Shown: positions 1-64,000 of the stretch, in pieces
Numbering within the stretch: position 1 is the first letter of the stretch
Layout: the number at the start of each line of letters is the position of its first letter
Source of the DNA: Parasphingopyxis algicola
GTDB lineage: Bacteria > Pseudomonadota > Alphaproteobacteria > Sphingomonadales > Sphingomonadaceae
DNA length: 64,000 nucleotides
Reading direction: 5' to 3'
Assembly: GCF_013378075.1 (NCBI RefSeq)
Contig: NZ_CP051131.1
Coordinates: 372,001-436,000 of the forward strand
The notes under the pieces: model-generated
What the model saw: the letters and a program-made list of their open reading frames with translations, nothing else
Databases searched by the model: none
What the model was told of the DNA's origin: nothing
Program-made: the position numbers and the translations under genes

Positions 1-430
1 ATCGGCCAGCAGGTGTCAGCACAAGGTCGAACGGATTCATATGCACTTTCTCGCCATCGACCGCAGTATGGGCGCCTCCACCTTCGAGCACGAAACGCAG
101 CGCGCTTTGGCTATGCCTATGGCAAGGGGCTGTCTCTCCGGGAAGCAGGAGTTGCAAGCCGGCATAAAGCATTTCAGTAATGCGGGCCTCGCCAGGGTAT
201 GCCGGATTCTCAAGCATCAGCACGCGTCGCTCCGCTTCGGCTGCCGATATGACCTCTCCTGAGCGATCGAGCAGAGGCAGCATGTCCTCGAAGTGCCAAG
301 CGTGGGGCTGAGAGCCGAGATTGGGCTCCGAGCTGACAAGGCTGCTCAGAACCGTCCATAGTGGCGCGGCCGCTGATTCTCGAAGGTCAGCATAAAGCTG
401 TTCCCGGTCAATGGTTCGGTTCTCGGACAT
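1..430 (-). CDS. gtdA: Gentisate 1,2-dioxygenase, N-terminal part (cut by left edge)
   Basis: Reverse-strand reading from the ATG at 430 gives an uninterrupted 143-residue N-terminus that runs off the window. It has the cupin metal-site signature of gentisate dioxygenases: a PGE..P.HRH.QSALRF.LEG stretch at about residues 94-114, followed by a VDGE segment. The family opens the ring of gentisate (2,5-dihydroxybenzoate) to maleylpyruvate using Fe(II). The start lies one base beyond the stop of the dioxygenase beta subunit, so it is translated in the same operon as nagH and nagG. The next two pathway steps are encoded divergently at 3.5-4.9 kb. The C-terminal cupin lies outside the window. Confidence 0.88.
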   Translation of the reverse strand, partial: MSENRTIDREQLYADLRESAAAPLWTVLSSLVSSEPNLGSQPHAWHFEDMLPLLDRSGEVISAAEAERRVLMLENPAYPGEARITEMLYAGLQLLLPGETAPCHRHSQSALRFVLEGGGAHTAVDGEKVHMNPFDLVLTPAGR

Positions 431-431
431 T

Positions 432-902
432 CTACACGGGATAGATCAGCGAATTGGGGATCAATTCTGAGTCGAATATGCACTGCTTCTCGGCGATGCG
501 GAGCGCGCCATCCTCTTCAATGAGAGTATCGCGATACTCGCCAACAAGCAGGATGTCGCTTGGTTGGTCATTATGGGTCCGAATCACGAGCACATTCATA
601 GTAACTGCCAGTGACTCATCGCTTGGATCCAACAGTGGGATCCCGAGAATGTGCCGTTGGTAGTACGGGGCATGGTAAAGTGTTTCGGTGACCCCATAGA
701 TCCGATCGGCAATCATATCACGGCTTTCGAAGCGCATAGTGGCAAGCGGCAATCCAGCCTCGAAGTTTTCACGAGGTTGGACGAGATACGAGCATTCCTG
801 CGCGAACACGCCGAGCCATTCGTCGTATGCGCCGCTATCGAGCAGGGAAGCGTAACGAGCATAGAGGGCTTGCACAGCAATTTGCGTTTGGGCGTCGATC
901 AC
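432..902 (-). CDS. nagH: Salicylate 5-hydroxylase small (beta) subunit
   Basis: A 156-residue ring-hydroxylating dioxygenase beta subunit of the SnoaL/cystatin-like fold, the usual family length. The reading frame extends upstream to 1016, but I place the start at the GTG at 902. That gives a 4-base GTGA overlap with the alpha-subunit stop and removes a long overlap. Beta subunits have no catalytic residues and stabilise the alpha3beta3 hexamer. The partner is the Rieske alpha subunit just upstream, and gentisate dioxygenase follows one base downstream. The substrate is inferred from the alpha subunit and the gentisate genes. Related small subunits serve other aromatic acids. Confidence 0.85.
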   Translation of the reverse strand: MIDAQTQIAVQALYARYASLLDSGAYDEWLGVFAQECSYLVQPRENFEAGLPLATMRFESRDMIADRIYGVTETLYHAPYYQRHILGIPLLDPSDESLAVTMNVLVIRTHNDQPSDILLVGEYRDTLIEEDGALRIAEKQCIFDSELIPNSLIYPV

Positions 903-2155
903 AACTCCATGACCTCGCGATAGTATTCGTACATACCCCGGATCAAACACTCGGTTACCATGTGCTCGGTATTCTTGGTGCCGGTACCGTCGAGTTCCGA
1001 AACAGTTAGCGACCACGGGTCGCTAACCATACCTTGTTGGGCAAATTCGATTACCTCGCCGTCGTCGGCCGAAACGAAGCCGGCCGGGCCGAACAGGTTC
1101 GCTTGGCGCAATCTTCGTCGCGTCATCTCCTCGCTATCCTCGGCGAATCCAAAATGGGTCCACACGAAGTCGAAAGCATCGGGTCCGCGTGGAATGATGT
1201 GACGCGTGGACAGGGAGTTCACTTGCTGTTGTAAAATGACACTTGGAAATAGGGTGGTCATTACTACCGTCGGTTCACCCCACCATTCCTCGGGTACAAC
1301 GTCGAGCAAACGGCCGTCATTAAGCTCAAGCCCCTTGCGAAAACTCGAAACACCTTTGGTGACTTCGCCGTCTCCTCCCGCATTGCGCGATGACACCATG
1401 CAGGCATGCCGTTTTCTCGCATCCATGATCATGCAACTTTTCTGATCCGCGCGCCAAAGACCGAAAGTGACAAACCAAGTGTGGAGAAGACCCGGGTGAT
1501 AGCCATCCTTGATGTTTTCCATCATCAATTTCCAGTTTCCCGGAATTCGCTGGCGCGAATAGCCGAGCACCTTGAGGTCCCGTCCATCAAAGGTACGATC
1601 ATAATAGGCGAGAACCTCGGGGCCGAGATATTCCTCCAACGGTTCGACATCGTGATCAAAGCAGGCGAAGATCAGGCCGCCGCGCACGGCAACTTTGAGC
1701 TTGGTTAGACCGTGATCCTCAAGCGCGAAATCTTCTGGCATCCCGCCTTGGCCCTTCACACCATTGCGGAACGGCACGCCGAGCAGCCGACCGTCGAGAG
1801 AATAGCTCCACTGATGGTACGGGCACACGAGCGTTTTTGCCTGGCCGAACTTTTTGCGACAGAACCGGACCCCGCGATGTGCACAGTGGTTCTCGACGAC
1901 ATGTACTTCGCCGTGCCGGTCGCGCGTAACAATAACAGCCCGTTCGCCAACCCAGCTTGTCTTGAAGGATTTGGGTTCCGGTAGCTCGGCTTCGAGTCCG
2001 ACGTAGCACCAGTGGCGGCCATAGAAGATGCGTTCGAGCTCGCGTTCGTAGATGTCGAGGTCGGAATAGAGCCAGTACGGGACGCGGCTTACGGAGTCCT
2101 GCATCCAGGCCGCGAGTGGAGCGGAAGCGTCAGTGTGGCTTTGTTTGTCGGTCAT
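899..2155 (-). CDS. nagG: Salicylate 5-hydroxylase large subunit (Rieske oxygenase)
   Basis: 418 residues, the normal length for Rieske non-heme iron oxygenase alpha subunits. The [2Fe-2S] ligands are visible as C91-x-H93 and C111-x2-H114. The mononuclear iron ligands are in ENIKDGYHPGLLH (H220 and H225, with bridging D217). As I recall the NagG family (salicylate to gentisate), the match is close along most of the protein, including the QQQVNS and FGPAGFVSADDGEVIE stretches. Neighbouring gentisate genes support this. The ferredoxin and reductase that must feed electrons are not in the window. It overlaps the upstream transporter by ATGA and the beta subunit by GTGA. A 5-substituted or amino-salicylate substrate remains possible. 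Confidence 0.87.
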   Translation of the reverse strand: MTDKQSHTDASAPLAAWMQDSVSRVPYWLYSDLDIYERELERIFYGRHWCYVGLEAELPEPKSFKTSWVGERAVIVTRDRHGEVHVVENHCAHRGVRFCRKKFGQAKTLVCPYHQWSYSLDGRLLGVPFRNGVKGQGGMPEDFALEDHGLTKLKVAVRGGLIFACFDHDVEPLEEYLGPEVLAYYDRTFDGRDLKVLGYSRQRIPGNWKLMMENIKDGYHPGLLHTWFVTFGLWRADQKSCMIMDARKRHACMVSSRNAGGDGEVTKGVSSFRKGLELNDGRLLDVVPEEWWGEPTVVMTTLFPSVILQQQVNSLSTRHIIPRGPDAFDFVWTHFGFAEDSEEMTRRRLRQANLFGPAGFVSADDGEVIEFAQQGMVSDPWSLTVSELDGTGTKNTEHMVTECLIRGMYEYYREVMEL

Positions 2156-3426
2156 GTCGGGAGTTCCTTGGAAGAGGGAGATTTGCGGCCAAGCAGGAGA
2201 AAGACCGCTGTGGGGACCAGGGTGGACGCCGCGGCCGCCAAAAACAGTCCTTCGAGGCCGACGCCGCGTGCGAGCAGGATGCCGCCTATGGCAGGACCTG
2301 CGACCGCTCCGATGCGTCCCACACTCAGGGCCCAGCCAACGCCGCTTGCGCGCAGCAACGCCGGATAGGCGGCTGCGGCGAAAGCATTGCCACCCAGCTG
2401 GCCGCCAATCACGCCGATGCCAGCGCAGAATATGGCCGGGAGCAGGAGTGCCGAAGCAGGTTCGATCTGGCCGACGAGCGCCACTGCGATTCCGGCGAAA
2501 CCGAACGTGACAGGGAGTATGCGAAAGGCGCCGAACCGGTCGATCAGCGGATTGATCAGCAGCCCGCCGGCGATACCCCCGACATTGAGGATCACGGTAG
2601 TCTGGCTGGCCGCCTCGAATGACAGACCGGCTTCGGTGAAGACGCTGGGCATCCAGTTAATCAGGAAATAGAGAGCAAAGAGATTGGCAAAGAATGCCAG
2701 CCAGAGCAGCGCGCTCAATCCGCGAAACTCTTTCGAAAACAACTGCCCGACCGGTACGAGATTGGGTTTGGCGAGGCCCCTGTTACTCAGCCAGTCTGGC
2801 GATTCCTTAAGCGCCCACCACAGGATGGGTGCGAGAATCAGCGGGAATATGCCGCCGATGACGAAGATCAGTTCCCAACCGCCGGCTTCCACCATGGCCG
2901 GTGCGGCCAGCCCACACATCAGCGCGCCAGCGGGAAAGCCGCAGAACATGACGCCAAGCGCCAGCGCACGATGCCGCTCGGGCGCGTGCTCGGCCGTGAG
3001 AGCGATCAGGTTCGGAATGGCGGCCCCGAGCCCGATCCCGGTCAAGAATCGCCACAAGAGCAGTTCGCCCATTGTACTCGACGTTGCGGTGAGAAGGGAG
3101 AATAGACCAAAAATTGCCGCAGCGATGCAAATAATGGGTTTGCGTCCCCACCGGTCGGCGGCCGCGCCGAAAAGAGTGCTGCCGATCATGAGGCCCAGCA
3201 GCGCTGCCGAGAAGACCGGGCCGAAGGCGTTCGTTTTCACGCCCCAGAGGGGAGCGATGACAGGACCGGCAAAGGCTATTGCTTGCGTGTCGTACCCGTC
3301 GAGCAGCGCCACGGTCGCGCAGAGCACTAGTACGCGCAGGAAGTGCGGGCTGCCCTCCTTGCCCGGTGTTGTGCGGTCTACTTTTGGGTCGGAAATATCG
3401 AGATTCTCGGCGGCAGTTGCAGGCAA
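2152..3426 (-). CDS. AAHS-family aromatic acid:H+ symporter (MFS)
   Basis: A 424-residue major facilitator with about 12 hydrophobic segments. It carries the LDGYDTQAI motif (D43, D46) in the first membrane segment, the hallmark of aromatic acid/H+ symporters such as PcaK, BenK and GenK. The cytoplasmic loop GSTLFGAAADRWGRKP is the MFS motif after TM2. The start is a TTG at 3426 with a GGGGAG about 9 bases upstream. It leads the operon MFS-nagG-nagH-gtdA, and its stop overlaps nagG by ATGA. Salicylate or gentisate is the likely cargo by context. Expression is probably driven from the divergent control region that contains the palindrome at 3485. Confidence 0.85.
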   Translation of the reverse strand: MPATAAENLDISDPKVDRTTPGKEGSPHFLRVLVLCATVALLDGYDTQAIAFAGPVIAPLWGVKTNAFGPVFSAALLGLMIGSTLFGAAADRWGRKPIICIAAAIFGLFSLLTATSSTMGELLLWRFLTGIGLGAAIPNLIALTAEHAPERHRALALGVMFCGFPAGALMCGLAAPAMVEAGGWELIFVIGGIFPLILAPILWWALKESPDWLSNRGLAKPNLVPVGQLFSKEFRGLSALLWLAFFANLFALYFLINWMPSVFTEAGLSFEAASQTTVILNVGGIAGGLLINPLIDRFGAFRILPVTFGFAGIAVALVGQIEPASALLLPAIFCAGIGVIGGQLGGNAFAAAAYPALLRASGVGWALSVGRIGAVAGPAIGGILLARGVGLEGLFLAAAASTLVPTAVFLLLGRKSPSSKELPT

Positions 3427-3484
3427 GCTTCGAAACTCCCCAGATTGACAAGGCGTATCCGCGATAGCAGGTTGCGGGGGTTAC

Positions 3485-3497
3485 TGATAGTCTATAA
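3485..3497. promoter_or_regulatory. Putative operator, copy 1 (nag divergent promoter)
   Basis: TGATAGTCTATAA, an inverted repeat with one mismatch (perfect form TTATAG-N-CTATAA). It lies between the divergent AAHS transporter operon (start 3426) and the fumarylpyruvate hydrolase gene (start 3544). It is followed by ATTAATG, as in copy 4. It is one of five related sites in the 25-kb cluster. The binding protein is unknown; the TetR protein at 7834-8490 is the only candidate in the cluster. Confidence 0.6.
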
Positions 3498-3543
3498 ATT
3501 AATGTTTGGGTAAGCTTTACGCAAGGAAAAGGAGACCCTGCCT

Positions 3544-4242
3544 ATGAGTTCGATCAATATGCTCTGGCCCGCGCCTGCGCCCGTGCTGCTGCCGGTCGAT
3601 AGTATTGAAGAAATGTTCCCGGTACGGCGTGTCTATTGTGTCGGTCGCAATTACGCCGCACACGCTAGGGAGATGGGGAGTGACGAGCGCGAGCCGCCCT
3701 TTTTCTTCACCAAATTCGCCGACACCGCCGTACCGTCAGGCGGTTCCGTCCTTTATCCGCCGCGTACCAAGAATTTTCACTTCGAAGGCGAACTGGTGAT
3801 CGCTATCGCCGAGCGGGCCGGAGCGGTCAGCGTGGAAGATGCACTGGATTCGGTTTACGGATACGCCGCCGGGCTCGACATGACTCGCCGCGACCTGCAG
3901 CTCGAGGCGCGCGACAAGGGTCGGCCGTGGGACACCGGCAAGAACTTCTCGGAAGCCGCCATAGTCGGGCCGATCTGCCCGAAGGCGCCGTTCGGAGAAC
4001 AGTTCGACGGCAAGGGCTTGCGACTTTCCGTTAACGGTCAGGTCAGGCAGCAAACCGCCCTTGGGCTGATGATCTGGTCCTGCGCGGAAATCATCGCCGA
4101 ACTCAGCACCTATGACGAACTCCATCCCGGTGACCTGATCTTCACTGGCACGCCGGAGGGAGTGGGCGCTGTCGAACGCGGCGACAGTATTGAACTCGTG
4201 ATCGACGGATTGCCGAGATGTGAAATTGAAGTCGCGAAATGA
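3544..4242 (+). CDS. nagK: Fumarylpyruvate hydrolase (FAH family)
   Basis: 232 residues of the fumarylacetoacetate hydrolase fold, the usual length for NagK-type enzymes that split fumarylpyruvate into fumarate and pyruvate. The N-terminal motif VYCVGRNYAAHAREMG (about 30-45) is typical. The metal ligands appear as E81, E83 and D112 in FHFEGELV and GLDMTRRDLQ. The C-terminus has the ..GDLIFTGTPEGVG.. stretch of the family. The ATG at 3544 has GGAGA upstream. Its stop overlaps the maleylpyruvate isomerase start by ATGA, so the last two steps of gentisate catabolism are coupled. A homologous acylpyruvate hydrolase role is the alternative. Confidence 0.88.
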   Translation: MSSINMLWPAPAPVLLPVDSIEEMFPVRRVYCVGRNYAAHAREMGSDEREPPFFFTKFADTAVPSGGSVLYPPRTKNFHFEGELVIAIAERAGAVSVEDALDSVYGYAAGLDMTRRDLQLEARDKGRPWDTGKNFSEAAIVGPICPKAPFGEQFDGKGLRLSVNGQVRQQTALGLMIWSCAEIIAELSTYDELHPGDLIFTGTPEGVGAVERGDSIELVIDGLPRCEIEVAK

Positions 4243-4871
4243 GCGGCTATGTCTTGCACGATTTTCCGCGTGCATCGTCGGCCTATCGTGTGCGCATTGC
4301 GCTCGCGCTGAAAGGCATTGAATATACAGCAAAGCCTGTCGATTTTCGCCAAGACGAGCAAAGCAGCGAAGCCTATCTCGCTGTCAATGCTGCGGGCCTG
4401 GTCCCAGTCCTAGAAACGCCAGAAGGCAACGTGATCACTCAGTCGTTGGCGATAATAGGTTATCTGGACCGGCTTGATGGACCACGCTTGTATCCGGAAA
4501 AGCCTGTTGATCGAGCGATTGTGGACGCGATGGCATTGACCGTTGCCTGCGATATCCACCCGCTCAACAATCTTCGCATTCTCAAATATCTGGAACACGA
4601 GCTCATGTGTGATGAGGGTTGCCGGAAGCGATGGTATGCCCAATGGGTGACGCGCGGCTTCGTGGCGCTTGAAGCGCTCGTCCAAGCGCATGGTGGACGC
4701 TTCTGTTTCGGCGATGAGGTCAGTGCAGCTGATATTTGTCTTGTTCCCCAAATATATAATGCCCGCCGCTTTGATGTATCGCTCGAGCAATTCCCGGCTT
4801 TGATTGTACGCGACGACAGATTGCGCTCGCACGCAGCGTTCGATGCCGTGCACCCTGAACGGCCTGTGTGA
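4239..4871 (+). CDS. nagL: Maleylpyruvate isomerase (zeta-class GST)
   Basis: 210 residues with a thioredoxin-fold N-terminal GST domain and a helical C-terminal domain. The active-site motif SSAYRVRIAL at residues 13-22 is the zeta-class signature (SSCS-type, here SSAY), as in NagL and maleylacetoacetate isomerase. It isomerises maleylpyruvate to fumarylpyruvate using glutathione. The start overlaps the hydrolase stop by ATGA. With genes 1-5 it completes salicylate to fumarate plus pyruvate. The maleylacetoacetate isomerase alternative is less likely because gentisate dioxygenase is present and homogentisate dioxygenase is not seen. Confidence 0.87.
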   Translation: MSGYVLHDFPRASSAYRVRIALALKGIEYTAKPVDFRQDEQSSEAYLAVNAAGLVPVLETPEGNVITQSLAIIGYLDRLDGPRLYPEKPVDRAIVDAMALTVACDIHPLNNLRILKYLEHELMCDEGCRKRWYAQWVTRGFVALEALVQAHGGRFCFGDEVSAADICLVPQIYNARRFDVSLEQFPALIVRDDRLRSHAAFDAVHPERPV

Positions 4872-4877
4872 ATCTAT

Positions 4878-4890
4878 TTATTGACTATAA
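4878..4890. promoter_or_regulatory. Putative operator, copy 2 (TonB receptor promoter)
   Basis: TTATTGACTATAA, matching the pattern TTATWSNSWATAA, followed by GTT as in copy 5. It lies 55 bases before the TonB receptor start. A weaker look-alike, TTATCACATATAA, is at 4911-4923, so this promoter may have two sites. Confidence 0.55.
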
Positions 4891-4944
4891 GTTGACGTTG
4901 GTATAGCAATTTATCACATATAAGTTCATAATGGGGAGGTGGTA

Positions 4945-7068
4945 ATGCGGACGGTGAGCAAGCGGATCTTGATGATTGGCGCATGCGTCGGGGCGTTGGC
5001 GCAGGCAACTGGAGTTGCTGCGCAGGAAGTGGATGAGGGCGAGGAGAATTCCGCGCCGACCATCATCGTCACCGGCGAACGTGTCGATCGCACGCTTATG
5101 GAAACGGCGTCGAGTGTCGACGTGTTTTCGGCCGACGACATCAATTCGCTCGCCGTTCCCGATACTGTTTCCGGCCTTCTTACTGTTGTCCCAAATGTCA
5201 CGCAGACGGGCGGAAATGCCGGGCCGACGATCCGCGGTAGCAACACCAGCGGCGTGCTTACCGATGCCGAAGGCGCTTTTGGGGGTGCTCGTCCACGCAC
5301 GACGATTCAGATCGACGGGCGTCCGTTGACGTACAACGAATATGTGTTTGCGGGGGCGTCGATCTGGGATCTGACTTCGGTGGAAGTTTTCCGCACTCCG
5401 CAGACGACGACGCAGGGCCGCAACGCGATCGCCGGGGCGATCTTTCTCAATACCGCCGACCCGACCGATATGTTCGAAGCTTCGGTCCGTGGGATCGTCG
5501 GCAATTACGACACCTATCAGGGCTCGGCCTACATTTCCGGTCCGATCTTGGGCGACGCTGTCAGTTTCCGGGTCTCGGGCGATTACCGGCAGCAGCGCAG
5601 CGCGATTGCCACCCAAGCAGGCAGCGCGACGGGCGACGATCTGGGGGTCGGCTCCGTGCGCCGCGAATATATCGGCACACTTCGGTCAAAATTGCGTATT
5701 CAGCCTGCTGGCGGGAATGTCAGGGTTGACCTGATTTATGCTCATCAGGAGACTGGTCGTCCGCAAGTCGAAGCGGTCGATACGACCCTGCCGGGCCGTG
5801 TCCGTGCCAATCCTTTTAATCCGTACTTTGAAGTGAATTCGGATAGCATTACCGGCATCGTCGACATCGATCTTGGCGATGGCTTCGGTTTTCGCAACAC
5901 CACGACCTATGCCGACGCGGTGGCGCGTCGCTTCGTGCCGGAAGTGATCAGTCCGGTGACCGGGGAACTCGGCTTCGAAGGCCTTGGCCGACTTGCGCAG
6001 GAGGAATTCACCAATGAACTGTTGCTTTCCTACGAAAGCGACAGCCTCGAGGGGGTGGCCGGACTATATTATCTCGATTCCGATGCGGACGACTTCCTCG
6101 ATATCACCTTCTTCGGTCTTTACGGCGGCACGTTCGTCGACCAAAGCCGGAGTTACGGTATCTTTGGCGAGTTTACCTACTCGCTGACCGAGCGCCTGCA
6201 CGTAACGCTGGGCGGCCGCTATCAGCGCGATACGCAGATCCGTGATGGGGGTTATTCCTTCAATCCCGGTTTCATGCCCGGCGATCCGCTGGACATCGAC
6301 ATCATGCTCGATAAGGAGTTCGACGCGTTTCTGCCCAAGGGCGGCATCGCCTTTGACGTGACCGATGATGTGCGGATCGGCGCCACGGTTCAGCGCGGCT
6401 ACAATCCGGGCGGTCGGACGTTCTCTTTCACGTCGTTCGAAGTGATTGACTTCGCGGCCGAGTTCGTCACCAATTTCGAACTCTACATGCGCTCGCAATT
6501 GCTCGACAACCGGCTGATCTTCAATGCCAACCTGTTCTATTCCGACTTCGAGAACGCACAGCGGGTGATCGAGGAGGATTTGGGCAACGGGTTCACGAAT
6601 TTCGTGTTCTCGAACGCTGAAGATGCGCGGGCGGTTGGGTTTGAAGTCGATGCTACGATGGAGGCCAGCGACATTGTGAGCTTCGGTCTTGGCTTGGGCT
6701 ACAACGACACCGAACTTGAGCGCTACACACTACAACCGGGTGTGGAAGGGAACGCATTTGCCCGCGCGCCGAAATTCTCCGCTTCCGGATCGATTTTCAT
6801 CACTCCCGTCGAGAACTTAACGATCAGCTTCACGGGCCGCTACACAGACGGATATTTCTCGGAAGATTCGAACGAAACGGTCAATCGCATCGATTCGGCC
6901 TTCTTCGCCGATGCGCAGGTGGCGTACGACACTGGCACATGGCGCGTTTTCGTAAGTGCGCAGAACCTGTTCGATCACGATCACATTGTGCTTCTCACGA
7001 ATTCCGGGACGCGGGCAACCTTTGCCGATCCGTTCGAGGTAATGGGCGGCGTGCAAGTCAGGTTTTAA
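4945..7068 (+). CDS. TonB-dependent outer-membrane receptor
   Basis: About 707 residues. I start at the ATG at 4945 because GGGGAGG ends 5 bases before it; an in-frame GTG lies two codons upstream. An N-terminal signal peptide ends near VAAQ. The plug domain follows (PTIIVTGERVD, then the NVTQTGGNAGPTIRGSN region at about residues 75-95), and then a long beta-barrel ending in VQVRF with terminal Phe, as expected for BAM insertion. Sphingomonads use many such receptors for non-siderophore substrates. Its place inside the catabolic cluster behind operator copy 2 suggests it imports the cluster's substrate. The substrate itself cannot be read from the sequence. Confidence 0.9.
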   Translation: MRTVSKRILMIGACVGALAQATGVAAQEVDEGEENSAPTIIVTGERVDRTLMETASSVDVFSADDINSLAVPDTVSGLLTVVPNVTQTGGNAGPTIRGSNTSGVLTDAEGAFGGARPRTTIQIDGRPLTYNEYVFAGASIWDLTSVEVFRTPQTTTQGRNAIAGAIFLNTADPTDMFEASVRGIVGNYDTYQGSAYISGPILGDAVSFRVSGDYRQQRSAIATQAGSATGDDLGVGSVRREYIGTLRSKLRIQPAGGNVRVDLIYAHQETGRPQVEAVDTTLPGRVRANPFNPYFEVNSDSITGIVDIDLGDGFGFRNTTTYADAVARRFVPEVISPVTGELGFEGLGRLAQEEFTNELLLSYESDSLEGVAGLYYLDSDADDFLDITFFGLYGGTFVDQSRSYGIFGEFTYSLTERLHVTLGGRYQRDTQIRDGGYSFNPGFMPGDPLDIDIMLDKEFDAFLPKGGIAFDVTDDVRIGATVQRGYNPGGRTFSFTSFEVIDFAAEFVTNFELYMRSQLLDNRLIFNANLFYSDFENAQRVIEEDLGNGFTNFVFSNAEDARAVGFEVDATMEASDIVSFGLGLGYNDTELERYTLQPGVEGNAFARAPKFSASGSIFITPVENLTISFTGRYTDGYFSEDSNETVNRIDSAFFADAQVAYDTGTWRVFVSAQNLFDHDHIVLLTNSGTRATFADPFEVMGGVQVRF

Positions 7069-7080
7069 AGGAGAGAGTTG

Positions 7081-7530
7081 ATGAGGGCTTCGCTTAAATG
7101 TGTAGCGTTTCTGGCGCTGATATGCAGCACTCAAGGGTTCGCTCAAGAAACCGACACGCTCGGTGTTCCGTATGGCGGCCGGACTATCTTGCTCATGGTT
7201 CCAGACGATGATCTCGCGGTGCCATTTACCATTCAGGCAGACGGCACGATGAAATATATTGACATTCATCTCGACGACGGTGGCTTGTCAGGCAGCTATG
7301 TCCGCACCGTCGCCTATGAACTGAGAGGCGAGCAAAACGAAACATTTTGCGTTATTAAAGAGTCGCCCGTCTGTTTCGACTTTCCCGAGCTCACGACAAG
7401 TGTACCCGTGCCGGTCAACGTTGTCGCCTATGATACCCAAGGAGCGGAGGAGTGGACTGGCGGCGGACTTCTCATGTTAATGGAAGAGCGCTCGCCCTTC
7501 GCCGGAGAAGCGACGACAGGCGGCGAGTAG
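7081..7530 (+). CDS. Small exported protein of unknown function
   Basis: 149 residues from the ATG at 7081, with AAAGGAGAG just upstream. It begins with a signal peptide (hydrophobic core ending CSTQGFAQ, cleavage near residue 22). The mature part is acidic, with predicted beta strands and two cysteines about 13 residues apart (CVIKESPVCF) that could form a disulfide. It starts 12 bases after the TonB receptor stop, so they are co-transcribed. A periplasmic accessory role to that receptor is an inference from position only. I recognise no family. Confidence 0.7.
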   Translation: MRASLKCVAFLALICSTQGFAQETDTLGVPYGGRTILLMVPDDDLAVPFTIQADGTMKYIDIHLDDGGLSGSYVRTVAYELRGEQNETFCVIKESPVCFDFPELTTSVPVPVNVVAYDTQGAEEWTGGGLLMLMEERSPFAGEATTGGE

Positions 7531-7833
7531 CCCTGTTTCGGTCAGCCAGCAAAACGGGCAGGATGACTTGCCTTCAGCGAATGTTCGGCGTTTACAAGAC
7601 GCTCACGACACGCAATCGCCTTGTGTGTATGATACCGTCTTTGGCGGCATCACACCGCTGATCGCTCCTGCTGCGCAACTTTAAGCTAGGGGGCCGGTCT
7701 TCGATCATTGAGCGTGTTAGCGAATGGCTGGCTTCGATAGGCAATAATACTTTCCGCGAACGATGTAGACCTTTGCCAAGCCTGGAGACATTGTGGGCTC
7801 AGGTCACGGATCAGCATAATGCCTGACACTCGG
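7531..7833. other. Intergenic stretch with no recognised gene
   Basis: About 300 bases between the convergent small exported protein and the TetR gene. I see no convincing ORF, strong terminator hairpin or operator copy here. Confidence 0.5.
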
Positions 7834-8490
7834 CTAAAGCTCTTGACCGATCCCGGCCAAAATTATGGCCAGCCCGTGGTCAAGCCTCAACATTGGATCA
7901 ACTGTTCGCAGCAATTGGTCCAGTGTCAAGGCAAGGGGGGTATCTGCGTAATCCTCTTCTCTTAGGTCACGCAACGGACTGTAATCGTAGCGGTGAGGGC
8001 CGACTTCCGCGCCCGTGTCGTACCAGCTGAAAAATCCCAGAACATATTGGTTCAGATGGAAGGTATAGATTCCGGCCCGGTCATCGGGAAGGCCAAGGCC
8101 CTTGAACAGTTCCATCCAGATCTGCGCGATCCGCCGCGCACCTTCCACGTAGGCGCCGAAGGTTTGGAGATGGTTGGCCACACCGGTATACACCTGGAAT
8201 TCCTCTGAGTATACCGAGACGAATTTCCTGACGGCTTCCGTCCAGGGCAGGTTCGCATGTGGTGCGATCCGGTCGGCGATCTGATTACAGATAACATTCA
8301 TTACTTCGACGACGAGTTGATCGCGGCTGCGAAAGTGGTGGTAGATCGCCGGCTGACTTACGCCCATCGCGTTGCCGATACCTCCGGTCGTCAATTCCTC
8401 GAGCGACGACTGCCGGACGATATTGAGGGCAGCGTCCACGATATTCTCGCGAGAAAGCGCAATCCCGTCGCTTTTTCGGCGTCTAGCCAA
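7834..8490 (-). CDS. TetR-family transcriptional regulator
   Basis: 218 residues. The N-terminal DNA-binding domain (about 12-60) ends in the helix-turn-helix GGIGNAMGVSQPAIYHHFRSRDQL, the classic TetR pattern. The C-terminal ligand domain is unlike any family I can name. The start is a TTG at 8490 with AAAGGA 7 bases upstream. It is divergent from the MFS gene, with a perfect palindrome (8556-8568) in between. It is the only DNA-binding regulator in the 25-kb cluster, so it is the natural candidate for binding the five related palindromes. That link is inferred, as is the idea that a pathway intermediate releases it. Confidence 0.85.
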   Translation of the reverse strand: MARRRKSDGIALSRENIVDAALNIVRQSSLEELTTGGIGNAMGVSQPAIYHHFRSRDQLVVEVMNVICNQIADRIAPHANLPWTEAVRKFVSVYSEEFQVYTGVANHLQTFGAYVEGARRIAQIWMELFKGLGLPDDRAGIYTFHLNQYVLGFFSWYDTGAEVGPHRYDYSPLRDLREEDYADTPLALTLDQLLRTVDPMLRLDHGLAIILAGIGQEL

Positions 8491-8555
8491 TGACGTATCC
8501 TTTCATGCGAACCCTGCTACGGAGCCTATCGCTGATTGACAACATTCGCCATTGT

Positions 8556-8568
8556 TTATACCGTATAA
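8556..8568. promoter_or_regulatory. Putative operator, copy 3 (tetR/MFS divergent promoter)
   Basis: TTATACCGTATAA, a perfect 6-1-6 palindrome, located between the divergent TetR gene (start 8490) and the MFS gene. This autoregulatory position is typical for TetR proteins. It matches the shared pattern, with C-G instead of G-C at the inner pair. Confidence 0.62.
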
Positions 8569-8608
8569 ATAATAAGTGCGGGAGGCATTACTGACTGCAA
8601 ATTCTTCA

Positions 8609-9934
8609 ATGTCTGATCCGCCATGGCCAAACAAGACAATCGCTTGGTATACGGTCGGCATTCTGCTTCTTGCTTATGCGCTCGCCTATGTCGACCGCTT
8701 GGTCGTCTCGCTGCTGGTTGAGCCTATTAAAGCCGATCTGGCGCTGAGCGATACTCAGATCGGCCTGATCGTCGGACTCTCCTTTGCGCTGTTTTATTCG
8801 GTCATGGGGCTGCCTATCGCGCGCTATGCTGATGGAGGTAATCGCAAGGGCGTTTTGCTCATCAGCGCCAGCCTGTGGAGCGCAATGACTGCGATCTGCG
8901 GTTTCGCGGCGGGTTTCTGGACGCTGTTTCTCGCGCGCGTTGGCGTCGCTGTGGGCGAGGCGGGTATTGCGCCAACATCATTGTCGGTCATTTCCGACAA
9001 TTTTCCGGCGGAAGAGCGTTCTCGCCCGATCAGTATCTGGGTTTTCGGCGCTGCTCTCGCCACTGTCCTTGCCTTTGGAGGCGGCGGGCTGATGCTCGCC
9101 GATGGCGGCCCGATTGATCAGCTGAAAACGTGGCTGGGTATCGAAATGCCGTCCTGGCGAGTCCTCCTCATCCTATTGGGGAGCATGGGCATTCCGTTAG
9201 TCTTGGTGCTCCTCACATTGCGCGAGCCGCTGCGACGCGATCATGGAGATGGACCGGCAAAGGCCTCGGCTGTCCAGACGCTGGCATTCATCAGAGAGCA
9301 TCGTTGGATGTTCGCCTTTTTCTTCGGCGGCACGGCGCTGTGCCTGCTCGTCCTAGACGGGATTTTTATCTGGCTGCCCGCTTACTTGATACGTAGCTAC
9401 GGCATGTCGCTAAGCGAGGCTGGGACCTCGATCGCAGCCGTCAGCCTGGTTGCCGGTTTGGCGGGTACAGTTGGCTCCGGTTATCTCAACGATTTTCTCG
9501 TAAGGCGAGGATATAACGACGGTCCGGTCCGGGCCACATTGCTTTTGGCACTGCTGGGTGCCATCGCCCTGCCGCTCGCCATCGTGGTCGATCAGACATG
9601 GTCGACTGTGACTCTTTTCGGCGTCGGCATTGCCGGTCTGGCCGGTGCGACTACAGTGCCGCAAATCGCCATGCAGCAGGTCGTACCCAACCGCATGCGC
9701 GCGCAGATTGCCGCCGGTTACTTTTTTCTTGTTAATATAGTCGGCTTCGGGCTCGGGCCTTTCGCGATCGGCGCCACCACCGATTACATTTTCGGCAGTG
9801 AAGCACGGGTCGGTGACTCGATGCTGGTCGTAACGCTGGTCACAATGCCCATCGCGCTACTCATTCTAACCCTGGCCTGCCGTCCGTTTCGCAGGCTGGG
9901 CTTTACCTATTCGCCATCTGCAGGAACCCTATGA
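8609..9934 (+). CDS. MFS transporter (spinster-like)
   Basis: About 441 residues with 12 hydrophobic segments. The first segment ends YALAYVDRLVVSLLVEPI, and the loop after TM2 reads ARYADGGNRKGVL, as in spinster-type MFS carriers often found in sphingomonad catabolic clusters. The start is uncertain. The ATG at 8609 gives the usual short N-terminus but lacks a clear ribosome site. An in-frame GTG at 8576 would add 11 residues, and GGGAGG at 8580-8585 precedes an in-frame CTG at 8591. It overlaps the next gene by ATGA. The cargo is unknown; uptake of a pathway substrate or of an amidase product is likely. Confidence 0.82.
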   Translation: MSDPPWPNKTIAWYTVGILLLAYALAYVDRLVVSLLVEPIKADLALSDTQIGLIVGLSFALFYSVMGLPIARYADGGNRKGVLLISASLWSAMTAICGFAAGFWTLFLARVGVAVGEAGIAPTSLSVISDNFPAEERSRPISIWVFGAALATVLAFGGGGLMLADGGPIDQLKTWLGIEMPSWRVLLILLGSMGIPLVLVLLTLREPLRRDHGDGPAKASAVQTLAFIREHRWMFAFFFGGTALCLLVLDGIFIWLPAYLIRSYGMSLSEAGTSIAAVSLVAGLAGTVGSGYLNDFLVRRGYNDGPVRATLLLALLGAIALPLAIVVDQTWSTVTLFGVGIAGLAGATTVPQIAMQQVVPNRMRAQIAAGYFFLVNIVGFGLGPFAIGATTDYIFGSEARVGDSMLVVTLVTMPIALLILTLACRPFRRLGFTYSPSAGTL

Positions 9935-11109
9935 CAGAAAAGCAGCTCTTTACGCAAAGTGAGTTCGACAGGCGGCTAGTACGCGTGCGTACCGCCATGG
10001 AGGCGGAGAGGGTCGACGCGATTGTAGTGTCGGATCCCAACAACATCTATTATCTGACTGGCTATTCGGGCATCTCGCACTACGTTCCGCAAGGCTTATT
10101 GGTCACTGCTGATGATATTAGATTTCTGATGCGGGAAATGGATGTCTTGGGTGCACGGATCACTTCGTGGCTCCCGTCTGAGGCAATTGTCGGCTACGGC
10201 GACGACACTCTTCTGTCTGCCAAACGTACGCCGTGGCATCTGTTGGCGGACATGATCCGTTCCCTTGGTCTCCACTCGTCGCGCATAGGGTTCGGTCAGT
10301 CCAGCAACTTTATTTCCCCTATCGAATGGAGCCTTATAGAAAGCCTGCTGCCTGACGCGCGGCTTCATGACACGAGATTGCTCGTCAATCACGTGCGCGC
10401 CATCAAATCCGTCGCTGAGATCGCGTATATGCGTGAGGCCGCGCAGATCAGCGATGCCGCGCTCAAGGACGCGGTAGAAATGATCGCGCCGGGTGTGCGC
10501 GAGTGCGACCTTGCGGGCAAGATCACCGCACGCTTGGTTGGTGGCACGGCCGAGTTCGGTGGCGGAATGGCCTATCCGCCGATGATGCCCTCAGGCGAAA
10601 AGACCAGCACGCCACACCTCATGTGGACCGACGATCCTTATTCTTCCGACACGCAGGTTAATATCGAAGTTGGCGGCATGCGGCACTGGTATGTCAGCCC
10701 CGCCTCGCGTTCGATCAAGCTGGGTAAACCCTCGGCCAAGCTCCGAGACCTCGAGGCTGTTACTGTCGAAGGAATGGAAGCCGCGTTAGACAAAGCCGCG
10801 CCTGGTATTCGATGCGAGGAGATCGAACAGGCATTTCGCAACGTCACTGCATGTTCCGGTTACGAAAAGACATCGCGCATCGGCTACGCCGTCGGCTTGG
10901 GTTTCCTGCCGCCCGGCTGGATCGAGCTCACTTCGAACTTAGCCTCGGGCGACCGAACCGAACTGCGACCGGGCATGACCTATCATCTCATGCTTGGCAT
11001 GTGGTTCCCAGGAGACAGTTTCGTCCTTAGCGAAACTTTCGTGGTGACCGACACGGGTTGCGAAAGCCTGTGCAGCATGCCCCGTGAGTTGATGATCAAG
11101 GAAAATTGA
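9931..11109 (+). CDS. M24-family hydrolase, ectoine-hydrolase-like (DoeA/EutD type)
   Basis: 392 residues with a creatinase-type N-terminal domain (about 1-150) and a pita-bread M24 domain. The metal-ligand region that reads DxG...SDxTRT in true aminopeptidases is here EVGGMRHWYVSPASRS (246-261), so the usual aspartates are missing. That altered form and the C-terminal RIGYAVGLGF...PGMTYHLMLGMW and LSETF segments resemble the DoeA/EutD family, which opens the cyclic amidine ectoine to an N-acetyl diamino acid. A DoeB-like deacylase is two genes downstream. With no other ectoine genes close by, the true substrate may be another cyclic amidine or amide. ATGA overlap with the MFS gene. Confidence 0.72.
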   Translation: MTEKQLFTQSEFDRRLVRVRTAMEAERVDAIVVSDPNNIYYLTGYSGISHYVPQGLLVTADDIRFLMREMDVLGARITSWLPSEAIVGYGDDTLLSAKRTPWHLLADMIRSLGLHSSRIGFGQSSNFISPIEWSLIESLLPDARLHDTRLLVNHVRAIKSVAEIAYMREAAQISDAALKDAVEMIAPGVRECDLAGKITARLVGGTAEFGGGMAYPPMMPSGEKTSTPHLMWTDDPYSSDTQVNIEVGGMRHWYVSPASRSIKLGKPSAKLRDLEAVTVEGMEAALDKAAPGIRCEEIEQAFRNVTACSGYEKTSRIGYAVGLGFLPPGWIELTSNLASGDRTELRPGMTYHLMLGMWFPGDSFVLSETFVVTDTGCESLCSMPRELMIKEN

Positions 11110-12572
11110 TGAACCGAAGAGCATTCTCCCAATTGTTTGTGACAACGTTTGCGGCAGCGGCGACCGGCTCTTGCCGAAGCATGGTGGACGCTCCATCTGT
11201 TGACGATCCAACGGTCATGTCGATCAGACAGCTCGGCGAAGCGTTCCGCGCAAATACGCTTGATCCTGTTGCCGTTACCGAGGAATTTCTGGAGCGAATC
11301 GCAAATACGCAATCGACCATCAATGCCTATTCTCATATCGACCGGGAGGGCGCACTCGCCGGCGCGCGCGCAGCCCGGGATCGCTTCGCTCGAGGCAATC
11401 CGATCGGTCCGCTCGATGGGATACCGCTTGCGTTCAAAGACCAGTTTCAAGTCGCAGGAATGCAAAGGCACTTCGGGAGCGCACTGCGAATGGGCGGCCC
11501 GCCAGACGCAAGCGACGAGCAAGTTGTCGCGCGGATACGCGCGACCGGCTGCGTGATCCTCGGTAAGACTACCCAATGCGACGAAGGGGCGGTATCGATC
11601 AGCCGGAGCAGCGCCACTGGCATAACACGCAACCCTGCCGCGCGCGATTGCCATGCCGGAGGCTCGAGCAGTGGCGCGGCAGCGGCAGCGGCGGCCCGGC
11701 TCGGTCCGATCCAGATGGCCGCCGACCAAGGTGGGTCGATTCGCGAGCCTGCCAGTCTGACCGGCTGTTACGGGTTTAAGCCATCGACCGGCCTTATACC
11801 GCGCGATTCCGAATATGGCGTATATGGGCCGATTGCCGCTCAGTTGGCCGACATCAGACCTGTGCTGGAGGCGGCCGCAGGGCGGGTTCTGCCGCACCAT
11901 ATGTCGCACCTCGCGGACCTTCGCATTGCCTATATGCCCTATTGTGGCGATTGCTTGCCGCCCAGCCCCGCCGTTGCCGATGCCTGTTCGCGAGCCGTCG
12001 AGCGATTGCAGGCGTCCGGTGTCGAGGTGACGCAGATTGAACCAGTCATTCCCTACGGTGTGTTGAAGGATATCGCAGCATATTTCTATGCCGAAAGCGT
12101 CGGAGAGATCGTGGGCGAGTTTGGGCTCGATGCCGTCCTAGCCAGCGGCGAGCGGTGTTTTGCTGAGCATGCCCAAGCAACCATAGCTCTCGATCCCGAG
12201 GCGATCGGTGAATGGGCAGGTTCGGCCTTTGCAAGCCTCGACAGCGCGCTCGAAGCGCATCCGGTCCACACCTATGACATCGTCCTTACACCGACTATTC
12301 CGTTTGTCGCCTTTCCTCTGGAACGATGTTATCCGACAGAAGCAGAAACAACTCCTGACTACGCCATATGGAAGCAGCGATATGGAATCTCGCAAGAGCA
12401 TTCGGTCGCGCTGGCTGTCGGAACCTATATGAAAACTCCGGAGATCACATTCCCTGTTGCCGGCAGCGAGGACACCAAGCCGGTCGGCTTGAGTGCGGTC
12501 GCTTCGCGCGGCGGCGATGCGGTGTTGCTTGAGTTTGCAGAACTCGCCGACCCCGTGCTGGTAAGTGGCTGA
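11109..12572 (+). CDS. Amidase-signature hydrolase with Tat-type signal
   Basis: About 487 residues. The amidase-signature triad is visible: K110 (LAFKDQ), the GGSSSG loop at 184-189, and the nucleophile S210 in QGGSIREPAS. Unlike cytoplasmic amidases, the N-terminus reads MNRRAFSQLF followed by a hydrophobic alanine-rich run. That is a twin-arginine-type signal (RRxFxQ) and predicts folded export to the periplasm. A cysteine at 22 is not in a good lipobox. The ATG at 11109 overlaps the previous stop (TGATG), and its own stop overlaps the next start the same way. It probably cleaves an amide substrate outside the inner membrane; the exact substrate is unknown. Confidence 0.85.
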   Translation: MNRRAFSQLFVTTFAAAATGSCRSMVDAPSVDDPTVMSIRQLGEAFRANTLDPVAVTEEFLERIANTQSTINAYSHIDREGALAGARAARDRFARGNPIGPLDGIPLAFKDQFQVAGMQRHFGSALRMGGPPDASDEQVVARIRATGCVILGKTTQCDEGAVSISRSSATGITRNPAARDCHAGGSSSGAAAAAAARLGPIQMAADQGGSIREPASLTGCYGFKPSTGLIPRDSEYGVYGPIAAQLADIRPVLEAAAGRVLPHHMSHLADLRIAYMPYCGDCLPPSPAVADACSRAVERLQASGVEVTQIEPVIPYGVLKDIAAYFYAESVGEIVGEFGLDAVLASGERCFAEHAQATIALDPEAIGEWAGSAFASLDSALEAHPVHTYDIVLTPTIPFVAFPLERCYPTEAETTPDYAIWKQRYGISQEHSVALAVGTYMKTPEITFPVAGSEDTKPVGLSAVASRGGDAVLLEFAELADPVLVSG

Positions 12573-13573
12573 TGGCCGAATTGCAGGGCATCGACCTCGA
12601 CCGGCCCGGACGACAAACGGGTACAGTCGAAATCCGCGATGGGAGTGATAGCGTACGCATTCCGATCGTTTCGATTGGCGATGGCGAAGGGCCGAACTTG
12701 TTTATCAACGCCGGGTCGCATGGCGACGAATATGAGGGGCCGATAGCATTGCGCAATGTGCTGCGCGATCTCGATCCGGGCGGCATTCGCGGGCAACTTA
12801 TCGCAATCCCCAGTCTTAATCCCCCAGCGGCGCGCGCGATCGCACGTACTTCGCCGATCGATAATATCGATCTGAACCGCGCTTTCCCGGGCAAAGCCGA
12901 TGGTTCGCTATCGCAAAGGATCGCCGCGTTCGTATCCGAGGTGATTGTCCCGCGCTGCAAGGCCGTGGTCGATCTGCACGCGGCGGGCAGGGATTATCAG
13001 TTCGAGCCCTATGTGATGATGCACGTTCCCGAGCAGTTGCAGTCGCGCGCACTGTTCGATGAGACACTGATGGCTGCGCAAGCTTTCGGTTTGCCGCGTA
13101 TTTTCGTGGTGGAAGAACCCGAACGGGATGGGATTTTGAGTTCGGAGGGAATGCTCGACACGTTTGTGGAATCGCTCGGCAAGGTTTTCCTGTGCATCGA
13201 GGCGGGCGGGGCCGGTACCACGACCCCGCAAACGGTCGCGGTGACCGAGCGCGGCATTCAGAACATGCTGGCCCATTTCGGACTGACCGGGGACGCTGTC
13301 GATATTCCCGGTGGGCCTATCACGCCGTCGCATATTCACGCCAAAGGTTTCCAATTCGCGCCCGTTGGAGGGCTGCTGGAGATTACCTGCGAGCTCGGCT
13401 CACAGCTGGCCGCTGGTGAGCCGTTCGCCCGCATCCACGCGCTCGATTCCGACGGGAGCAATCCGCAGGACTGTACCGCCACCATCGATGGGATATTCGC
13501 CGCCCGCCGCCATCCCGCTTTCGTCGAGGAGGGAGGGCTGATCGGTGGGATCGCGCAGCCCTTCGCGACCTGA
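12572..13573 (+). CDS. N-acyl amino acid deacylase, DoeB/EutE-like (succinylglutamate desuccinylase/aspartoacylase family)
   Basis: 333 residues of the AstE/AspA zinc carboxypeptidase-like superfamily. Zinc ligands are seen as H50 and E53 in GSHGDEYEG and H136 in VVDLHAAG. The SPIDNIDLNRAFPG segment (94-107) is characteristic of DoeB/EutE, which deacetylates N-alpha-acetyl-diaminobutyrate in ectoine breakdown. It starts at an ATG overlapping the amidase stop and ends 13 bases from the convergent M81 gene. The likely role is to release an acyl group from the ring-opened product of the M24 enzyme. Whether that acyl group is acetyl or an aromatic acyl is open. Confidence 0.8.
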   Translation: MAELQGIDLDRPGRQTGTVEIRDGSDSVRIPIVSIGDGEGPNLFINAGSHGDEYEGPIALRNVLRDLDPGGIRGQLIAIPSLNPPAARAIARTSPIDNIDLNRAFPGKADGSLSQRIAAFVSEVIVPRCKAVVDLHAAGRDYQFEPYVMMHVPEQLQSRALFDETLMAAQAFGLPRIFVVEEPERDGILSSEGMLDTFVESLGKVFLCIEAGGAGTTTPQTVAVTERGIQNMLAHFGLTGDAVDIPGGPITPSHIHAKGFQFAPVGGLLEITCELGSQLAAGEPFARIHALDSDGSNPQDCTATIDGIFAARRHPAFVEEGGLIGGIAQPFAT

Positions 13574-13586
13574 TTACAGCAGCGCG

Positions 13587-15032
13587 TCAGGCTGCTTCGA
13601 GTGGCCACAGATTGCGCGGTGCGTTGCGATAGGGCAACGATCGGACGTCTTCCGACATCGCCCCCTGGGTCAGCACGGTCTGGAATGTGCCGACCACATC
13701 GGCGAACGCCACCCGCGCCATCCGAAAAGCCTTCAGGCCGAGAATACGCTTGGTTTCGAGGTCGATCCCGAAATCGTCGAACATGGTCGGCGCCAGTATC
13801 GGGAATCGTTTCGAACTCAGGATAATATCGAAACCGCTATCGGTCGCTACATGCACTGCGGTTCCGCCGTCAAAACCGAAAGTGGGCGAAACCGCATGCC
13901 GGTAGTCGGGCCGGATCGCACGTACCGTTACCGTCAGGTCGAGCGGACGGCCGGATACGCGCGAAGCTTTGCCGCCTATCCTCAGATCCAACCGTGTACC
14001 TTCGCCGGCGGCCGTGCATAGATCGATTGCGACCGGATCCCACAGCGGTGCGAAAACGGCATCTGGCAGATTCGCATCAATCATCGCTTCGAGCAGGTGT
14101 GTGGCATCGCCCGCACCGCCGCACAGGATCGCGTCGGCACCCTCGCACAATGCAAAGCGGTTTTCTTTCGAGGCTTCCGCCTGCGCGCGGGCGATTGCTT
14201 CTTTGATCTTTACCGCATCGTGTCCGATCGCAATCTCGCCGCGGCGTTCGCGCACCGTGTCGGCGAGCCGTTGCGCTTCGCGCTGGGCTAGGTCCGCATC
14301 GCCATCGCTGACGATCAGTGTCCTAGTGCCCAGGGCGGGCGTATCGCTCCATGCAAAACCCATCGTCAGCGAGGCAGAGAGTATTTCCGGCCTGCGCTCA
14401 ATATCATAGAATTCGCGGATGATTTCCTGCCCAGCGCCCGATTTCGTATCGACGAAGCTCAAAATGTTGGCCTCAGCAATCGCGATCTGAGGCTGAATAT
14501 CGCCTTGCGCCGCAGCGATGCACAGGTCAAACAGTTCCTCAGCCCGGTCGGCTATATCGTCATGCGGCCATTCTTTGTAGGCGATAACCACATCGGCATA
14601 TTCCGCATAGGCGCGTGAGATATTGGCATGCGGGTCGATCTCAACACCGATCACGGTGTCCGATCCGACGATGTCGCGCGCCATCTTGAGGAACTCCCCC
14701 TCGCAATCGGCGGTCTGTGTCGCCATCATCGCGCCATGCAAATAGAGCAGCAGGATATCGACGCACCCGACGGCTTCGATTTCGCCGAGCAGCTTGGCCC
14801 GTAGCGCGAGATAGTCCTGTTCGACCACGGGGCCGGCGGGCATCGCCCACATGTTGGAGCCGCGCGAGAATTCGTGCCCGCCCTGCTCGGCCTTTTCTGC
14901 CCATACCCCGAAGGCCGCGCGCTTGCCTGGCACAAAACCTTCGAACAGATCGTTGGAAAAATCATCCGCGGAGGTCGGAATGGGACAGAAGCTATTGGTT
15001 TCCGTGCCGAGTCCACATGCAAATATCTTCAT
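13587..15032 (-). CDS. M81-family metallopeptidase (MlrC-like)
   Basis: About 481 residues, matching the MlrC/DUF1485 family. Candidate zinc ligands are H99 in LYLHGAM, H135 in DPHANIS and H157 in EWPHDD. I start at the ATG at 15032, preceded by GGAGG, which begins MKIFACGLGTETNSF, the typical family N-terminus; upstream in-frame sequence belongs to the SDR gene. MlrC acts on linear peptide intermediates of microcystin breakdown, but most M81 proteins have unknown substrates, and no MlrA or MlrB is here. It is last in the reverse-strand operon aminotransferase-RidA-ALDH-SDR-M81, so it probably acts on a small amide or amino acid derivative. Confidence 0.8.
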   Translation of the reverse strand: MKIFACGLGTETNSFCPIPTSADDFSNDLFEGFVPGKRAAFGVWAEKAEQGGHEFSRGSNMWAMPAGPVVEQDYLALRAKLLGEIEAVGCVDILLLYLHGAMMATQTADCEGEFLKMARDIVGSDTVIGVEIDPHANISRAYAEYADVVIAYKEWPHDDIADRAEELFDLCIAAAQGDIQPQIAIAEANILSFVDTKSGAGQEIIREFYDIERRPEILSASLTMGFAWSDTPALGTRTLIVSDGDADLAQREAQRLADTVRERRGEIAIGHDAVKIKEAIARAQAEASKENRFALCEGADAILCGGAGDATHLLEAMIDANLPDAVFAPLWDPVAIDLCTAAGEGTRLDLRIGGKASRVSGRPLDLTVTVRAIRPDYRHAVSPTFGFDGGTAVHVATDSGFDIILSSKRFPILAPTMFDDFGIDLETKRILGLKAFRMARVAFADVVGTFQTVLTQGAMSEDVRSLPYRNAPRNLWPLEAA

Positions 15033-15034
15033 CG

Positions 15035-15796
15035 TCACGCCTCCCACTCGAGATTTCCATCGATACTGATCGTCTGACCGGTGATATTTTGGGCCGCTGA
15101 CGAGCACAGATAGTCGACTAGCCCCGCGACCTCCCCGGTCGATACCTTGGACCGGGTAGAAACGAACTTTAGGAACCGGCTTTCCATGTCCTCCGCGCTC
15201 ACGCCCTCGTCGCGCGCGACAGCGGCCACGACGCTGCGCATGCGCGCATTGTCAATAATCCCGGGGAGCACCGCATTGCAGCGAATGCCGTACTCGCCAA
15301 GTTCGCGCGCGGCATTGCGAGTCAGGCCCTCGACTGCGCATTTGGCCGCGACATAGGCCGAGCGCGCCACCATCCCAGTTTTGGTCGAGGCCGAAGAGAT
15401 GTTCACTATTGATCCGGAGCGCTCGATTTTCATGCCCGGCACTACTTTTTGCATTCCGATCAGTGTCGCATCGACATTGGCCGCGAAGGTAGCGTGCCAT
15501 TCGTCGAGTTCGATATCTTCAACCAGAGCGCGCGGGCCACCGGCGCCGACCGTATTTACCAGCACGTCGCAACCACCCAAAGCATTCAGAGCGGCATCGA
15601 AAAACGTATTAGTGCCATCGGCAGACCCCAAGTTAGCCAATTCTCCCTCCATTCCGGGATTGGATTCGAGGGTCGCAACGAGATTGGCCTTATCCATATC
15701 GCAAATGAAAACCCGTCCGTCTTTGTGACAAAAGTTTTCCGCGATGGCGCGTCCGATACTGTCTCCGCCACCGGTTACGATAACTCGTGCGGTCAT
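15035..15796 (-). CDS. Short-chain dehydrogenase/reductase
   Basis: About 253 residues. The NAD(P) motif is TGGGDSIGRAIA near the N-terminus, and D33 or so in FICDMDKAN suggests NAD preference. The catalytic Ser-Tyr-Lys appears as NISSAST..., then SAYVAAK. The C-terminal ITGQTISIDGNLEW is the usual classical SDR ending. I prefer the ATG at 15796 because GGAG is 6 bases upstream; another ATG is at 15802. The stop is 3 bases before the M81 start. It presumably oxidises a hydroxy intermediate, but the substrate is not readable. Confidence 0.85.
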   Translation of the reverse strand: MTARVIVTGGGDSIGRAIAENFCHKDGRVFICDMDKANLVATLESNPGMEGELANLGSADGTNTFFDAALNALGGCDVLVNTVGAGGPRALVEDIELDEWHATFAANVDATLIGMQKVVPGMKIERSGSIVNISSASTKTGMVARSAYVAAKCAVEGLTRNAARELGEYGIRCNAVLPGIIDNARMRSVVAAVARDEGVSAEDMESRFLKFVSTRSKVSTGEVAGLVDYLCSSAAQNITGQTISIDGNLEWEA

Positions 15797-15814
15797 GGTC
15801 ATCTCCAGACGTCG

Positions 15815-17311
15815 TTAATCGGCTGCGGTGATTAGGGGACGGCAGATATATTTAGCCTCAAGAAACTCTTCGAGGCCGAACGTGGACCCTTCGCGCCCAA
15901 TGCCGGACTGCTTAATCCCGCCGAACGGCGCGGCTGGGGTGCCTATTGCGCCGCAATTCGCGCCCACCATGCCTGATTGCAGCCGATCCGCGATCCGGCG
16001 CTCGCGTGCGACATCGCTTGTGTAAAAATAGGCTGCGAGGCCGTACGGCGTGTCGTTAGCTGTCGCGATGGCCTCCTTCTCGTTGGCGAAACGCGAAAGC
16101 GCGACGACTGGGCCGAACGTCTCCTCGCAAGTCATCGAGCAGCCTCGAGGTACATCGGTGAGGATGGTGGGCTGGTAGAACCAGCCGCCGAGTTCGTGCG
16201 GGCCCCCACCCAAGACTAAAGTGGCACCCCGTTCGAGTGCTTCTTTCACATGACGCCTGACCTTGTCGAAGTTTGTCTGTGTGGCGAGCGGACCTTGATC
16301 GCGGTCATCCAAGCCAGGACCGACGGTGAGCGTGGCGATCTTTTCGCGCAGTCGATCGCGGAAATCGTCGAAGACGCTCTCGTGCGCCATGACCCGGTTG
16401 GGCGCGATGCAGACCTGACCCATATTGCGGAATTTGGCGGTCATGAGGCCGTCGACGGCTGCATCCAAGTCCGCATCCTCGAACACCAGGAAAGGTGCGT
16501 TGCCGCCGAGTTCGAGTGCGACCTTTTTTATTGTGCTGGCGCAATCCGCGTAGAGCTTTCGGCCGATGGCGGTCGACCCGGTGAAGCTGAGCATCCGGAC
16601 ATCTGCACTCGACGTGAGTTCAGCGCCGATAGCCGCGGCATCGCCTGTGAGCACGCTGATCAGGCCTGCGGGGCATCCGACGCGTTCGGCGAGGTGGGCA
16701 ATCGCCAATGCGGTGAACGGCGTGGTTGGCGCTGGCTTCACGATCTGCGCGCAGCCAACGGCCAGAGCCGGGGCAAGCTTGCGCGCGACGGTGGCTATGG
16801 GAAAATTCCATGGGGTGATCGCAGCGGTAACACCAATGGGAATTTTTGTGATTTCGATATGCTTGCCCGGATCAGCCACGGGGTGGACGGCCCCGGTAAT
16901 CCGGGGGGCTTCGGCAGCATACCATTTGAAATAGGACGCGCCGTAGACGACTTCCTGGCGCGCCTGATGCAGCGGCTTGCCCTGCTCGAGCGTCATGATC
17001 ACAGCCAGCTCGTCGGCCTGTTCGACCATTAACTGGCCAAGACGGGCGACCATCGCGGCCCGTTCCCGCGCCGGCACACGCTCCCAATCGCGCTGGGCCG
17101 AAACGGCTGCGGCAATTGCCCGTGTGGTTTCCTCTCCACCCATCAGCGGAACGTGGCCAATGTTACGCTGTGTGGCTGGATCGATGATTGCCATCGTCTC
17201 GCCGGAATCCGCGTCGCACCAATGGCCGGCGATGAACGCCTGTTGCCGCATCAGCGCTGGCCGCTTCACTGCGACATGCGCGCCCGCTTCGATATTTTCC
17301 TGCAAACCCAT
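15815..17311 (-). CDS. NAD(P)-dependent aldehyde dehydrogenase, succinate-semialdehyde dehydrogenase type
   Basis: About 498 residues, full ALDH length. It shows ITPWNFPIA, the SFTGSTAIGRK cofactor loop, the general base Glu in LELGGNAPF and the catalytic Cys in GQVCIAPNRV. Overall it resembles GabD-type succinate semialdehyde dehydrogenases, which in ectoine breakdown (DoeC/Ssd) oxidise aspartate semialdehyde. The ATG at 17311 overlaps the RidA stop (TGATG). Placed next to a class III aminotransferase, it fits oxidation of the semialdehyde made by transamination. Confidence 0.88.
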   Translation of the reverse strand: MGLQENIEAGAHVAVKRPALMRQQAFIAGHWCDADSGETMAIIDPATQRNIGHVPLMGGEETTRAIAAAVSAQRDWERVPARERAAMVARLGQLMVEQADELAVIMTLEQGKPLHQARQEVVYGASYFKWYAAEAPRITGAVHPVADPGKHIEITKIPIGVTAAITPWNFPIATVARKLAPALAVGCAQIVKPAPTTPFTALAIAHLAERVGCPAGLISVLTGDAAAIGAELTSSADVRMLSFTGSTAIGRKLYADCASTIKKVALELGGNAPFLVFEDADLDAAVDGLMTAKFRNMGQVCIAPNRVMAHESVFDDFRDRLREKIATLTVGPGLDDRDQGPLATQTNFDKVRRHVKEALERGATLVLGGGPHELGGWFYQPTILTDVPRGCSMTCEETFGPVVALSRFANEKEAIATANDTPYGLAAYFYTSDVARERRIADRLQSGMVGANCGAIGTPAAPFGGIKQSGIGREGSTFGLEEFLEAKYICRPLITAAD

Positions 17312-17694
17312 CACGCGGCTACCGCTTCGATTTCGAACAGCCAGTCGCCGTCCATTAGTTCCGTAACTACGGTCGTCGACGCCGGGGGAGGGTCAGGCAA
17401 GCGGTCGGTGCGAACCCGCCGAAACTCAGAGACATCGCAACCGGGCGCGAGATAGTAGTTCAGCTTGACCAGATTATCCGTGCTCATGGCATGAGCACCG
17501 AGCACTGCATCGAGATTGTCGAAGGCCTGCCCGATCTGCGCGCCGAAGCCGCTTGCCATGCTGCCGTCCGAACGATTGCCGATCTGGCCGGAAATGAACA
17601 GCATTTCGCGGCCGGCCGGAACCAGCACGGCGTGGCTGTATTGCCCCGCCGGTGGCGCGATACCGGCTGGATTACTGTGATGCAGCGCGCTCAT
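17311..17694 (-). CDS. RidA/YjgF family enamine/imine deaminase
   Basis: 127 residues, the compact RidA fold. It shows the family stretches AGREMLFISGQIG, FDNLDAVLGAHAMSTDNLVKLNYY and a basic Arg in VRTDRLP near residue 105. RidA proteins hydrolyse reactive enamines and imines released by PLP enzymes. Here it is coupled by ATGA to the aminotransferase upstream, so a protective or direct deaminase role in that step is likely. The start is the ATG at 17694; the longer frame upstream only overlaps the aminotransferase. Confidence 0.85.
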   Translation of the reverse strand: MSALHHSNPAGIAPPAGQYSHAVLVPAGREMLFISGQIGNRSDGSMASGFGAQIGQAFDNLDAVLGAHAMSTDNLVKLNYYLAPGCDVSEFRRVRTDRLPDPPPASTTVVTELMDGDWLFEIEAVAA

Positions 17695-18953
17695 CGGGAG
17701 AGTGAGGTGAGCGCTCGGTCGGTCGCCGCGACGATCTCGTTCACGACGCCTTCGTCGATAATCAATGACGGGAAAAATTTGAGGACGACTGGTTCGGTGT
17801 AGGAAATCGAATGGCACAGTACGCCTTCGTCGTAGACCGCGCGGTAAAAGGCTGGACCCATAGTGGGATCCTTGCACGCGATCGTGGCGATGCAGCCAAA
17901 CGCCGTTCCCGGAACGACCAGGTCGGAATGCTTGTTGCACAGATCGGTAAAGCCCGCTTCCAGCAACGCGCTCATCGAGCGTACATTCTCATGCAGTTCT
18001 GACCGGGCCGATTCCTTCAGGACAGCCTGCGCGACGATGCAACTGATCTCGTTCCCGCCGAGGCTGCTGATGTAGGAGTATTTGTGCTCGTTCATGCAAC
18101 GATCGTAAATCGACTCGGTCGTCATCAGCGCGCTGACCGGATAGAGCCCGCCTGACAAGCCCTTGCCGGTAATCATCATATCTGGCGCGAGGCCGGGGAA
18201 GTGTTCCGCGGCCCACAATTGCCCAGTTCGGCCCAGCCCGGTACGCGTCTCGTCAAGCACGAACAGCGCTCCGACTTCGCGGCAAGCCTGCTGTAGTGAC
18301 AGCAGGAAATCGGCGTCGCCCGGAGCGAAGTTTTCATAGTCCATCGGCTCGAGGATGACCGCTGCAACCTCATCCGACAGTTTCGCGCGCACCGCTTCGA
18401 TGTCGTTGTAGGGTTCAAAAAAGGAAGAAAGATGTCGCGGCATATTATAATGTTCGAGAATGCCTTCATCGAACGAACCGGTCACAATGCCGGCAAAGCC
18501 GGTGTGCCCGTGATAGCCGTGGCGGAAAGCCAGGATTTTGCGCCGGTTGGTGACGCGGAACGCGAAACTGACCGCCAGATCGACCGATATTGTGGAGGCT
18601 AGCGTCACGACACTGCGGTTGAGTCGCGGCGACGGCGCCAGCTCGGCCAGCAGATCCTGTAGTTTCAGATACTCGTAATTCGGGATCGCCCACAGGCCCG
18701 TATCGCTGCCGCCGTCAAGCGCCCCGCGCAGCGCTGAAAGCACCGCCGGATGCCGGTGGCCGAGCGAATGGACGCCGCCGGCATTGCCGCAATCGATTAC
18801 TCGTTTCTCGCCGTCACGATCCCACATATAAGGGCCTTCGCGGCGACCGATGATGAACTCGGCTCCCTTGTCACGCTGCCGTTTCGCGTTCGAGCGCCAT
18901 GAATGATCGATATATGCATCGAAAATTTCGCGAGTAGTCGGTTCAACGCCCAA
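17691..18953 (-). CDS. Class III PLP-dependent aminotransferase
   Basis: About 420 residues. The PLP-lysine region reads MMITGKGLSGGLYPVSA, the cofactor aspartate is in FVLDETRTGLGRTG, and FRHGYHGHTG is the class III phosphate region. I start at the TTG at 18953, which has AGGAGG 5 bases upstream; another TTG at 18971 lacks this spacing. The family includes GABA, diaminobutyrate, beta-amino acid and glutamate-semialdehyde enzymes. The neighbouring semialdehyde dehydrogenase and DoeA/DoeB-like genes point to an omega-amino or diamino acid, as for Atf/DoeD in ectoine breakdown. A beta-aryl-beta-amino acid is an alternative. It is first in the operon behind operator copy 4. Confidence 0.85.
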   Translation of the reverse strand: MGVEPTTREIFDAYIDHSWRSNAKRQRDKGAEFIIGRREGPYMWDRDGEKRVIDCGNAGGVHSLGHRHPAVLSALRGALDGGSDTGLWAIPNYEYLKLQDLLAELAPSPRLNRSVVTLASTISVDLAVSFAFRVTNRRKILAFRHGYHGHTGFAGIVTGSFDEGILEHYNMPRHLSSFFEPYNDIEAVRAKLSDEVAAVILEPMDYENFAPGDADFLLSLQQACREVGALFVLDETRTGLGRTGQLWAAEHFPGLAPDMMITGKGLSGGLYPVSALMTTESIYDRCMNEHKYSYISSLGGNEISCIVAQAVLKESARSELHENVRSMSALLEAGFTDLCNKHSDLVVPGTAFGCIATIACKDPTMGPAFYRAVYDEGVLCHSISYTEPVVLKFFPSLIIDEGVVNEIVAATDRALTSLSR

Positions 18954-19020
18954 TCTTGCCTCCTGCCGCAATTATGTGGCGTTCCCGGCAGGGCCGCCGG
19001 ATCGCCGGATACATGACTTG

Positions 19021-19033
19021 TTATAGGCTATAA
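19021..19033. promoter_or_regulatory. Putative operator, copy 4 (aminotransferase/VOC divergent promoter)
   Basis: TTATAGGCTATAA, a perfect 6-1-6 palindrome between the divergent aminotransferase operon (start 18953) and the glyoxalase-like gene (start 19053). It is followed by ATTAAT, the same downstream bases as copy 1. Its closeness to the right-hand start suggests repression by steric block. Confidence 0.62.
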
Positions 19034-19052
19034 ATTAATTTATGCAAGGCGA

Positions 19053-19943
19053 ATGCATAAGCACGACGAAACCCGGTTACCCGCGCTCCCACTCGACCAT
19101 CTGATGCTCTGCACGTCCGACTGGCGGGTTGGCCGCCAAGCCTACGAGCGCCTCGGATTCAGGTTAACTCCGCTCCGTCGGAACGCCCCGATGGGCGGTG
19201 GAGACGGCGCGGATGGCGGCAGCCAGCTTGTCATGCTCGGCGGCGGGCGTGACGGTATCCTCAACTATCTCGAACTTTCGACTGCCGTGCCGGACAAGGC
19301 CGCCCCCCTCATGCGCCAAATTCTTATACACGATGGCCCAGTCATGATGGTCCATTATGCCGCGGATATTGCCCGTTTCACGGAGCATTGGAGCAGCTTG
19401 GGTGTACAGGTGCACCGGTTCGAGGCGGCCTTTCCCGCATCGGGCTCGCTGGGGGGAGGGCGTTTCGATATCGCGATCGCCGATCCGCAGTCCGTGCCGC
19501 TGCAATTCAACGTCGTTTGTAGCACGGATCGGAGTGGGTATCGCGACGCGGAATGGCAGGTGCATGACAATGGTGCGCTCGCATGGCGCGAGGTCATCGG
19601 GGTCGTTCCCGATGGCGATCTCGATGCAGTCGCGGAACGCCATAGCCGGTTGATCGGCATTGAACCGGTTCAAAGTGAAGAAGGCGTGCGTTTCGACGCA
19701 GGGCCGGTCGATATTCGGCTTATCGCGGCTTCGATGGCGGAGGCGGAGTGGCGCGATATCGGTTTTCAAACTCGCGCCGCGCCCCAGATTGCGGGTCTAC
19801 GGATCACCGTTCGCGATCTCGCGACTTTTGAAAAACTGATGACGTCGCGCGGTGTTGCGTGCCTTCGCAGCGGGGACACGGTGCTGGTTGGTCCGCAAGA
19901 CGCCGCCGGTAGCGTGATGCTGTTCTCGGAGGAGCTATCATGA
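19053..19943 (+). CDS. Glyoxalase-like (VOC) domain protein
   Basis: 296 residues, with LDHLMLCTSDWRVG near the N-terminus resembling the Glyoxalase_3 type of vicinal oxygen chelate fold. A second half-domain (about residues 155-296) suggests two modules. Candidate metal-binding residues include the first H of LDHL and E in NYLELS. VOC proteins include dioxygenases, lyases and isomerases, so the reaction is not predictable. It stands first in a two-gene unit and overlaps the racemase-like gene by ATGA. Confidence 0.75.
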   Translation: MHKHDETRLPALPLDHLMLCTSDWRVGRQAYERLGFRLTPLRRNAPMGGGDGADGGSQLVMLGGGRDGILNYLELSTAVPDKAAPLMRQILIHDGPVMMVHYAADIARFTEHWSSLGVQVHRFEAAFPASGSLGGGRFDIAIADPQSVPLQFNVVCSTDRSGYRDAEWQVHDNGALAWREVIGVVPDGDLDAVAERHSRLIGIEPVQSEEGVRFDAGPVDIRLIAASMAEAEWRDIGFQTRAAPQIAGLRITVRDLATFEKLMTSRGVACLRSGDTVLVGPQDAAGSVMLFSEELS

Positions 19944-20689
19944 CGAATAACAGCGAACAAAAGCTTGCGCCCGGCCGCGCGATCGAGGGGTATGCCGTCG
20001 GCGTGCTGCATCTCGGTTCCACGTATCCGCTGCCGCCTGGAAATGCGCAGCACGCCCAGTCCTACGATTTCCCGGTGGCGTTCGAAGCGGTCGCCATCGA
20101 CGATCCCTTCGCATTGATGCGGGGTGAAGATCACATCGGCGAACTTCTGATTGAAGCCTGTTGCCGGCTGGAACGACGCGGCGTTCGAGCAATCGTCGGC
20201 GCGTGCGGCTCTTTCGCTTATTACCAGCGCATGGCCGCCGACGCATCGCGCGTTCCCGTTTACACATCCGTCCTGACCCAGATACCGTTTCTGCTTCAGG
20301 CGCTCGGCAGCCGACCTCTCGGAGTAATCTGTGCCTCGGCATCGTCGATGAACGAGCGGATCTACGACCAGTGCGGCATCGACGATCCGGACCGGCTGGT
20401 AATCGGCGAGATGCGCGGCATGAGCGAATTCGACGCCATGCTCGAAGGGGACCGCCCGATGGATGAGCGATTACTGTGTGAACAGACTTGCGAGGTTGCC
20501 GGCAGACTGCTTGATACGGCACCCGATGTCGGCGGAATAGTCCTGCAATGCAGCGACCTGCCACCGTATGGTTGTGCGATTCAATTGGCGACCGGCCTAC
20601 CGCTCTACGACGCGGTTACGCTGGTAAATTGGGCTCGTAACGGGGCGGACTATCCCGCCTATGACGGGATGCGGCGCGTTATGCGCTGA
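19940..20689 (+). CDS. Aspartate/glutamate racemase superfamily protein
   Basis: 249 residues. The two catalytic cysteines expected of the Asp/Glu racemase and maleate isomerase superfamily are seen in GACGSFAYYQ (about residue 92) and LQCSDLPPY (about 197). The family includes amino acid racemases, maleate isomerase, arylmalonate decarboxylase and hydantoin racemase. In this cluster racemisation of an amino acid or cis-trans isomerisation of a diacid are equally possible. It converges with the 3-hydroxyacyl dehydrogenase gene with 6 bases between stops. Confidence 0.78.
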   Translation: MTNNSEQKLAPGRAIEGYAVGVLHLGSTYPLPPGNAQHAQSYDFPVAFEAVAIDDPFALMRGEDHIGELLIEACCRLERRGVRAIVGACGSFAYYQRMAADASRVPVYTSVLTQIPFLLQALGSRPLGVICASASSMNERIYDQCGIDDPDRLVIGEMRGMSEFDAMLEGDRPMDERLLCEQTCEVAGRLLDTAPDVGGIVLQCSDLPPYGCAIQLATGLPLYDAVTLVNWARNGADYPAYDGMRRVMR

Positions 20690-20695
20690 ACGAAC

Positions 20696-21646
20696 TCAAC
20701 CACCATAATCGGGCTGAGCCGCCTTGTGCTTGAGCAACGCCATCAGCCTTTTGTCCCGCCAGCGCTGGCCATCGATAATCTCGTCCGTGGGTATGAGCTG
20801 TTCCATTTCCGCGCTGATGTCTTCCGCCAGCCCGTATGGCCAATCATTGCGCGTGGCCAGATCGCCGATCATCCGCCGGAATGTGCCACCATAGCTGTCA
20901 TCGCGCATATAGTCGCGATAGCCGCCCGACGCGTTGAGGTGGCCGGTCTGAAACGGACCCATGAACGCCCAGCGCAGACCGAGGCCGTCGCTCATCGCCC
21001 GATCGAGATCGGTCGCCGAGCAATATCCTTCACCGACCAGATGCAGCGCCTCGGCCACGACTGCCGCCTGGAGTCGATTGAGCAGGAACGCCTTGATCTC
21101 TTTTTTCACCACGACGGGCGACATGCCGATCGCTTCCAGCAAATTCCTCGTGCTAGCGATCGCGTCGTCCGCCGTGCCGGGATGGCCGGCGATTTCGACC
21201 AGCGGGATCAGATAGGGCGGATTGAATGGGTGGGCGACCAGCACACGCGCGCTGTTCTCAACTTGCTCGATCAGCTGCGATGCCATGAATTCCGAACTTG
21301 AACTCGCGATGATCGTGTCGGGATCGCACAGCGAATCCAGCTCCGCGAAAAATGCTTGCTTGATTGCGAGATTCTCGACGATGCATTCCTGAACATGCGC
21401 GCATTCGCTGACCGCCTCATCCAAATTGGACAATGCGCTGATACGCTCTCCAATCGCGGCGGGATCGTCGATCAGATTAGCGTCCGCCAGATCCCGGAGA
21501 CTGGCCGCGATATGCGCCAGCGAGCGCTCAAGGTTGTCAGAGTTGGTGTCGTACAAACGAACATTGCAGCCACCACGGGCGAACGAGATCGCCCATGCAC
21601 GGCCGATATTCCCAACCCCGACACAGGCGACGTTTGCGGTTTCCAT
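20696..21646 (-). CDS. 3-hydroxyacyl-CoA dehydrogenase family enzyme, carnitine 3-dehydrogenase-like
   Basis: 316 residues. The N-terminal Rossmann motif is CVGVGNIGRAWAISFARGG, with D34 or so (LYDTN) indicating NAD. The Ser/His region AHPFNPPYLIPLVEI and the C-terminal domain FLLNRLQAAVVAEAL belong to the 3HCDH family. The size and the neighbouring BKACE and thioesterase genes match the CdhA-CdhC-CdhB set of bacterial carnitine breakdown, where the 3-hydroxy acid is oxidised to a 3-keto acid. The actual 3-hydroxy acid here is unknown. It is divergent from the BKACE operon, with operator copy 5 between. Confidence 0.83.
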   Translation of the reverse strand: METANVACVGVGNIGRAWAISFARGGCNVRLYDTNSDNLERSLAHIAASLRDLADANLIDDPAAIGERISALSNLDEAVSECAHVQECIVENLAIKQAFFAELDSLCDPDTIIASSSSEFMASQLIEQVENSARVLVAHPFNPPYLIPLVEIAGHPGTADDAIASTRNLLEAIGMSPVVVKKEIKAFLLNRLQAAVVAEALHLVGEGYCSATDLDRAMSDGLGLRWAFMGPFQTGHLNASGGYRDYMRDDSYGGTFRRMIGDLATRNDWPYGLAEDISAEMEQLIPTDEIIDGQRWRDKRLMALLKHKAAQPDYGG

Positions 21647-21691
21647 GACACACTTTCCCTATCTGCAGATGATCATTGACCTCCTCTTTAT

Positions 21692-21704
21692 TTATTGCCT
21701 ATAA
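21692..21704. promoter_or_regulatory. Putative operator, copy 5 (dehydrogenase/BKACE divergent promoter)
   Basis: TTATTGCCTATAA, followed by GTT as in copy 2. It lies between the divergent dehydrogenase (start 21646) and BKACE (start 21734) genes, about 30 bases before the BKACE start codon. Confidence 0.58.
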
Positions 21705-21733
21705 GTTTATCAAGCCGCAATCGGGAGGACAGC

Positions 21734-22669
21734 ATGCGGAAAGCATCGAAAGTCATAATTACTTGCGCATCGACGGGGTCGGTGCACACGCCAACCATGT
21801 CGCCATATTTACCAATCACGCCTAACGAGATAGCGAGCGATGCGTTGGCTGCGGTGGAGGCGGGCGCATCGATATTGCATCTCCATGCGCGCAATCCGGA
21901 AACCGGTCAGCCGACACAGGATCCGGAAATCTTCAGCCAGTTTCTACCGCGCATCAAGCAACAGTCCGACGCAGTGATCAATATTACCACCGGCGGCGGG
22001 CTGGGCATGCCGCTTGAGCAGCGCGTCGCTGCCGCACACTACGCCAAACCCGAGGTCTGTTCACTTAATATGGGATCGATGAACTTCGCCGCGTTCGAGT
22101 TGGCCAATAAGTACAAAGACTGGAAGTTTGATTGGGAAAAACCCTATCTCGAAAGCACCTACGCCGGCATCTATCCAAATACGTTCGAGATGATCGATCA
22201 CATCCTGACTCATGTCGGCGATGCTTATGGGACCAAGTTCGAATTCGAATGCTACGAGGTGGGCCACCTCTACAACTTGGCCTATTTCGTTCGCAAGGGA
22301 CGGATCAAGCCGCCGTTTCTCATCCAATGCATATTCGGCATCCATGGCGGGATCGGCGCCGATCCGGAAAACCTGATGCATATGCGCACAATCGCGGACA
22401 AGCTGTTCGGCGATGATTATTATCTGTCCGTCCTCGCCGTCGGCAAGGATCAGATGAAGTTCCTGACAATGAGTACCGCGATGGGCGGCAGTGTGCGCGT
22501 TGGCCTGGAAGACAGCCTCTATATTGGCAAGGGTGAGCTTTCGAAGGGCAGCGCCGAGCAGGTAAAGCGCATTCGCGGGATCGTCGAAGGGCTCGGCTTG
22601 GAAGTTGCCTCTCCGACGGAGGCGCGCGACATGCTCGACCTCAAGGGCGGCGATCAGGTAGGCTTCTGA
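21734..22669 (+). CDS. Beta-keto acid cleavage enzyme (BKACE, DUF849)
   Basis: 311 residues, standard BKACE length. Zinc ligands H49 and H51 lie in ILHLHARNPETGQ, and ITPNEIASDALAAVEAGAS and NITTGGG are family landmarks. These enzymes react a beta-keto acid with acetyl-CoA to give acetoacetate and a new CoA ester, as in lysine fermentation (Kce) and carnitine breakdown (CdhC). I start at the ATG at 21734, with GGGAGG 6 bases upstream; the frame extends further without a ribosome site. Its stop overlaps the thioesterase start (TGATG). The substrate side chain is not readable by eye. Confidence 0.87.
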   Translation: MRKASKVIITCASTGSVHTPTMSPYLPITPNEIASDALAAVEAGASILHLHARNPETGQPTQDPEIFSQFLPRIKQQSDAVINITTGGGLGMPLEQRVAAAHYAKPEVCSLNMGSMNFAAFELANKYKDWKFDWEKPYLESTYAGIYPNTFEMIDHILTHVGDAYGTKFEFECYEVGHLYNLAYFVRKGRIKPPFLIQCIFGIHGGIGADPENLMHMRTIADKLFGDDYYLSVLAVGKDQMKFLTMSTAMGGSVRVGLEDSLYIGKGELSKGSAEQVKRIRGIVEGLGLEVASPTEARDMLDLKGGDQVGF

Positions 22670-23094
22670 TGGCGGCTATCGATACCTTTCGCGGTGCGGC
22701 TCATCCTTGGCTGTGCGATGTGATGGGCCATCTCAACACGCGCAATTATGTCGCCATGTTCGATGATGCGAGCATGCATCTGATCGCGGCTCTAGGTTAT
22801 GACTTTGCAGAGGCGAGGGCAGGCAAATTCGGCTGGGCGGATGTGCATGTTGAAATCGATCTTCTGGCCGAAGTAGGTAAGGGGGAGTTAATTAAAATAT
22901 CTAGCTGCATCCCGCAGCTCGGTAATTCGTCGCTGACATCGCGGCACGAGATGACCGATCTTTCCGGCGAGCGCGTTTTCGCTCGCTATACCGTCAAGAC
23001 CGTGTTCTTTGATCTTCAGGCCCGCAAATCGCATTCTATACCAGACACATATCGCGCAGCGGCGGCCGAGATAGCGCACGACGACTTACAATGA
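22669..23094 (+). CDS. Acyl-CoA thioesterase (4HBT hotdog family), CdhB-like
   Basis: 141 residues of a single hotdog domain. The active-site motif is D17-VMGHLNTRNYV, as in 4-hydroxybenzoyl-CoA and betainyl-CoA thioesterases. Following a BKACE it should hydrolyse the CoA ester made there. In carnitine breakdown this releases glycine betaine; here an aromatic acid such as salicylate is also conceivable. It is translationally coupled on both sides (TGATG with BKACE, ATGA with the PepSY gene). Confidence 0.82.
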   Translation: MAAIDTFRGAAHPWLCDVMGHLNTRNYVAMFDDASMHLIAALGYDFAEARAGKFGWADVHVEIDLLAEVGKGELIKISSCIPQLGNSSLTSRHEMTDLSGERVFARYTVKTVFFDLQARKSHSIPDTYRAAAAEIAHDDLQ

Positions 23095-24245
23095 CCACCA
23101 GCACTTCATCGCGCCGACAGTTCTGGCTGAGTGTGCATGGTTGGCTCGGCGTATTTGCCGCCCTTTTCTTACTACTCGTGGCCCTGACTGGAAGCGCTCT
23201 CGTTTTCATTGAGGAAATGGTCGAGGTGCAGGTTGGGGAAGCGGCACAAGCTTCTGCCCACGGGGAGTGGCAGCCGCCCGATGTCATGATCGACCGAGCG
23301 TCGACCTATGCCGGCGCTGCATTCCAGCCGATGCAGGTATACTATCCCAACACCTTGCTGAAAATTAGCTCCGCTTTCGTCTACGGACAGGGAGGCAGGT
23401 TCGCCGAAGGCCCAGAAGATGAAGTCTTGATCTTTATGGATGCGGTCAATGGCCGCCCACTGGCAGGTTGGCGCCTGGAAGAGCTTTGGGCGGATATTAT
23501 CCTGCATCTTCATTTTCAGCTTCTGGCGGGCGATGCTGGCGGAGTTTTCATTGCCTTCTGCGGCATTGCGCTATTTGTGTCCGTCTTCACGGGTATCTAT
23601 CTCTGGTGGCCGCGACGCCGCGTGCTGAAGAAGCTCGCAATTCCCAAATTGCGCGGCAAACTGCGCAAGGTGCTGTTCGATCTTCACGGTTTCGCGGGCA
23701 TTTATTTTGCCGTCCTGATCGCCATTCTGGCTTTTTCCGGAACGCAGCTTTCACAGCCGTCGTGGCTGAATGCGGTTTTACCAGCGGATTATGAAGCGAT
23801 CCCACCGACCGCACAGCAGGATTTTGAAACCTGTGATAGCGGCCAACCTTCGCCAGATCAGCTTGCCGCTGTTACTCAGCGTTTTCCGACACGAACAGTG
23901 TCGATCTACAATCCCGCCTTCGGTGACTATCCCGCGCATATTCGCCTCAAAGGCGCTGGCGATATCGATGCTTTCTTCGGCGACGTTTACGCGTGGATCG
24001 ATTGCAACGGAAATACTCTCGTCACCGACTTATCGCAGGCGGATATGGCGACCGTGGTGGCATTAGCGCAGTATTCGGTTCATTCTGGCCGTATCGCCGG
24101 TCCGATTGGCCGGCTGCTCGTGTTCCTGTCCGGCTTGGTGCTGTCCCTCTTGGCGCTTAGCGGGATCTACCTGTTCCTGAAACGCAGGCTACGCAAACAA
24201 CCAAATGGGCAATCGAAGCGAGCCGGGTTGGAAAGCGGATCGTGA
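23091..24245 (+). CDS. PepSY-associated transmembrane protein
   Basis: 384 residues. The N-terminus FWLSVHGWLGVFAALFLLLVALTG and later FDLHGFAGIYFAVLIAILAFSG are typical of PepSY_TM proteins, with about four membrane helices and a periplasmic PepSY-like region near residues 55-85. Conserved histidines in the helices suggest heme or metal binding. Such proteins often accompany TonB receptors and act as inner-membrane reductases, but the function is not established here. It overlaps its neighbours by ATGA and GTGA. Confidence 0.8.
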   Translation: MTTSTSSRRQFWLSVHGWLGVFAALFLLLVALTGSALVFIEEMVEVQVGEAAQASAHGEWQPPDVMIDRASTYAGAAFQPMQVYYPNTLLKISSAFVYGQGGRFAEGPEDEVLIFMDAVNGRPLAGWRLEELWADIILHLHFQLLAGDAGGVFIAFCGIALFVSVFTGIYLWWPRRRVLKKLAIPKLRGKLRKVLFDLHGFAGIYFAVLIAILAFSGTQLSQPSWLNAVLPADYEAIPPTAQQDFETCDSGQPSPDQLAAVTQRFPTRTVSIYNPAFGDYPAHIRLKGAGDIDAFFGDVYAWIDCNGNTLVTDLSQADMATVVALAQYSVHSGRIAGPIGRLLVFLSGLVLSLLALSGIYLFLKRRLRKQPNGQSKRAGLESGS

Positions 24246-25564
24246 ACAGAGCTGCGGAAGAAGGCCCGCGCTGGTCATCGCAGGCCATGTTTCTGCTGGC
24301 TGCAATGGGCACCACCATCGGGCTGGGAAACATCTGGCGTTTTCCCTTCGTCGCGGGAGAAAGCGGAGGTGGCGCCTTTCTGTTGGTCTATCTCGCGGCT
24401 CTTGTTCTGATCTCGATCCCAGTCATGATTGCCGAGCTCCACCTAGGGCATGCGGGCAGGCGTGATCCTGTCCATGCCATTGCTGCTGTCGCGACCAACG
24501 CCGGACGTTCACCGCGATGGGGCTGGATTGGCCATCTCATGGCTGCGATGGGGCTCTTATATCTGTTCTATTACCCGCTGATAGGAAGCTGGGCGCTGCA
24601 CTATGTGCAGCTCGCTCTTGACGGCACTCTCGAGGCTGCTTCGGCCGAGGACTTGCCGGGCTTGTATGACGATCTACAGTCGGACAAGCCACGCATGGTG
24701 CTACTGCATACGCTGTTCCTGCCATTGGCTGCCATCATTACGGCGCTGGGTGTGCAGGGCGGCCTGGAAAAGCTCTCCAAATTCGTCATGCCGCTGCTCC
24801 TTTTGCTGCTCTTTTCGCTCGTGCTCTATGCCGCGCTCACCATTGGCCTTTCATCCGGACTTGCTTTTCTCTTTACGCCCGATTTTTCCAAACTGAACGC
24901 TTCCGTAGTGCTTGCAGCCGTCGGGCAGGCACTTTTCAGTACAGCCGTGGGGCAGGGCGTGTTGCTGGTTTATGCGGGATATTTGAGAGGAAATGTGCCG
25001 CTGGGCCGATACAGTGCGATCATCTGCCTGTTCGATGGCTTTGTCGCGGTCACCGCCGGTGTCTTTATCTTCTCGATCGTTGCCGCGTTCGGCCTGACTC
25101 CGGCGGCTGGCGAGGGGTTGGTCTACATGGCACTTCCGCTCGCCTTTGCCGATATGCCGGGTGGATCAAGCGTGGCCGCCGCGTTTTTCCTGATGCTGGC
25201 ACTCGCAGCCTTCACCTCGGTCGTGCCGACGGTCGAATTGCTGGCCCGTTGGTGCGAACGCCAATTCAGCTGGCGCCATGCTCGTGCAGCGCTCGCTGTT
25301 GGCGCTATCTCGTGGCTCGGCGGTTTAACCGTCATATTCACGCAGGCGGGCGAGGGCCCCAATCTCCTGCGAATCTACGATTATCTGGTATCAAACCTCA
25401 TGATTCCGATAGCCGCGCTCCTGATGGCCCTGTTCGTGGGCTGGTTCCTTCCGCGCGTGACAGAAGCACGGACTCAAACGAGCTCGAATACGATCATCTG
25501 GCACTGGTGCCTTCGATTGATCGCGCCCTGCGCAATCGCAGTCGTGCTGATAATGGGACTGTGA
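24242..25564 (+). CDS. SNF-family sodium-dependent symporter
   Basis: 440 residues with 11-12 hydrophobic segments. The first helix contains GTTIGLGNIWRFPF, the Na+ and substrate site motif of the neurotransmitter:sodium symporter family (LeuT-like). Bacterial members import amino acids or related amines with Na+. The GTG start at 24242 overlaps the PepSY stop (GTGA). Its place at the end of the BKACE operon suggests it imports the amino or betaine-like part of the substrate. A few residues shorter than eukaryotic forms, as is usual in bacteria. Confidence 0.87.
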   Translation: MNRAAEEGPRWSSQAMFLLAAMGTTIGLGNIWRFPFVAGESGGGAFLLVYLAALVLISIPVMIAELHLGHAGRRDPVHAIAAVATNAGRSPRWGWIGHLMAAMGLLYLFYYPLIGSWALHYVQLALDGTLEAASAEDLPGLYDDLQSDKPRMVLLHTLFLPLAAIITALGVQGGLEKLSKFVMPLLLLLLFSLVLYAALTIGLSSGLAFLFTPDFSKLNASVVLAAVGQALFSTAVGQGVLLVYAGYLRGNVPLGRYSAIICLFDGFVAVTAGVFIFSIVAAFGLTPAAGEGLVYMALPLAFADMPGGSSVAAAFFLMLALAAFTSVVPTVELLARWCERQFSWRHARAALAVGAISWLGGLTVIFTQAGEGPNLLRIYDYLVSNLMIPIAALLMALFVGWFLPRVTEARTQTSSNTIIWHWCLRLIAPCAIAVVLIMGL

Positions 25565-25785
25565 ACGGATGATTGAAGTGCGTAACTTCAAGAGGCTCGA
25601 CCAAGCGACGTCAAAAGATCTGCAGCTGATCGTGCGCGAGACAGATAGACGTCCGCCCGACCCCACGATGCGGTCATGTGCTAGGAATATAGATAGCGAA
25701 ACAGGTATTATTTGTCCCCCCGTCAAAACCTATGGCACAGATTTGAGGAGGATTTGGTTCTCGTCGTAGTGACGGAGCAACGAAG
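25565..25785. other. Junction sequence after the catabolic cluster
   Basis: No convincing gene. A run TGTCCCCCCGTC near 25712 precedes the IS3-type remnant and could be its left terminal region, but I cannot pair it with a right end. Confidence 0.35.
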
Positions 25786-25935
25786 ATGAGAACCAAAAAT
25801 TTGAAGTCGAAGTAACCCGCCGAACGTGTGGTGAAGGACATTCGCCGTAGGACGCGGCGGCACTTCTCTGCAGAAGACAAGATTCGGATCGTGCTGGAAG
25901 GCTTGCGGAGCGACGACTGTATCGCCGAGATCCTC
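25786..25935 (+). pseudogene. IS3-family transposase OrfA remnant
   Basis: From the ATG at 25786 the frame reads nine codons and hits a TAA at 25813. It then continues in the same frame with VVKDIRRRTRRHFSAEDK and IRIVLEGL, the well-known start of IS3-type OrfA (helix-turn-helix) proteins. Similarity stops near 25935, where the expected LCRREGI segment is replaced by unrelated sequence. No OrfB is present. This is a decayed insertion-sequence fragment at the edge of the catabolic cluster. Confidence 0.75.
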
Positions 25936-26055
25936 GGCGCGCCGGAAGACTGCCGGGTTCTGATAGTGAGCCTCCATCCACAGGGCGAGGCCCGCATAAT
26001 CGGTAACGCCTGGGTCGAACGCTATGAGCTCAGAAACGGGCCTGAACGCATAGCG

Positions 26056-26392
26056 CGAGAAATGCGACGCCGTGGGCGAATCGCTGTGACGCCTGCTGCT
26101 TCACGAAAGCTATGCCGAAGATATGCGCTCCACCGCCGCCGATATCCGCAACACGAGTACGGAGCGCGGGGCCGGCACGGCCGTGCATTTCCTCAGCGAA
26201 TTTATCAGTCGCGGTATCCCCTGGGCGCATCTCGACATCGCCAATATGGCTTGGTCTGGCCCCAGTGACTGGAAACCCGATGGCTCAGCCGGCTTCGGCG
26301 TCCGCCCGCTTGATCATTTCGTGCGCGCCTTCCAGCTGGTCGAAACGGCGAGTAACGGCGCATTCGGAGCGGCGCCTTTTTTGCTGAGGTAG
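26056..26392 (+). pseudogene. Leucyl aminopeptidase (M17) C-terminal fragment
   Basis: The frame reads REKCDAVGESL, then TGA where a Trp codon (TGG) is expected, then RLLLHESYAEDMRS and ADIRN. It continues to GIPWAHLDIANMAW and GFGVRPLDHFVRAF before stopping at 26390-26392. These are the last ~110 residues of PepA-type leucyl aminopeptidases. The catalytic upstream part is missing and an in-frame stop is present, so it is a nonfunctional tail. It directly follows the IS3 remnant and shows past rearrangement at this boundary. Confidence 0.78.
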
Positions 26393-26766
26393 CGCTTGTA
26401 GTTGCGATCATCGGTTCCGCCAACTCATGAGAGCGGCCACCCCGTCTCTCGTCGCTGCTGCAACGACAATGGAGACGATGACCTCAATCCGTCGATCTCT
26501 TTTCAATCGCTGATGGGTGTCTGGGCTTGTCGCTCTCATTGACGTCGTTGTGGGTCGACGAACGACAAAGGCGCAGAAACCGTCTGCGGTTGATCAGAAG
26601 CAGATCGTCCGGAAACGGTAAAACTCATCTCATCTCAAAGAATAAAGTTTAGCATGGTGTCAGATATGGTATTTGATCAACTGTGGCGAGGATATTTTCT
26701 ATATTTCAATGATTTGCTTGTCTATTTCGAATCCCACCCTCTCCGGCATAGCCGCAAGCGCGATTG
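26393..26766. other. Non-coding junction, AT-richer, no recognised gene
   Basis: About 370 bases between the aminopeptidase fragment and the decayed traD. Frames are short and none resembles a known protein. Base composition is visibly more AT-rich toward 26600-26720 than in the flanking genes. Confidence 0.4.
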
Positions 26767-26935
26767 TTAGCGTGTCGCCTGATTGCGTTTTGTTTTCTTC
26801 GCCTCATCTCTGAACGCGCGCTTGCCGCGCCTTTGCCAAAGCAGGACAGCCCGTTCGCGCTTCTCGCCCGGAGCTTGCGGACGAGGTCGAAGAACGCCCC
26901 ATAGAGGACGGCGCGTCCATCAGCACAATAGCGGC
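26767..26935 (-). pseudogene. Decayed second copy of traD
   Basis: Read on the reverse strand, bases from about 26925 give DGRAVLYGAFFDLVRKLRA. After a frame change they give GEKRERAVLLWQRRGKRAFR and then KTKRNQATR before a stop at 26769-26767. This parallels the intact traD at 30899-31135 (DDRAVLYGAFLAVAGKL, then GEQREQAITLWRRRGKRAF, then KRNEVTR). The start region is unrecognisable and a frameshift splits the rest, so it is a dead duplicate. Confidence 0.75.
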
Positions 26936-27006
26936 ATGACGATCTTTGATTCGGTTGTCCTTGGCCGCCACTGATATGTTTCCGAGTATGAGAAGGGGTT
27001 GGGCGC

Positions 27007-27027
27007 CTGTCCGGCCCTGCCGGACAG
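27007..27027. repeat. Perfect 9-bp hairpin
   Basis: CTGTCCGGC-CCT-GCCGGACAG, a 9-bp perfect stem with a 3-base loop, in the non-coding leader upstream of the plasmid block. No T-run follows, so it is not a simple terminator. Confidence 0.6.
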
Positions 27028-27122
27028 CGGGTGATCGTGTGACCGAGCCCCGTTCCCGGTCTCGGCCCTGCCGGGCTTCTCCCCCTGACGCAGCCCCGAA
27101 CCTGACGGTTCGGCAATAAGGA

Positions 27123-27148
27123 CGCCCGCTGCGCGGGCGGCGCTTTTT
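27123..27148 (+). terminator. Terminator-like hairpin with T-run
   Basis: CGCCCGC-TGC-GCGGGCG (27123-27129 and 27133-27139) followed by GCGC and TTTTT at 27144-27148. It fits a Rho-independent terminator or attenuator on the forward strand. No gene directly upstream is obvious, so it may attenuate a leader transcript toward the ParB-like operon. Confidence 0.5.
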
Positions 27149-27187
27149 GGCTGTTCCCCTGAGGGCGGGGAGCGGCCGGCCCTGATA

Positions 27188-27288
27188 GCCCCGAGCGGTC
27201 GCGGCACAACCGCTTCGGCTTCATATCCGTCTCGGTCGTTATCCTTCTCCTACCGAAACGGTTGCGCCGCGCCCTTGATGCTCGGGGC
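27188..27288. repeat. Long imperfect inverted repeat upstream of parB-like gene
   Basis: Outer arms GCCCCGAGC (27188-27196) and GCTCGGGGC (27280-27288) are perfect. Inner 18-base arms at 27201-27218 and 27253-27270 match at 16 of 18 positions. The centre is about 34 bases. The whole 101-base structure lies about 60 bases before the small plasmid gene and could be a regulatory or partition-type site. Confidence 0.6.
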
Positions 27289-27348
27289 TGCGGGCCTCTT
27301 CGCCGCCCCCCACCCTCGGGGGAACGGTGCGAATGGGAGCAGGAGGCT

Positions 27349-27642
27349 ATGGCAGCGTGCGAACGGCCAGAATTGGAGCATGAGGCGACCGCAGCGGGCG
27401 AGCAGACGCTCGTTTCGGGCGTCCGCCCGGTCACGCTCGCCGACCGGCTCGCGGCCCGCGCCGCCGCGCCCATCGCTCCCAAACGCAATCCGAACGCCGA
27501 ACAGCGCCCATGCGATCACGGCCTGTTCGACACCGCCGCGCGCGATCAGCTTGACCTCTTCGACACGCTCAGGACAGGGCTGATCGACGCCGTCCGCGCC
27601 GCCGAATGCGGCGCATCCACCCCAGCAAAGTCCAAGGAGTAA
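27349..27642 (+). CDS. Small conserved hypothetical protein of the plasmid block
   Basis: 97 residues from the ATG at 27349; AGGAGG lies only 2 bases upstream, so an upstream start (27262) is possible. It is rich in alanine and acidic residues, with a core VRPVTLADRLAARAAAPIAP and a C-terminal GLFDTAARDQLDLFDTL. I recall similar small proteins preceding ParB-like genes in sphingomonad plasmids, but no function is known. It overlaps the in-frame N-terminal extension of the ParB-like gene. Confidence 0.6.
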   Translation: MAACERPELEHEATAAGEQTLVSGVRPVTLADRLAARAAAPIAPKRNPNAEQRPCDHGLFDTAARDQLDLFDTLRTGLIDAVRAAECGASTPAKSKE

Positions 27643-29375
27643 CCGTCATACAACTCAATCATATACCGCTCGATCATTTGAAGGTTTCGCCGCTCAATAT
27701 GCGGCACTCGCGCCGCAAGCCGAAGGTCGATGACATATTGCCGTCTATCCGCCAGCGCGGCATCATCCAGCCGCTCTTGGTCAAGCCCAATGGCAAGCCC
27801 GACCATTACGACATCTATGCCGGACGGCGGCGCTTCTTCGCGATGAAGGCCATCGCCAAGGAGGGCGACAGCAATCCCGTCCTGCCCTGTCTCGTGCTCG
27901 ACAAGAATGACGATGCCGATGCGGTCGAGGCGTCTATCTTGGAGAACACCGCGCGGGTCGAACCCGACGAAATGGAGCAGTTCGAGGCGTTCAAGAAGCT
28001 TGCCGACAAGGGCCGCAGCGTCGCCGAGATCGCCGACACGTTCGGCGTGACCGAATTGATGGTGAAGCGGCGGCTGGCCTTGGCGAACCTTCTGCCAGCG
28101 ATCCGCAAAGCCTATGCCGCCGAAGAAATCGACGGGCGCACAATCACCGCGCTGACCATGGCGACCAAAAGCCAGCAGGAAGAATGGCTGGCGCTGTTCC
28201 AGTCGGAGGACGATTATGCGCCGTGCGGGCATCAGTTGAAGGCATGGCTGTGCGGCGGCGAGCATATCACCGCCGACAAGGCGCTATTCGCTATCGACGA
28301 TTATCCGGGTGAAATCCTCGCCGACCTGTTCGGCCAGAATGGCGCTTTCGCCGATATCGGGCTGTTCTGGGAACATCAGAACGCCGCCATTGCCGCGCTC
28401 GCGCAGGGCTACACCGACAAGGGCTGGGCCGATTGCATCGTGCTTGACCGGGGCCGGTATTTCGACCGCTGGAATCATATCAAGACGCCCAAGAAGGAGG
28501 GCGGCAAGGTCTTTATCGAGGTTCGCGGCAGCGGCGAGGTGACGGCCCATGAAGGCTATCTCTCCGATCAGGAGGTGCGCCGTCGGGAACGCGCCGCCGC
28601 CAAGGGCGATGGCGAAGCCAAGCCCGTCAAGCCCGAAATGACCGGCCCGATGACCGACTATATCGACTTGCATCGTCATGCGGCGGCGCGGGCGACATTG
28701 CTCGGCCATCCGGGCGTCGCGCTTCGGCTTGCGGTCGCGCATATGATCGTCGGGTCGCGGCTGTGGCGCATCGAGGCCGAACCGCAATCGACCCGCAAGG
28801 AAGCGACGCGCGAAAGCGTGGCCGTGTCGAGGGCCGAAGCCGCGTTCGCCAAGGAGCGCGCCGAGCTCGCGGAGCTTCTCAGTTTGGATGCCGACACCGG
28901 CACCATCGTGCGCAACAATGGCGACGACTGGCGGCTTGCGTCGATATTCGCGCGGCTGTTGCTGCTCGACGACGGCACCGTGCTGCGCATCCTGACCTTC
29001 GCTATGGCCGAGAGTCTGGAGGCCGGAACCGCGACGGTCGAGGCGCTCGGCGAAGCCATCCCTATCGATATGGCGGGCTATTGGACGCCGGACGAGGCGT
29101 TCTTTACGCTCTTGCGCGACAAGCAGATCGTCAATGCGATGCTCGGCGAGATCGCCGGGCAGCAGGTCGCCGACGCCAATGTCAGCGCCACCGCCAAGGT
29201 GCAGAAGGGCATTATCGGCGATGTGCTGGCGGGGGAAGGCAACCGGACCCCCAACGCCGACTGGCGTCCGCGCTGGGCGGCGTTTCCGCCCGGCTGCTAT
29301 CGCGACGAGGCGGGTTGTGCACCCGCCGCCAATCATCGGCGGATCGCGGACCTGTTCGCCGAGGCCGAAGACTGA
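27606..29375 (+). CDS. ParB/Spo0J-family plasmid nuclease/partition-like protein
   Basis: 589 residues from the ATG at 27606. The ParB N-terminal domain is clear (about 25-115): KVSPLNMRHSRR, the nucleotide-binding loop YAGRRRFFAMKAI and ENTARVEPDEMEQFEAFKKL. A helix-turn-helix follows (SVAEIADTFGVTELMVKRRL). The long C-terminal region is that of plasmid ParB-like proteins in Alphaproteobacteria. The start is odd: AAGGAG at 27634-27639 is well placed for codon 27648, which is ATA, not ATG. The protein must therefore start at 27606 without a good ribosome site or use ATA. No ParA is nearby, so a transcription or nuclease role is as likely as partition. Confidence 0.83.
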   Translation: MRRIHPSKVQGVTVIQLNHIPLDHLKVSPLNMRHSRRKPKVDDILPSIRQRGIIQPLLVKPNGKPDHYDIYAGRRRFFAMKAIAKEGDSNPVLPCLVLDKNDDADAVEASILENTARVEPDEMEQFEAFKKLADKGRSVAEIADTFGVTELMVKRRLALANLLPAIRKAYAAEEIDGRTITALTMATKSQQEEWLALFQSEDDYAPCGHQLKAWLCGGEHITADKALFAIDDYPGEILADLFGQNGAFADIGLFWEHQNAAIAALAQGYTDKGWADCIVLDRGRYFDRWNHIKTPKKEGGKVFIEVRGSGEVTAHEGYLSDQEVRRRERAAAKGDGEAKPVKPEMTGPMTDYIDLHRHAAARATLLGHPGVALRLAVAHMIVGSRLWRIEAEPQSTRKEATRESVAVSRAEAAFAKERAELAELLSLDADTGTIVRNNGDDWRLASIFARLLLLDDGTVLRILTFAMAESLEAGTATVEALGEAIPIDMAGYWTPDEAFFTLLRDKQIVNAMLGEIAGQQVADANVSATAKVQKGIIGDVLAGEGNRTPNADWRPRWAAFPPGCYRDEAGCAPAANHRRIADLFAEAED

Positions 29376-29860
29376 CAGGAGCCATTGAGCATCCGCCCCG
29401 GCTCTAGCCGCCGCTTCCGGCCCGTTCGGCAACACTGCCGGGCGGGCTGGGCGTCGGTCTCCCTTGGCCGCGCGAAGGCGGCCGAGCGCATTTGGAGGCG
29501 CTTCGGGCGCGTGCCCTCGATCCCGTCCCGGCACCCGAAACAGCACAAAAAAGCGCTTCCGCCACCTGCGTCTCCGGAAGGGGCGGCCATCACGGCGCGA
29601 CCACCGCCCTGCTTGCCTGCGTGGACCTATGGCGAACTGCGGCGGCCCGAAACCGGCTTGCGCGAACTTTCTTCCCCGCCGCTTCACGGCTCCTCGCGGC
29701 CGGGCTGCGCCCTTCAAGAAAGTTCGCTCCGCCGGTCCTCCGCTGTGCTTCGGCCCCCCAAAGAGAAGAGGGGGGTGCGGGCCGCCACCGCCCGCCATCT
29801 CCGGTCCCGCGTCAGCAGGGCGATGGTCGCTCCGCGACAGCCAACGAAGGAGACTGAAAG
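29376..29860. other. Non-coding spacer with inverted repeats
   Basis: About 485 GC-rich bases between the ParB-like gene and DUF736. It holds a perfect 12-bp inverted repeat, GCGAACTTTCTT (29662-29673) with AAGAAAGTTCGC (29716-29727), and a C6/G6 hairpin near 29754-29775. Open frames here lack family resemblance and I do not call genes. Confidence 0.5.
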
Positions 29861-30187
29861 ATGGCACAAGCACTTGGATATGTGACGAAGACCGATACCG
29901 GGTTCGAAGGCACGCTCGCGACGATGAGCCTTAAAAAGCGCATCAACATCGTCGAGAACACGGCCAAGGAAACCGACGCCCAGCCCGATTTCCGGGTCTA
30001 TACCGAAGACCGGGTTGAGATCGGCGGCGGCTGGAACCGGGTCGGGCGCAACAGCGGCAACGCTTACGTGTCGCTGACCCTCTCGGCTCCGGAATTCGGG
30101 CCGCAGCGGATCTACGCCAATCTCGGCCGCGCCGCCGGGCAGGACGATCCCGATTGTCTCGCGATCCTCTGGAACCCGGTGAGTTGA
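29861..30187 (+). CDS. DUF736 family protein
   Basis: 108 residues, complete DUF736. It begins with GYVTKTDTGFEGTLATMSL and contains NSGNAYVSLTLSAPEFGP and IYANLGRAAG segments typical of the family. DUF736 genes sit between ParB-like and transfer genes on many alphaproteobacterial plasmids and integrative elements; their function is unknown. GAAGGAG lies about 9 bases before the ATG. A strong terminator at 30201-30236 ends the unit. Confidence 0.88.
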   Translation: MAQALGYVTKTDTGFEGTLATMSLKKRINIVENTAKETDAQPDFRVYTEDRVEIGGGWNRVGRNSGNAYVSLTLSAPEFGPQRIYANLGRAAGQDDPDCLAILWNPVS

Positions 30188-30200
30188 CGCGGGCCTCTCG

Positions 30201-30236
30201 CCTCCCGCGCTCCTTGGAGCGTGGGAGGCTTTTCTT
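30201..30236 (+). terminator. Rho-independent terminator after DUF736
   Basis: A 13-bp stem, CCTCCCGCGCTCC (30201-30213) with GGAGCGTGGGAGG (30216-30228), has one mismatch and a 2-base loop. It is followed by CTTTTCTT. It lies 13 bases after the DUF736 stop. Confidence 0.82.
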
Positions 30237-30410
30237 ATGTTATCCAGCGAGCGCGAGCGGTGTTACTTCACAGTCTAGCTCAGTGTCCTGCACAACCTCG
30301 TATCCGACCGGTAGCGCGACGGAAAATGGCCCGGCTTGGAAAATGGATTCTGCCGGTTCTTTATGCCAGAAACGGTTTGAGCAGAGACGGGCGTCGACAG
30401 GGAAATCACC

Positions 30411-30620
30411 ATGACAATAGCTGAGCGCGTCGGAGCTCTGATTATACGGCTGTCGCCCGATCCCATTTGCGACGATTGCATCACCGAAAGGCTCGATCTC
30501 TGCGCGCGGAACCGGGCAAACCAGCATACGCGCCACCTTATGACCGAGCACGGTTTCGAACGTCAGCTGAACACATGCGCGCTGTGCGGATGCGAGAAGA
30601 AAGTCATCCGCTATTCGTGA
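30411..30620 (+). CDS. Small CxxC...CxxC protein (putative zinc-binding)
   Basis: 69 residues. Two cysteine pairs, C20-DD-C23 and C56-AL-C59 (plus C61), form a probable zinc site. The N-terminal helix is hydrophobic-acidic and the C-terminus basic (KKVIRYS). I recall similar short proteins in sphingomonads with CDGC and CSLCG motifs; none has a known role. The upstream AGGGAA is a weak ribosome site. It lies alone between two terminators within the mobile block. Confidence 0.6.
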   Translation: MTIAERVGALIIRLSPDPICDDCITERLDLCARNRANQHTRHLMTEHGFERQLNTCALCGCEKKVIRYS

Positions 30621-30796
30621 GAAGCGGAGAGGCCGCAGATTCAACAGACCGTATTGCGATCGCTTCATCACGTCATCCGTGTCTGCCTTGATCGCCGTTC
30701 ACTCTTGACTCGATCCGCCGCCGGACCGCACCTATTGAACTTAACTATTTGCAACGTAGCGATTTCTCATCGGCGCAATGGGCCACGCCGACGCCT

Positions 30797-30828
30797 GGGG
30801 ACGGCAAGCAACCTTGCCGTCCCCTTTT
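30797..30828 (+). terminator. Rho-independent terminator
   Basis: A perfect 12-bp stem GGGGACGGCAAG (30797-30808) with CTTGCCGTCCCC (30813-30824), loop CAAC, followed by TTTT. Oriented forward, it lies about 175 bases after the CxxC protein and faces the reverse-strand traD. Confidence 0.75.
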
Positions 30829-30898
30829 GCCTGCCGCGTAAAATTGTGCACGCGAAGGCCATCATCCTTGGCATCCGGTACAGCCGCGAGCTCACTTT

Positions 30899-31135
30899 TT
30901 AGCGCGTCACCTCGTTGCGTTTTGCTTTCTCCGCTTCCGCCTTGAACGCCCGCTTACCCCTTCGCCGCCAGAGCGTAATCGCCTGCTCACGCTGTTCGCC
31001 GGACAGCTTGCCGGCGACCGCAAGGAACGCCCCATAGAGCACGGCGCGATCGTCATCGGTCAGCTCAATGAGACCCGCCTTGCTGACCAGCCCGCCCAGC
31101 TCGATCAGGCGGCGCGTGCGCTCGCGGCGCTTCAC
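30899..31135 (-). CDS. traD: Conjugal transfer protein TraD
   Basis: About 78 residues from a GTG at 31135 (upstream frame overlaps traC). The sequence ..RERTRRLIELGGLVSKAGL.. then DDRAVLYGAFLAVAGKL then LWRRRGKRAF is the small TraD of Ti-type transfer regions, a protein of unknown biochemical role that accompanies traC and traA. It lies just downstream of traC on the reverse strand. A decayed duplicate is found at 26767-26935. Confidence 0.8.
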   Translation of the reverse strand: MKRRERTRRLIELGGLVSKAGLIELTDDDRAVLYGAFLAVAGKLSGEQREQAITLWRRRGKRAFKAEAEKAKRNEVTR

Positions 31136-31172
31136 GACCCAGTCGCGGCTATCGTGGCGGGCACGGGCGGCC

Positions 31173-31478
31173 TCAACACGATGCCGGGCCGCCCGCGCCC
31201 GGCGCAGCGCCGCCAGCGTCGCCGCCAGACTTGCGCGCAGCGTTCGGCCTTTTGCCTGTAAAAAACGCGGCGCCGCGTTTGCGCCACGCCTCCTTCGTCG
31301 CGCTGTCGGTGGTATCGCTCGCATCAAGCAGAGCGCCGGCCAGCGTCTCGATGCCGATCGCGTCGGCGCCGGTCGCGGTCACCAGCTCGCCGAGCTGGCG
31401 GGTCTTGGTTGCCTTGAGCGCTTTGGTCTTGTCCTGCAGCGCCTGAAGCTCGGCATCGAAGTCGCGCGGTTTGCGCAT
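31173..31478 (-). CDS. traC: Conjugal transfer protein TraC
   Basis: 101 residues from the ATG at 31478, preceded by AAGGAG 7 bases upstream. It shows the TraC pattern: an N-terminal coiled-coil helix (ELQALQDKTKALKATKTRQLGEL), then VTATGADAIGIETLAGALLDA, then a lysine/alanine-rich tail. In Ti-type systems TraC is a relaxosome accessory protein that binds near oriT. It is divergent from traA with oriT between them, as in Ti plasmids. Confidence 0.82.
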   Translation of the reverse strand: MRKPRDFDAELQALQDKTKALKATKTRQLGELVTATGADAIGIETLAGALLDASDTTDSATKEAWRKRGAAFFTGKRPNAARKSGGDAGGAAPGAGGPASC

Positions 31479-31589
31479 GATTATCTCCTTGTTTTGCGTG
31501 ATGCGCCGAGCATAAATGACGCAGCCGTTTTTGGCTGCAATGTCGCCGGGACCGCGTGGGACCACCTGGTCCCGAACAAGAAAATTTCT

Positions 31590-31625
31590 GGTGAGGGCGC
31601 GCTTATACGTCGTGCCGACGTTGCT
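31590..31625 (+). other. Origin of transfer (oriT), Ti/RSF1010-type
   Basis: Between the divergent traC and traA starts lies GAGGGCGCGCTTATACGTCG. It resembles the AGGGCGCA.TTATACGTCG core of Ti-type oriT and the AGGGCGCA nick region of RSF1010. The palindrome ACGTCG-TGC-CGACGT at 31607-31621 adjoins it. Resemblance is from memory; the nick position is inferred to be close to the TTATACG step. Confidence 0.78.
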
Positions 31626-31650
31626 TTTGTAGCGTAGATGGTATGCCGCC

Positions 31651-34548
31651 ATGGCGATCTACCATCTGCACGTCAAAGTGATCGGCCGCGCGACCGGCGC
31701 GAGCGCGGTGGCGTCCGCCGCCTATCGCGCCGCCGAACGGCTGCGCGACGAGCGGATCGACCGGGCCCACGACTTCACCAGCAAGGCCGGCGTCGTGCAT
31801 TCGGAAATCCTTTTGCCCGATGGTGCGCCCGAGCATCTGTCGGACCGGCAGACGCTGTGGAACGCGGTCGAGGCGGGCGAGGTCAGGAAGGACGCGCAGC
31901 TCGCCCGCGAGGTCGAGTTCGCGATTCCGAGGGAGATGACGCAGGAGCAGGGCATCGCCCTGGCGCGCGACTTTGTCGAACGCGAGTTTGTCGAGCGTGG
32001 CATGATCGCCGATCTCAATGTGCACTGGGATATCGGCGAAGACGGGCGCGCCCGGCCGCACGCCCATGTTATGCTGACCATGCGCGAAGTGAACGAAAAC
32101 GGGTTCGGCAAAAAGGTCCGCGACTGGAACGCCCGCGACCAGGTCGAGCACTGGCGCGAGGCCTGGGCCGATTATGCGAACGAACGGCTTGCGACCCTCG
32201 GTATCGAGGCGCGGATCGATCATCGGTCGCTCGAAGACCAAGGCATCGATCTCGAGCCCCAACACAAGATCGGCCCGGCGACGCCGCGCCGGATCGCCCA
32301 GGGGCTCGAGGCCGAACGGCTCGACGAGCATCGGGCGATTGCGGCAGCGAACGGCGACCGCATCATCGCCGAACCGACGCTCGCCTTGGACGCGATCACC
32401 CACCAGCAAGCGACCTTTACGACCCGCGATCTCGCCCGGTTCGTCCATCGCCATTCGGACGGCAGGGAGCAGTTCGACCGGGTGATGGGCGCGGTGCGCG
32501 GATCGCCCGAACTGGTGGCGCTGGGCAAGGACGGGCGCGGGCAGCAGCGCTTTACAAGCCGCTCCATGCTGGCCGCCGAACGACGATTGGAACGATTGAC
32601 CGAAGTAATGGCTGGCCGCGAGCGGCATCGTGTTACCGAACGCAGCTGCAACCGCGCATTGGCCAATGCCGCCAAACGCGGGCTGGTCCTGTCGGGCGAA
32701 CAGCGGGCGGCGTTCGAGCATATCACCGAGGGTCGCGATCTCGGCATCGTGCTCGGCTATGCGGGCAGCGGCAAGTCGGCCTTGCTCGGGGTCGCCAAAG
32801 ACACCTGGGAACAAAGCGGCTACCGCGTCCAGGGGCTGGCCTTGTCCGGCATCGCAGCCGAAAATCTCCAACACGGATCGGCAATCCCGTCGCGCACCAT
32901 CGCGAGCATCGAACACGGTTGGGCAGGGGGACGCGATACACTGACCGAGCGCGATATACTCGTGATCGACGAGGCCGGGATGATCGGCACGCGCCAGATG
33001 GAGCGGGTGCTCACCGAAGCGCAAAAGCGCCGCGCCAAGGTCGTGCTGGTCGGCGATGCCGAACAGTTGCAAGCGATCGAGGCGGGCGCGGCGTTCCGGT
33101 CGATCGCCGAACGCCATCCGCATGCCGAGATCGGGACGGTCCGGCGGCAACGCGCCGACTGGCAGAAACAGGCGACCCGGCAGCTGGCGACCGGACGCAC
33201 GGGCGAGGCGCTGGCCGCCTATGGCGATCACGGCATGGTGCATGCGGCCGACAGCCGCGAGCAGGCCCGTGCAAATCTGATCGATCGCTGGGATCGCGAA
33301 CGGTGCGCCGCGCCCGAGCAATCGCGCATGATCCTGACCCATACCAATGACGAAGTGCGGGCGTTGAACGGGCTGGCGCGCGAGCGGCTGCGCGAAGCTG
33401 ACGAGTTGGGCGCGGACGTGCGCATCACCGTCGAACGCGGCGCGCGCGACTTTGCGCGCGGCGACCGCATTATGTTTTTGCGCAACGAACGCAGTCTGGG
33501 CGTGAAGAACGGAACGCTGGGCACGCTCGAACAGGTGAGCCGCGGTCATATGGCGGCGCGGCTCGACAGCGGCGCACAGGTCGCGTTCGACCTGAAGGAT
33601 TACGCTCATGTGGATCATGGCTATGCGGCGACGATCCACAAGGCGCAGGGCGTGACGGTCGACCGGACGCATGTCCTGGCGACGCCCGGGCTCGACCGGC
33701 ACGCCGCCTATGTCGCGCTCTCGCGGCATCGCGATAGCGTACAGCTCCATTATGGGCGGGACGATTTTAGCGACCACCGCCAGCTCGTGCGCACGCTGTC
33801 GCGGGCGCGGCCCAAGGATATGGCCGGCGATTTTAAGCGCGATTACACCCGCGATTATGCGGAGCGGCGCGCCATCCGGCTTCCGGGAGACTCACCGGAA
33901 AGAGGGACGGCATCGCCCGAACGGCGCGGCATGTTCGCCAACTTCAAACCCGTTGCGCCCAAGCCGGATCGGTCCGTCCCGCTTTCCGGGCGGCCCGGAA
34001 ACACGCTCGGCCGGGCGGTCCAGCGCTATACCCGCTGCCAGCAGGAAATACTCGATATGCGAGAGCGCGACCTGCCGGTTCTTCCGCATCAGCGCCAAGC
34101 GCTCGACCGGGCCGGAGAGGTGCTCGACGCCCTGCGGCCCGAGGCCAGCCGGGATCTGTACAATGCGCTCAATCGCGACCGCTCGCTGATCGACGAAACC
34201 GCCAGCGGCAATACCCGTCGCGCCATCCGCGCCATGCAGCGCGAGACGCAGGTCCGCACCGATCCCGCCTTGCGCGCCGAGCGGTTTGTCAAACGCTGGC
34301 AGGCGCTCGAACAGCGGCGCACCCAGCTGTACCGCGCGGGCGATATGGGCGCGGTGCACAAGATCACCGGCAGCATGGGCGCGATGGCCAAAAGCCTCGA
34401 ACGCGATGCGCAGATGGAATCGCTGCTCCGCCCGCGCGCCCGCGAGCTGGGGCTCAAAATCGAAGTGAGCATGATGCCCGGCCGCACATTGGCGCGACAG
34501 TTGACCCAGTATCTGGGGCTGGCGCGCGGACGCGGGCTGGGGCGGTAA
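31651..34548 (+). CDS. traA: TraA relaxase/helicase (MobA/MobL family)
   Basis: 965 residues. The N-terminal relaxase domain (about 1-225) has AIYHLHVKVIGRATGASAVA and the metal-binding HxH in RPHAHVMLTMR. The TraI/RecD-like helicase domain follows, with Walker A GYAGSGKSAL near residue 372, Walker B VIDEAGMIG, and a C-terminal UvrD-like motif HVDHGYAATIHKAQGVT. It nicks and unwinds the transferred strand at oriT. The family is often 1000-1100 residues, so this one is slightly short but appears intact. No type IV secretion genes are in the window, so mobilisation would depend on a helper element. Confidence 0.9.
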   Translation: MAIYHLHVKVIGRATGASAVASAAYRAAERLRDERIDRAHDFTSKAGVVHSEILLPDGAPEHLSDRQTLWNAVEAGEVRKDAQLAREVEFAIPREMTQEQGIALARDFVEREFVERGMIADLNVHWDIGEDGRARPHAHVMLTMREVNENGFGKKVRDWNARDQVEHWREAWADYANERLATLGIEARIDHRSLEDQGIDLEPQHKIGPATPRRIAQGLEAERLDEHRAIAAANGDRIIAEPTLALDAITHQQATFTTRDLARFVHRHSDGREQFDRVMGAVRGSPELVALGKDGRGQQRFTSRSMLAAERRLERLTEVMAGRERHRVTERSCNRALANAAKRGLVLSGEQRAAFEHITEGRDLGIVLGYAGSGKSALLGVAKDTWEQSGYRVQGLALSGIAAENLQHGSAIPSRTIASIEHGWAGGRDTLTERDILVIDEAGMIGTRQMERVLTEAQKRRAKVVLVGDAEQLQAIEAGAAFRSIAERHPHAEIGTVRRQRADWQKQATRQLATGRTGEALAAYGDHGMVHAADSREQARANLIDRWDRERCAAPEQSRMILTHTNDEVRALNGLARERLREADELGADVRITVERGARDFARGDRIMFLRNERSLGVKNGTLGTLEQVSRGHMAARLDSGAQVAFDLKDYAHVDHGYAATIHKAQGVTVDRTHVLATPGLDRHAAYVALSRHRDSVQLHYGRDDFSDHRQLVRTLSRARPKDMAGDFKRDYTRDYAERRAIRLPGDSPERGTASPERRGMFANFKPVAPKPDRSVPLSGRPGNTLGRAVQRYTRCQQEILDMRERDLPVLPHQRQALDRAGEVLDALRPEASRDLYNALNRDRSLIDETASGNTRRAIRAMQRETQVRTDPALRAERFVKRWQALEQRRTQLYRAGDMGAVHKITGSMGAMAKSLERDAQMESLLRPRARELGLKIEVSMMPGRTLARQLTQYLGLARGRGLGR

Positions 34549-34567
34549 CCGGAGAAAGGAGATGAGC

Positions 34568-35071
34568 ATGACGGACGACCCGCCATCCGAAGAGATGGAA
34601 GACCCGGCTGCAGACGCGTTCGAGCGCTTGCGCGGCGAAGTGGCGGCGACACGGCTCGTCATGCAGGGCCTTGCTGCCGAGCGCGCAGAAGAGGTTGCGC
34701 CCGATTACAGCGCCACCTTGGCCGAAATCGTGCAGCGGGTCGAGCGCCACGCCCGGGCGATCGAAGCGCTGGCCGAGCGTCCGGCGCTCGGGCTGACACC
34801 GGAAACGATGGCGCGGCAGATCGCGGCGGCCAGTACCGAAATACGGCGCGAGGATGCCGCAGCCTTGTGCGACGCGCGGGCGGTGATGGAACGGACGGCG
34901 GCCGAGCTCAGCCAGGCATTGAAATCGGGGCGCACGGCCGCCGATCAGCGGCGATGGGTGATCCGGAGCGCGGTTGGCGGGCTGGTAGCGGGCGCAGCCC
35001 TATGGGCGATCGTGCCGGGATTGATCCTGCGCGCCTTGCCCGAGAGCTGGGTTGCTATGCTGTCTGGCTAG
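34568..35071 (+). CDS. DUF6118-type protein, C-terminus apparently truncated
   Basis: 167 residues from the ATG at 34568 (AGGAG 6 bases upstream; another ATG at 34562 is too close to it). It has an acidic N-terminus, a helical middle (ETMARQIAAASTEIRREDAA) and one membrane helix near the C-terminus (VGGLVAGAALWAIVPGLIL). I recall full-length relatives continuing after PESW for about 60 more residues. Here PESW is followed by VAMLSG and a stop, which suggests the gene was cut at the end of the mobile segment. Confidence 0.65.
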   Translation: MTDDPPSEEMEDPAADAFERLRGEVAATRLVMQGLAAERAEEVAPDYSATLAEIVQRVERHARAIEALAERPALGLTPETMARQIAAASTEIRREDAAALCDARAVMERTAAELSQALKSGRTAADQRRWVIRSAVGGLVAGAALWAIVPGLILRALPESWVAMLSG

Positions 35072-35201
35072 CCAGGGCATCGATGAAGCACGACTTCAGC
35101 GAATGGCCCGCGCGCTTCGTCGATACAGGCGATCCCATGACACGCCGAAACACAATAAAAACCTTTTTCTGCCAAACAATAGAGGGCTCGAAAGGATAAA
35201 T

Positions 35202-36002
35202 GTGTCCAAGCAATTGCTGACAGCAAAATCCGGTTGTCCGGGCTGCCGCGACGGCAGGGCCCTCGATTTCGATTTCGCTATGGCGTTTCAGCCGATCATC
35301 GATATCGAGACGGGACAGGTCTTCGCTTATGAAGCATTGGTGCGCGGTCCGGCGGGCGAGCCGGTCGATGATGTATTGACGTTGGTGAATGCCGACAACC
35401 GCTACGCCTTCGATCAGCGGTGCCGGGTCAAGGCGATCGAGGCCGCCGCGCGCGCCGGCATATTGGACACACCCGCAAAACTCTCGATCAATTTTCTGCC
35501 CGATGCGGTCTATTCGCCGCGGGCCTGTATCCAGCTTACGCTGAAGACGGCGGAGGCAAACGATTTTCCGGTTGATCGTCTGATCTTCGAGTTCACCGAG
35601 AATGAGGAGATACGCGACCCTGAGCATCTTCGCAGCATCGTCGAGATTTACAAAAGCTTGGGCATGGCGACAGCGCTCGACGATTTCGGAGCGGGTCATG
35701 CCGGGCTCAATCGCCTGGCGCAATTCCAGCCCGATATCATCAAGCTCGATATGGCGCTTATCCGCGATATCGATCGCCGCTTGCTCCAACGCATCATCGT
35801 CGAGGCGATGGTGCGGATGAGCGAGAAACTGGGCGTCACGCTCATCGCCGAGGGTATCGAAACCGACGAGGAGATGCGGACGCTCGAAACGCTGGGTATC
35901 CGCTATATGCAGGGCTTCTTCTTCGCATCGCCCGGGCTGGAAACCTTGCCCGGAGTTGCCAGGGGTTCGGAAGAAAAGGCCCGCCGCCAAACAGCCGGAT
36001 AG
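35202..36002 (+). CDS. EAL-domain cyclic-di-GMP phosphodiesterase
   Basis: 266 residues from the GTG at 35202, with AAAGGA 5 bases upstream. It is essentially one EAL domain: YEALVRG (E44-A45-L46), NFLPD, EFTENE, DDFGAGHAG, KLDMALIRDID and LIAEGIET. All these metal-binding and catalytic segments look intact, so hydrolysis of c-di-GMP is likely. A short N-terminus with CPGC might bind metal. It is the first gene to the right of the mobile segment and stands alone. Confidence 0.87.
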   Translation: MSKQLLTAKSGCPGCRDGRALDFDFAMAFQPIIDIETGQVFAYEALVRGPAGEPVDDVLTLVNADNRYAFDQRCRVKAIEAAARAGILDTPAKLSINFLPDAVYSPRACIQLTLKTAEANDFPVDRLIFEFTENEEIRDPEHLRSIVEIYKSLGMATALDDFGAGHAGLNRLAQFQPDIIKLDMALIRDIDRRLLQRIIVEAMVRMSEKLGVTLIAEGIETDEEMRTLETLGIRYMQGFFFASPGLETLPGVARGSEEKARRQTAG

Positions 36003-36171
36003 ATAACCGAAAGCCCAAAATAATATCAGGCCGGTTATCTGTCCGTTATGAAATGTCTCTCTTTGGGCAAGGGCGGCATATTGACCGCCAGAGGCCCCTT
36101 TTCTATTTCATTGTCCGGTTGTCCATTTCGGGCTAATCTTCTCCCGCCGATCATCAGCGAGGAGAAATATC

Positions 36172-36690
36172 ATGTCGTCGCCGCGATATCTCGAACCCGA
36201 CAGCCGGATGACGCTGCGCGAAGCGCTTGCCGAACTCAGAGAACTGGAAGCCGATGTGTCAGACGAGACGATTGGCGACGATCTGACGAAAGCATTGATC
36301 GCGCATGATGTGGTTCATATACTCTTCGGATGCGATATCAGCGATGATGACGAAGTGATCGCCCATCTTTGGATGGTTGTCGGCACCGATGCGCGCCTTG
36401 GTGATATGCGCGCGATAGCCAGGGACCGCGACCATATCGGCTATGCTCGGAGCTTTGCGCATGGCCGGCGCGTATTGCTTGTACTGCGTAATTTGCCGCG
36501 GATGCTTGGAACGGTGATCCGGGCCCGCAGGATGACCAAGTTCTGGCCCTTTGGTGGGTTTGAGGAAAATCTCGACCGAACCTTGGCGGATCTTAGAGCG
36601 GAATACGGGATCACCGTCCCTGCACCCGGATCCCGAAGACAGGGCCGACGCGGTCCTCACCATCCGGCCTATCTGCCTGCGACGAGATAA
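36172..36690 (+). CDS. Conserved hypothetical protein with HDxxH motif (Coq4-like)
   Basis: 172 residues, with GAGGAG well placed before the ATG. The core ALIAHDVVHILFGCD then AHLWMVVGT (about 45-75) carries an HDxxH motif like that of the COQ4 family, which binds metal in ubiquinone assembly. The overall match is weak and the protein is smaller, so I infer only a metal-binding helical protein. A basic, proline-rich tail ends the sequence. No operon partner. Confidence 0.6.
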   Translation: MSSPRYLEPDSRMTLREALAELRELEADVSDETIGDDLTKALIAHDVVHILFGCDISDDDEVIAHLWMVVGTDARLGDMRAIARDRDHIGYARSFAHGRRVLLVLRNLPRMLGTVIRARRMTKFWPFGGFEENLDRTLADLRAEYGITVPAPGSRRQGRRGPHHPAYLPATR

Positions 36691-36823
36691 TCGCGCACCG
36701 ATATCGCCGCATCTGACATCGAAGGGATTGCAGCATCGGCTCGCCTCCTCGACCTGCAGCCTATCAGGCTTAGAGAGCGGCGCGGCGCCAATACAAAAGC
36801 CGCAATGGCCGCTTTACGTGGTC

Positions 36824-37135
36824 TCAATCGCCGGTCAATCGGCTGATCAGGTTATCATATACATAGTCGCTGATCGGCGTGTCGAACTTGCACCCGATGC
36901 GGAAATCGTTGCGCCAGACGACGGTCGCGGACAGCGGCTGCAAGCCCGGCAAATAGAGGAACAGCCTGTCGCTTTCGCCGAGAACCGCCGCGCTATCGAG
37001 TTGAAAGCCGGTGCGCGAGATGTTGAGCAGATCGCCCTTCGTCTTCGGATAGCCCGGCTTTCGAAAGCCCATCCGTATCTCGACCTCTTGTCGCGGATCA
37101 CGCGGCTCGTTGTCACCGGCGCGCTCTTGCGTCAT
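36824..37135 (-). CDS. PilZ-domain protein (putative c-di-GMP receptor)
   Basis: 103 residues. The frame reads DPRQEVEIRMGF, then DLLNISRTGFQLDS, then VVWRNDFRIGCKFDTPIS, matching the PilZ barrel with its NxSxxG motif (NISRTG). The N-terminal RxxxR loop is represented by an R-D-P-R segment but looks weak, so binding is not certain. Its placement among several c-di-GMP enzymes supports an effector role. Confidence 0.8.
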   Translation of the reverse strand: MTQERAGDNEPRDPRQEVEIRMGFRKPGYPKTKGDLLNISRTGFQLDSAAVLGESDRLFLYLPGLQPLSATVVWRNDFRIGCKFDTPISDYVYDNLISRLTGD

Positions 37136-37463
37136 CGGTCGCTCCCCGAAGGCGTCATTAGGTCCTGTTCACATGGCCCGATCGGCGCCCGAAATTCTTA
37201 TTTCGGAACGCCCAAGCCCTTGTACCAAATTTCGAGGCTCAAAATAACCCGCGCCATTCGATCCGCAGTACAATCTCGCCAATCCGTCCGTCCCATGCCG
37301 ATTGACAGCGATCGACCGGCCCGCCTCTCCTAAGGAAAATTTAATCCCTATCCTCCAATAGGATAAACATACGCAGCAAGAGGCAAAAGCTGCACGTGGC
37401 GTAGTGACATTGGGTTGAACCAAACATTTGGACACATCCGGGGAGGCGGAAAGGACGGTTATA
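37136..37463. other. Intergenic region before the GGDEF-EAL gene
   Basis: About 330 bases between divergent PilZ and GGDEF-EAL genes. It must hold both promoters. I see no clear operator or RNA. Confidence 0.4.
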
Positions 37464-39767
37464 ATGCCGGGCTCGCAATCCATCCTCAAGCTGTGCGTCT
37501 CCGACAAAGATCTGCCCCGATCGATCCACATCCGGCTTCTGGATGAACTCTACAGCCTGCACCCAGCGGTGTTCCTGAGTTCGACGCTTGGCGCGGGCGT
37601 CGTCGGCGGTGCAGCGACATGGCGCACCGGCGATCCCGTTCTGGCGGCTTTCACCGTCATCACCTGTCTTGCGACGCTCGCTATGTTGCAATTGCAGCGC
37701 GCTTATGTCCGTACTGGACCCGAAACGCGTGCGGCCAGGCTAGAATGGTGGGAAAGGCGCTTCGCCATCCGTTCAGCATGTGTCGGGCTCGGTGTCGGGC
37801 TACTCACCGCCTACGCTTTTCTGTGCTGTGACGATGCAATCGCGCATTTGTTGCTTGAGGCGCTGGCGTTGGGCGCACTCTGCACGACTGTCCGTAACTA
37901 TTTCCGACCACGGATCGTCCTTTTCCAGATCGCCGCACTGCTCTTGCTGCCCGCCGCGGCGATGGTTGCGAGCGGCGAGCCTTTCTATCTCTTCATTGCG
38001 GCAGGCAACGTTGCGCTGGCGTTCAACATGGCACGCATCGTCGCCGGCCTTTACCGCGGTGTCGTCGACTCGTTCAAGAAGGATGAGCTGCTCAAGGAAC
38101 AAAATGCGCGCTTCAACGCGGCGCTCGGCAATATGGCGCACGGCCTGTGCATGTTCGGCGGAGACGATCGCCTTCTCGTCTGCAACGACCGCTATCTTTC
38201 GATGTACGGGCTGTCGTCCGACATCGTAAAACCGGGGATCGTGCTGCGTGACCTGATCGCGCACAGCCTGGAGGTCGGTAATCACCCCTCAGACAGCGTC
38301 GATACATTTTATCACGAGCTTCATAGCCGTCTCGGCAATGCGGACGGCGGAACGTTCCATCAACAGCTCGGCAATGGCCGGACGCTGGCCGTTTCCCATG
38401 AAAGGCTCGCCGATGGCGGCTGGGTCACTATCCATGAAGATATCACCGAGCGCAAAAAGGCCGAGGCGAGGATCGCCCATATGGCCCGGCATGACGGCCT
38501 GACCGGCCTTGCCAATAGTGGCGAGTTCCACACTCTTCTGGCCACTGAACTGTCTGCCGAAGTCGATGGTTCGGTCGCCGTCCTCGCCATCGATCTCGAC
38601 CGATTCAAGCCGGTCAACGATACGCTCGGCCATACCGTCGGCGATGCCTTGCTTAAAGAAGTCGCCAACCGTCTTGAGGAATGTGTCGATGAGCGCGGTT
38701 TTGTCGCGCGGACCGGCGGTGATGAATTCTCGATCGTACAGATCGCGCAAAATCATCCGCAAGCGGCGACAACCCTGGCCCAGAGGTTGATCGACAGCTT
38801 GAGCGAACCCTTTGAGATTGTCGGTCATCAGGTCATGGTCGGCGCGAGCATCGGCGTGGCGGTCGCGCCCGACGATGGCGAGACGCCCGACGATCTGATG
38901 AAGAACGCCGATCTCGCGCTCTATCGCGCCAAGGCCGATGGCCGCAACTGCCATCGTTTCTTCTCGCCCGACATGGATGAACGCATGCAGGCGCGGCGCC
39001 AGTTGGAACTCGATCTGCGCAAGGCCTTGGGCGCCGGCGAGTTCGCGCTCGTCTATCAGCCGCTGGTCGATACGAATTCCGAAGAGATTCTGGGCTTCGA
39101 GGCGCTGCTGCGCTGGAGCCATCCGACCCGTGGCACCGTCGGGCCCGACGAGTTCATACCGCTTGCCGAGGAAATCGGCATCATCGGCGCGCTCGGTGAT
39201 TGGGTGTTGAGGCAAGCCTGTCACGATGCGACGGCCTGGCCCGACGATATCAGCATCGCGGTCAATCTCTCGCCCTTGCAGTTCGAGACCGGCAATCTCG
39301 TCAATTCGGTGGTGAGCGCGATGGCCACTTCAGGCCTTTCGGCCGAACGGCTCGAACTCGAAATCACCGAAGGCGTGCTCATTCGCGACGCCGCGGCCGC
39401 GCGCAAGATCCTGCACCAACTCCAGGCGTTAGGCGTTCGCATCGCGATGGACGATTTTGGCACCGGCTATTCTTCGCTCAGCTATTTGCGCTCCTTCCCG
39501 TTCGACAAGATCAAGATCGACCAGTCCTTCGTGCACGACATCAACAGCGACAAGGAAGCGCTGTCGATCGTAAGGGCCGTCGTCGCGCTCGGCAAGAGCC
39601 TCGGCATGCGCACCACTGCCGAGGGTATCGAAACCGAGGCGCAATTGGAGCGGCTGAGGAAGGAGGGTTGTGCCCAGGTGCAAGGATTCCTGACCGGGCG
39701 CCCGATGGACACCGAGGCGGTCGCCGATATGTTTGAAGACCGGGAGCCTCGCCAGGCGGTCGGATAG
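37464..39767 (+). CDS. Membrane GGDEF-EAL hybrid c-di-GMP enzyme
   Basis: 767 residues from the ATG at 37464 (GGAAAGGA upstream). Order: about five membrane helices (35-190), a PAS-like sensor (FNAALGNMAHGLCMF, about 215-330), GGDEF domain with an intact RTGGDEF motif (about 345-500), and EAL domain (about 520-755) with FEALLRW, DDFGTGYSSLSYL and TAEGIET. Both active sites look intact, so it could make or break c-di-GMP. A terminator follows at 39797. Confidence 0.9.
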   Translation: MPGSQSILKLCVSDKDLPRSIHIRLLDELYSLHPAVFLSSTLGAGVVGGAATWRTGDPVLAAFTVITCLATLAMLQLQRAYVRTGPETRAARLEWWERRFAIRSACVGLGVGLLTAYAFLCCDDAIAHLLLEALALGALCTTVRNYFRPRIVLFQIAALLLLPAAAMVASGEPFYLFIAAGNVALAFNMARIVAGLYRGVVDSFKKDELLKEQNARFNAALGNMAHGLCMFGGDDRLLVCNDRYLSMYGLSSDIVKPGIVLRDLIAHSLEVGNHPSDSVDTFYHELHSRLGNADGGTFHQQLGNGRTLAVSHERLADGGWVTIHEDITERKKAEARIAHMARHDGLTGLANSGEFHTLLATELSAEVDGSVAVLAIDLDRFKPVNDTLGHTVGDALLKEVANRLEECVDERGFVARTGGDEFSIVQIAQNHPQAATTLAQRLIDSLSEPFEIVGHQVMVGASIGVAVAPDDGETPDDLMKNADLALYRAKADGRNCHRFFSPDMDERMQARRQLELDLRKALGAGEFALVYQPLVDTNSEEILGFEALLRWSHPTRGTVGPDEFIPLAEEIGIIGALGDWVLRQACHDATAWPDDISIAVNLSPLQFETGNLVNSVVSAMATSGLSAERLELEITEGVLIRDAAAARKILHQLQALGVRIAMDDFGTGYSSLSYLRSFPFDKIKIDQSFVHDINSDKEALSIVRAVVALGKSLGMRTTAEGIETEAQLERLRKEGCAQVQGFLTGRPMDTEAVADMFEDREPRQAVG

Positions 39768-39796
39768 GTTCGCAATAATCGTCAAATCGCAATTGT

Positions 39797-39844
39797 GCCG
39801 CAGCCGCTGTCTCTCCCTGGATCCGCTGGCTGCGGCGCCTTTTT
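39797..39844 (+). terminator. Rho-independent terminator after GGDEF-EAL gene
   Basis: GCCGCAGCC (39797-39805) pairs with GGCTGCGGC (39828-39836) over a 22-base loop, followed by GCC and TTTTT. Confidence 0.65.
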
Positions 39845-40056
39845 GACAAATGGGGGTCAGCTATGAAAACAGGATGGAAAAATGGGACGGCTTGCCGCGC
39901 CCGCGATAATGGCGCTGGGTGGCCGGGAGATGCCGCAGACGGGTTTGTCCATTTTGCATCAGTCCGTACTTGGTGAAGAAGAATGGCTTTCGGGCGCGCA
40001 AAGATTGCACCTGATCGACCGAAATTGGTTCGCATCCAGACATCCTTACACGAAGT

Positions 40057-40968
40057 TTAAGATGGCTTCTCCGTGAGTTTCTCGATCCGCTCGATGCAGA
40101 TGGCTTCGACCATAGCCTTGAGCGCTTCGGCCCGCTCTCCGAGCCAGGCGAGTTCGTCGGCCGTGATGGTGTAATGTTCGGAGTAACGCGCTTCGACATA
40201 AGCACGCTTCAAGAGTTCGAAGGTGCGGCGATCCGCCTTCGTCTCGCGCGGCCAGACATCGATCAGGCGCGGATCGATATCTTCGGCCAGCGAGCGCAGA
40301 AATTTTACGTTGTGCGTCGAGGGAGAATAGTTGGTCAGCACCAAGAGGAAGCAAGTGTAGAGGTTCTCGACCATCTGGTGCTTCAAGAATACGGCTTTGC
40401 GAAGATCTCCCTCGTTTATGTAGAACTTCACACCTTTCTCGAATCCTCCCGCACTCTCCATCCAAAAGCTATGGTGCTTATTGGCAGCCGCTAACGCTTC
40501 TTCCGGCGTAGGTGGCTGGGGTTCAACGAAGGGCTTCTCGCCTTGCAGCTCGTAAAGCGCGATGCCTTCCTTGACGACATCGGAGAAGAAATACTGGCCC
40601 TTGCAGAGTTCGTTATTCACCTCTTCGAGCGTATGCACGATAAAATTGACCGGTCGCTTGATCGACGGTTCATGCATCAGCCGATCCTCGGCCCTATACC
40701 AGTATGTTGAAAAATCGACGACGCGCTTATGGTTGACGACGATCAAGAGATCGAAATCGCTTCTGTACCCTTTGGCGGTATGGGGTTCGTCGACCCAGCC
40801 GCCACGGGCATAGGAGCCGAACAGGATGATCTTGAGAATGCGACCATCCTTCTTCTTCGCCGAGGATGCCTGCTTCATCGCATCGGCGAACTCGGTATGG
40901 ATGATCTCCACCGCGCGCTCCAGCTCGCGCTGTTTGGCATGGGGAAGATGATCGATATCGCTTTTCAT
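40057..40968 (-). CDS. MNT-HEPN fusion (nucleotidyltransferase plus HEPN domain)
   Basis: 303 residues. The N-terminal nucleotidyltransferase domain has G51-S52 in LFGSYARGG and the metal aspartates D71 and D73 in YRSDFDLLIV. The C-terminal HEPN domain (about 155-290) is all-helical and ends with the family-typical EARYSEHYTI. In two-gene systems MNT proteins AMPylate and silence HEPN RNase toxins; fused forms have been proposed to be self-contained. It stands alone on the reverse strand between c-di-GMP genes. Confidence 0.78.
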   Translation of the reverse strand: MKSDIDHLPHAKQRELERAVEIIHTEFADAMKQASSAKKKDGRILKIILFGSYARGGWVDEPHTAKGYRSDFDLLIVVNHKRVVDFSTYWYRAEDRLMHEPSIKRPVNFIVHTLEEVNNELCKGQYFFSDVVKEGIALYELQGEKPFVEPQPPTPEEALAAANKHHSFWMESAGGFEKGVKFYINEGDLRKAVFLKHQMVENLYTCFLLVLTNYSPSTHNVKFLRSLAEDIDPRLIDVWPRETKADRRTFELLKRAYVEARYSEHYTITADELAWLGERAEALKAMVEAICIERIEKLTEKPS

Positions 40969-41021
40969 CAGACGAGCTTAGCGAAGGGCGAGTCTAGCGC
41001 CAACAGGTTGACTACGGATCT

Positions 41022-42172
41022 TTACCGCCAGGTCGGCAGGATAAACTGCGGCGGCATCGAGCGGCCCCAGTACAAGCCCTGGCCATAATCGGCGCCGGCA
41101 AGCTTGGCGAACGCCAGATGCGCTGGTGTTTCGATACCTTCGACCACCGATTTGGTCCGTCTGGCGCGGCAAAATTCGAGGATGCCGGTGAGCATGGACA
41201 TCGGAAGACGCTGTTCGGCGCACGCCCAGAATATGCTTTTGTCGACCTTCAATTCGGTGAACGGTATGTGCGAGACGCGATCGAAATTGGCCATGTCGGC
41301 CCCGAAGTCGTCGATCGAGATACCCACACCGATCGTTTCGAGCTTCGGGATATTTGCGAGCACCCCCTCAAAATCGGCAAGCCGCGCGTCCTCGGTGATT
41401 TCGATAATTATACGCTTCGGAAGGACCGCATGTCGCGCAAGGGTTTCACGGAGCGTATCGATAAATTCGCGGCGCACCAAAACTGCGGGGCGCTGCAGTT
41501 GAAGGATACGGTCTTCGTCCGCTCCATCCTTTCCAGTGCGACAGCGAACCGCACCGCCGCGTCGAGAATGACGAGCGTCGCCTCGAACTCCAGATCGAGA
41601 TGGATCGATTGCGAAAAGATCAACTCCGGACTGAGCGCCCGGCGTGGTTTTAATCGGGTCAATGCTTCATAGCCGACAACGGTATCGGTCTTGAGATTAT
41701 GTTTCGACTGGAATTCAACCGTCAGATTGGGGATTAACCGATCATGGGCGATCAGGGACTTGAGAAAGGCCTGGTCGCCGGTTTCGCCTGGCGGACGATG
41801 GGATGGACATTCCGTGGTGTAGTGTTCGAGCGCCGTCAGCGGATAGGGCCGATCGACCGCGCCCATCATAGGCACGGAAAAAGACCGGGCTTCCGCCTTG
41901 GCGGCGCGGTTCAGCGCCGGATTGGGGCTGCGAGCGATGATCAGCGGTGTCGATGGCGCTGTCTCCGCCATCTTGCGGATCAGCCCGAAACCATTCTTTA
42001 TGCCGGTCTCAGGATTGAGAACCACGATATTCGGGCCAAAGGCAAGACCGGCCTCTTCATCCTCGGCGGCGGCGATGCAGGCTGCCGCCAATCCCCGTTG
42101 TTCCAGATCATCCTGCAACGGTCGGGAGAGCGTTTCCTCTTCTTCGAGGAGCATGATGCGTGCTTGGGACAC
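41022..42172 (-). pseudogene. Response-regulator-like/EAL protein split by a frameshift
   Basis: Two overlapping frames together make one protein. The first (42172 to about 41490, GTG start) has a receiver-like N-terminus (ARIMLLEEEETLSRPL) and the EAL start (VVGYEALTRLKP). The second (about 41480 to 41022) has IIIEITEDARLADF, DDFGADMANFD, ELKVDKSIF and VVEGIETP. At the join the sequence encodes SAPQF from CAGTTTTGG; one additional T would connect it to LVRREFIDTL. A single-base deletion in the T run is the simplest cause. Several EAL residues also differ from consensus. Confidence 0.75.
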
Positions 42173-42644
42173 GAACGATATCCACCATGTAAGAGTGCGT
42201 TAACATCGGCTTTTTCACCAACTTTCGATATTGGTCCGCCCGAACCGGCAAAAAAGCGGCAAGGAAGGCTGGCGGCGCATTAGGTATGCGAGTCGTTTGA
42301 TTTTCGGGGCAAACGGTTGCCGGCAGCGACTTCAAACGGACGTGACGGCCTGCAGCGGTTGTGCATATTTGGAAGAAGCCGGAGCAGAGATAGGTCCGGA
42401 TCCCAGAAGATGTTCCGCAATTGGGCGGAGGGACATCGTCAAACGCGCTGGCGGCGCTTCTGAAATTCCGCTTTTCTGAGATTGCGGCGGCAGATGCAGT
42501 TACTCCATCTGGCAAAGCGAAGCGTTTGCGAACGGTTTTCCGAAACCGCTACTGCATAGGCTCAGCAAAAGGGCCCGCTCTCTTGGGGGCATAAATAAGA
42601 GAGCGGGCCAAGATACACAGGGGTGGGTGCACGTCAGACAGGTT
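42173..42644. other. Intergenic region with a terminator, no gene recognised
   Basis: About 470 bases. Apart from the hairpin at 42572-42609 I see no supported gene. Short frames here lack family resemblance and ribosome sites. Confidence 0.4.
42572..42609 (-). terminator. Rho-independent terminator for the exported basic protein
   Basis: A perfect 13-bp stem GGCCCGCTCTCTT (42572-42584) with AAGAGAGCGGGCC (42597-42609). On the reverse strand it is followed by CTTTT, 36 bases after the stop of the exported protein gene. Confidence 0.75.
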
Positions 42645-43214
42645 TTAACGTCCCCTGCGCGAACGACGGTTGACCGTACGCCTTGTCGTCGTCACCCGCC
42701 GAACTCCGTTCTGGTTGCCGACGGCCACGCGCCGAACGCGGGTGTTTCCGCGCTGGCGAACATGGGTGTTGCGGCCGGCGACCACCTGACCGTCCTCATT
42801 GCGCAGGCGCTGTCGTCGGTCGTAACCGTGACCGTTCCACCGGCTCTGCCCGCGATAATCGAGCGTTTCGCCATTGGGGCCGGTAGTGGTGCCGTGCGTG
42901 CGGGTGTGGTTGCCGCGCCGCATACGTTCGCCTTCATAAGTGCGCGTATCGCCGTTGAAGCGTGTCTGCGAACCCGACATGGTACGGCCGGTGTCGGTGC
43001 GGTTGGACTCCCAATAGCGCGTCGCCACAGCGCCATCGTCCTTGCGGGTGATGGCCGTATCCCGCGAATAAAAGCCGGTATCGCTATCGCGGGTAATGAT
43101 GCGCTCGCCGGAATAGTTGGGCGTGTCGACAGTGATTGTGCGCGTTTGCGCCATTGCCATAGGTGCTACGGCAAGTGTCACCGCGGCGGTGCCGATAAGA
43201 ACGATCGATTTCAT
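42645..43214 (-). CDS. Exported Arg/Thr-rich protein of unknown function
   Basis: 189 residues from the ATG at 43214, with GAGGAG about 7 bases upstream. A signal peptide ends at AMA before QTRT. The mature part is polar, rich in Arg, Gly, Thr and Asn, with loosely repeated TRTYEGER/GETLDYRG-like units, and ends in a basic RTVNRRSRRGR tail. It is probably a periplasmic or surface protein. It sits next to the sigma/anti-sigma pair and may be a target of that system, but nothing in the sequence proves it. Confidence 0.7.
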   Translation of the reverse strand: MKSIVLIGTAAVTLAVAPMAMAQTRTITVDTPNYSGERIITRDSDTGFYSRDTAITRKDDGAVATRYWESNRTDTGRTMSGSQTRFNGDTRTYEGERMRRGNHTRTHGTTTGPNGETLDYRGQSRWNGHGYDRRQRLRNEDGQVVAGRNTHVRQRGNTRVRRVAVGNQNGVRRVTTTRRTVNRRSRRGR

Positions 43215-43301
43215 CTCAAATCTCCTCATTATCGATATGAAAGGGCGAAATTCGCCGTTTCTCATCCAGTTTAACGCAGGAGACCGAAATTCCCTTCGCT
43301 A

Positions 43302-44429
43302 TCAGCGACGCCGGCGCGGAATTCGGGGGCGGCGTGGCGGGGTGGTGCGACGTTGCGCGGCGGCGCGAGCCCTTTGGGCCGCTTGTGCCGCGCGGAGCCG
43401 TTCGACCATCGCGTTCCGGCGCGCGCTCGCGGTGCCTGGCTGATCGCCGTTCGAAAGATCGGGGCGCGTCAAGGGCAGTTCCACCGGCTCAGGCCCCGGC
43501 GGTGTGTTGTCGATGATCATGGGAAGTCGGGCCGGCGGTTCGGTGCCGCTACTTTGCGTGGCCGTTATCGGACGCTGCTGTGCTGGGATTGAGGTCGGTC
43601 GGTCCGTCGCGGGCAAGTTTGCTGCGGGCAGGTGGCTTGCGGGTTCCGCGGACCGCCGGTTCCGGATAGTATCGATGATCCGCATGCGCTGGGCATCGGA
43701 GATATTGTCGCGCGATATCGGGAGGCCCGGGTTGCTGCGTTGGCGTGCCGCTTCCAGACGGTCATTCTGGACCGCTATCGGCGCCTCTGTCCAGCCATTA
43801 GCCCTGATGCGCCGGGCGATCGTTGCGCTGCCTCCTGCCGTCGCCTGTTGGCGCGCTGCCTCCAGCGCTCGGCGTTGCGCGAGGCGAGGCCGCTGCGTCG
43901 CGGGCCGCGTTTGGGGCTGGCGAGGGGCCAGATCCTGCAACCGCCGGCGTAATGCAAATGCCCGGCGAAGTTGCGATGCGCGGGACTCGCCAAGCGCCGA
44001 TCGTATCAACGGTTCCGCACCGTCAATTTCAGCGGTCGGCGTCTCGTTGACGTTCAGTTGGGCCGATGCCTGCGCGTTTCCGACCGACGCCGCGGTTTCC
44101 CTCGGCGGTTCGGCGACAAATAGCTCGATGACCGGCTCGGCGATGCGTTTAAGATCGAGCGTACCGTCACTGACCAAGGCGGCGGCTACCGCGCTCGCGG
44201 CCAACAGACCGCCGCCTATCGAGCCCAGTATGATTGGTCGGCGCATCCGTCGACGGCCGTTGACGCGTCGCGTTCGCCGCCCCTTGAATAAAACGCGCGT
44301 CCGGCGCTGCGGTCGGGCCGTCGCCTCGGCTATGATGCGGTCCGCAAGATCGGTCGGCATTACCGGATCGGGCGAGGCGGCGAGCGCGCGATCAAGCGCT
44401 ATATCAGTCATCGGGGCCCGGACCGTCAT
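43302..44429 (-). CDS. Single-pass membrane protein, putative anti-sigma factor
   Basis: 375 residues whose start overlaps the ECF sigma stop by ATGA, the usual arrangement for anti-sigma factors. The first ~60 residues are cytoplasmic and basic, one membrane helix follows (IILGSIGGGLLAASAVAAAL, about 66-85), then a long disordered region rich in Arg, Pro, Ala and Gln ending in RIPRRRR. No ZAS zinc motif (HxxxCxxC) is visible, so the anti-sigma call rests on position and topology. The very basic periplasmic part is unusual. Confidence 0.65.
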   Translation of the reverse strand: MTVRAPMTDIALDRALAASPDPVMPTDLADRIIAEATARPQRRTRVLFKGRRTRRVNGRRRMRRPIILGSIGGGLLAASAVAAALVSDGTLDLKRIAEPVIELFVAEPPRETAASVGNAQASAQLNVNETPTAEIDGAEPLIRSALGESRASQLRRAFALRRRLQDLAPRQPQTRPATQRPRLAQRRALEAARQQATAGGSATIARRIRANGWTEAPIAVQNDRLEAARQRSNPGLPISRDNISDAQRMRIIDTIRNRRSAEPASHLPAANLPATDRPTSIPAQQRPITATQSSGTEPPARLPMIIDNTPPGPEPVELPLTRPDLSNGDQPGTASARRNAMVERLRAAQAAQRARAAAQRRTTPPRRPRIPRRRR

Positions 44430-45058
44430 GTTAGTTGCTCCACATCGGTGGCAAGAACCCCCTCTTGCTCGAGCAATGCACGCATCTTTCGGCGTGCGCG
44501 CACGAGCAACGATTCCAATGCCTTGATATTCAATTCAAGGATCTCTGCCGAGGCGCTGTTCGACAGGCCTTCATAATAGCTGAGAATGAGTGCTGCGGCC
44601 TGACGGTCGGGAAGCTGTCGCAGACACCTATCGACCGAGGCGCCGATCTCATCGGACACCATGACCTTGTCAGCGCGGGGAGTATCATCTGTTGATTCCG
44701 GCGGTTCGACCGGCGCAATCCGCTTGCGCTTGCGCAAACGATCAAGACACAGGTTAACGCCCACTCGGTGAAGCCAGGCCCCGAGCCCGGCACCGCTGGG
44801 CTTCCATTGTGGGGCGTGGGTCCATAGCCTTGTAAAAACGTCCTGCACGATATCCTCCGCCTCATGGCCGTCACCGAGCATCCGATATGCAACCCGGTAG
44901 ATTGGCGCTGAATGAAGCTCGACTAGGGCACTGAAAGCGACAGAGTCGCCGTCACGGACGCGCGCCATCAGAGCGCGGTCTGTTTGATCAGCTTCGGATG
45001 AAGCTGTGCTCGCCAGCTCATGGTGCGGCGTCATTCGGCTCCGATCATATGCAAACAC
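44426..45058 (-). CDS. ECF-type RNA polymerase sigma factor
   Basis: 210 residues. Region 2 contains YRMLGDGHEAEDIVQDVFTRLW with the core-binding and -10 recognition helices. Region 4 contains LPDRQAAALILSYYEGLSNSASAEILELNIKALESLLVRARRKMR. The GTG at 45058 has AGGAGGAG about 11 bases upstream; an ATG at 45034 is an alternative. The downstream membrane protein is probably its regulator. The upstream GGAATA at about 45090 resembles ECF -35 elements and could mean autoregulation. Confidence 0.87.
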   Translation of the reverse strand: MFAYDRSRMTPHHELASTASSEADQTDRALMARVRDGDSVAFSALVELHSAPIYRVAYRMLGDGHEAEDIVQDVFTRLWTHAPQWKPSGAGLGAWLHRVGVNLCLDRLRKRKRIAPVEPPESTDDTPRADKVMVSDEIGASVDRCLRQLPDRQAAALILSYYEGLSNSASAEILELNIKALESLLVRARRKMRALLEQEGVLATDVEQLT

Positions 45059-45173
45059 TGTGCTTTATTCTCCTCCTTTCAACGCGCGAGCAGGAATATT
45101 CCTTCGTTTCGGCGAAGGTTTTTTAGTGCCTTTGCGTTAATAGGGCATGTCGACGGCTAAAAAGGGGGCATTT

Positions 45174-46061
45174 ATGCGTATTACACCGCGTTGTGCGGTG
45201 CTGGCGTTAACACTCGCCATCACTCCGCACTCTGTTTACGCTCAGGGAGATGACGCTTCCGATCAGCGCAATTGGAGCATCATGGTTTCGGGCGGAATCA
45301 CCGCGTTCGGCGAGGACCAGGAACAGCCGTTTGTCTCGGCCGCGCTTCGTCGCGAGTTCGGCGATTTTCATCTGAGCCTGGGCGGTGTGCTCGTCGGTTA
45401 TGACGGGCCGCCGCCGATCATTGGCGACACGATACCGGCAACAACCCGGCAGCTTGTTTTGGGGGCAGGTTATGGGACGTCCGCCTTCGCGCTTGACGCC
45501 TACATATCGATCGGCGATCGCGATTTTGACCGGATCATGCTTACTGCCCCCAATGGCACCATATTGAATTTCAACGCAGACGGCAGCAGTCGGGCCACCG
45601 GCGCATCGGCCACCTATCAAATAGCGCTTGGCGGCCGATGGTATCTGTCGCCCTTCGTGGCCCTCGATTACAGCGAAATCGATACACTGCAGGCGATTGC
45701 CGGCCCAACCGGCGACCTCGTTGCCCGGCGTATTTCAGAATCCGGGGTAACCGGATCGGGAGGCGCCACCTTGCAATATGCGCTTGGTATGCAAAGCCAG
45801 CACAGCCTTGGTCTCTACACCGGCCTGGTCTCGACATCGAACGCTGCCTCGACAACGCGCATCGGCCGCACGGGTGCGGTGACGAGCGCCACCCAAAGGA
45901 TCGACGGGGCAGGCGATGGTGACACCTGGTTGGAATATGGTGTGAGCACCAATTTCACGTTATCGCAGGCGGTCGTTCTTGATCTGGCGGTGTCGCGAAC
46001 GACCGGACTGAAATTTGGCGAAGCCACATCGGCCTCCGCCGGAGTGTCCGTTGCTTTCTGA
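45174..46061 (+). CDS. Outer-membrane beta-barrel-like protein of unknown function
   Basis: 295 residues from the ATG at 45174, which has AGGGGG 5 bases upstream (another ATG at 45147 lacks a good site). A signal peptide ends near SVYAQ. The rest is a series of amphipathic strands (SIMVSGGITAFGE, SLGGVLVGYD, GAGYGTSAFALDAYISIG) ending in VSVAF with a terminal Phe, which suggests an autotransporter-like or porin-like barrel. It is divergent from the ECF sigma gene and may be in its regulon. Confidence 0.7.
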   Translation: MRITPRCAVLALTLAITPHSVYAQGDDASDQRNWSIMVSGGITAFGEDQEQPFVSAALRREFGDFHLSLGGVLVGYDGPPPIIGDTIPATTRQLVLGAGYGTSAFALDAYISIGDRDFDRIMLTAPNGTILNFNADGSSRATGASATYQIALGGRWYLSPFVALDYSEIDTLQAIAGPTGDLVARRISESGVTGSGGATLQYALGMQSQHSLGLYTGLVSTSNAASTTRIGRTGAVTSATQRIDGAGDGDTWLEYGVSTNFTLSQAVVLDLAVSRTTGLKFGEATSASAGVSVAF

Positions 46062-46253
46062 CGACTCCTCCTTTCTATGGTAGACTGCCGATAGTATTCG
46101 CTAATGTGTCAAGGGTCGCTATCCCTTTCCTAAACGGCCTGCCTAGGCAGAAAGCGAACATGCAAATAAGAGGCATTGTTGGAAAAACCTGAAGGGATCA
46201 AAGCGCTTTCTGCAATCTCGCTCCAATGCGCCCAGTCATCGACCGCCATCCAG

Positions 46254-46643
46254 TCAAAACCCCCTGGACAGCAGCTCTGTCACGGCACGCGCGGTTGTCG
46301 GCGTACCCCGTGCCACTTCCCTGCCGTCTTTGAACACGACCAGGCGGCCATATCCGTTCAAGCTGAATCGCCTCCACACGCTTGGCGGCGTCTCCTCGCC
46401 GATCCGGAGTATCAGTATCTCGCTGAACGGTTCGCGACGGCTCAGGCGTTCGAGGATAGGAGCTTGGATCTGGCAAGGCGCACACCAGGATGCATAAGTT
46501 TCGAGAACGATCGTCTGGTTTTGCTCCCGTGCCCCGGAGAAAGCCGCATCGCTGAACTGCCTAGGTGGAGAAGCCGCTGTCAGCTGCGGCATTGCAATAA
46601 GAAGCAAAGAGGCTGCCAGCCGCCCGGATGTGGTTAGCCTCAT
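46254..46643 (-). CDS. Exported thioredoxin-like protein
   Basis: 129 residues. A signal peptide ends near LTAA, and the active site is W53-C54-A-P-C57 in TYASWCAPCQIQ. The rest is a compact thioredoxin fold. It probably reduces or isomerises disulfides in the periplasm. The start overlaps the stop of the DUF3179 gene by ATGA, so the two are coupled; DUF3179 contains a CPLC motif that could be its partner. Confidence 0.8.
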   Translation of the reverse strand: MRLTTSGRLAASLLLIAMPQLTAASPPRQFSDAAFSGAREQNQTIVLETYASWCAPCQIQAPILERLSRREPFSEILILRIGEETPPSVWRRFSLNGYGRLVVFKDGREVARGTPTTARAVTELLSRGF

Positions 46644-47611
46644 TTGATAAACTCTCCATCCGGATAGAAGGCGCGGAAAGCGAAGGCGAAGTCGACGCTG
46701 AATGCGACATCCTCTCCATCCCGCGTAACCCGAACATTACCGATGTCTCGCCCCCGCTCAATTCGGCGGCTGTCGAGCACGGAGCTTTGTCCTTCGCGCC
46801 ATTCGATGCGCAACCCGGTGCTAGTCAGCACAGGCGTGTTTTCGCGGACATATTCAAGCGACCAGGCATGCGAACCTATGCGCACCACCCGCGCCATGGG
46901 ATCGACGCCATCCGGCAGCTCGCCATCGAACAGAAAGGGCGCGGGCGCCCTATCATAGCCAACATAGGGATTGGCGCCATAGAGGCGCTGCCCCGAAGCA
47001 GGCGGCACGAGCACCCTGCCATCCGGAAACTCTCCACGAAATAGCCGCCAAGCCTCGATCCGCGCCGGCACCGCATCCAAGGTCGTGCCTGTATAGGCTC
47101 CGACTATGGCTTCGCCGGTGAACTGCTGCCAGAAACTCTGCGTCTGGTGATCATACATGACGAGATCGGAATGGCGCAGGCGGCCCGTGGTTCCAAAGGT
47201 CAGCACCGTGCCGTCGACCCGCCGGTCGAACACCATGGAGGTGTTGCAAAGCGGGCAATAAGTAACCGCTACCGGCCGTCCGCACTGGTCGTGATGCACA
47301 ATCTCGTGCCAGATGAGAATTCGATACGGGAAGGCAAACGCACCGCAACTGCCCGAGAGGAATATAACCGGTTCATCATCGGCCAGATCGGTGATTTCGC
47401 TTGCGGGCCGGAATTCGGGCGCGAGAATGGCGGGAATGGCATCGCGCGGCACACCTCCCGACTTTATCTCCGCAAGGTCGATTGAGCTGCGCGAAACGTC
47501 CAGCCGTGGAAATTCCTGTTCAAGCGGATGACGTCCCTCAGCACAGGCGATTGTCGAAGACGCCGCCATTACCAGAGAGAGTATCGTGCCGAAAACGCGT
47601 AGAGGTTTCAT
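46640..47611 (-). CDS. DUF3179 family exported protein
   Basis: 323 residues with an N-terminal signal peptide (cleavage near IACA). The DUF3179 core is seen as GRPVAVTYCPLCNTSMVFDR, FGTTGRLRHSDLVMYD and QTQSFWQQFTGEA. The family is widespread in bacteria with no established function; the conserved CPLC and histidines suggest metal or heme binding. Coupled to a downstream thioredoxin-like gene. Confidence 0.85.
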   Translation of the reverse strand: MKPLRVFGTILSLVMAASSTIACAEGRHPLEQEFPRLDVSRSSIDLAEIKSGGVPRDAIPAILAPEFRPASEITDLADDEPVIFLSGSCGAFAFPYRILIWHEIVHHDQCGRPVAVTYCPLCNTSMVFDRRVDGTVLTFGTTGRLRHSDLVMYDHQTQSFWQQFTGEAIVGAYTGTTLDAVPARIEAWRLFRGEFPDGRVLVPPASGQRLYGANPYVGYDRAPAPFLFDGELPDGVDPMARVVRIGSHAWSLEYVRENTPVLTSTGLRIEWREGQSSVLDSRRIERGRDIGNVRVTRDGEDVAFSVDFAFAFRAFYPDGEFIK

Positions 47612-48038
47612 TCAAGGCTTCCGTTTTGTCTCTCAATTCGGAACACGGAAGCAAAAGGTTACGCATGATCGGGAAGGTTTTTGCCATCGGGAATAGGTGA
47701 AATGGATTCACGCGCTGGAATTTCGGACTGAGACACTAGCGGAGATTGCCTCCAACGGCGTGTCATCAACCGGGCCACATCGGATTTCAACGACGCTGCC
47801 GCCGGAAGGTGCGCCTTCATCGCTAAATCACCAATTACCTCACGTGCCAAGTTGGCGGGGCGCCATTCCGCCGATGGCGATTTTCAACATGTTAGAATGA
47901 GAAAAGCAGCGTATCACTGCTGCTCGTTGTGGTTCATATTATAGCACGAAATCACAGACTAACTGTGGGAGCAAATGGCGTAAAAATCGCTAATCCCACA
48001 AGTAAGTCAATCAAAATCAGCGATTTATAGAGATATTC
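47612..48038. other. Intergenic region before tRNA-Glu
   Basis: About 430 bases with no gene I can support. The part from 47900 to 48038 is AT-richer, as expected downstream of the reverse-strand tRNA, but no clear terminator stem is visible. Confidence 0.4.
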
Positions 48039-48113
48039 TGGTGACCCCTACGGGAATCGAACCCGTGTTTCAGCCGTGAGAGGGCCGCGTCCTAACCGCT
48101 AGACGAAGGGGCC
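48039..48113 (-). tRNA. tRNA-Glu (anticodon CTC)
   Basis: The reverse complement folds as a 75-base tRNA with encoded CCA. The acceptor pairs GGCCCCT with AGGGGTC (one G-T pair), the anticodon loop is CTCTCAC giving CTC, and the T arm has GGGTTCGAATCCC. Glu identity follows from the anticodon and overall sequence. Confidence 0.93.
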
Positions 48114-48268
48114 ATGGCAAGCAGCGCTTGCGGGCGGCTGACTTAGGGAGGAGACGGGCGGAGGTCAACTCATGATAGCAACTATGCTATGTTGCGGCTT
48201 TCCGGCGAGTCCCTCCGGCCGGGTATCCATATCGCAGGCCGAAGCCAGGCCCATCGCAGGAGCGCATC

Positions 48269-48946
48269 ATGGCGACGCAACTCAAGATCGATTTCATATC
48301 GGATATTTCCTGCCCCTGGTGCGTGATCGGGCTGCGCAACATGGAGGCGGCGCTCGCGGCGGTCGGCGACGAGATCGAGGCCTATATCCGCTTCGAGCCG
48401 TTCGAGCTCAATCCGGATATGCCGCCCGAGGGCATGGATCGCGCCGACTATTTCTCCAGCAAATACCGCATCTCTCCGGACGAAGCGAAGCGCCGGGGCG
48501 GCGAGATCAGGGCGCGGGCCGAGGAAACCGGCTTTGTGATGAACGCGGGTGACGGTTTCCGTATCTACAATACGTTCGACGCCCACCGACTGCTCGAATG
48601 GGCGATGGAAGAAGGGTGTCAGCGGGCGCTCAAGCATGCGCTGTTCGAAGCCTATTTCACCGACGGAAAAAATATGGGCGATCCCGAGACGCTGGCGGGC
48701 ATTGCGGAGTCCGTCGGATTAGATGGCGCGCGGGCGCGCGAAATTCTTGCCGGCGACGACTATGCCGGCCATGTCCGCCAGTCTCAGTCGCACCAGCGCG
48801 GTCGCGGCGTGCAGTCGGTCCCGACGATCATCGTCAATGGCGAATATGTGATCAATGGCGGCCAACCGCCGGCGATTTTCGAAAAGGCGTTCCGCCATAT
48901 CGCGAGCGAGGTCGCGCGCGATCAGGTGGCTGCCGAACCGGTCTGA
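48269..48946 (+). CDS. DsbA-family oxidoreductase (FrnE-like)
   Basis: 225 residues with no signal peptide. The active site C15-PW-C18 is in DISCPWCVIG. The helical insert and the end VQSVPTIIVNGEYVINGGQP with its cis-Pro are typical of cytoplasmic FrnE proteins, which are linked to oxidative stress tolerance. AGGAG precedes the ATG. It converges with the SulP gene. Confidence 0.88.
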   Translation: MATQLKIDFISDISCPWCVIGLRNMEAALAAVGDEIEAYIRFEPFELNPDMPPEGMDRADYFSSKYRISPDEAKRRGGEIRARAEETGFVMNAGDGFRIYNTFDAHRLLEWAMEEGCQRALKHALFEAYFTDGKNMGDPETLAGIAESVGLDGARAREILAGDDYAGHVRQSQSHQRGRGVQSVPTIIVNGEYVINGGQPPAIFEKAFRHIASEVARDQVAAEPV

Positions 48947-48970
48947 CGTCCGGTCCTTCGGGCTCGGCGA

Positions 48971-50671
48971 TCAGCCGGTTTCGGACTGTCCGCCGCATTC
49001 CTCGACTGCTTCGGCAACGGTCCGGTAGAAATTGCGCGATCGCGCCTGGCCATTGGCTTGCAGCCCCTCCCAGATCGGCTTGTGGGTCGCGGCGAAATTG
49101 ATCGACAGATCTTTCGAGTCGAGATTGTCCAGCAGCCGTTCCATCATCGCGACGCCGCTGGCGTCGATCGTGTTCACGGCGCGCATGTCGAGGATCAGGC
49201 AGGTCGCGTCCGGATGCCAGGCCACCTCTTCCAGAATCCGGTCCTCGCAATAGCTGGCGTTGCCGAAATAGATCGAACGGTCGATCCGGACGACCAGCAC
49301 GGGCATCGTGTCGACCTCGACCTCGTCGCGATCGATCGAGCGGAAGGATTCGCCGTCATCCAACGACCCGACACGGGTGACGCGCGGTACGCTGGAGAAC
49401 CAGAGAAACGCCGCGATCCCGAGTAGCGCGCCGACCGCCAGGCCCCATTGGACGCCGAGCAGGAGTGTCGCAAGAAGCGTCGCCAGGAACACGGCGCCCT
49501 CGATCTTGCTGTAGCGCCAGATTGCCGCGATCTCGCGGGTTTTGACGAGGCCGAATACGGCGCTGATGACGAGCGCGGCGAGCGCCGTCTGCGGCAGATA
49601 GGACAGGGCGTTGGCGAAAAACAGCAGGACGGCGAGCACGACCAAGGCTGCGACCATCGACGCCAGCGGCGATCGCGCGCCGCTGTCGCAGACCAGCGCG
49701 GAGCGGCTCAGGCTGACGCCGACCGCGTACCCGCCCGTCAGACCCGCGCCGATATTCGCGGCGCCGATCGCGAACGCTTCGCGGCTCGTGTCAAGCGACC
49801 GGCGTTCCTTGCCCGCGAGCGATTTGGCGACGGCCGTTCCGATGACGAACGCGATGATGGCGACGACGGCAGCGGACGGCAGCAGCCGTAACCATATGGC
49901 CGGGTCGATGGGCGGCAGTGCGAGTGCGGGCAGCCCGCCTTCAGTCTTCTGGACCGTCGCGACGTCGGGCGCAGCGAACTGAACGGCGAGCGCCGCTCCG
50001 ACGATGATGACGAGTGGAACCGATTTGACGATGGCCTGGCGCCACGGCGGGCGGATGCCGGCTTTCCACAGTCCGGCCGCCGCATACCGGTCCGCCAGCA
50101 GGAGAAGGACGAGCGCACCGCCGCCGATGAGCAATGCGGCGATGACGGTCTCCCCGAGAACCGGCAGCAGGACCGTTGCGGTATCGATCAGATTGCCGCT
50201 CCGGGCGACGTCCAGCCCCAGCAGCGGCGGAAGCTGGCTGGTCGCGATCAGCACGGCCGCGGCGGCGGTGAAGCCCAGAAGCGCGGGCTCGCTGACGAAA
50301 TTGACCAGCCGGCCGAGGCGGAAAAGGCCAAGCAGGCACAGGATGATGCCGGCCTCGATCGCGATGATCATCGCGCCATCGAGCGGCGCTATGTCGCCAT
50401 TGCCGGTCGCCTCCGCGACGAGCAGCGAGACCAGCGCGACCGGACCCAGCGACACATAGGGCGAAGTACCGAAAAAGAGATAGAGCAGTGGCGGGGTGAG
50501 CGCGGCGTAAAGACCGGTTTCTGGCGGTAGACCGGCAAGCTGCGCATAGGCCATGGCTTGCGGAACGAGCAGCACGGAGAGGATCAGGCCCGCGAGAATG
50601 TCGGGAAAGAGGTTGCTCCCCCGATAGCCGTCCAGCCATGGCGGCATCAGCGTTTTGATATCGAATGCCAC
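48971..50671 (-). CDS. SulP-family anion transporter with STAS domain
   Basis: About 566 residues. I start at the GTG at 50671, with GGGGAGAG upstream, giving AFDIKTLMPPWLDGYRG. The membrane part has the SulP signature (SVLLVPQAMAYAQLAGLPPETGLYAA) and about 12-14 helices. The C-terminal STAS domain (about 445-560) contains LILDMRAVNTIDASGVAMMERLL. Members carry sulfate, bicarbonate or dicarboxylates; the cargo is not readable here. Confidence 0.88.
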   Translation of the reverse strand: MAFDIKTLMPPWLDGYRGSNLFPDILAGLILSVLLVPQAMAYAQLAGLPPETGLYAALTPPLLYLFFGTSPYVSLGPVALVSLLVAEATGNGDIAPLDGAMIIAIEAGIILCLLGLFRLGRLVNFVSEPALLGFTAAAAVLIATSQLPPLLGLDVARSGNLIDTATVLLPVLGETVIAALLIGGGALVLLLLADRYAAAGLWKAGIRPPWRQAIVKSVPLVIIVGAALAVQFAAPDVATVQKTEGGLPALALPPIDPAIWLRLLPSAAVVAIIAFVIGTAVAKSLAGKERRSLDTSREAFAIGAANIGAGLTGGYAVGVSLSRSALVCDSGARSPLASMVAALVVLAVLLFFANALSYLPQTALAALVISAVFGLVKTREIAAIWRYSKIEGAVFLATLLATLLLGVQWGLAVGALLGIAAFLWFSSVPRVTRVGSLDDGESFRSIDRDEVEVDTMPVLVVRIDRSIYFGNASYCEDRILEEVAWHPDATCLILDMRAVNTIDASGVAMMERLLDNLDSKDLSINFAATHKPIWEGLQANGQARSRNFYRTVAEAVEECGGQSETG

Positions 50672-50853
50672 GTCATGGCTCTCCCCAGAGGTGCGCCCGA
50701 CTATATGGCACCGAAAATCCGGCGCCAGATCAAATGTTAACATCGATCACCGGGTCGCTGAATTGTTTGAGCCATCGGTGCAAAGCTGTCACAACGCCGA
50801 GGCAGCACAGGATAGACGTGTTTTGCGTTCATTCTCGACGGAGAATAGTGACC

Positions 50854-51267
50854 ATGGCCCTGATCCATCTCGTTTATGCATCGAAACCGTTTGGGTTCGA
50901 CGCCGCGACGCTCAACGGCATCCTGATACAGGCGCGGGCGCATAATGTGCGCGACAATATTTCGGGAACGCTGATCTGCCGCGCGGATATTTATATCCAG
51001 ATGCTCGAAGGCCCAGAGGAGGCGGTCGACGCCGCGTTTGCGCGCATCGTGGAAGATGACCGGCATGTCGAGCCGAAGCTTCTGCTTCGCGAGCCGACAG
51101 ACGACCGTCTGTTCGGTGGTTGGGCGATGCGCGACGATCCGGCGCGATCGTGGATGTGGACGCGGGAAGAGCTGGCTGGCGGCGCGCTCGACCGGGCAAC
51201 GAGAGATGAGATTCTGGCGATCTTCGAACGTCTGTCTGAAGAAGTGCGGGGCGGCGGCGCGGACTGA
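50854..51267 (+). CDS. BLUF-domain blue-light photoreceptor
   Basis: 137 residues from the ATG at 50854. The flavin site is recognisable: Y8 in LVYAS, N31 and N35 in AHNVRDNISGTLI, and Q49 in DIYIQMLEGP. Y8 and Q49 are the residues of the BLUF photocycle. A short helical tail follows without an output domain, so it must act on another protein. BLUF proteins often control c-di-GMP enzymes, and several are encoded nearby. It converges with the acyl-CoA synthetase gene. Confidence 0.87.
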   Translation: MALIHLVYASKPFGFDAATLNGILIQARAHNVRDNISGTLICRADIYIQMLEGPEEAVDAAFARIVEDDRHVEPKLLLREPTDDRLFGGWAMRDDPARSWMWTREELAGGALDRATRDEILAIFERLSEEVRGGGAD

Positions 51268-51274
51268 CAGGCGA

Positions 51275-52891
51275 TCAGGCGGTGAGCGCCTCATATTCGC
51301 CGCGTTCGAACGCTTCGGTCATCGCGAATTTCTGGATCTTGCCGGAGCCGGTCATCGGCCATTCCTCTACCCAGATCCAGTAAGCCGGCGTTTTCTGCGG
51401 GGACAGCCGTTCGCGGACGAAAGCCTTGAGTTCTTCCGGTTCCGGTTTCTCGCTCCCGGCCGCGCGCATGAAACAGGCGACGAGTTCGCCCCATTTTTCA
51501 TCGGGAACGCCGACGACCGCGACCTCCGCGATCGCCGGATGTTCGAGCATTGCATTCTCGATTTCCGCCGGAAAAAGATTTTCGCCGCCGCGGATGATCA
51601 TCTCCTTCACCCGTCCGGTGATCTTCAGATAGCCGCGTTCGTCCATCGTGCCGAGATCGCCGGTGTGGAGCCAGCCCTCCGCTTCGATCGTCTCGGCCGT
51701 CGCTTCGGGATTATCGTTATAACCGGCCATCACGTTATAGCCGCGCACGCAGATCTCGCCCTGTTCGCCGATTGCGCAAACCGAGTTGTCGGCGGGATCG
51801 AGGATAGCGACGTCCATGTGGGGAAGGGGCTGGCCGATCGTTCCGGTCAGATCCTCCTGGCTGTCATCGGCCCAGCCATAGGTGATGCCCGGCGAGCTCT
51901 CCGTCTGGCCGTACACGATCTGGATCGGTGCATCGAAGGTCTCGCGCGCCTGGCGCGCCAGCTCCGGCGCCACCATCGCGCCGCCGCACATCAACGCTTT
52001 GACGGACGTGACATCGCAACCCGTCTGTTCGGCCGCCTCGATCATCCCGAACAGCATCGTCGGCACGCCGCCCGCCAGCGCGGGGCGTTCGCGTTCGATC
52101 ACGCGCACGATCATCTGGGGATCGAAGCCGGGGGCCAGCAGGATCGTGACGCCGCTCGACAGGCCGCCGCAGACGATGATTGCGCATCCGGCCGTGTGGA
52201 ACAGGGGAACGGCCAGCACGACGCTTTCCCCCGGTTGGCCGTTCCAGCGATGGAATATGTCGGCACCGTTCTGGATCAGGCCTTTCTGATGCAGAAGCGC
52301 GCCCTTCGGGAAACCGGTCGTGCCCGACGTATATTGGATCTGGACCACATCTTCGGGCGTCGTCTCGCGCAGTTCGCCGCGGTCGTGCCCGTCGAACAGC
52401 ACGTCATGGTCGGTCAGCAGGATTCGACGCTCGACCTGCGGCAGTTCCGCGCACGCCGCGTCGACGACCGGCGCCAAGGAATTGCCGCGGACGGAAGGCA
52501 CGAAATAGACGGCCTCCGCGCCCGACTGTTCGAGCACATAGGTGAGCTCGCGCGCGTTGAAGGCGGGATTCACCGTGACCATCGTGATCCCGGCCAGGCC
52601 TGCTGCCAGTTCCATCAATATCCATTCGGGGAGATTATGCGCGAAGATCGCGATCCGCGCGCCGCGTTGGTGTCGTGACGCCAGCGCGCGGCCCAGCTTT
52701 TCCGCGTCGCGGCGCAGCTCCGCATAGGTCCATTCGCGGCCGATCTCGCCGTCGGCGAGCAATTCGCGCAATGCCGTAGCGTTGCCGCGCTCGGTGGCTT
52801 GTTTTTCGAGCAAAGCAGCGAAAGTCGTCGGCCGAAAGGGCGTGTCGGTCTGCGCGTCGAAATAGGATCGTTCGAGATTGACCGTGTACAT
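51275..52891 (-). CDS. AMP-dependent acyl-CoA synthetase
   Basis: 538 residues. The ATP loop YTSGTTGFPKGALLHQKG, the adenylate motif YGQTESSPG and the hinge GWLHTGDLGTMDERGYLKITGRVKEMI with the C-terminal lysine in GSGKIQKF are all present. It activates a carboxylic acid, probably a fatty or aromatic acid, to its CoA ester. GGGAG precedes the ATG. No operon partner is seen, so the substrate is not inferred. Confidence 0.88.
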   Translation of the reverse strand: MYTVNLERSYFDAQTDTPFRPTTFAALLEKQATERGNATALRELLADGEIGREWTYAELRRDAEKLGRALASRHQRGARIAIFAHNLPEWILMELAAGLAGITMVTVNPAFNARELTYVLEQSGAEAVYFVPSVRGNSLAPVVDAACAELPQVERRILLTDHDVLFDGHDRGELRETTPEDVVQIQYTSGTTGFPKGALLHQKGLIQNGADIFHRWNGQPGESVVLAVPLFHTAGCAIIVCGGLSSGVTILLAPGFDPQMIVRVIERERPALAGGVPTMLFGMIEAAEQTGCDVTSVKALMCGGAMVAPELARQARETFDAPIQIVYGQTESSPGITYGWADDSQEDLTGTIGQPLPHMDVAILDPADNSVCAIGEQGEICVRGYNVMAGYNDNPEATAETIEAEGWLHTGDLGTMDERGYLKITGRVKEMIIRGGENLFPAEIENAMLEHPAIAEVAVVGVPDEKWGELVACFMRAAGSEKPEPEELKAFVRERLSPQKTPAYWIWVEEWPMTGSGKIQKFAMTEAFERGEYEALTA

Positions 52892-53121
52892 CGCATCTCC
52901 CTTGGCGTTGACCGGAGGTTAAGCATGTGCCGGCATTTGTCGATAGCAGCGCCTATTCGAGCCACCGCTTCATCCCCGCGTTAACTTTTGTTCAAACCGC
53001 GTTCGTTTATGAAAGTCTTAATCGTGGGCCGGGGTAAGGGTATGACGATCATGGACCGACAGCGCACCCCTCGCGCCCAACTGCCTTCACATCCTGCGTC
53101 GCTCGACCGACAAGCTGTCTG

Positions 53122-54858
53122 ATGGCCGTAATGCGTGCCTTTTACCGGGCGGTGCTGGCCATGGCCGGCCTGGCCGCGCTGTTCAGCGCAAACGCTGCCA
53201 TGGCGGCCGATGCCTGGGTGCCGGTGTTCGAACGGGCTTGCATATTGAGCAGCGCCGTTCCGCTTGAAGCCACCGAGGCGATAGCGCGGGAAGACGAATT
53301 CGCCTGTGACGCCGGCGCAGTCGAGGTGCGCGCCAACCATATCTGGCTGCGCGTCGACGGGCGGGAACTGGACCTGCCCGACGAATCCTTGCGGCTCGAA
53401 AGCGACTTCGCGCCGCTCGAGCAGATCAGGATCGCGGTGCGATATGCCGATGGCGGCGTCGAAAGCCGCCGGTTCGATGCGCGGGAGGTCGCCGATTCCT
53501 GGACGGCGGGTGCGCGCTTCTCCTTGCCGCTGGCCGAAGGCGGGCGTGCCATCGATGCCGTATTCATCGGGCTCGACCGGCCTTGGTCGACGGCAATCTA
53601 CACGGCGATGGAGGTTATTACCGAACCCTCCGCCGAGCGGCAGCGCTACAGCCGGTCCGTCCTGTTCGCCATCTATTGCGGGCTGACGCTCGTCCCGATC
53701 CTCTACAGCCTCGCCTTCTACCTGTTCATGCGATACCGCTTCATGCTGCTCCATGCGATGATGGCGGCCGGCATCCTCGTCTATACCTTTGCCTCTTCCA
53801 ACCTCATGATGCACTTCTTTCCGGACACGACCCTGTGGGTCCGGCTGATGACCTCCTATGCATCCCTCTCCTTCGCCGTCGGCATGTTCGGCTTCTTCGC
53901 GGTCTCGTTTGTGGAAAAGGGCATGCTGACGCGGCGGGAGCGCATTGCCGCCTGGGCGGTCAGCGGTGTGCTGATCGCCAATACGGTTTTCATGTTGACC
54001 ATCGCCCGGGACCTGCCCTTCGTTGCGCGGAACATCTATCACGCCGCCTATGCGCCGGCGGTGGTCGTTTTCGCCGTCCTGATCTTTCGCATACTTCGGC
54101 GCCGGAGTCGCGCCGGCCTGTTCCTGTTCGGCGGCTGGGCGTTTACCAGCGTTATCGCGATCGACCGGATCGCACGCGGGCTCGACGTCTATATCCTCCC
54201 TGCCGAAATGGATTTTTCGCTCTATTTCGGTCTGACGATCGAGGCGATCGTGACGGCGTTCGGCGTGGCCGACCGGTTCGTCGTCCTGCGGCGCGAACGC
54301 GATGACGAGATCGCCCGCGAGATCGAGCAGGAGCGGCAGGCCGTGACCGACGAGCTGACCGGCCTGCCCAATCGGCGCGCCTTCGATCTCGCGCTGCGGG
54401 ACGAGCCGGAGGGTGCCCTTGCGATCGTCGATCTCGACCGGTTCGGGAGGACCAACGAACTGCACGGCCGGCAGATCGGCGACAATGTACTTCGGACGCT
54501 TGGCAACCTGTTGCGCGAGACCGAGGCCAAGGGTCAATGCAACTGTGTGTATCGCCTCGACGGCGACAGGTTCGCGGTGTTCTTCGATGTTCGCGATGCC
54601 GAAAAAGCCGCGCTCCGCGCCGAGGCGCTGCGGCATATGGCGATCGTGCGGATCGGCCAGGCCTTTCCGTCTATCGAGGACATGATCACCGTGAGTATCG
54701 GCGTCGCGATGACGGCCGGTCAAGACATCGGGAAACTCCGGAGCGCGGCCTATTCGGCGCTTGCGGACGCGAAGCGGCAGGGCCGCAATCGCATCGCAGT
54801 GTCGGTCGGCGATTCCGGCCCGCACCGGGCGCCGAACCTCAATGAAAAACCGGTCTAG
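53122..54858 (+). CDS. 7TMR-DISM/GGDEF-like membrane protein with degenerate active site
   Basis: 578 residues. A signal peptide (to about MAADA), a periplasmic 7TMR-DISM-type domain (about 35-165), seven membrane helices (about 180-385) and a GGDEF-like domain (about 405-560) are seen in order. The signature that should be GGDEF reads RLDGDRF, and the FKxxND loop reads FGRTNELHG. Loss of the first Gly and of the Glu makes diguanylate cyclase activity unlikely. It may bind GTP or c-di-GMP as a sensor. A strong hairpin terminator follows. Confidence 0.85.
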   Translation: MAVMRAFYRAVLAMAGLAALFSANAAMAADAWVPVFERACILSSAVPLEATEAIAREDEFACDAGAVEVRANHIWLRVDGRELDLPDESLRLESDFAPLEQIRIAVRYADGGVESRRFDAREVADSWTAGARFSLPLAEGGRAIDAVFIGLDRPWSTAIYTAMEVITEPSAERQRYSRSVLFAIYCGLTLVPILYSLAFYLFMRYRFMLLHAMMAAGILVYTFASSNLMMHFFPDTTLWVRLMTSYASLSFAVGMFGFFAVSFVEKGMLTRRERIAAWAVSGVLIANTVFMLTIARDLPFVARNIYHAAYAPAVVVFAVLIFRILRRRSRAGLFLFGGWAFTSVIAIDRIARGLDVYILPAEMDFSLYFGLTIEAIVTAFGVADRFVVLRRERDDEIAREIEQERQAVTDELTGLPNRRAFDLALRDEPEGALAIVDLDRFGRTNELHGRQIGDNVLRTLGNLLRETEAKGQCNCVYRLDGDRFAVFFDVRDAEKAALRAEALRHMAIVRIGQAFPSIEDMITVSIGVAMTAGQDIGKLRSAAYSALADAKRQGRNRIAVSVGDSGPHRAPNLNEKPV

Positions 54859-54870
54859 CCGGCAAATGCG

Positions 54871-54900
54871 AAGGGCGTCATCGCCAACGATGACGCCCTT
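54871..54900. terminator. Bidirectional terminator hairpin
   Basis: AAGGGCGTCATCG (54871-54883) pairs perfectly with CGATGACGCCCTT (54888-54900) across CCAA. It sits between the convergent GGDEF-like and OsmC genes, with short A or T runs on both sides. Confidence 0.75.
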
Positions 54901-54917
54901 GCCCGAAACAAAGCCGA

Positions 54918-55475
54918 TCAGGCGAGACGGCCGCGCATCTCGATCGGCTGCGCCATGTTGAAGAAATTGGGCGATGTCGCCTGCACCGCGGCGTGGATTT
55001 CTTCATATTGTTCGCGGGCCCCGTCGCCTTCCATGGTGACCATGTAGTCGATCCGGCGATAGCCCGGCGGCACGCTCTCATCGAGGCCGAGAAAGCCGCG
55101 CAGGTCGAGCTCGCCCTTTGTTTCGATCCGGCAGGCCGTCAGCGTGATGCCGCGGATCGCCGCCTGCGCGACATAGCCGACCATCATGCAGGCATTGACG
55201 CCGCTCATGAGCAGCTCCTGCGGATTGGGCGCGCTGTTGGTGCCGAGTAGCTCGGGCGGTTCGTCGGCGACGATCTTGAAGCGACGTTCCATCCGCTCGC
55301 CGCCGAACGTGTAGCCGTCGACGGTCGATTCCGAGCGCGTCTGTCCCGTCCATTCTGTCTTGACGCCGAATTCGACGGCGCCGCAACCGGGGTCCTTCTT
55401 GATCGCCTCCACGGTCTCTTCGAGCGCGTCGAGATCGATATCGTTGACGGTGTTCTTTTCAGTAACGTCCAGCAT
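54918..55475 (-). CDS. OsmC-family peroxiredoxin-like protein
   Basis: About 185 residues from the ATG at 55475, chosen because AGGAG is 7 bases upstream (another ATG at 55481 is too close). The OsmC fold is indicated by NPQELLMSGVNACMMVGYVAQA, with the reactive Cys in NAC. Only that Cys is clear; the second cysteine of classic OsmC/Ohr may be an earlier one in DPGCGAV. The role is probably organic peroxide or thiol chemistry. It follows the ferritin-like gene by 27 bases, so they may be co-transcribed. Confidence 0.85.
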   Translation of the reverse strand: MLDVTEKNTVNDIDLDALEETVEAIKKDPGCGAVEFGVKTEWTGQTRSESTVDGYTFGGERMERRFKIVADEPPELLGTNSAPNPQELLMSGVNACMMVGYVAQAAIRGITLTACRIETKGELDLRGFLGLDESVPPGYRRIDYMVTMEGDGAREQYEEIHAAVQATSPNFFNMAQPIEMRGRLA

Positions 55476-55502
55476 GGTCATTCTCCTTGGTTGCCGTCGT
55501 GA

Positions 55503-56414
55503 TCAGCAGAAAACAGGCGCGACTTCGGCAATGCGGTCACGCGCTGCGGGGGACATCGCCGCGAGCGTCGCGACGAATTGCGGGTGGGTCATGCCCGATC
55601 CGAGATAGGTCCAGCGCAACGCCTGGTGCTGTTGCGTCGCCAGCTCTTCGCGTTCGGCGTCGCCGAGCGTGCGGCCGGTGGCGCGTTCGAAGGCGTCGAG
55701 GTTGAACCCGGTTTGCGTCTTGAGGCCCTCGTCGAGGAACATGCCGATGTCGAGATAACCGTCGATCGCTTTCTGGACCCCGGCTTCGTCGCGACCTTCG
55801 ACCAGCGCGCCGACCATCAACGTGTCGAGCTTCGCGTGCTGGGCCTCCTCGATCCAATGATGTTTCAAGAGGCTCTTGAACAGCGGATCGAGCCCGCTGT
55901 CGTCGCGAGCGCTCTCGACATAGTGGCGCTGCGTCATCCATTCGATGTGGAGAATGACGAGCGCGACGCTGAGCGGATCGTGGCCAAGCACTTCGTCGGC
56001 CACGGCTTCGGGCGGACCTATCATCGCGCAATCGGTGCCGAAATCTTCGGTGAAGCGGGCATGGAACCGCTTGAACAGGTCGATATGCTTGGCTTCCTCG
56101 CCGGCAAAGGCGAGCAGCGCGCGGACCCGGGCGTCGTCGCCATTGAGCTGCGGCCGGGCATGATCGAGCACGAAGGGCAGAATGAACTCTTCGACGAGCC
56201 CGAATATCTGGAGATATTCGTGGCCGCGAATATGGTTCATCACGCGCCGTTCGTCCACGGAAAGCGTGTCGATCGCCGCCGTGCGGGCGAGGCCTTCGGG
56301 CAGAAAGGGACGGCCGAAATCAAGCCGCGCGCCGTCCGGCAGGACATCGCCGATCTGCCAGGCGACCCGGTTCGATGTGGCGAGGATTTTTTCGAAGCTG
56401 AAATCTTGAAACAT
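55503..56414 (-). CDS. Ferritin-like diiron protein of unknown function
   Basis: 303 residues from the ATG at 56414, preceded by GGAG. Two helix-borne iron motifs are visible, FAGEEAKHIDLFKRF (ExxH) near residue 97 and HWIEEAQHAKLD (EExxH) near residue 193, plus an upstream E in LQIFGLVEEF. This is the four-helix diiron carboxylate pattern, possibly related to AurF-type N-oxygenases. The substrate is unknown. It lies upstream of OsmC and downstream of a 40-residue membrane peptide gene, possibly one transcript. Confidence 0.75.
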   Translation of the reverse strand: MFQDFSFEKILATSNRVAWQIGDVLPDGARLDFGRPFLPEGLARTAAIDTLSVDERRVMNHIRGHEYLQIFGLVEEFILPFVLDHARPQLNGDDARVRALLAFAGEEAKHIDLFKRFHARFTEDFGTDCAMIGPPEAVADEVLGHDPLSVALVILHIEWMTQRHYVESARDDSGLDPLFKSLLKHHWIEEAQHAKLDTLMVGALVEGRDEAGVQKAIDGYLDIGMFLDEGLKTQTGFNLDAFERATGRTLGDAEREELATQQHQALRWTYLGSGMTHPQFVATLAAMSPAARDRIAEVAPVFC

Positions 56415-56527
56415 GGTTGATCTCCGATGTTGGATGATGTTGGAGGGGAGGGCAGTCTGACGGCCGCCCTCCCGGCGACGGGCGCGGTGGGCAAAAGGGA
56501 GAGCGGCCGCGCCCATCGTTCTCGGGG

Positions 56528-56650
56528 TCAGGCGAAAGCGCTCGCCTGGGCGGCGAACACGGCCAGCAAGCCACTGCTCACGATGAAAGTCGTCAGGCAG
56601 GCTGCAACGGCGAAGACCGGCGAGAACTGATTCGATACGGGGTTGTTCAT
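56528..56650 (-). CDS. 40-residue single-pass membrane peptide
   Basis: A short frame from the ATG at 56650 to a TGA at 56530-56528. AGGAGG lies 5 bases before the start, an excellent ribosome site. The product is MNNPVSNQFSPVF followed by a hydrophobic helix (AVAACLTTFIVSSGLLAVFAA) and QASAFA. It precedes the ferritin-like gene by about 110 bases on the same strand. It could be a small membrane regulator or a leader-type peptide; no family is recognised. Confidence 0.6.
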   Translation of the reverse strand: MNNPVSNQFSPVFAVAACLTTFIVSSGLLAVFAAQASAFA

Positions 56651-56763
56651 GGGTGCCTCCTATCGGCTGATGCCCATTGGCTACCGGAGCCGCCGTCGCG
56701 GCGCTTGGAGGAGAACTGGAGATATTCGGTAGAAATACCGGATATCGCCTATATCGGACTGCC

Positions 56764-58020
56764 ATGATCTACCGATTCGCCGGATTCGAACTCGACGAAG
56801 CGCGGTTTGAGCTGCGCCGCGCCGGCGAACCTCTCGCCGCCGAGCCGCAGGTTCTGTCGCTGCTCATCCTGCTCGTCGAAAACCGCGATCGGCTGATTTC
56901 GAAGGACGAAGTGATCGAAAAGGTCTGGGACGGGCGTTTCGTGTCCGACGCCGCGGTGACGAGCCGGATCAAGTCGGCCCGGCGGCTGTTGGGCGATGAC
57001 GGGCGCCAGCAGCGCTATATCCGGACCGTTCACGGAAAGGGTTTTCGCTTCGTCGGCGAGGTCGAGGAAAACGAGCCTGTCCAGACGCCGAGCGTTGCCG
57101 ATGCGCCGACCGCTGCAGTGCCGGGTGCCGACCGGCAGCAGCGGATCGAGTTCTGCTCTGCCGCGGACGGCACGGGTCTTGCCTATAGTTGCGTCGGCGA
57201 GGGGGCCCCGCTGATCAAGACCGCCAATTGGCTCCACCATTTGGGCTGCGAATGGGAAATCCCGATCTGGCGGCATATGGCCGGTGCCCTTGCCAAACAC
57301 AGGCGGCTGATCCGGTTCGATGGTCGGGGGAGCGGGTTGTCGGACTGGAAGGTCGATGATCTCTCCTTCGACGCTTTCGTCGATGACATCGGCGTCGTGG
57401 CCCAAGCTGCGAGCGCATCGCGTTTCGACCTGATCGGAACCGCGCAAGGTTGCGCCATGGCGATCGCCTATTGCGTTCGCCATCCCGAAAAGGTTCAGCG
57501 ATTGGTGCTCTATAACGGCTATGCAACCGGTTGGCGGTTGCGCGGCGCCGCAGAGGAAATCGCGCGGCGGGAAGCTCTCCTCACCTTGTCGAGAAGCGGA
57601 TGGGGGCGGGAAAACTCCGCCTTCCGCCAGATGTACACGTCGTTACATTTTCCGGACGCGTCGGCCGAACAGGCGGACTGGTTCACCGAGTTGCAGCGTG
57701 TTTCCGTCTCTCCCGAGACCGTCCAGCGCTACGAGGACATGATCGCCGATATCGACGTGCGTGCATTGCTGCCCGAGGTTCGGGTGCCGACGCTGATATT
57801 CCATTCGCGCGACAACAAGGCGGTGCCGTTCGAGGCCGGACGCGAATTGGGCCAGGCGATCCCCGGCGCCAGCTTCGTCGCGCTCGACAGTCCCAATCAT
57901 CTGCTTTTCGAGAACGAGCCGGCATGGATCAAGTTCACCGCCAATTTGTGGGACTTTTTGACAGAGGATGACGTGCCATTGCACTCGTCGGCCGCTGAAA
58001 AGGAGCCGGACGGATTTTGA
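56764..58020 (+). CDS. Winged-helix/alpha-beta hydrolase fusion, nucleophile Ser replaced
   Basis: 418 residues from the ATG at 56764. Residues 1-100 form an OmpR/CadC-type winged helix (AAEPQVLSLLILLVENRDRL, then RYIRTVHGKGFRFVGEV). Residues 125-405 form an alpha/beta hydrolase. The nucleophile elbow is GTAQG (A227), where the paralog downstream has GISQG (S227), while the acid (HSRDNKAVP) and His (DSPNHLLFE) remain. It is therefore probably a ligand-sensing, non-hydrolytic regulator. It lies 13 bases before its paralog. Confidence 0.85.
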   Translation: MIYRFAGFELDEARFELRRAGEPLAAEPQVLSLLILLVENRDRLISKDEVIEKVWDGRFVSDAAVTSRIKSARRLLGDDGRQQRYIRTVHGKGFRFVGEVEENEPVQTPSVADAPTAAVPGADRQQRIEFCSAADGTGLAYSCVGEGAPLIKTANWLHHLGCEWEIPIWRHMAGALAKHRRLIRFDGRGSGLSDWKVDDLSFDAFVDDIGVVAQAASASRFDLIGTAQGCAMAIAYCVRHPEKVQRLVLYNGYATGWRLRGAAEEIARREALLTLSRSGWGRENSAFRQMYTSLHFPDASAEQADWFTELQRVSVSPETVQRYEDMIADIDVRALLPEVRVPTLIFHSRDNKAVPFEAGRELGQAIPGASFVALDSPNHLLFENEPAWIKFTANLWDFLTEDDVPLHSSAAEKEPDGF

Positions 58021-58033
58021 GGGGCAGACGTTG

Positions 58034-59248
58034 ATGATCTATCGCTTCGATCATTTCGTTTTGGACGCGGCGCGCTTCGAACTGCGTCGCAAGGGAGAAA
58101 TGCTCGCCGCCGAGCCACAAGTGCTTTCGTTGCTGATCCTGCTCGTCGAGAGTCGCGACCGGCTCGTCACCAAAGAAGAACTGATCGAACGGGTCTGGAA
58201 GGGACGGATCGTCTCGGATGCGGCGGTGACGAGCCGGATCAAGTCGGCGCGCCAGCTTCTCGGCGACGATGGCCGCCAGCAGCGTTATATCCGAACCATC
58301 CATGGCAAGGGTCTGCGCTTCGTCGGCGATGTCGAGGAAAGCGAGCCCGTCCAGACGCAAAGCGTTGCCGATACAGAGACCGCCGCAACGCCGGGTTCCT
58401 GGCAGCAGCAGCGCGTCGAGTTCTGCACGGCCGCCGACGGCACGGGCCTTGCCTATAGCTGCGTCGGCGATGGCCCCCCGCTGGTCAAGACGGCGAATTG
58501 GCTCAACCATCTCGAATATGAATGGGAAAGCCCGATCTGGTCCCACTGGATCCACGAGCTTTCGCGCGAGCACAGGCTGTTGCGCTATGACGAGCGCGGC
58601 AACGGGCTTTCCGACTGGAAGGTCGAGGATATGAGCTTCGAGGCTTTCGTCGACGATCTCGAAACCGTCGTCGCGGCCGCCGGCTTCGACGGCTTCGATC
58701 TGTTCGGCATCTCGCAGGGCTGCGCGGTCTCGATCGCCTATGCCGTGCGCCATCCCGAGCGTGTCAGGAGCCTGATCCTCCACGGCGGCTATGCGACGGG
58801 CTGGAAGGTGCGGTCCGATCCCGAAGAGGTCGCGCGGCGCGAGGCGATGATCACGCTGACCAAATCGGGTTGGGGGCAGGACAATCCGGCCTATCGCCAG
58901 ATGTTCACGACGCTCTATGTGCCCGACGCCAGCCACGAGGAGGCCGACTGGTTCAACGAGCTGCAGCGGATCTCGGCCTCGCCCGAGTCCGCGATCCGGC
59001 TGCAGGACGCGCTCGCGCGGATCGACGTCCGCGATCTGCTAGGTCAGGTCCGCATACCGACGATTGTCTTCCATTCGCGCGAGGATGCGGTGGTCCCCTT
59101 CGATTCCGGGCGCTTCATGGCGAAGAAAATCCCCGGCGCGCGTTTCGTCGCCCTCGACAGCAAGAACCATCTGTTGCTCGAGCACGAGCCGGCTTGGCGC
59201 AAATTTGTGGCGACGATGCGCGAATTTCTGGCAGAGCAGGAGGGCTAG
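58034..59248 (+). CDS. Winged-helix/alpha-beta hydrolase fusion, intact triad
   Basis: 404 residues from the ATG at 58034. Same architecture as its upstream paralog: a winged helix (1-100) then an alpha/beta hydrolase. The nucleophile S227 is in FGISQGCAVS, the acid in HSREDAVVPF, the His in DSKNHLLLE. The two proteins are similar throughout, so this is a recent tandem duplication. DNA-binding domain plus hydrolase suggests a regulator that binds, and perhaps turns over, an ester or lactone. The Baeyer-Villiger monooxygenase gene follows and would make such products. Confidence 0.85.
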   Translation: MIYRFDHFVLDAARFELRRKGEMLAAEPQVLSLLILLVESRDRLVTKEELIERVWKGRIVSDAAVTSRIKSARQLLGDDGRQQRYIRTIHGKGLRFVGDVEESEPVQTQSVADTETAATPGSWQQQRVEFCTAADGTGLAYSCVGDGPPLVKTANWLNHLEYEWESPIWSHWIHELSREHRLLRYDERGNGLSDWKVEDMSFEAFVDDLETVVAAAGFDGFDLFGISQGCAVSIAYAVRHPERVRSLILHGGYATGWKVRSDPEEVARREAMITLTKSGWGQDNPAYRQMFTTLYVPDASHEEADWFNELQRISASPESAIRLQDALARIDVRDLLGQVRIPTIVFHSREDAVVPFDSGRFMAKKIPGARFVALDSKNHLLLEHEPAWRKFVATMREFLAEQEG

Positions 59249-59345
59249 CCGGCGGCGGGCCACCGGTCTGCACAATCCGGAGAGAGCGGCCGATGGGCCG
59301 AGTTGACGCGGCACCGCCGGCTGCGCACAAAGGGACTCAGGCATT

Positions 59346-59359
59346 TAACGTTTACGTTA
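59346..59359. promoter_or_regulatory. Putative operator before the monooxygenase gene
   Basis: TAACGT-TT-ACGTTA, a perfect 6-2-6 inverted repeat ending 11 bases before the ATG at 59370. Its position suggests a repressor site. The winged-helix proteins just upstream are candidates to bind it. Confidence 0.5.
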
Positions 59360-59369
59360 GAGGAAAGTT

Positions 59370-61163
<1,794 letters not shown>

Positions 61164-61172
<9 letters not shown>

Positions 61173-61302
61173 ATCCTCCCCGGTACGGGGAGGGGGACCG
61201 CGCTTGCGCGGTGGAGGGGTCTCCGGTGGTTGCGGTTGAGCCATGACCCCTCCGTCAGCCCTCCGGGCTGCCACCTCCCCGTGCCGGGGAGGATTTCGCT
61301 AA
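61164..61302. mobile_element. 121-base palindromic miniature element with 9-bp direct repeats
   Basis: TTTCGCTAA occurs at 61164-61172 and again at 61294-61302, flanking 61173-61293. The outer arms AAATCCTCCCCGG (61171-61183) and CCGGGGAGGATTT (61284-61296) are perfect inverted repeats. Nested hairpins lie at 61197-61212 (ACCGCGC-TT-GCGCGGT) and 61257-61271. The first direct repeat contains the last two codons and stop of the monooxygenase. This looks like a REP/MITE-type element with a target duplication. Confidence 0.7.
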
Positions 61303-61661
61303 GTTCCCGCCCGGTTGACACTGGTTGACACACGGCGGGGGTCTGCCGGGTAATCCTATCCAAAGTTGACAAAGTAGACGCACAGCGGGGCGAGCAGCTC
61401 AGGTGCTGACCCGGCAACGGGGACCGGGTGCAAGAGATCGACGGGTTCAAAGAGCGCGCCGCAGAATAGCAGGGCAGGGCGTGTGTAGGACAGGGAAATC
61501 GATGGGCCATCCCTAACGGGGTGCGCAACGTCTTCCGTCTCTCTCAGGCCGATGAAAATTTGTGTTTTATCGTGGAGTGGCAGTAGAATTGCCGGAGCAG
61601 TTATGGGGCCTTTGTCGCAGTTCGCAGTGGCGAAGGTGCGTCGACATGCTAAATCGGACAA
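61303..61661. other. Intergenic region with repeated GTTGACA
   Basis: About 360 bases without a recognised gene. GGTTGACACTGGTTGACAC occurs near 61312-61330 and another AGTTGACA near 61365. TTGACA is a -35 consensus, so promoter activity toward the orphan gene is possible, but no matching -10 is obvious. Confidence 0.35.
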
Positions 61662-62633
61662 ATGTTTGATCATGAAGACATCGAAAAATATGCTCTCATA
61701 GACGTTCCACTGAACCGAGACATCTATTTAATGGGCGAGGAGTGGATGGCTGAATACGACCGCATGTTGATACGGGGTCTATCCGGTGGCGAGTGGGGAA
61801 ATCCAGGTTACATCTCATATGCTGCAGCTCGGCGAGCAACCGAAGATGGGATTGAAATCTCATGGTATCCTAACATTTTTGATCGCTTTCATCAGGTACG
61901 AGTTTATCTGCCGAAGCGACATTTCGTTCGTTGTGTCAGTTGTATCACAGCTGATGAGAAGCCACGAATTTTCGTCAAAGACGACTGGCTGAATAACCTC
62001 TATCTTCGAACGTACTCCGTTTTCGCACTGGTTGATGCGGTGGGAGTGAAGAAGGCTCTAGCAGAAGATAGACTATCGGCCGATCGGCTGGCGTCGCTTC
62101 AAGGTCACATTGATGATCTCGCGAGCAAGCACACTGATCTCGCTTTTGTCTCTTTCGCCGATAGCTTGATAGTGAAAACCAACTGGTCGGTTGGAACCTT
62201 CGATACCGACGTTCAGTACACCTACGAGCCAGAGAAGATAATTCACGTGCTCCCTGAGCTGGAAAAGGCATATCTGAATACCCTAGGGCTTCCAATCTAC
62301 GCTGTCGTAAGTCAGGGTTACAACGAGTTCTATCACCACGAACTGATCCATCGTTCTGTTAGCGGCAATCACATTTCGCTTAACAGTCTGGGCCTCCCGT
62401 TCGCGCAACTTCAATCAATTGAAAGTGCAGCGAGAAAAGCTATTCGAGCTGGCGAACATGATCCAGCCCAGCTATATATGGACGATCATTTCTTCAGATC
62501 TTTACGGATGAAATTCGAGTTCGACAAGGATAAGGAACCGAAGAATCCATATTTAGCGCCGATGTCGTCAGATCCGGGCGAATACGTAAGGTCTTCTTTT
62601 TCAAGAGTAATTGATAACCTGAAAGAAGATTAG
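61662..62633 (+). CDS. Orphan hypothetical protein, AT-richer than neighbours
   Basis: 323 residues, start at 61662. No signal peptide or membrane helix. A segment [15 protein letters not shown] near residues 165-180 faintly recalls the start of class III cyclase-like domains, but the rest does not support this. Codon use is visibly more AT-rich than in the flanking genes, which suggests acquisition from another source. It overlaps the DAHP synthase stop by 4 bases on the opposite strand and follows the palindromic element. No function is proposed. Confidence 0.7.
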
Positions 62634-64000
62634 GCTACCTCCCGCTTCCCGACCCCCGCGTCCTTCGCCCGTTCCTCATTCAGCATTTCCGCCAGCAGGA
62701 AGGCCAGTTCGATGCTCTGGCCCGCGTTGAGCCGCGGGTCGCAATGGGTGTGGTAGCGGTCGGCGAGATTCTGTTCGGTCACGTCGATGGCGCCGCCCGT
62801 GCATTCGGTGACGTCCTGGCCGGTCATCTCGCAATGGATGCCGCCGCCATAGGTGCCCTCGGCGCGGTGGACGGCGAAGAAGCCGCGGACCTCGTCGAGT
62901 ATGCGGTCGAAGGGGCGGGTCTTGTAGCCGGTGGCCGCCTTGATCGTGTTGCCGTGCATCGGATCGCAGGACCAGATCACCGGATGGCCCTCGGCCTTGA
63001 CCGCGCGGACGAGCGGAGCGAGGCCCTCTTCGACCTTGTCATGGCCGAAACGGCTGATCAGCGTGACGCGGCCCGGCGAGCGCTCGGGATCGAGCGTGTC
63101 GAGCAGTTTGAGCAGATCGTCGGGATCGAGGCTGGGCCCGCATTTCATGCCGATCGGATTGGCGATCCCGCGGAAATATTCGACATGGGCGGAATCTTCG
63201 AACCGCGTGCGGTCACCGATCCAGACAAAATGGGCCGAGGTGTCGTACCAGTCGCCGGTTTCGCTGTCGCGGCGGGTCAGCGCCTGCTCGTAGGGGAGCA
63301 GCAGCGCCTCGTGCGAAACGTAGAATTGCGTGCCGTTGAGCTGGGGCACCCGGTCGGCGTCGATGCCGCAGGCGTCCATGAACTGAAGCGCATCGCCGAT
63401 CCGGCCGGCCAGTTCCTCGAACTTCTGTGCCCAGGGGCTTTTGCCCATGAAATCGAGCGTCCAGCTATGGACCTGGTGCAGGTTGGCATAGCCTCCGCTC
63501 GCATAGGCGCGCAGCAGGTTCAGCGTCGCCGAAGCCTGCGAATAGGCGCGGATCATGCGCTGCGGATCGGGTATGCGGGACTCTTCGCTAAACCCGATAT
63601 CGTTGACGATATCGCCGCGATAGGAGGGGAGCGCGACGCCATCCTGCTCCTCGACATCCGAGGAACGCGGCTTGGCGAACTGCCCGGCCATGCGGCCGAC
63701 CTTCACGACCGGAACCTTCGAAGCATAGGTGAGGACGACCGCCATCTGCAGGATGACGCGGAACGTATCGCGGATATTGGTCGGGTTGAACTCGGCGAAG
63801 CTTTCCGCGCAATCGCCGCCCTGGAGCAGAAAGGCCTTGCCTTCGGCCACTTCGGAGAGGTCGGTGCGCAGCTGTTTGGCTTCGCCTGCAAAGATCAGCG
63901 GCGGATAATTGGCGAGCGTGGTTTCGACATCGGCGAGCGCCGCCATATCGTCATAAGCGGGCATCTGGATGCCGTTGGCCTCTCTCCAACTATCCGGGCG
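62630..64000 (-). CDS. Class II DAHP synthase (5' end cut by right edge)
   Basis: At least 456 residues in frame to the edge. The class II 3-deoxy-7-phosphoheptulonate synthase family is clear: [49 protein letters not shown] and [10 protein letters not shown]. It makes the first shikimate intermediate from phosphoenolpyruvate and erythrose 4-phosphate. The frame continues upstream of the ATG at 63964 with [11 protein letters not shown], the usual N-terminus of this family, so the true start lies outside the window. Confidence 0.93.

Follow-up and report, generated by a model that had tools for sequence, protein, structure and literature searches.

Gene Content of the Locus

The first 25,564 bases of the window (the whole 64,000-nucleotide stretch of DNA that was analysed) carry salicylate-gentisate genes on the left and M24, aminotransferase and HCDH-BKACE genes to their right. 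The genes that the first-pass annotation had listed here are real open frames, correctly placed and with family matches. On the minus strand lie the gene for gentisate 1,2-dioxygenase (GtdA; 2..430, truncated by the window start, with the full gene at L002:16372-17430 in the stretch upstream of the window, L002), a NagH-like small oxygenase subunit (about 432..905, start inferred), a NagG-like salicylate 5-hydroxylase large subunit (899..2155, a ring-hydroxylating oxygenase by family match), and an aromatic acid/H+ symport MFS transporter (2152..3426, also by family match). The plus strand carries an FAH-family hydrolase, likely fumarylpyruvate hydrolase (3544..4242), a MaiA-type isomerase, likely maleylpyruvate isomerase (4239..4871), and a TonB-dependent receptor resembling siderophore receptors (4939..7068). 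Both hydroxylase subunits of the salicylate-to-gentisate pathway are present, as is the set of gentisate dioxygenase, maleylpyruvate isomerase and fumarylpyruvate hydrolase. In that set MaiA alone scores above its cut-off (237 bits, cut-off 171); the full-length gentisate dioxygenase falls slightly below (430.1 bits, cut-off 442.1), and the FAH hydrolase is 47-52% identical to nag-cluster FAH proteins yet lies below the equivalog cut-offs. No ferredoxin or NagAa reductase was seen in the cluster, and the genome holds no match to JS3065 NagAa at E 1e-10, the query being unvalidated.

A TetR-family regulator (7834..8490, minus strand) is followed on the plus strand by a second MFS transporter (MFS2, 8576..9934), the first gene of an operon that continues with a divergent M24 protein resembling ectoine hydrolase (9931..11109), an amidase-signature enzyme (11106..12572) with a Tat-like or lipoprotein-like leader, read by eye, and a divergent DoeB-like deacylase (12572..13573). 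The aminotransferase operon lies on the minus strand and comprises an M81 (MlrC-like) protein (13587..15032), an SDR oxidoreductase (15035..15802), a succinate-semialdehyde-dehydrogenase-like ALDH (15815..17314), a RidA-family protein (17311..17700, start inferred) and a class III aminotransferase (17691..18971). Genes for a Glyoxalase_3-type VOC protein (19053..19943) and an Asp/Glu racemase superfamily protein (19940..20689) run the other way, on the plus strand. Next come a 3-hydroxyacid/acyl dehydrogenase (HCDH; 20696..21646, minus strand) and, on the plus strand, a beta-keto acid cleavage enzyme (BKACE; 21734..22669, start inferred), a 4HBT thioesterase (22669..23094), a PepSY_TM protein that may be a ferric-siderophore reductase (23091..24245), and a transporter of the Na+:neurotransmitter-symporter (NSS) family (24242..25564).

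The interval 1-25564 is not a natural unit, as the island that contains it extends beyond on both sides. The cluster is flanked by an integrase gene (L002:2950-4119) and by a 19-bp repeat, whose left copy lies at L002:2774 and whose right copy (48038..48056, plus strand) lies at the 3' end of a tRNA-Glu gene (48039-48113, minus strand). Measured between the two copies of this repeat, the island reaches about 14 kb beyond the left edge of the window and has its right end at window position 48056. The computed parts of the element also include a ParB-like protein (27606..29375, plus strand) and a MobA/MobL-helicase relaxase (31651..34548, plus strand), and the integrase, the flanking repeat at the tRNA end and the relaxase are those of a tRNA-integrated mobile element. 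In a check for the empty site, the tRNA and right flank were matched in seven of the nine other genomes of the genus, and the left flank had a contiguous match in none of the nine.

A Palindrome Shared by Both Halves

A 13-bp palindrome, TTATAGNCTATAA, is found in five promoter gaps across both halves, 7-65 bp upstream of start codons of genes of both halves. Site P1 (3485..3497, plus strand; TGATAGTCTATAA) lies between the MFS/nagGH/gtdA genes (minus) and FAH/maiA (plus), and P2 (4878..4890, plus strand; TTATTGACTATAA) between maiA and the TonB receptor gene. P3 (8556..8568, plus strand; TTATACCGTATAA), between tetR (minus) and the MFS2/M24/amidase/DoeB-like operon (plus), is a variant with C..G in place of G..C. 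P4 (19021..19033, plus strand; TTATAGGCTATAA) is a perfect copy between the aminotransferase operon (minus) and the VOC/racemase genes (plus), and P5 (21692..21704, plus strand; TTATTGCCTATAA) separates HCDH (minus) from the BKACE operon (plus). With the gene starts used here, intergenic sequence amounts to 787 of the 25,564 bases, and it contains all five sites.

With at most one mismatch, the palindrome occurs at six places in the 3.67-Mb genome, four of them inside the 18.2 kb that the five sites span; the two off-cluster places lie about 14 bp upstream of a minus-strand frame (2831543) and within a frame (3622451). In a leave-one-out test, the scores of the five sites were reached at 2, 0, 2, 0 and 0 of 399,760 background positions, the background being about 400 kb of the same genome with promoters included and the two off-cluster places deliberately kept in. 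A 13-mer is common to all five gaps at no more than two mismatches, a result matched by none of 400 random intergenic sets (at three mismatches, 4 of the 400 likewise reach five); seven gaps had been inspected, and this test took only the five that hold the site. The pattern was derived from the five sites themselves, found by inspecting the gaps of the cluster, and its genome-wide strand hits (6+6) show no enrichment over a reversed control (7+6). What is striking about the palindrome is its clustering only, not its genome-wide abundance. Sites with two mismatches at window 7735 (gap before tetR), 14575 (within the M81 gene), L002:5138 (Lrp/YeiH gap) and L002:12757 (gap before an OprB porin gene) were left out of the regulon. 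A Fur-type global site was considered and set aside, given how few copies of the motif the genome holds.

Since the palindrome stands in promoter gaps of both halves, it is read as the mark of a single regulon, a well-supported reading that is probably correct. The TetR protein is the best candidate for the operator-binding factor and probably regulates the whole set: as in a TetR regulon, more than one promoter has the palindrome, and the promoter of tetR itself is among them, with the variant form. T-N11-A is the LysR box motif, and the product of the upstream LysR gene could be an alternative binder on such a box. A search of the order sample at 1e-15 found no relative of the TetR protein in any of the 195 other genomes.

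Comparison With Known Systems

The left half resembles described nag systems. NagG is 64-67% identical to nag-cluster proteins of three plasmids, with NagH adjacent, the systems compared being those of the Blastomonas RAC04 plasmid, Sphingobium JS3065 pNIN2 and Paraburkholderia aromaticivorans; GtdA, FAH and MaiA are shared with RAC04 and P. aromaticivorans, and RAC04 also has an MFS transporter and a TonB receptor nearby. Unlike these systems, the present locus has an operator-like site common to the nag genes and the amide/amine modules, has no adjacent nagAa/nagAb, and places tetR and the M24 operon next to the nag genes. Nag subunits and gentisate genes recur together as a unit elsewhere. 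In four such loci (L040, L041, L042 and L044; 15-19 kb each scanned at E 1e-10), relatives of the M24 protein, the DoeB-like protein and the aminotransferase were absent from all four. L041 also encodes an NSS-type transporter 35% identical to that of the window, to which no weight was given.

The genes to the right recall ectoine degradation by DoeABCD/EutDE, with an M24 and DoeB-family pair, an SSADH-like ALDH and a class III aminotransferase, but the locus differs in adding an amidase, RidA and M81, and the genes of 1-25564 gave no family match to eutB, eutC or an ectoine transporter. Both key enzymes diverge from their ectoine counterparts. The M24 protein scores 321 bits against TIGR02993 (ectoine hydrolase DoeA; cut-off 613), and the DoeB-like protein 234.3 bits against TIGR02994 (N-acetyl-DABA deacetylase; cut-off 402.7), in each case below all relatives scanned (12 and 8, respectively). 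The missed cut-offs are not decisive by themselves, because most relatives miss them too: 10 of the 12 M24 relatives (385.5-603 bits; two pass) and five of the eight DoeB relatives (355-402 bits; three pass). At otherwise invariant columns, the DoeB-like protein deviates at 14 of 72 (relatives at 0-3) and the M24 protein at 6 of 37 (relatives L022 and L014 at 5 and 7). The DoeB-like protein retains HGDE and DLH, which we take to be Zn-site motifs of DoeB. The aminotransferase shares 23-26% identity with its counterparts in three loci with M24-DoeB-ALDH-aminotransferase sets (L016-L018) and 58% with one beside agmatinase. Its relatives are scarce, with one other among 385 genomes of the class (at 1e-90), none among 10 of the genus (1e-60) and none among 398 of the phylum (1e-80), these samples overlapping.

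A similar arrangement lies on contig C73 of G561 (L030, same class), where an M24 protein (40%), a DoeB-like protein (38%) and an SDR occur together as here, with an amidase relative (33% over part of its length). That cluster differs in having an ABC importer that, read by eye, is of sugar type, in giving no aromatic-gene match on the 19 kb read, and in having its aminotransferase relative (51%) on a separate contig. In the GTDB contigs, a scan for relatives of the DoeB-like protein confirmed a single distant archaeal locus (26% identity), and no near relative that fixes the substrate of the M24 protein, amidase or DoeB-like protein was found among the relatives examined.

HCDH, BKACE and the thioesterase surround one promoter region, as in carnitine-type cleavage. 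In contrast to that system, the dehydrogenase passes PRK06129 (366 bits, cut-off 347) and fails the carnitine 3-dehydrogenase equivalogs (202 bits, cut-off 592; 156 bits, cut-off 414), and the transporter is of the NSS family; BKACE, which may or may not be of the dehydrocarnitine-specific kind, passes NF053538 (3,5-dioxohexanoate; 511 bits, cut-off 430). HCDH-BKACE pairs occur in other contexts, including Cereibacter and Microvirga plasmids, and BKACE adjoins betaine-type uptake genes in Shinella. Plasmid searches with the M24, M81, amidase, HCDH, BKACE, TetR and VOC proteins gave single-module relatives, among hits of which some neighbourhoods were read.

One Regulon or Several Pathways

The first-pass annotation had proposed a single pathway joining all these modules. 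The palindrome, rare in the genome and present in promoters of both halves, speaks for a joint system, and the neighbourhoods elsewhere oppose a conserved pathway. Also against a joint pathway, when 196 genomes of the order were searched three times, only the host appeared in both the NagG and the M24-or-DoeB lists. Separability of the halves, which that annotation had named as counter-evidence, is partly borne out by the nag-gentisate loci and the HCDH-BKACE pairs found apart. Among the papers listed for the combination of salicylate hydroxylase and ectoine hydrolase, and for the catabolism of siderophores, none deals with this set, which does not prove that no such paper exists.

The reading preferred here, tentatively, is that a mobile element integrated at tRNA-Glu carries a single regulon for a salicyl-amide or salicyl-amidine substrate. 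A repressor, most likely the TetR protein, would bind TTATAGNCTATAA and come off it in response to the substrate or to a product of its breakdown. The TonB receptor, the MFS transporter and the exported amidase would take part in the import of a compound in which an amide or amidine bond joins a salicyl group to an amino-acid-like amine, an aryl-acyl amino acid or cyclic amidine chemistry that the first-pass annotation had also suggested. In the cytoplasm, the M24 and DoeB-like enzymes might open and then deacylate it; released salicylate would be converted by NagGH, GtdA, MaiA and the FAH hydrolase into fumarate and pyruvate. The aminotransferase, RidA and ALDH would process the amine part, and HCDH, BKACE and the thioesterase a 3-hydroxy acid part. 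If both halves form one regulon, the operator offers an inexpensive and direct handle on a pathway that could not be foreseen from the annotation of any one gene, and suggests that the M24 and DoeB-type enzymes act on a new substrate.

A less probable but quite plausible account is co-regulated scavenging, in which salicylate, ectoine-like and carnitine-like compounds are separate, co-located nutrients under one local regulator. The modules found apart fit it, and inner-membrane transporters are encoded by three genes, each of a different kind, which points to more than one substrate; set against this, one specific operator for unrelated nutrients would be less economical, and the M24 and DoeB-like proteins diverge from ectoine enzymes. 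In a third account, a salicylate cluster has an unrelated neighbour, a divergent cluster for ectoine or hydroxyectoine degradation (DoeA, DoeB, DoeC-like ALDH, DoeD-like aminotransferase). All four enzyme types of the ectoine-to-aspartate route (PMC5924519) are present, such sets are known (L016-L018), other relatives miss the cut-offs, and the DoeB motifs are kept; the pair nevertheless has the lowest scores of all proteins scanned and altered conserved positions, the aminotransferase is nearer to the one beside agmatinase, and the uptake and eut genes are missing from 1-25564. This account is improbable. Action on ectoine only, the other counter-argument named at the outset, is likewise unlikely because neither member of the DoeA/DoeB-like pair passes its ectoine family model.

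Least probable is a gathering of independent cassettes on one island, with the palindrome a chance likeness of AT-rich promoter sequence. Islands do gather unrelated cassettes, TATAA is similar to a -10 box, and the sites came from inspection of these very gaps with no genome-wide excess over the reversed control; the four of six places within 18.2 kb and the leave-one-out scores, set against a 400-kb background from this genome, argue the other way, and a sigma-70 consensus scan, with 7 promoter-like sites against 8.5 expected, lends no support to an ordinary promoter motif.

A Possible Siderophore Substrate

The salicyl-capped amide or amidine of the preferred regulon reading may be a siderophore. 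Relatives of the TonB receptor (33-35%) lie within siderophore loci in all four neighbourhoods read. Against the preferred reading, the genes of 1-25564 include no apparent siderophore importer of the FepB type. A match of the receptor to the pesticin/yersiniabactin receptor reached only 43.8 bits and was not used as substrate evidence. It is conceivable, though unlikely, that the element carries a dedicated pathway that captures and consumes an aryl-capped siderophore, all under one operator. The receptor would then be of the catecholate/salicylate siderophore kind, the PepSY_TM reductase would strip the iron, and the amidase would be exported; the ectoine-hydrolase-derived M24 enzyme would open a cyclic amidine or oxazoline and the DoeB-derived deacylase release salicylate, the ring going to gentisate cleavage and the amino and beta-hydroxy acid parts to transamination and BKACE cleavage. 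In that event the bacterium would use another organism's iron carrier for food as well as iron, and the ability to eat it would travel on a mobile element.

Gene content and relatives of the two halves

The genes that the first-pass annotation listed for positions 1-25564 are all present, arranged as divergent transcription units. gtdA-nagH-nagG-MFS on the reverse strand opposes FAH-maiA on the forward strand, behind which lies a TonB receptor, and tetR (reverse) opposes MFS2-M24-amidase-DoeB-like (forward), with overlapping stops and starts in the forward unit. The remaining pairs are AT-RidA-ALDH-SDR-M81 (reverse; AT, class III aminotransferase) versus VOC-racemase (forward), and HCDH, a 3-hydroxyacid/acyl dehydrogenase (reverse), versus BKACE-thioesterase-PepSY_TM-NSS (forward; BKACE, beta-keto acid cleavage enzyme).

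Large subunits encoded on three plasmids that carry nag or gentisate genes share 64-67% identity with NagG (neighbourhoods read for three of 12 loci listed; 943 records matched), and at E 1e-120 NagG has matches in two genomes besides the host among 196 searched in the order. Four loci, two from these order genomes (L040, L041) and two from plasmids (L042, L044), have gtdA, FAH and maiA close to NagG, and none of them contains a relative of M24, the DoeB-like protein or AT at 1e-10 in the 15-19 kb read for each; the left half is thus a known module travelling without the right half. The third plasmid locus (L043) is, by annotation only, a naphthalene-type cluster. In the order searches, the host is the only genome listed for NagG that is also listed for M24 or DoeB. 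On the Blastomonas RAC04 plasmid (L042) the nag-gentisate cluster is accompanied by alcohol and aldehyde dehydrogenases, a BglX beta-glucosidase, an alpha/beta hydrolase and a TonB receptor, a set that suggests a salicin-like glucoside pathway.

In the right half, the M24 and DoeB-like proteins are closest to the ectoine pair DoeA/DoeB, with family scores of 321 of 613 bits and 234.3 of 402.7 bits, respectively. As the cut-offs are also missed by 10 of 12 M24 relatives and 5 of 8 DoeB relatives, it is more telling that the window pair falls below every relative scanned (385.5-738 and 355-557 bits). An alignment of the DoeB-like protein with nine relatives has 72 columns that are invariant apart from it; it differs at 14 of these, including three that form a small deletion, whereas the same count made for each relative gives 0-3 departures among 58-61 columns. 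The DoeB-like protein keeps HGDE and DLH, Zn-site motifs of DoeB. M24 differs at 6 of 37 columns invariant among 15 relatives and is less of an outlier, because two relatives depart comparably (L022 at five, L014 at seven; others 0-1). Few genomes in the samples searched have relatives of the pair: for DoeB, one genome of the order besides the host (196 searched; 1e-40) and seven besides it in the class (385 searched; 1e-60), and for M24, three besides the host in the order (196 searched; 1e-60). In one genome of the class (G561), M24, DoeB-like, SDR and amidase genes are grouped, and the M24-deacylase-amidase set therefore occurs at least twice.

Ectoine catabolism employs EutD, EutE, an aminotransferase (Atf) and an SSADH-like dehydrogenase (Ssd) (PMC5924519, PMC13188858). 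AT is 23-26% identical to aminotransferases found near DoeB relatives, and shares 58% identity with a Pararhizobium plasmid gene located close to genes for agmatinase and 5-guanidino-2-oxopentanoate decarboxylase. On this plasmid, p4 of Pararhizobium qamdonense (L025), SSADH and amine transporter genes also lie near the AT relative; the set may encode a pathway for guanidino compounds. Five neighbourhoods of HCDH plasmid matches were read (L032-L036): BKACE adjoins HCDH in Microvirga (L033) and Cereibacter (L034), lies within 8 kb in Caballeronia (L035) and was not seen in the neighbourhoods read of L032 and L036; M24, DoeB-like and NagG genes are absent from all four loci scanned (L033-L036). 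In Shinella, BKACE stands next to betaine-type uptake genes. On Tistrella mobilis pTM2 (L092), a VOC relative (30%) is followed by an Asp/Glu racemase gene, as at window 19053-20689.

A shared palindrome

The link first proposed between the two halves does not hold up as a conserved neighbourhood in these samples, but a shared, genome-rare, operator-like site revives it. A 13-bp palindrome, TTATAGNCTATAA, occurs in five of seven gaps compared (3485, 4878, 8556, 19021 and 21692), at 8556 as the variant TTATACCGTATAA. Two gaps lack it: 25560-25840, and 7525-7840, where the sole near match is a two-mismatch site at 7735. By the gene starts used here, just 787 of 25,564 bases are intergenic, and these contain all five sites, at distances of 7-65 bp from start codons.

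With at most one mismatch, TTATWGNCTATAA is found at six distinct places in the 3.67-Mb genome, four of them cluster sites; the variant at 8556 is two mismatches away. A reversed control pattern is as common (7 forward and 6 reverse matches versus 6 and 6), so the palindrome is not enriched genome-wide, and what is striking is its clustering, four of six places lying inside 18.2 kb. In leave-one-out scoring, the site scores were reached by 2, 0, 2, 0 and 0 of 399,760 background positions (400 kb of the same genome, the two off-cluster places deliberately included). A 13-mer within two mismatches is common to all five gaps, whereas among 400 random intergenic sets the maximum was four, in a single set (with three mismatches allowed, 4 of 400 had all five), in a test that is post-selected because it was run on the five site-bearing gaps. 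Since the pattern derives from the same sites, these figures describe rarity and coherence rather than an unbiased probability. A scan for the sigma-70 consensus gave 7 promoter-like sites versus 8.5 from shuffles.

The palindrome is best read as the predicted operator of the mid-cluster TetR, which would act as a repressor, because it lies near start codons and at the promoter of tetR within the cluster. The LysR encoded upstream might instead act at these sites, as the palindrome is also of the T-N11-A form, a LysR feature; however, just 5 bp separate LysR from its divergent neighbour, and this gap holds no palindrome site at two mismatches.

Candidate substrate and uptake

The gene set fits a compound in which an amino-acid-like unit bears a salicyl group on its amide or amidine nitrogen, along with further amine or 3-hydroxy acid parts. 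No paper on this combination of genes was among those listed by the literature searches. The best 8 of 243 records matching the TonB receptor fall into four organism groups. In the one neighbourhood read for each group, the relative (33-35% identity) stands in a siderophore locus of catechol or NRPS type: with 2,3-dihydroxybenzoate genes in Rhodovulum, FepB-type importers in Paracoccus and Shinella, and NRPS genes with FepB on an E. coli plasmid. These neighbourhoods and the PepSY_TM protein make a salicyl-capped siderophore the boldest candidate, a lead in view of the low TonB identity and of there being no FepB-type importer seen among the genes of 1-25564.

The surrounding element

Left of the window (L002) lie the remainder of gtdA, a cupin, a dienelactone-hydrolase-like gene, LysR, an OprB porin and more genes up to a tyrosine integrase. 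Immediately left of the integrase is one copy of a 19-bp direct repeat (L002:2774-2792; genome C1:357774); the right copy (window 48038-48056) lies at the 3' end of tRNA-Glu (48039-48113). The repeats, between which a ParB-like protein and a MobA/MobL relaxase are located, mark an integrated element of ~62 kb with the whole cluster inside. Nine other genomes of the genus, some incomplete, give no aminotransferase match at 1e-60. A comparison for an unoccupied integration site matched the tRNA with the right flank in seven of the nine, and the left flank contiguously in none.

L002:4643-12649 encodes Lrp, a YeiH-type exporter, an aromatic-type aminotransferase, an AceE-like E1, an E2 with a broken frame and a cystathionine gamma-synthase-family protein, a set resembling a module for amino acids or sulfur compounds. 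Two-mismatch operator-like sites occur in two L002 gaps (5138, 12757). A relative of the AceE-like gene (56% over 373 residues) lies on an Octadecabacter arcticus plasmid (L086), ~6 kb from an M81 gene that runs off the end of the stretch. Adjoining the end of the catabolic cluster, a frame at window 25828-26268, without a Pfam match, resembles by eye a degenerate transposase piece.
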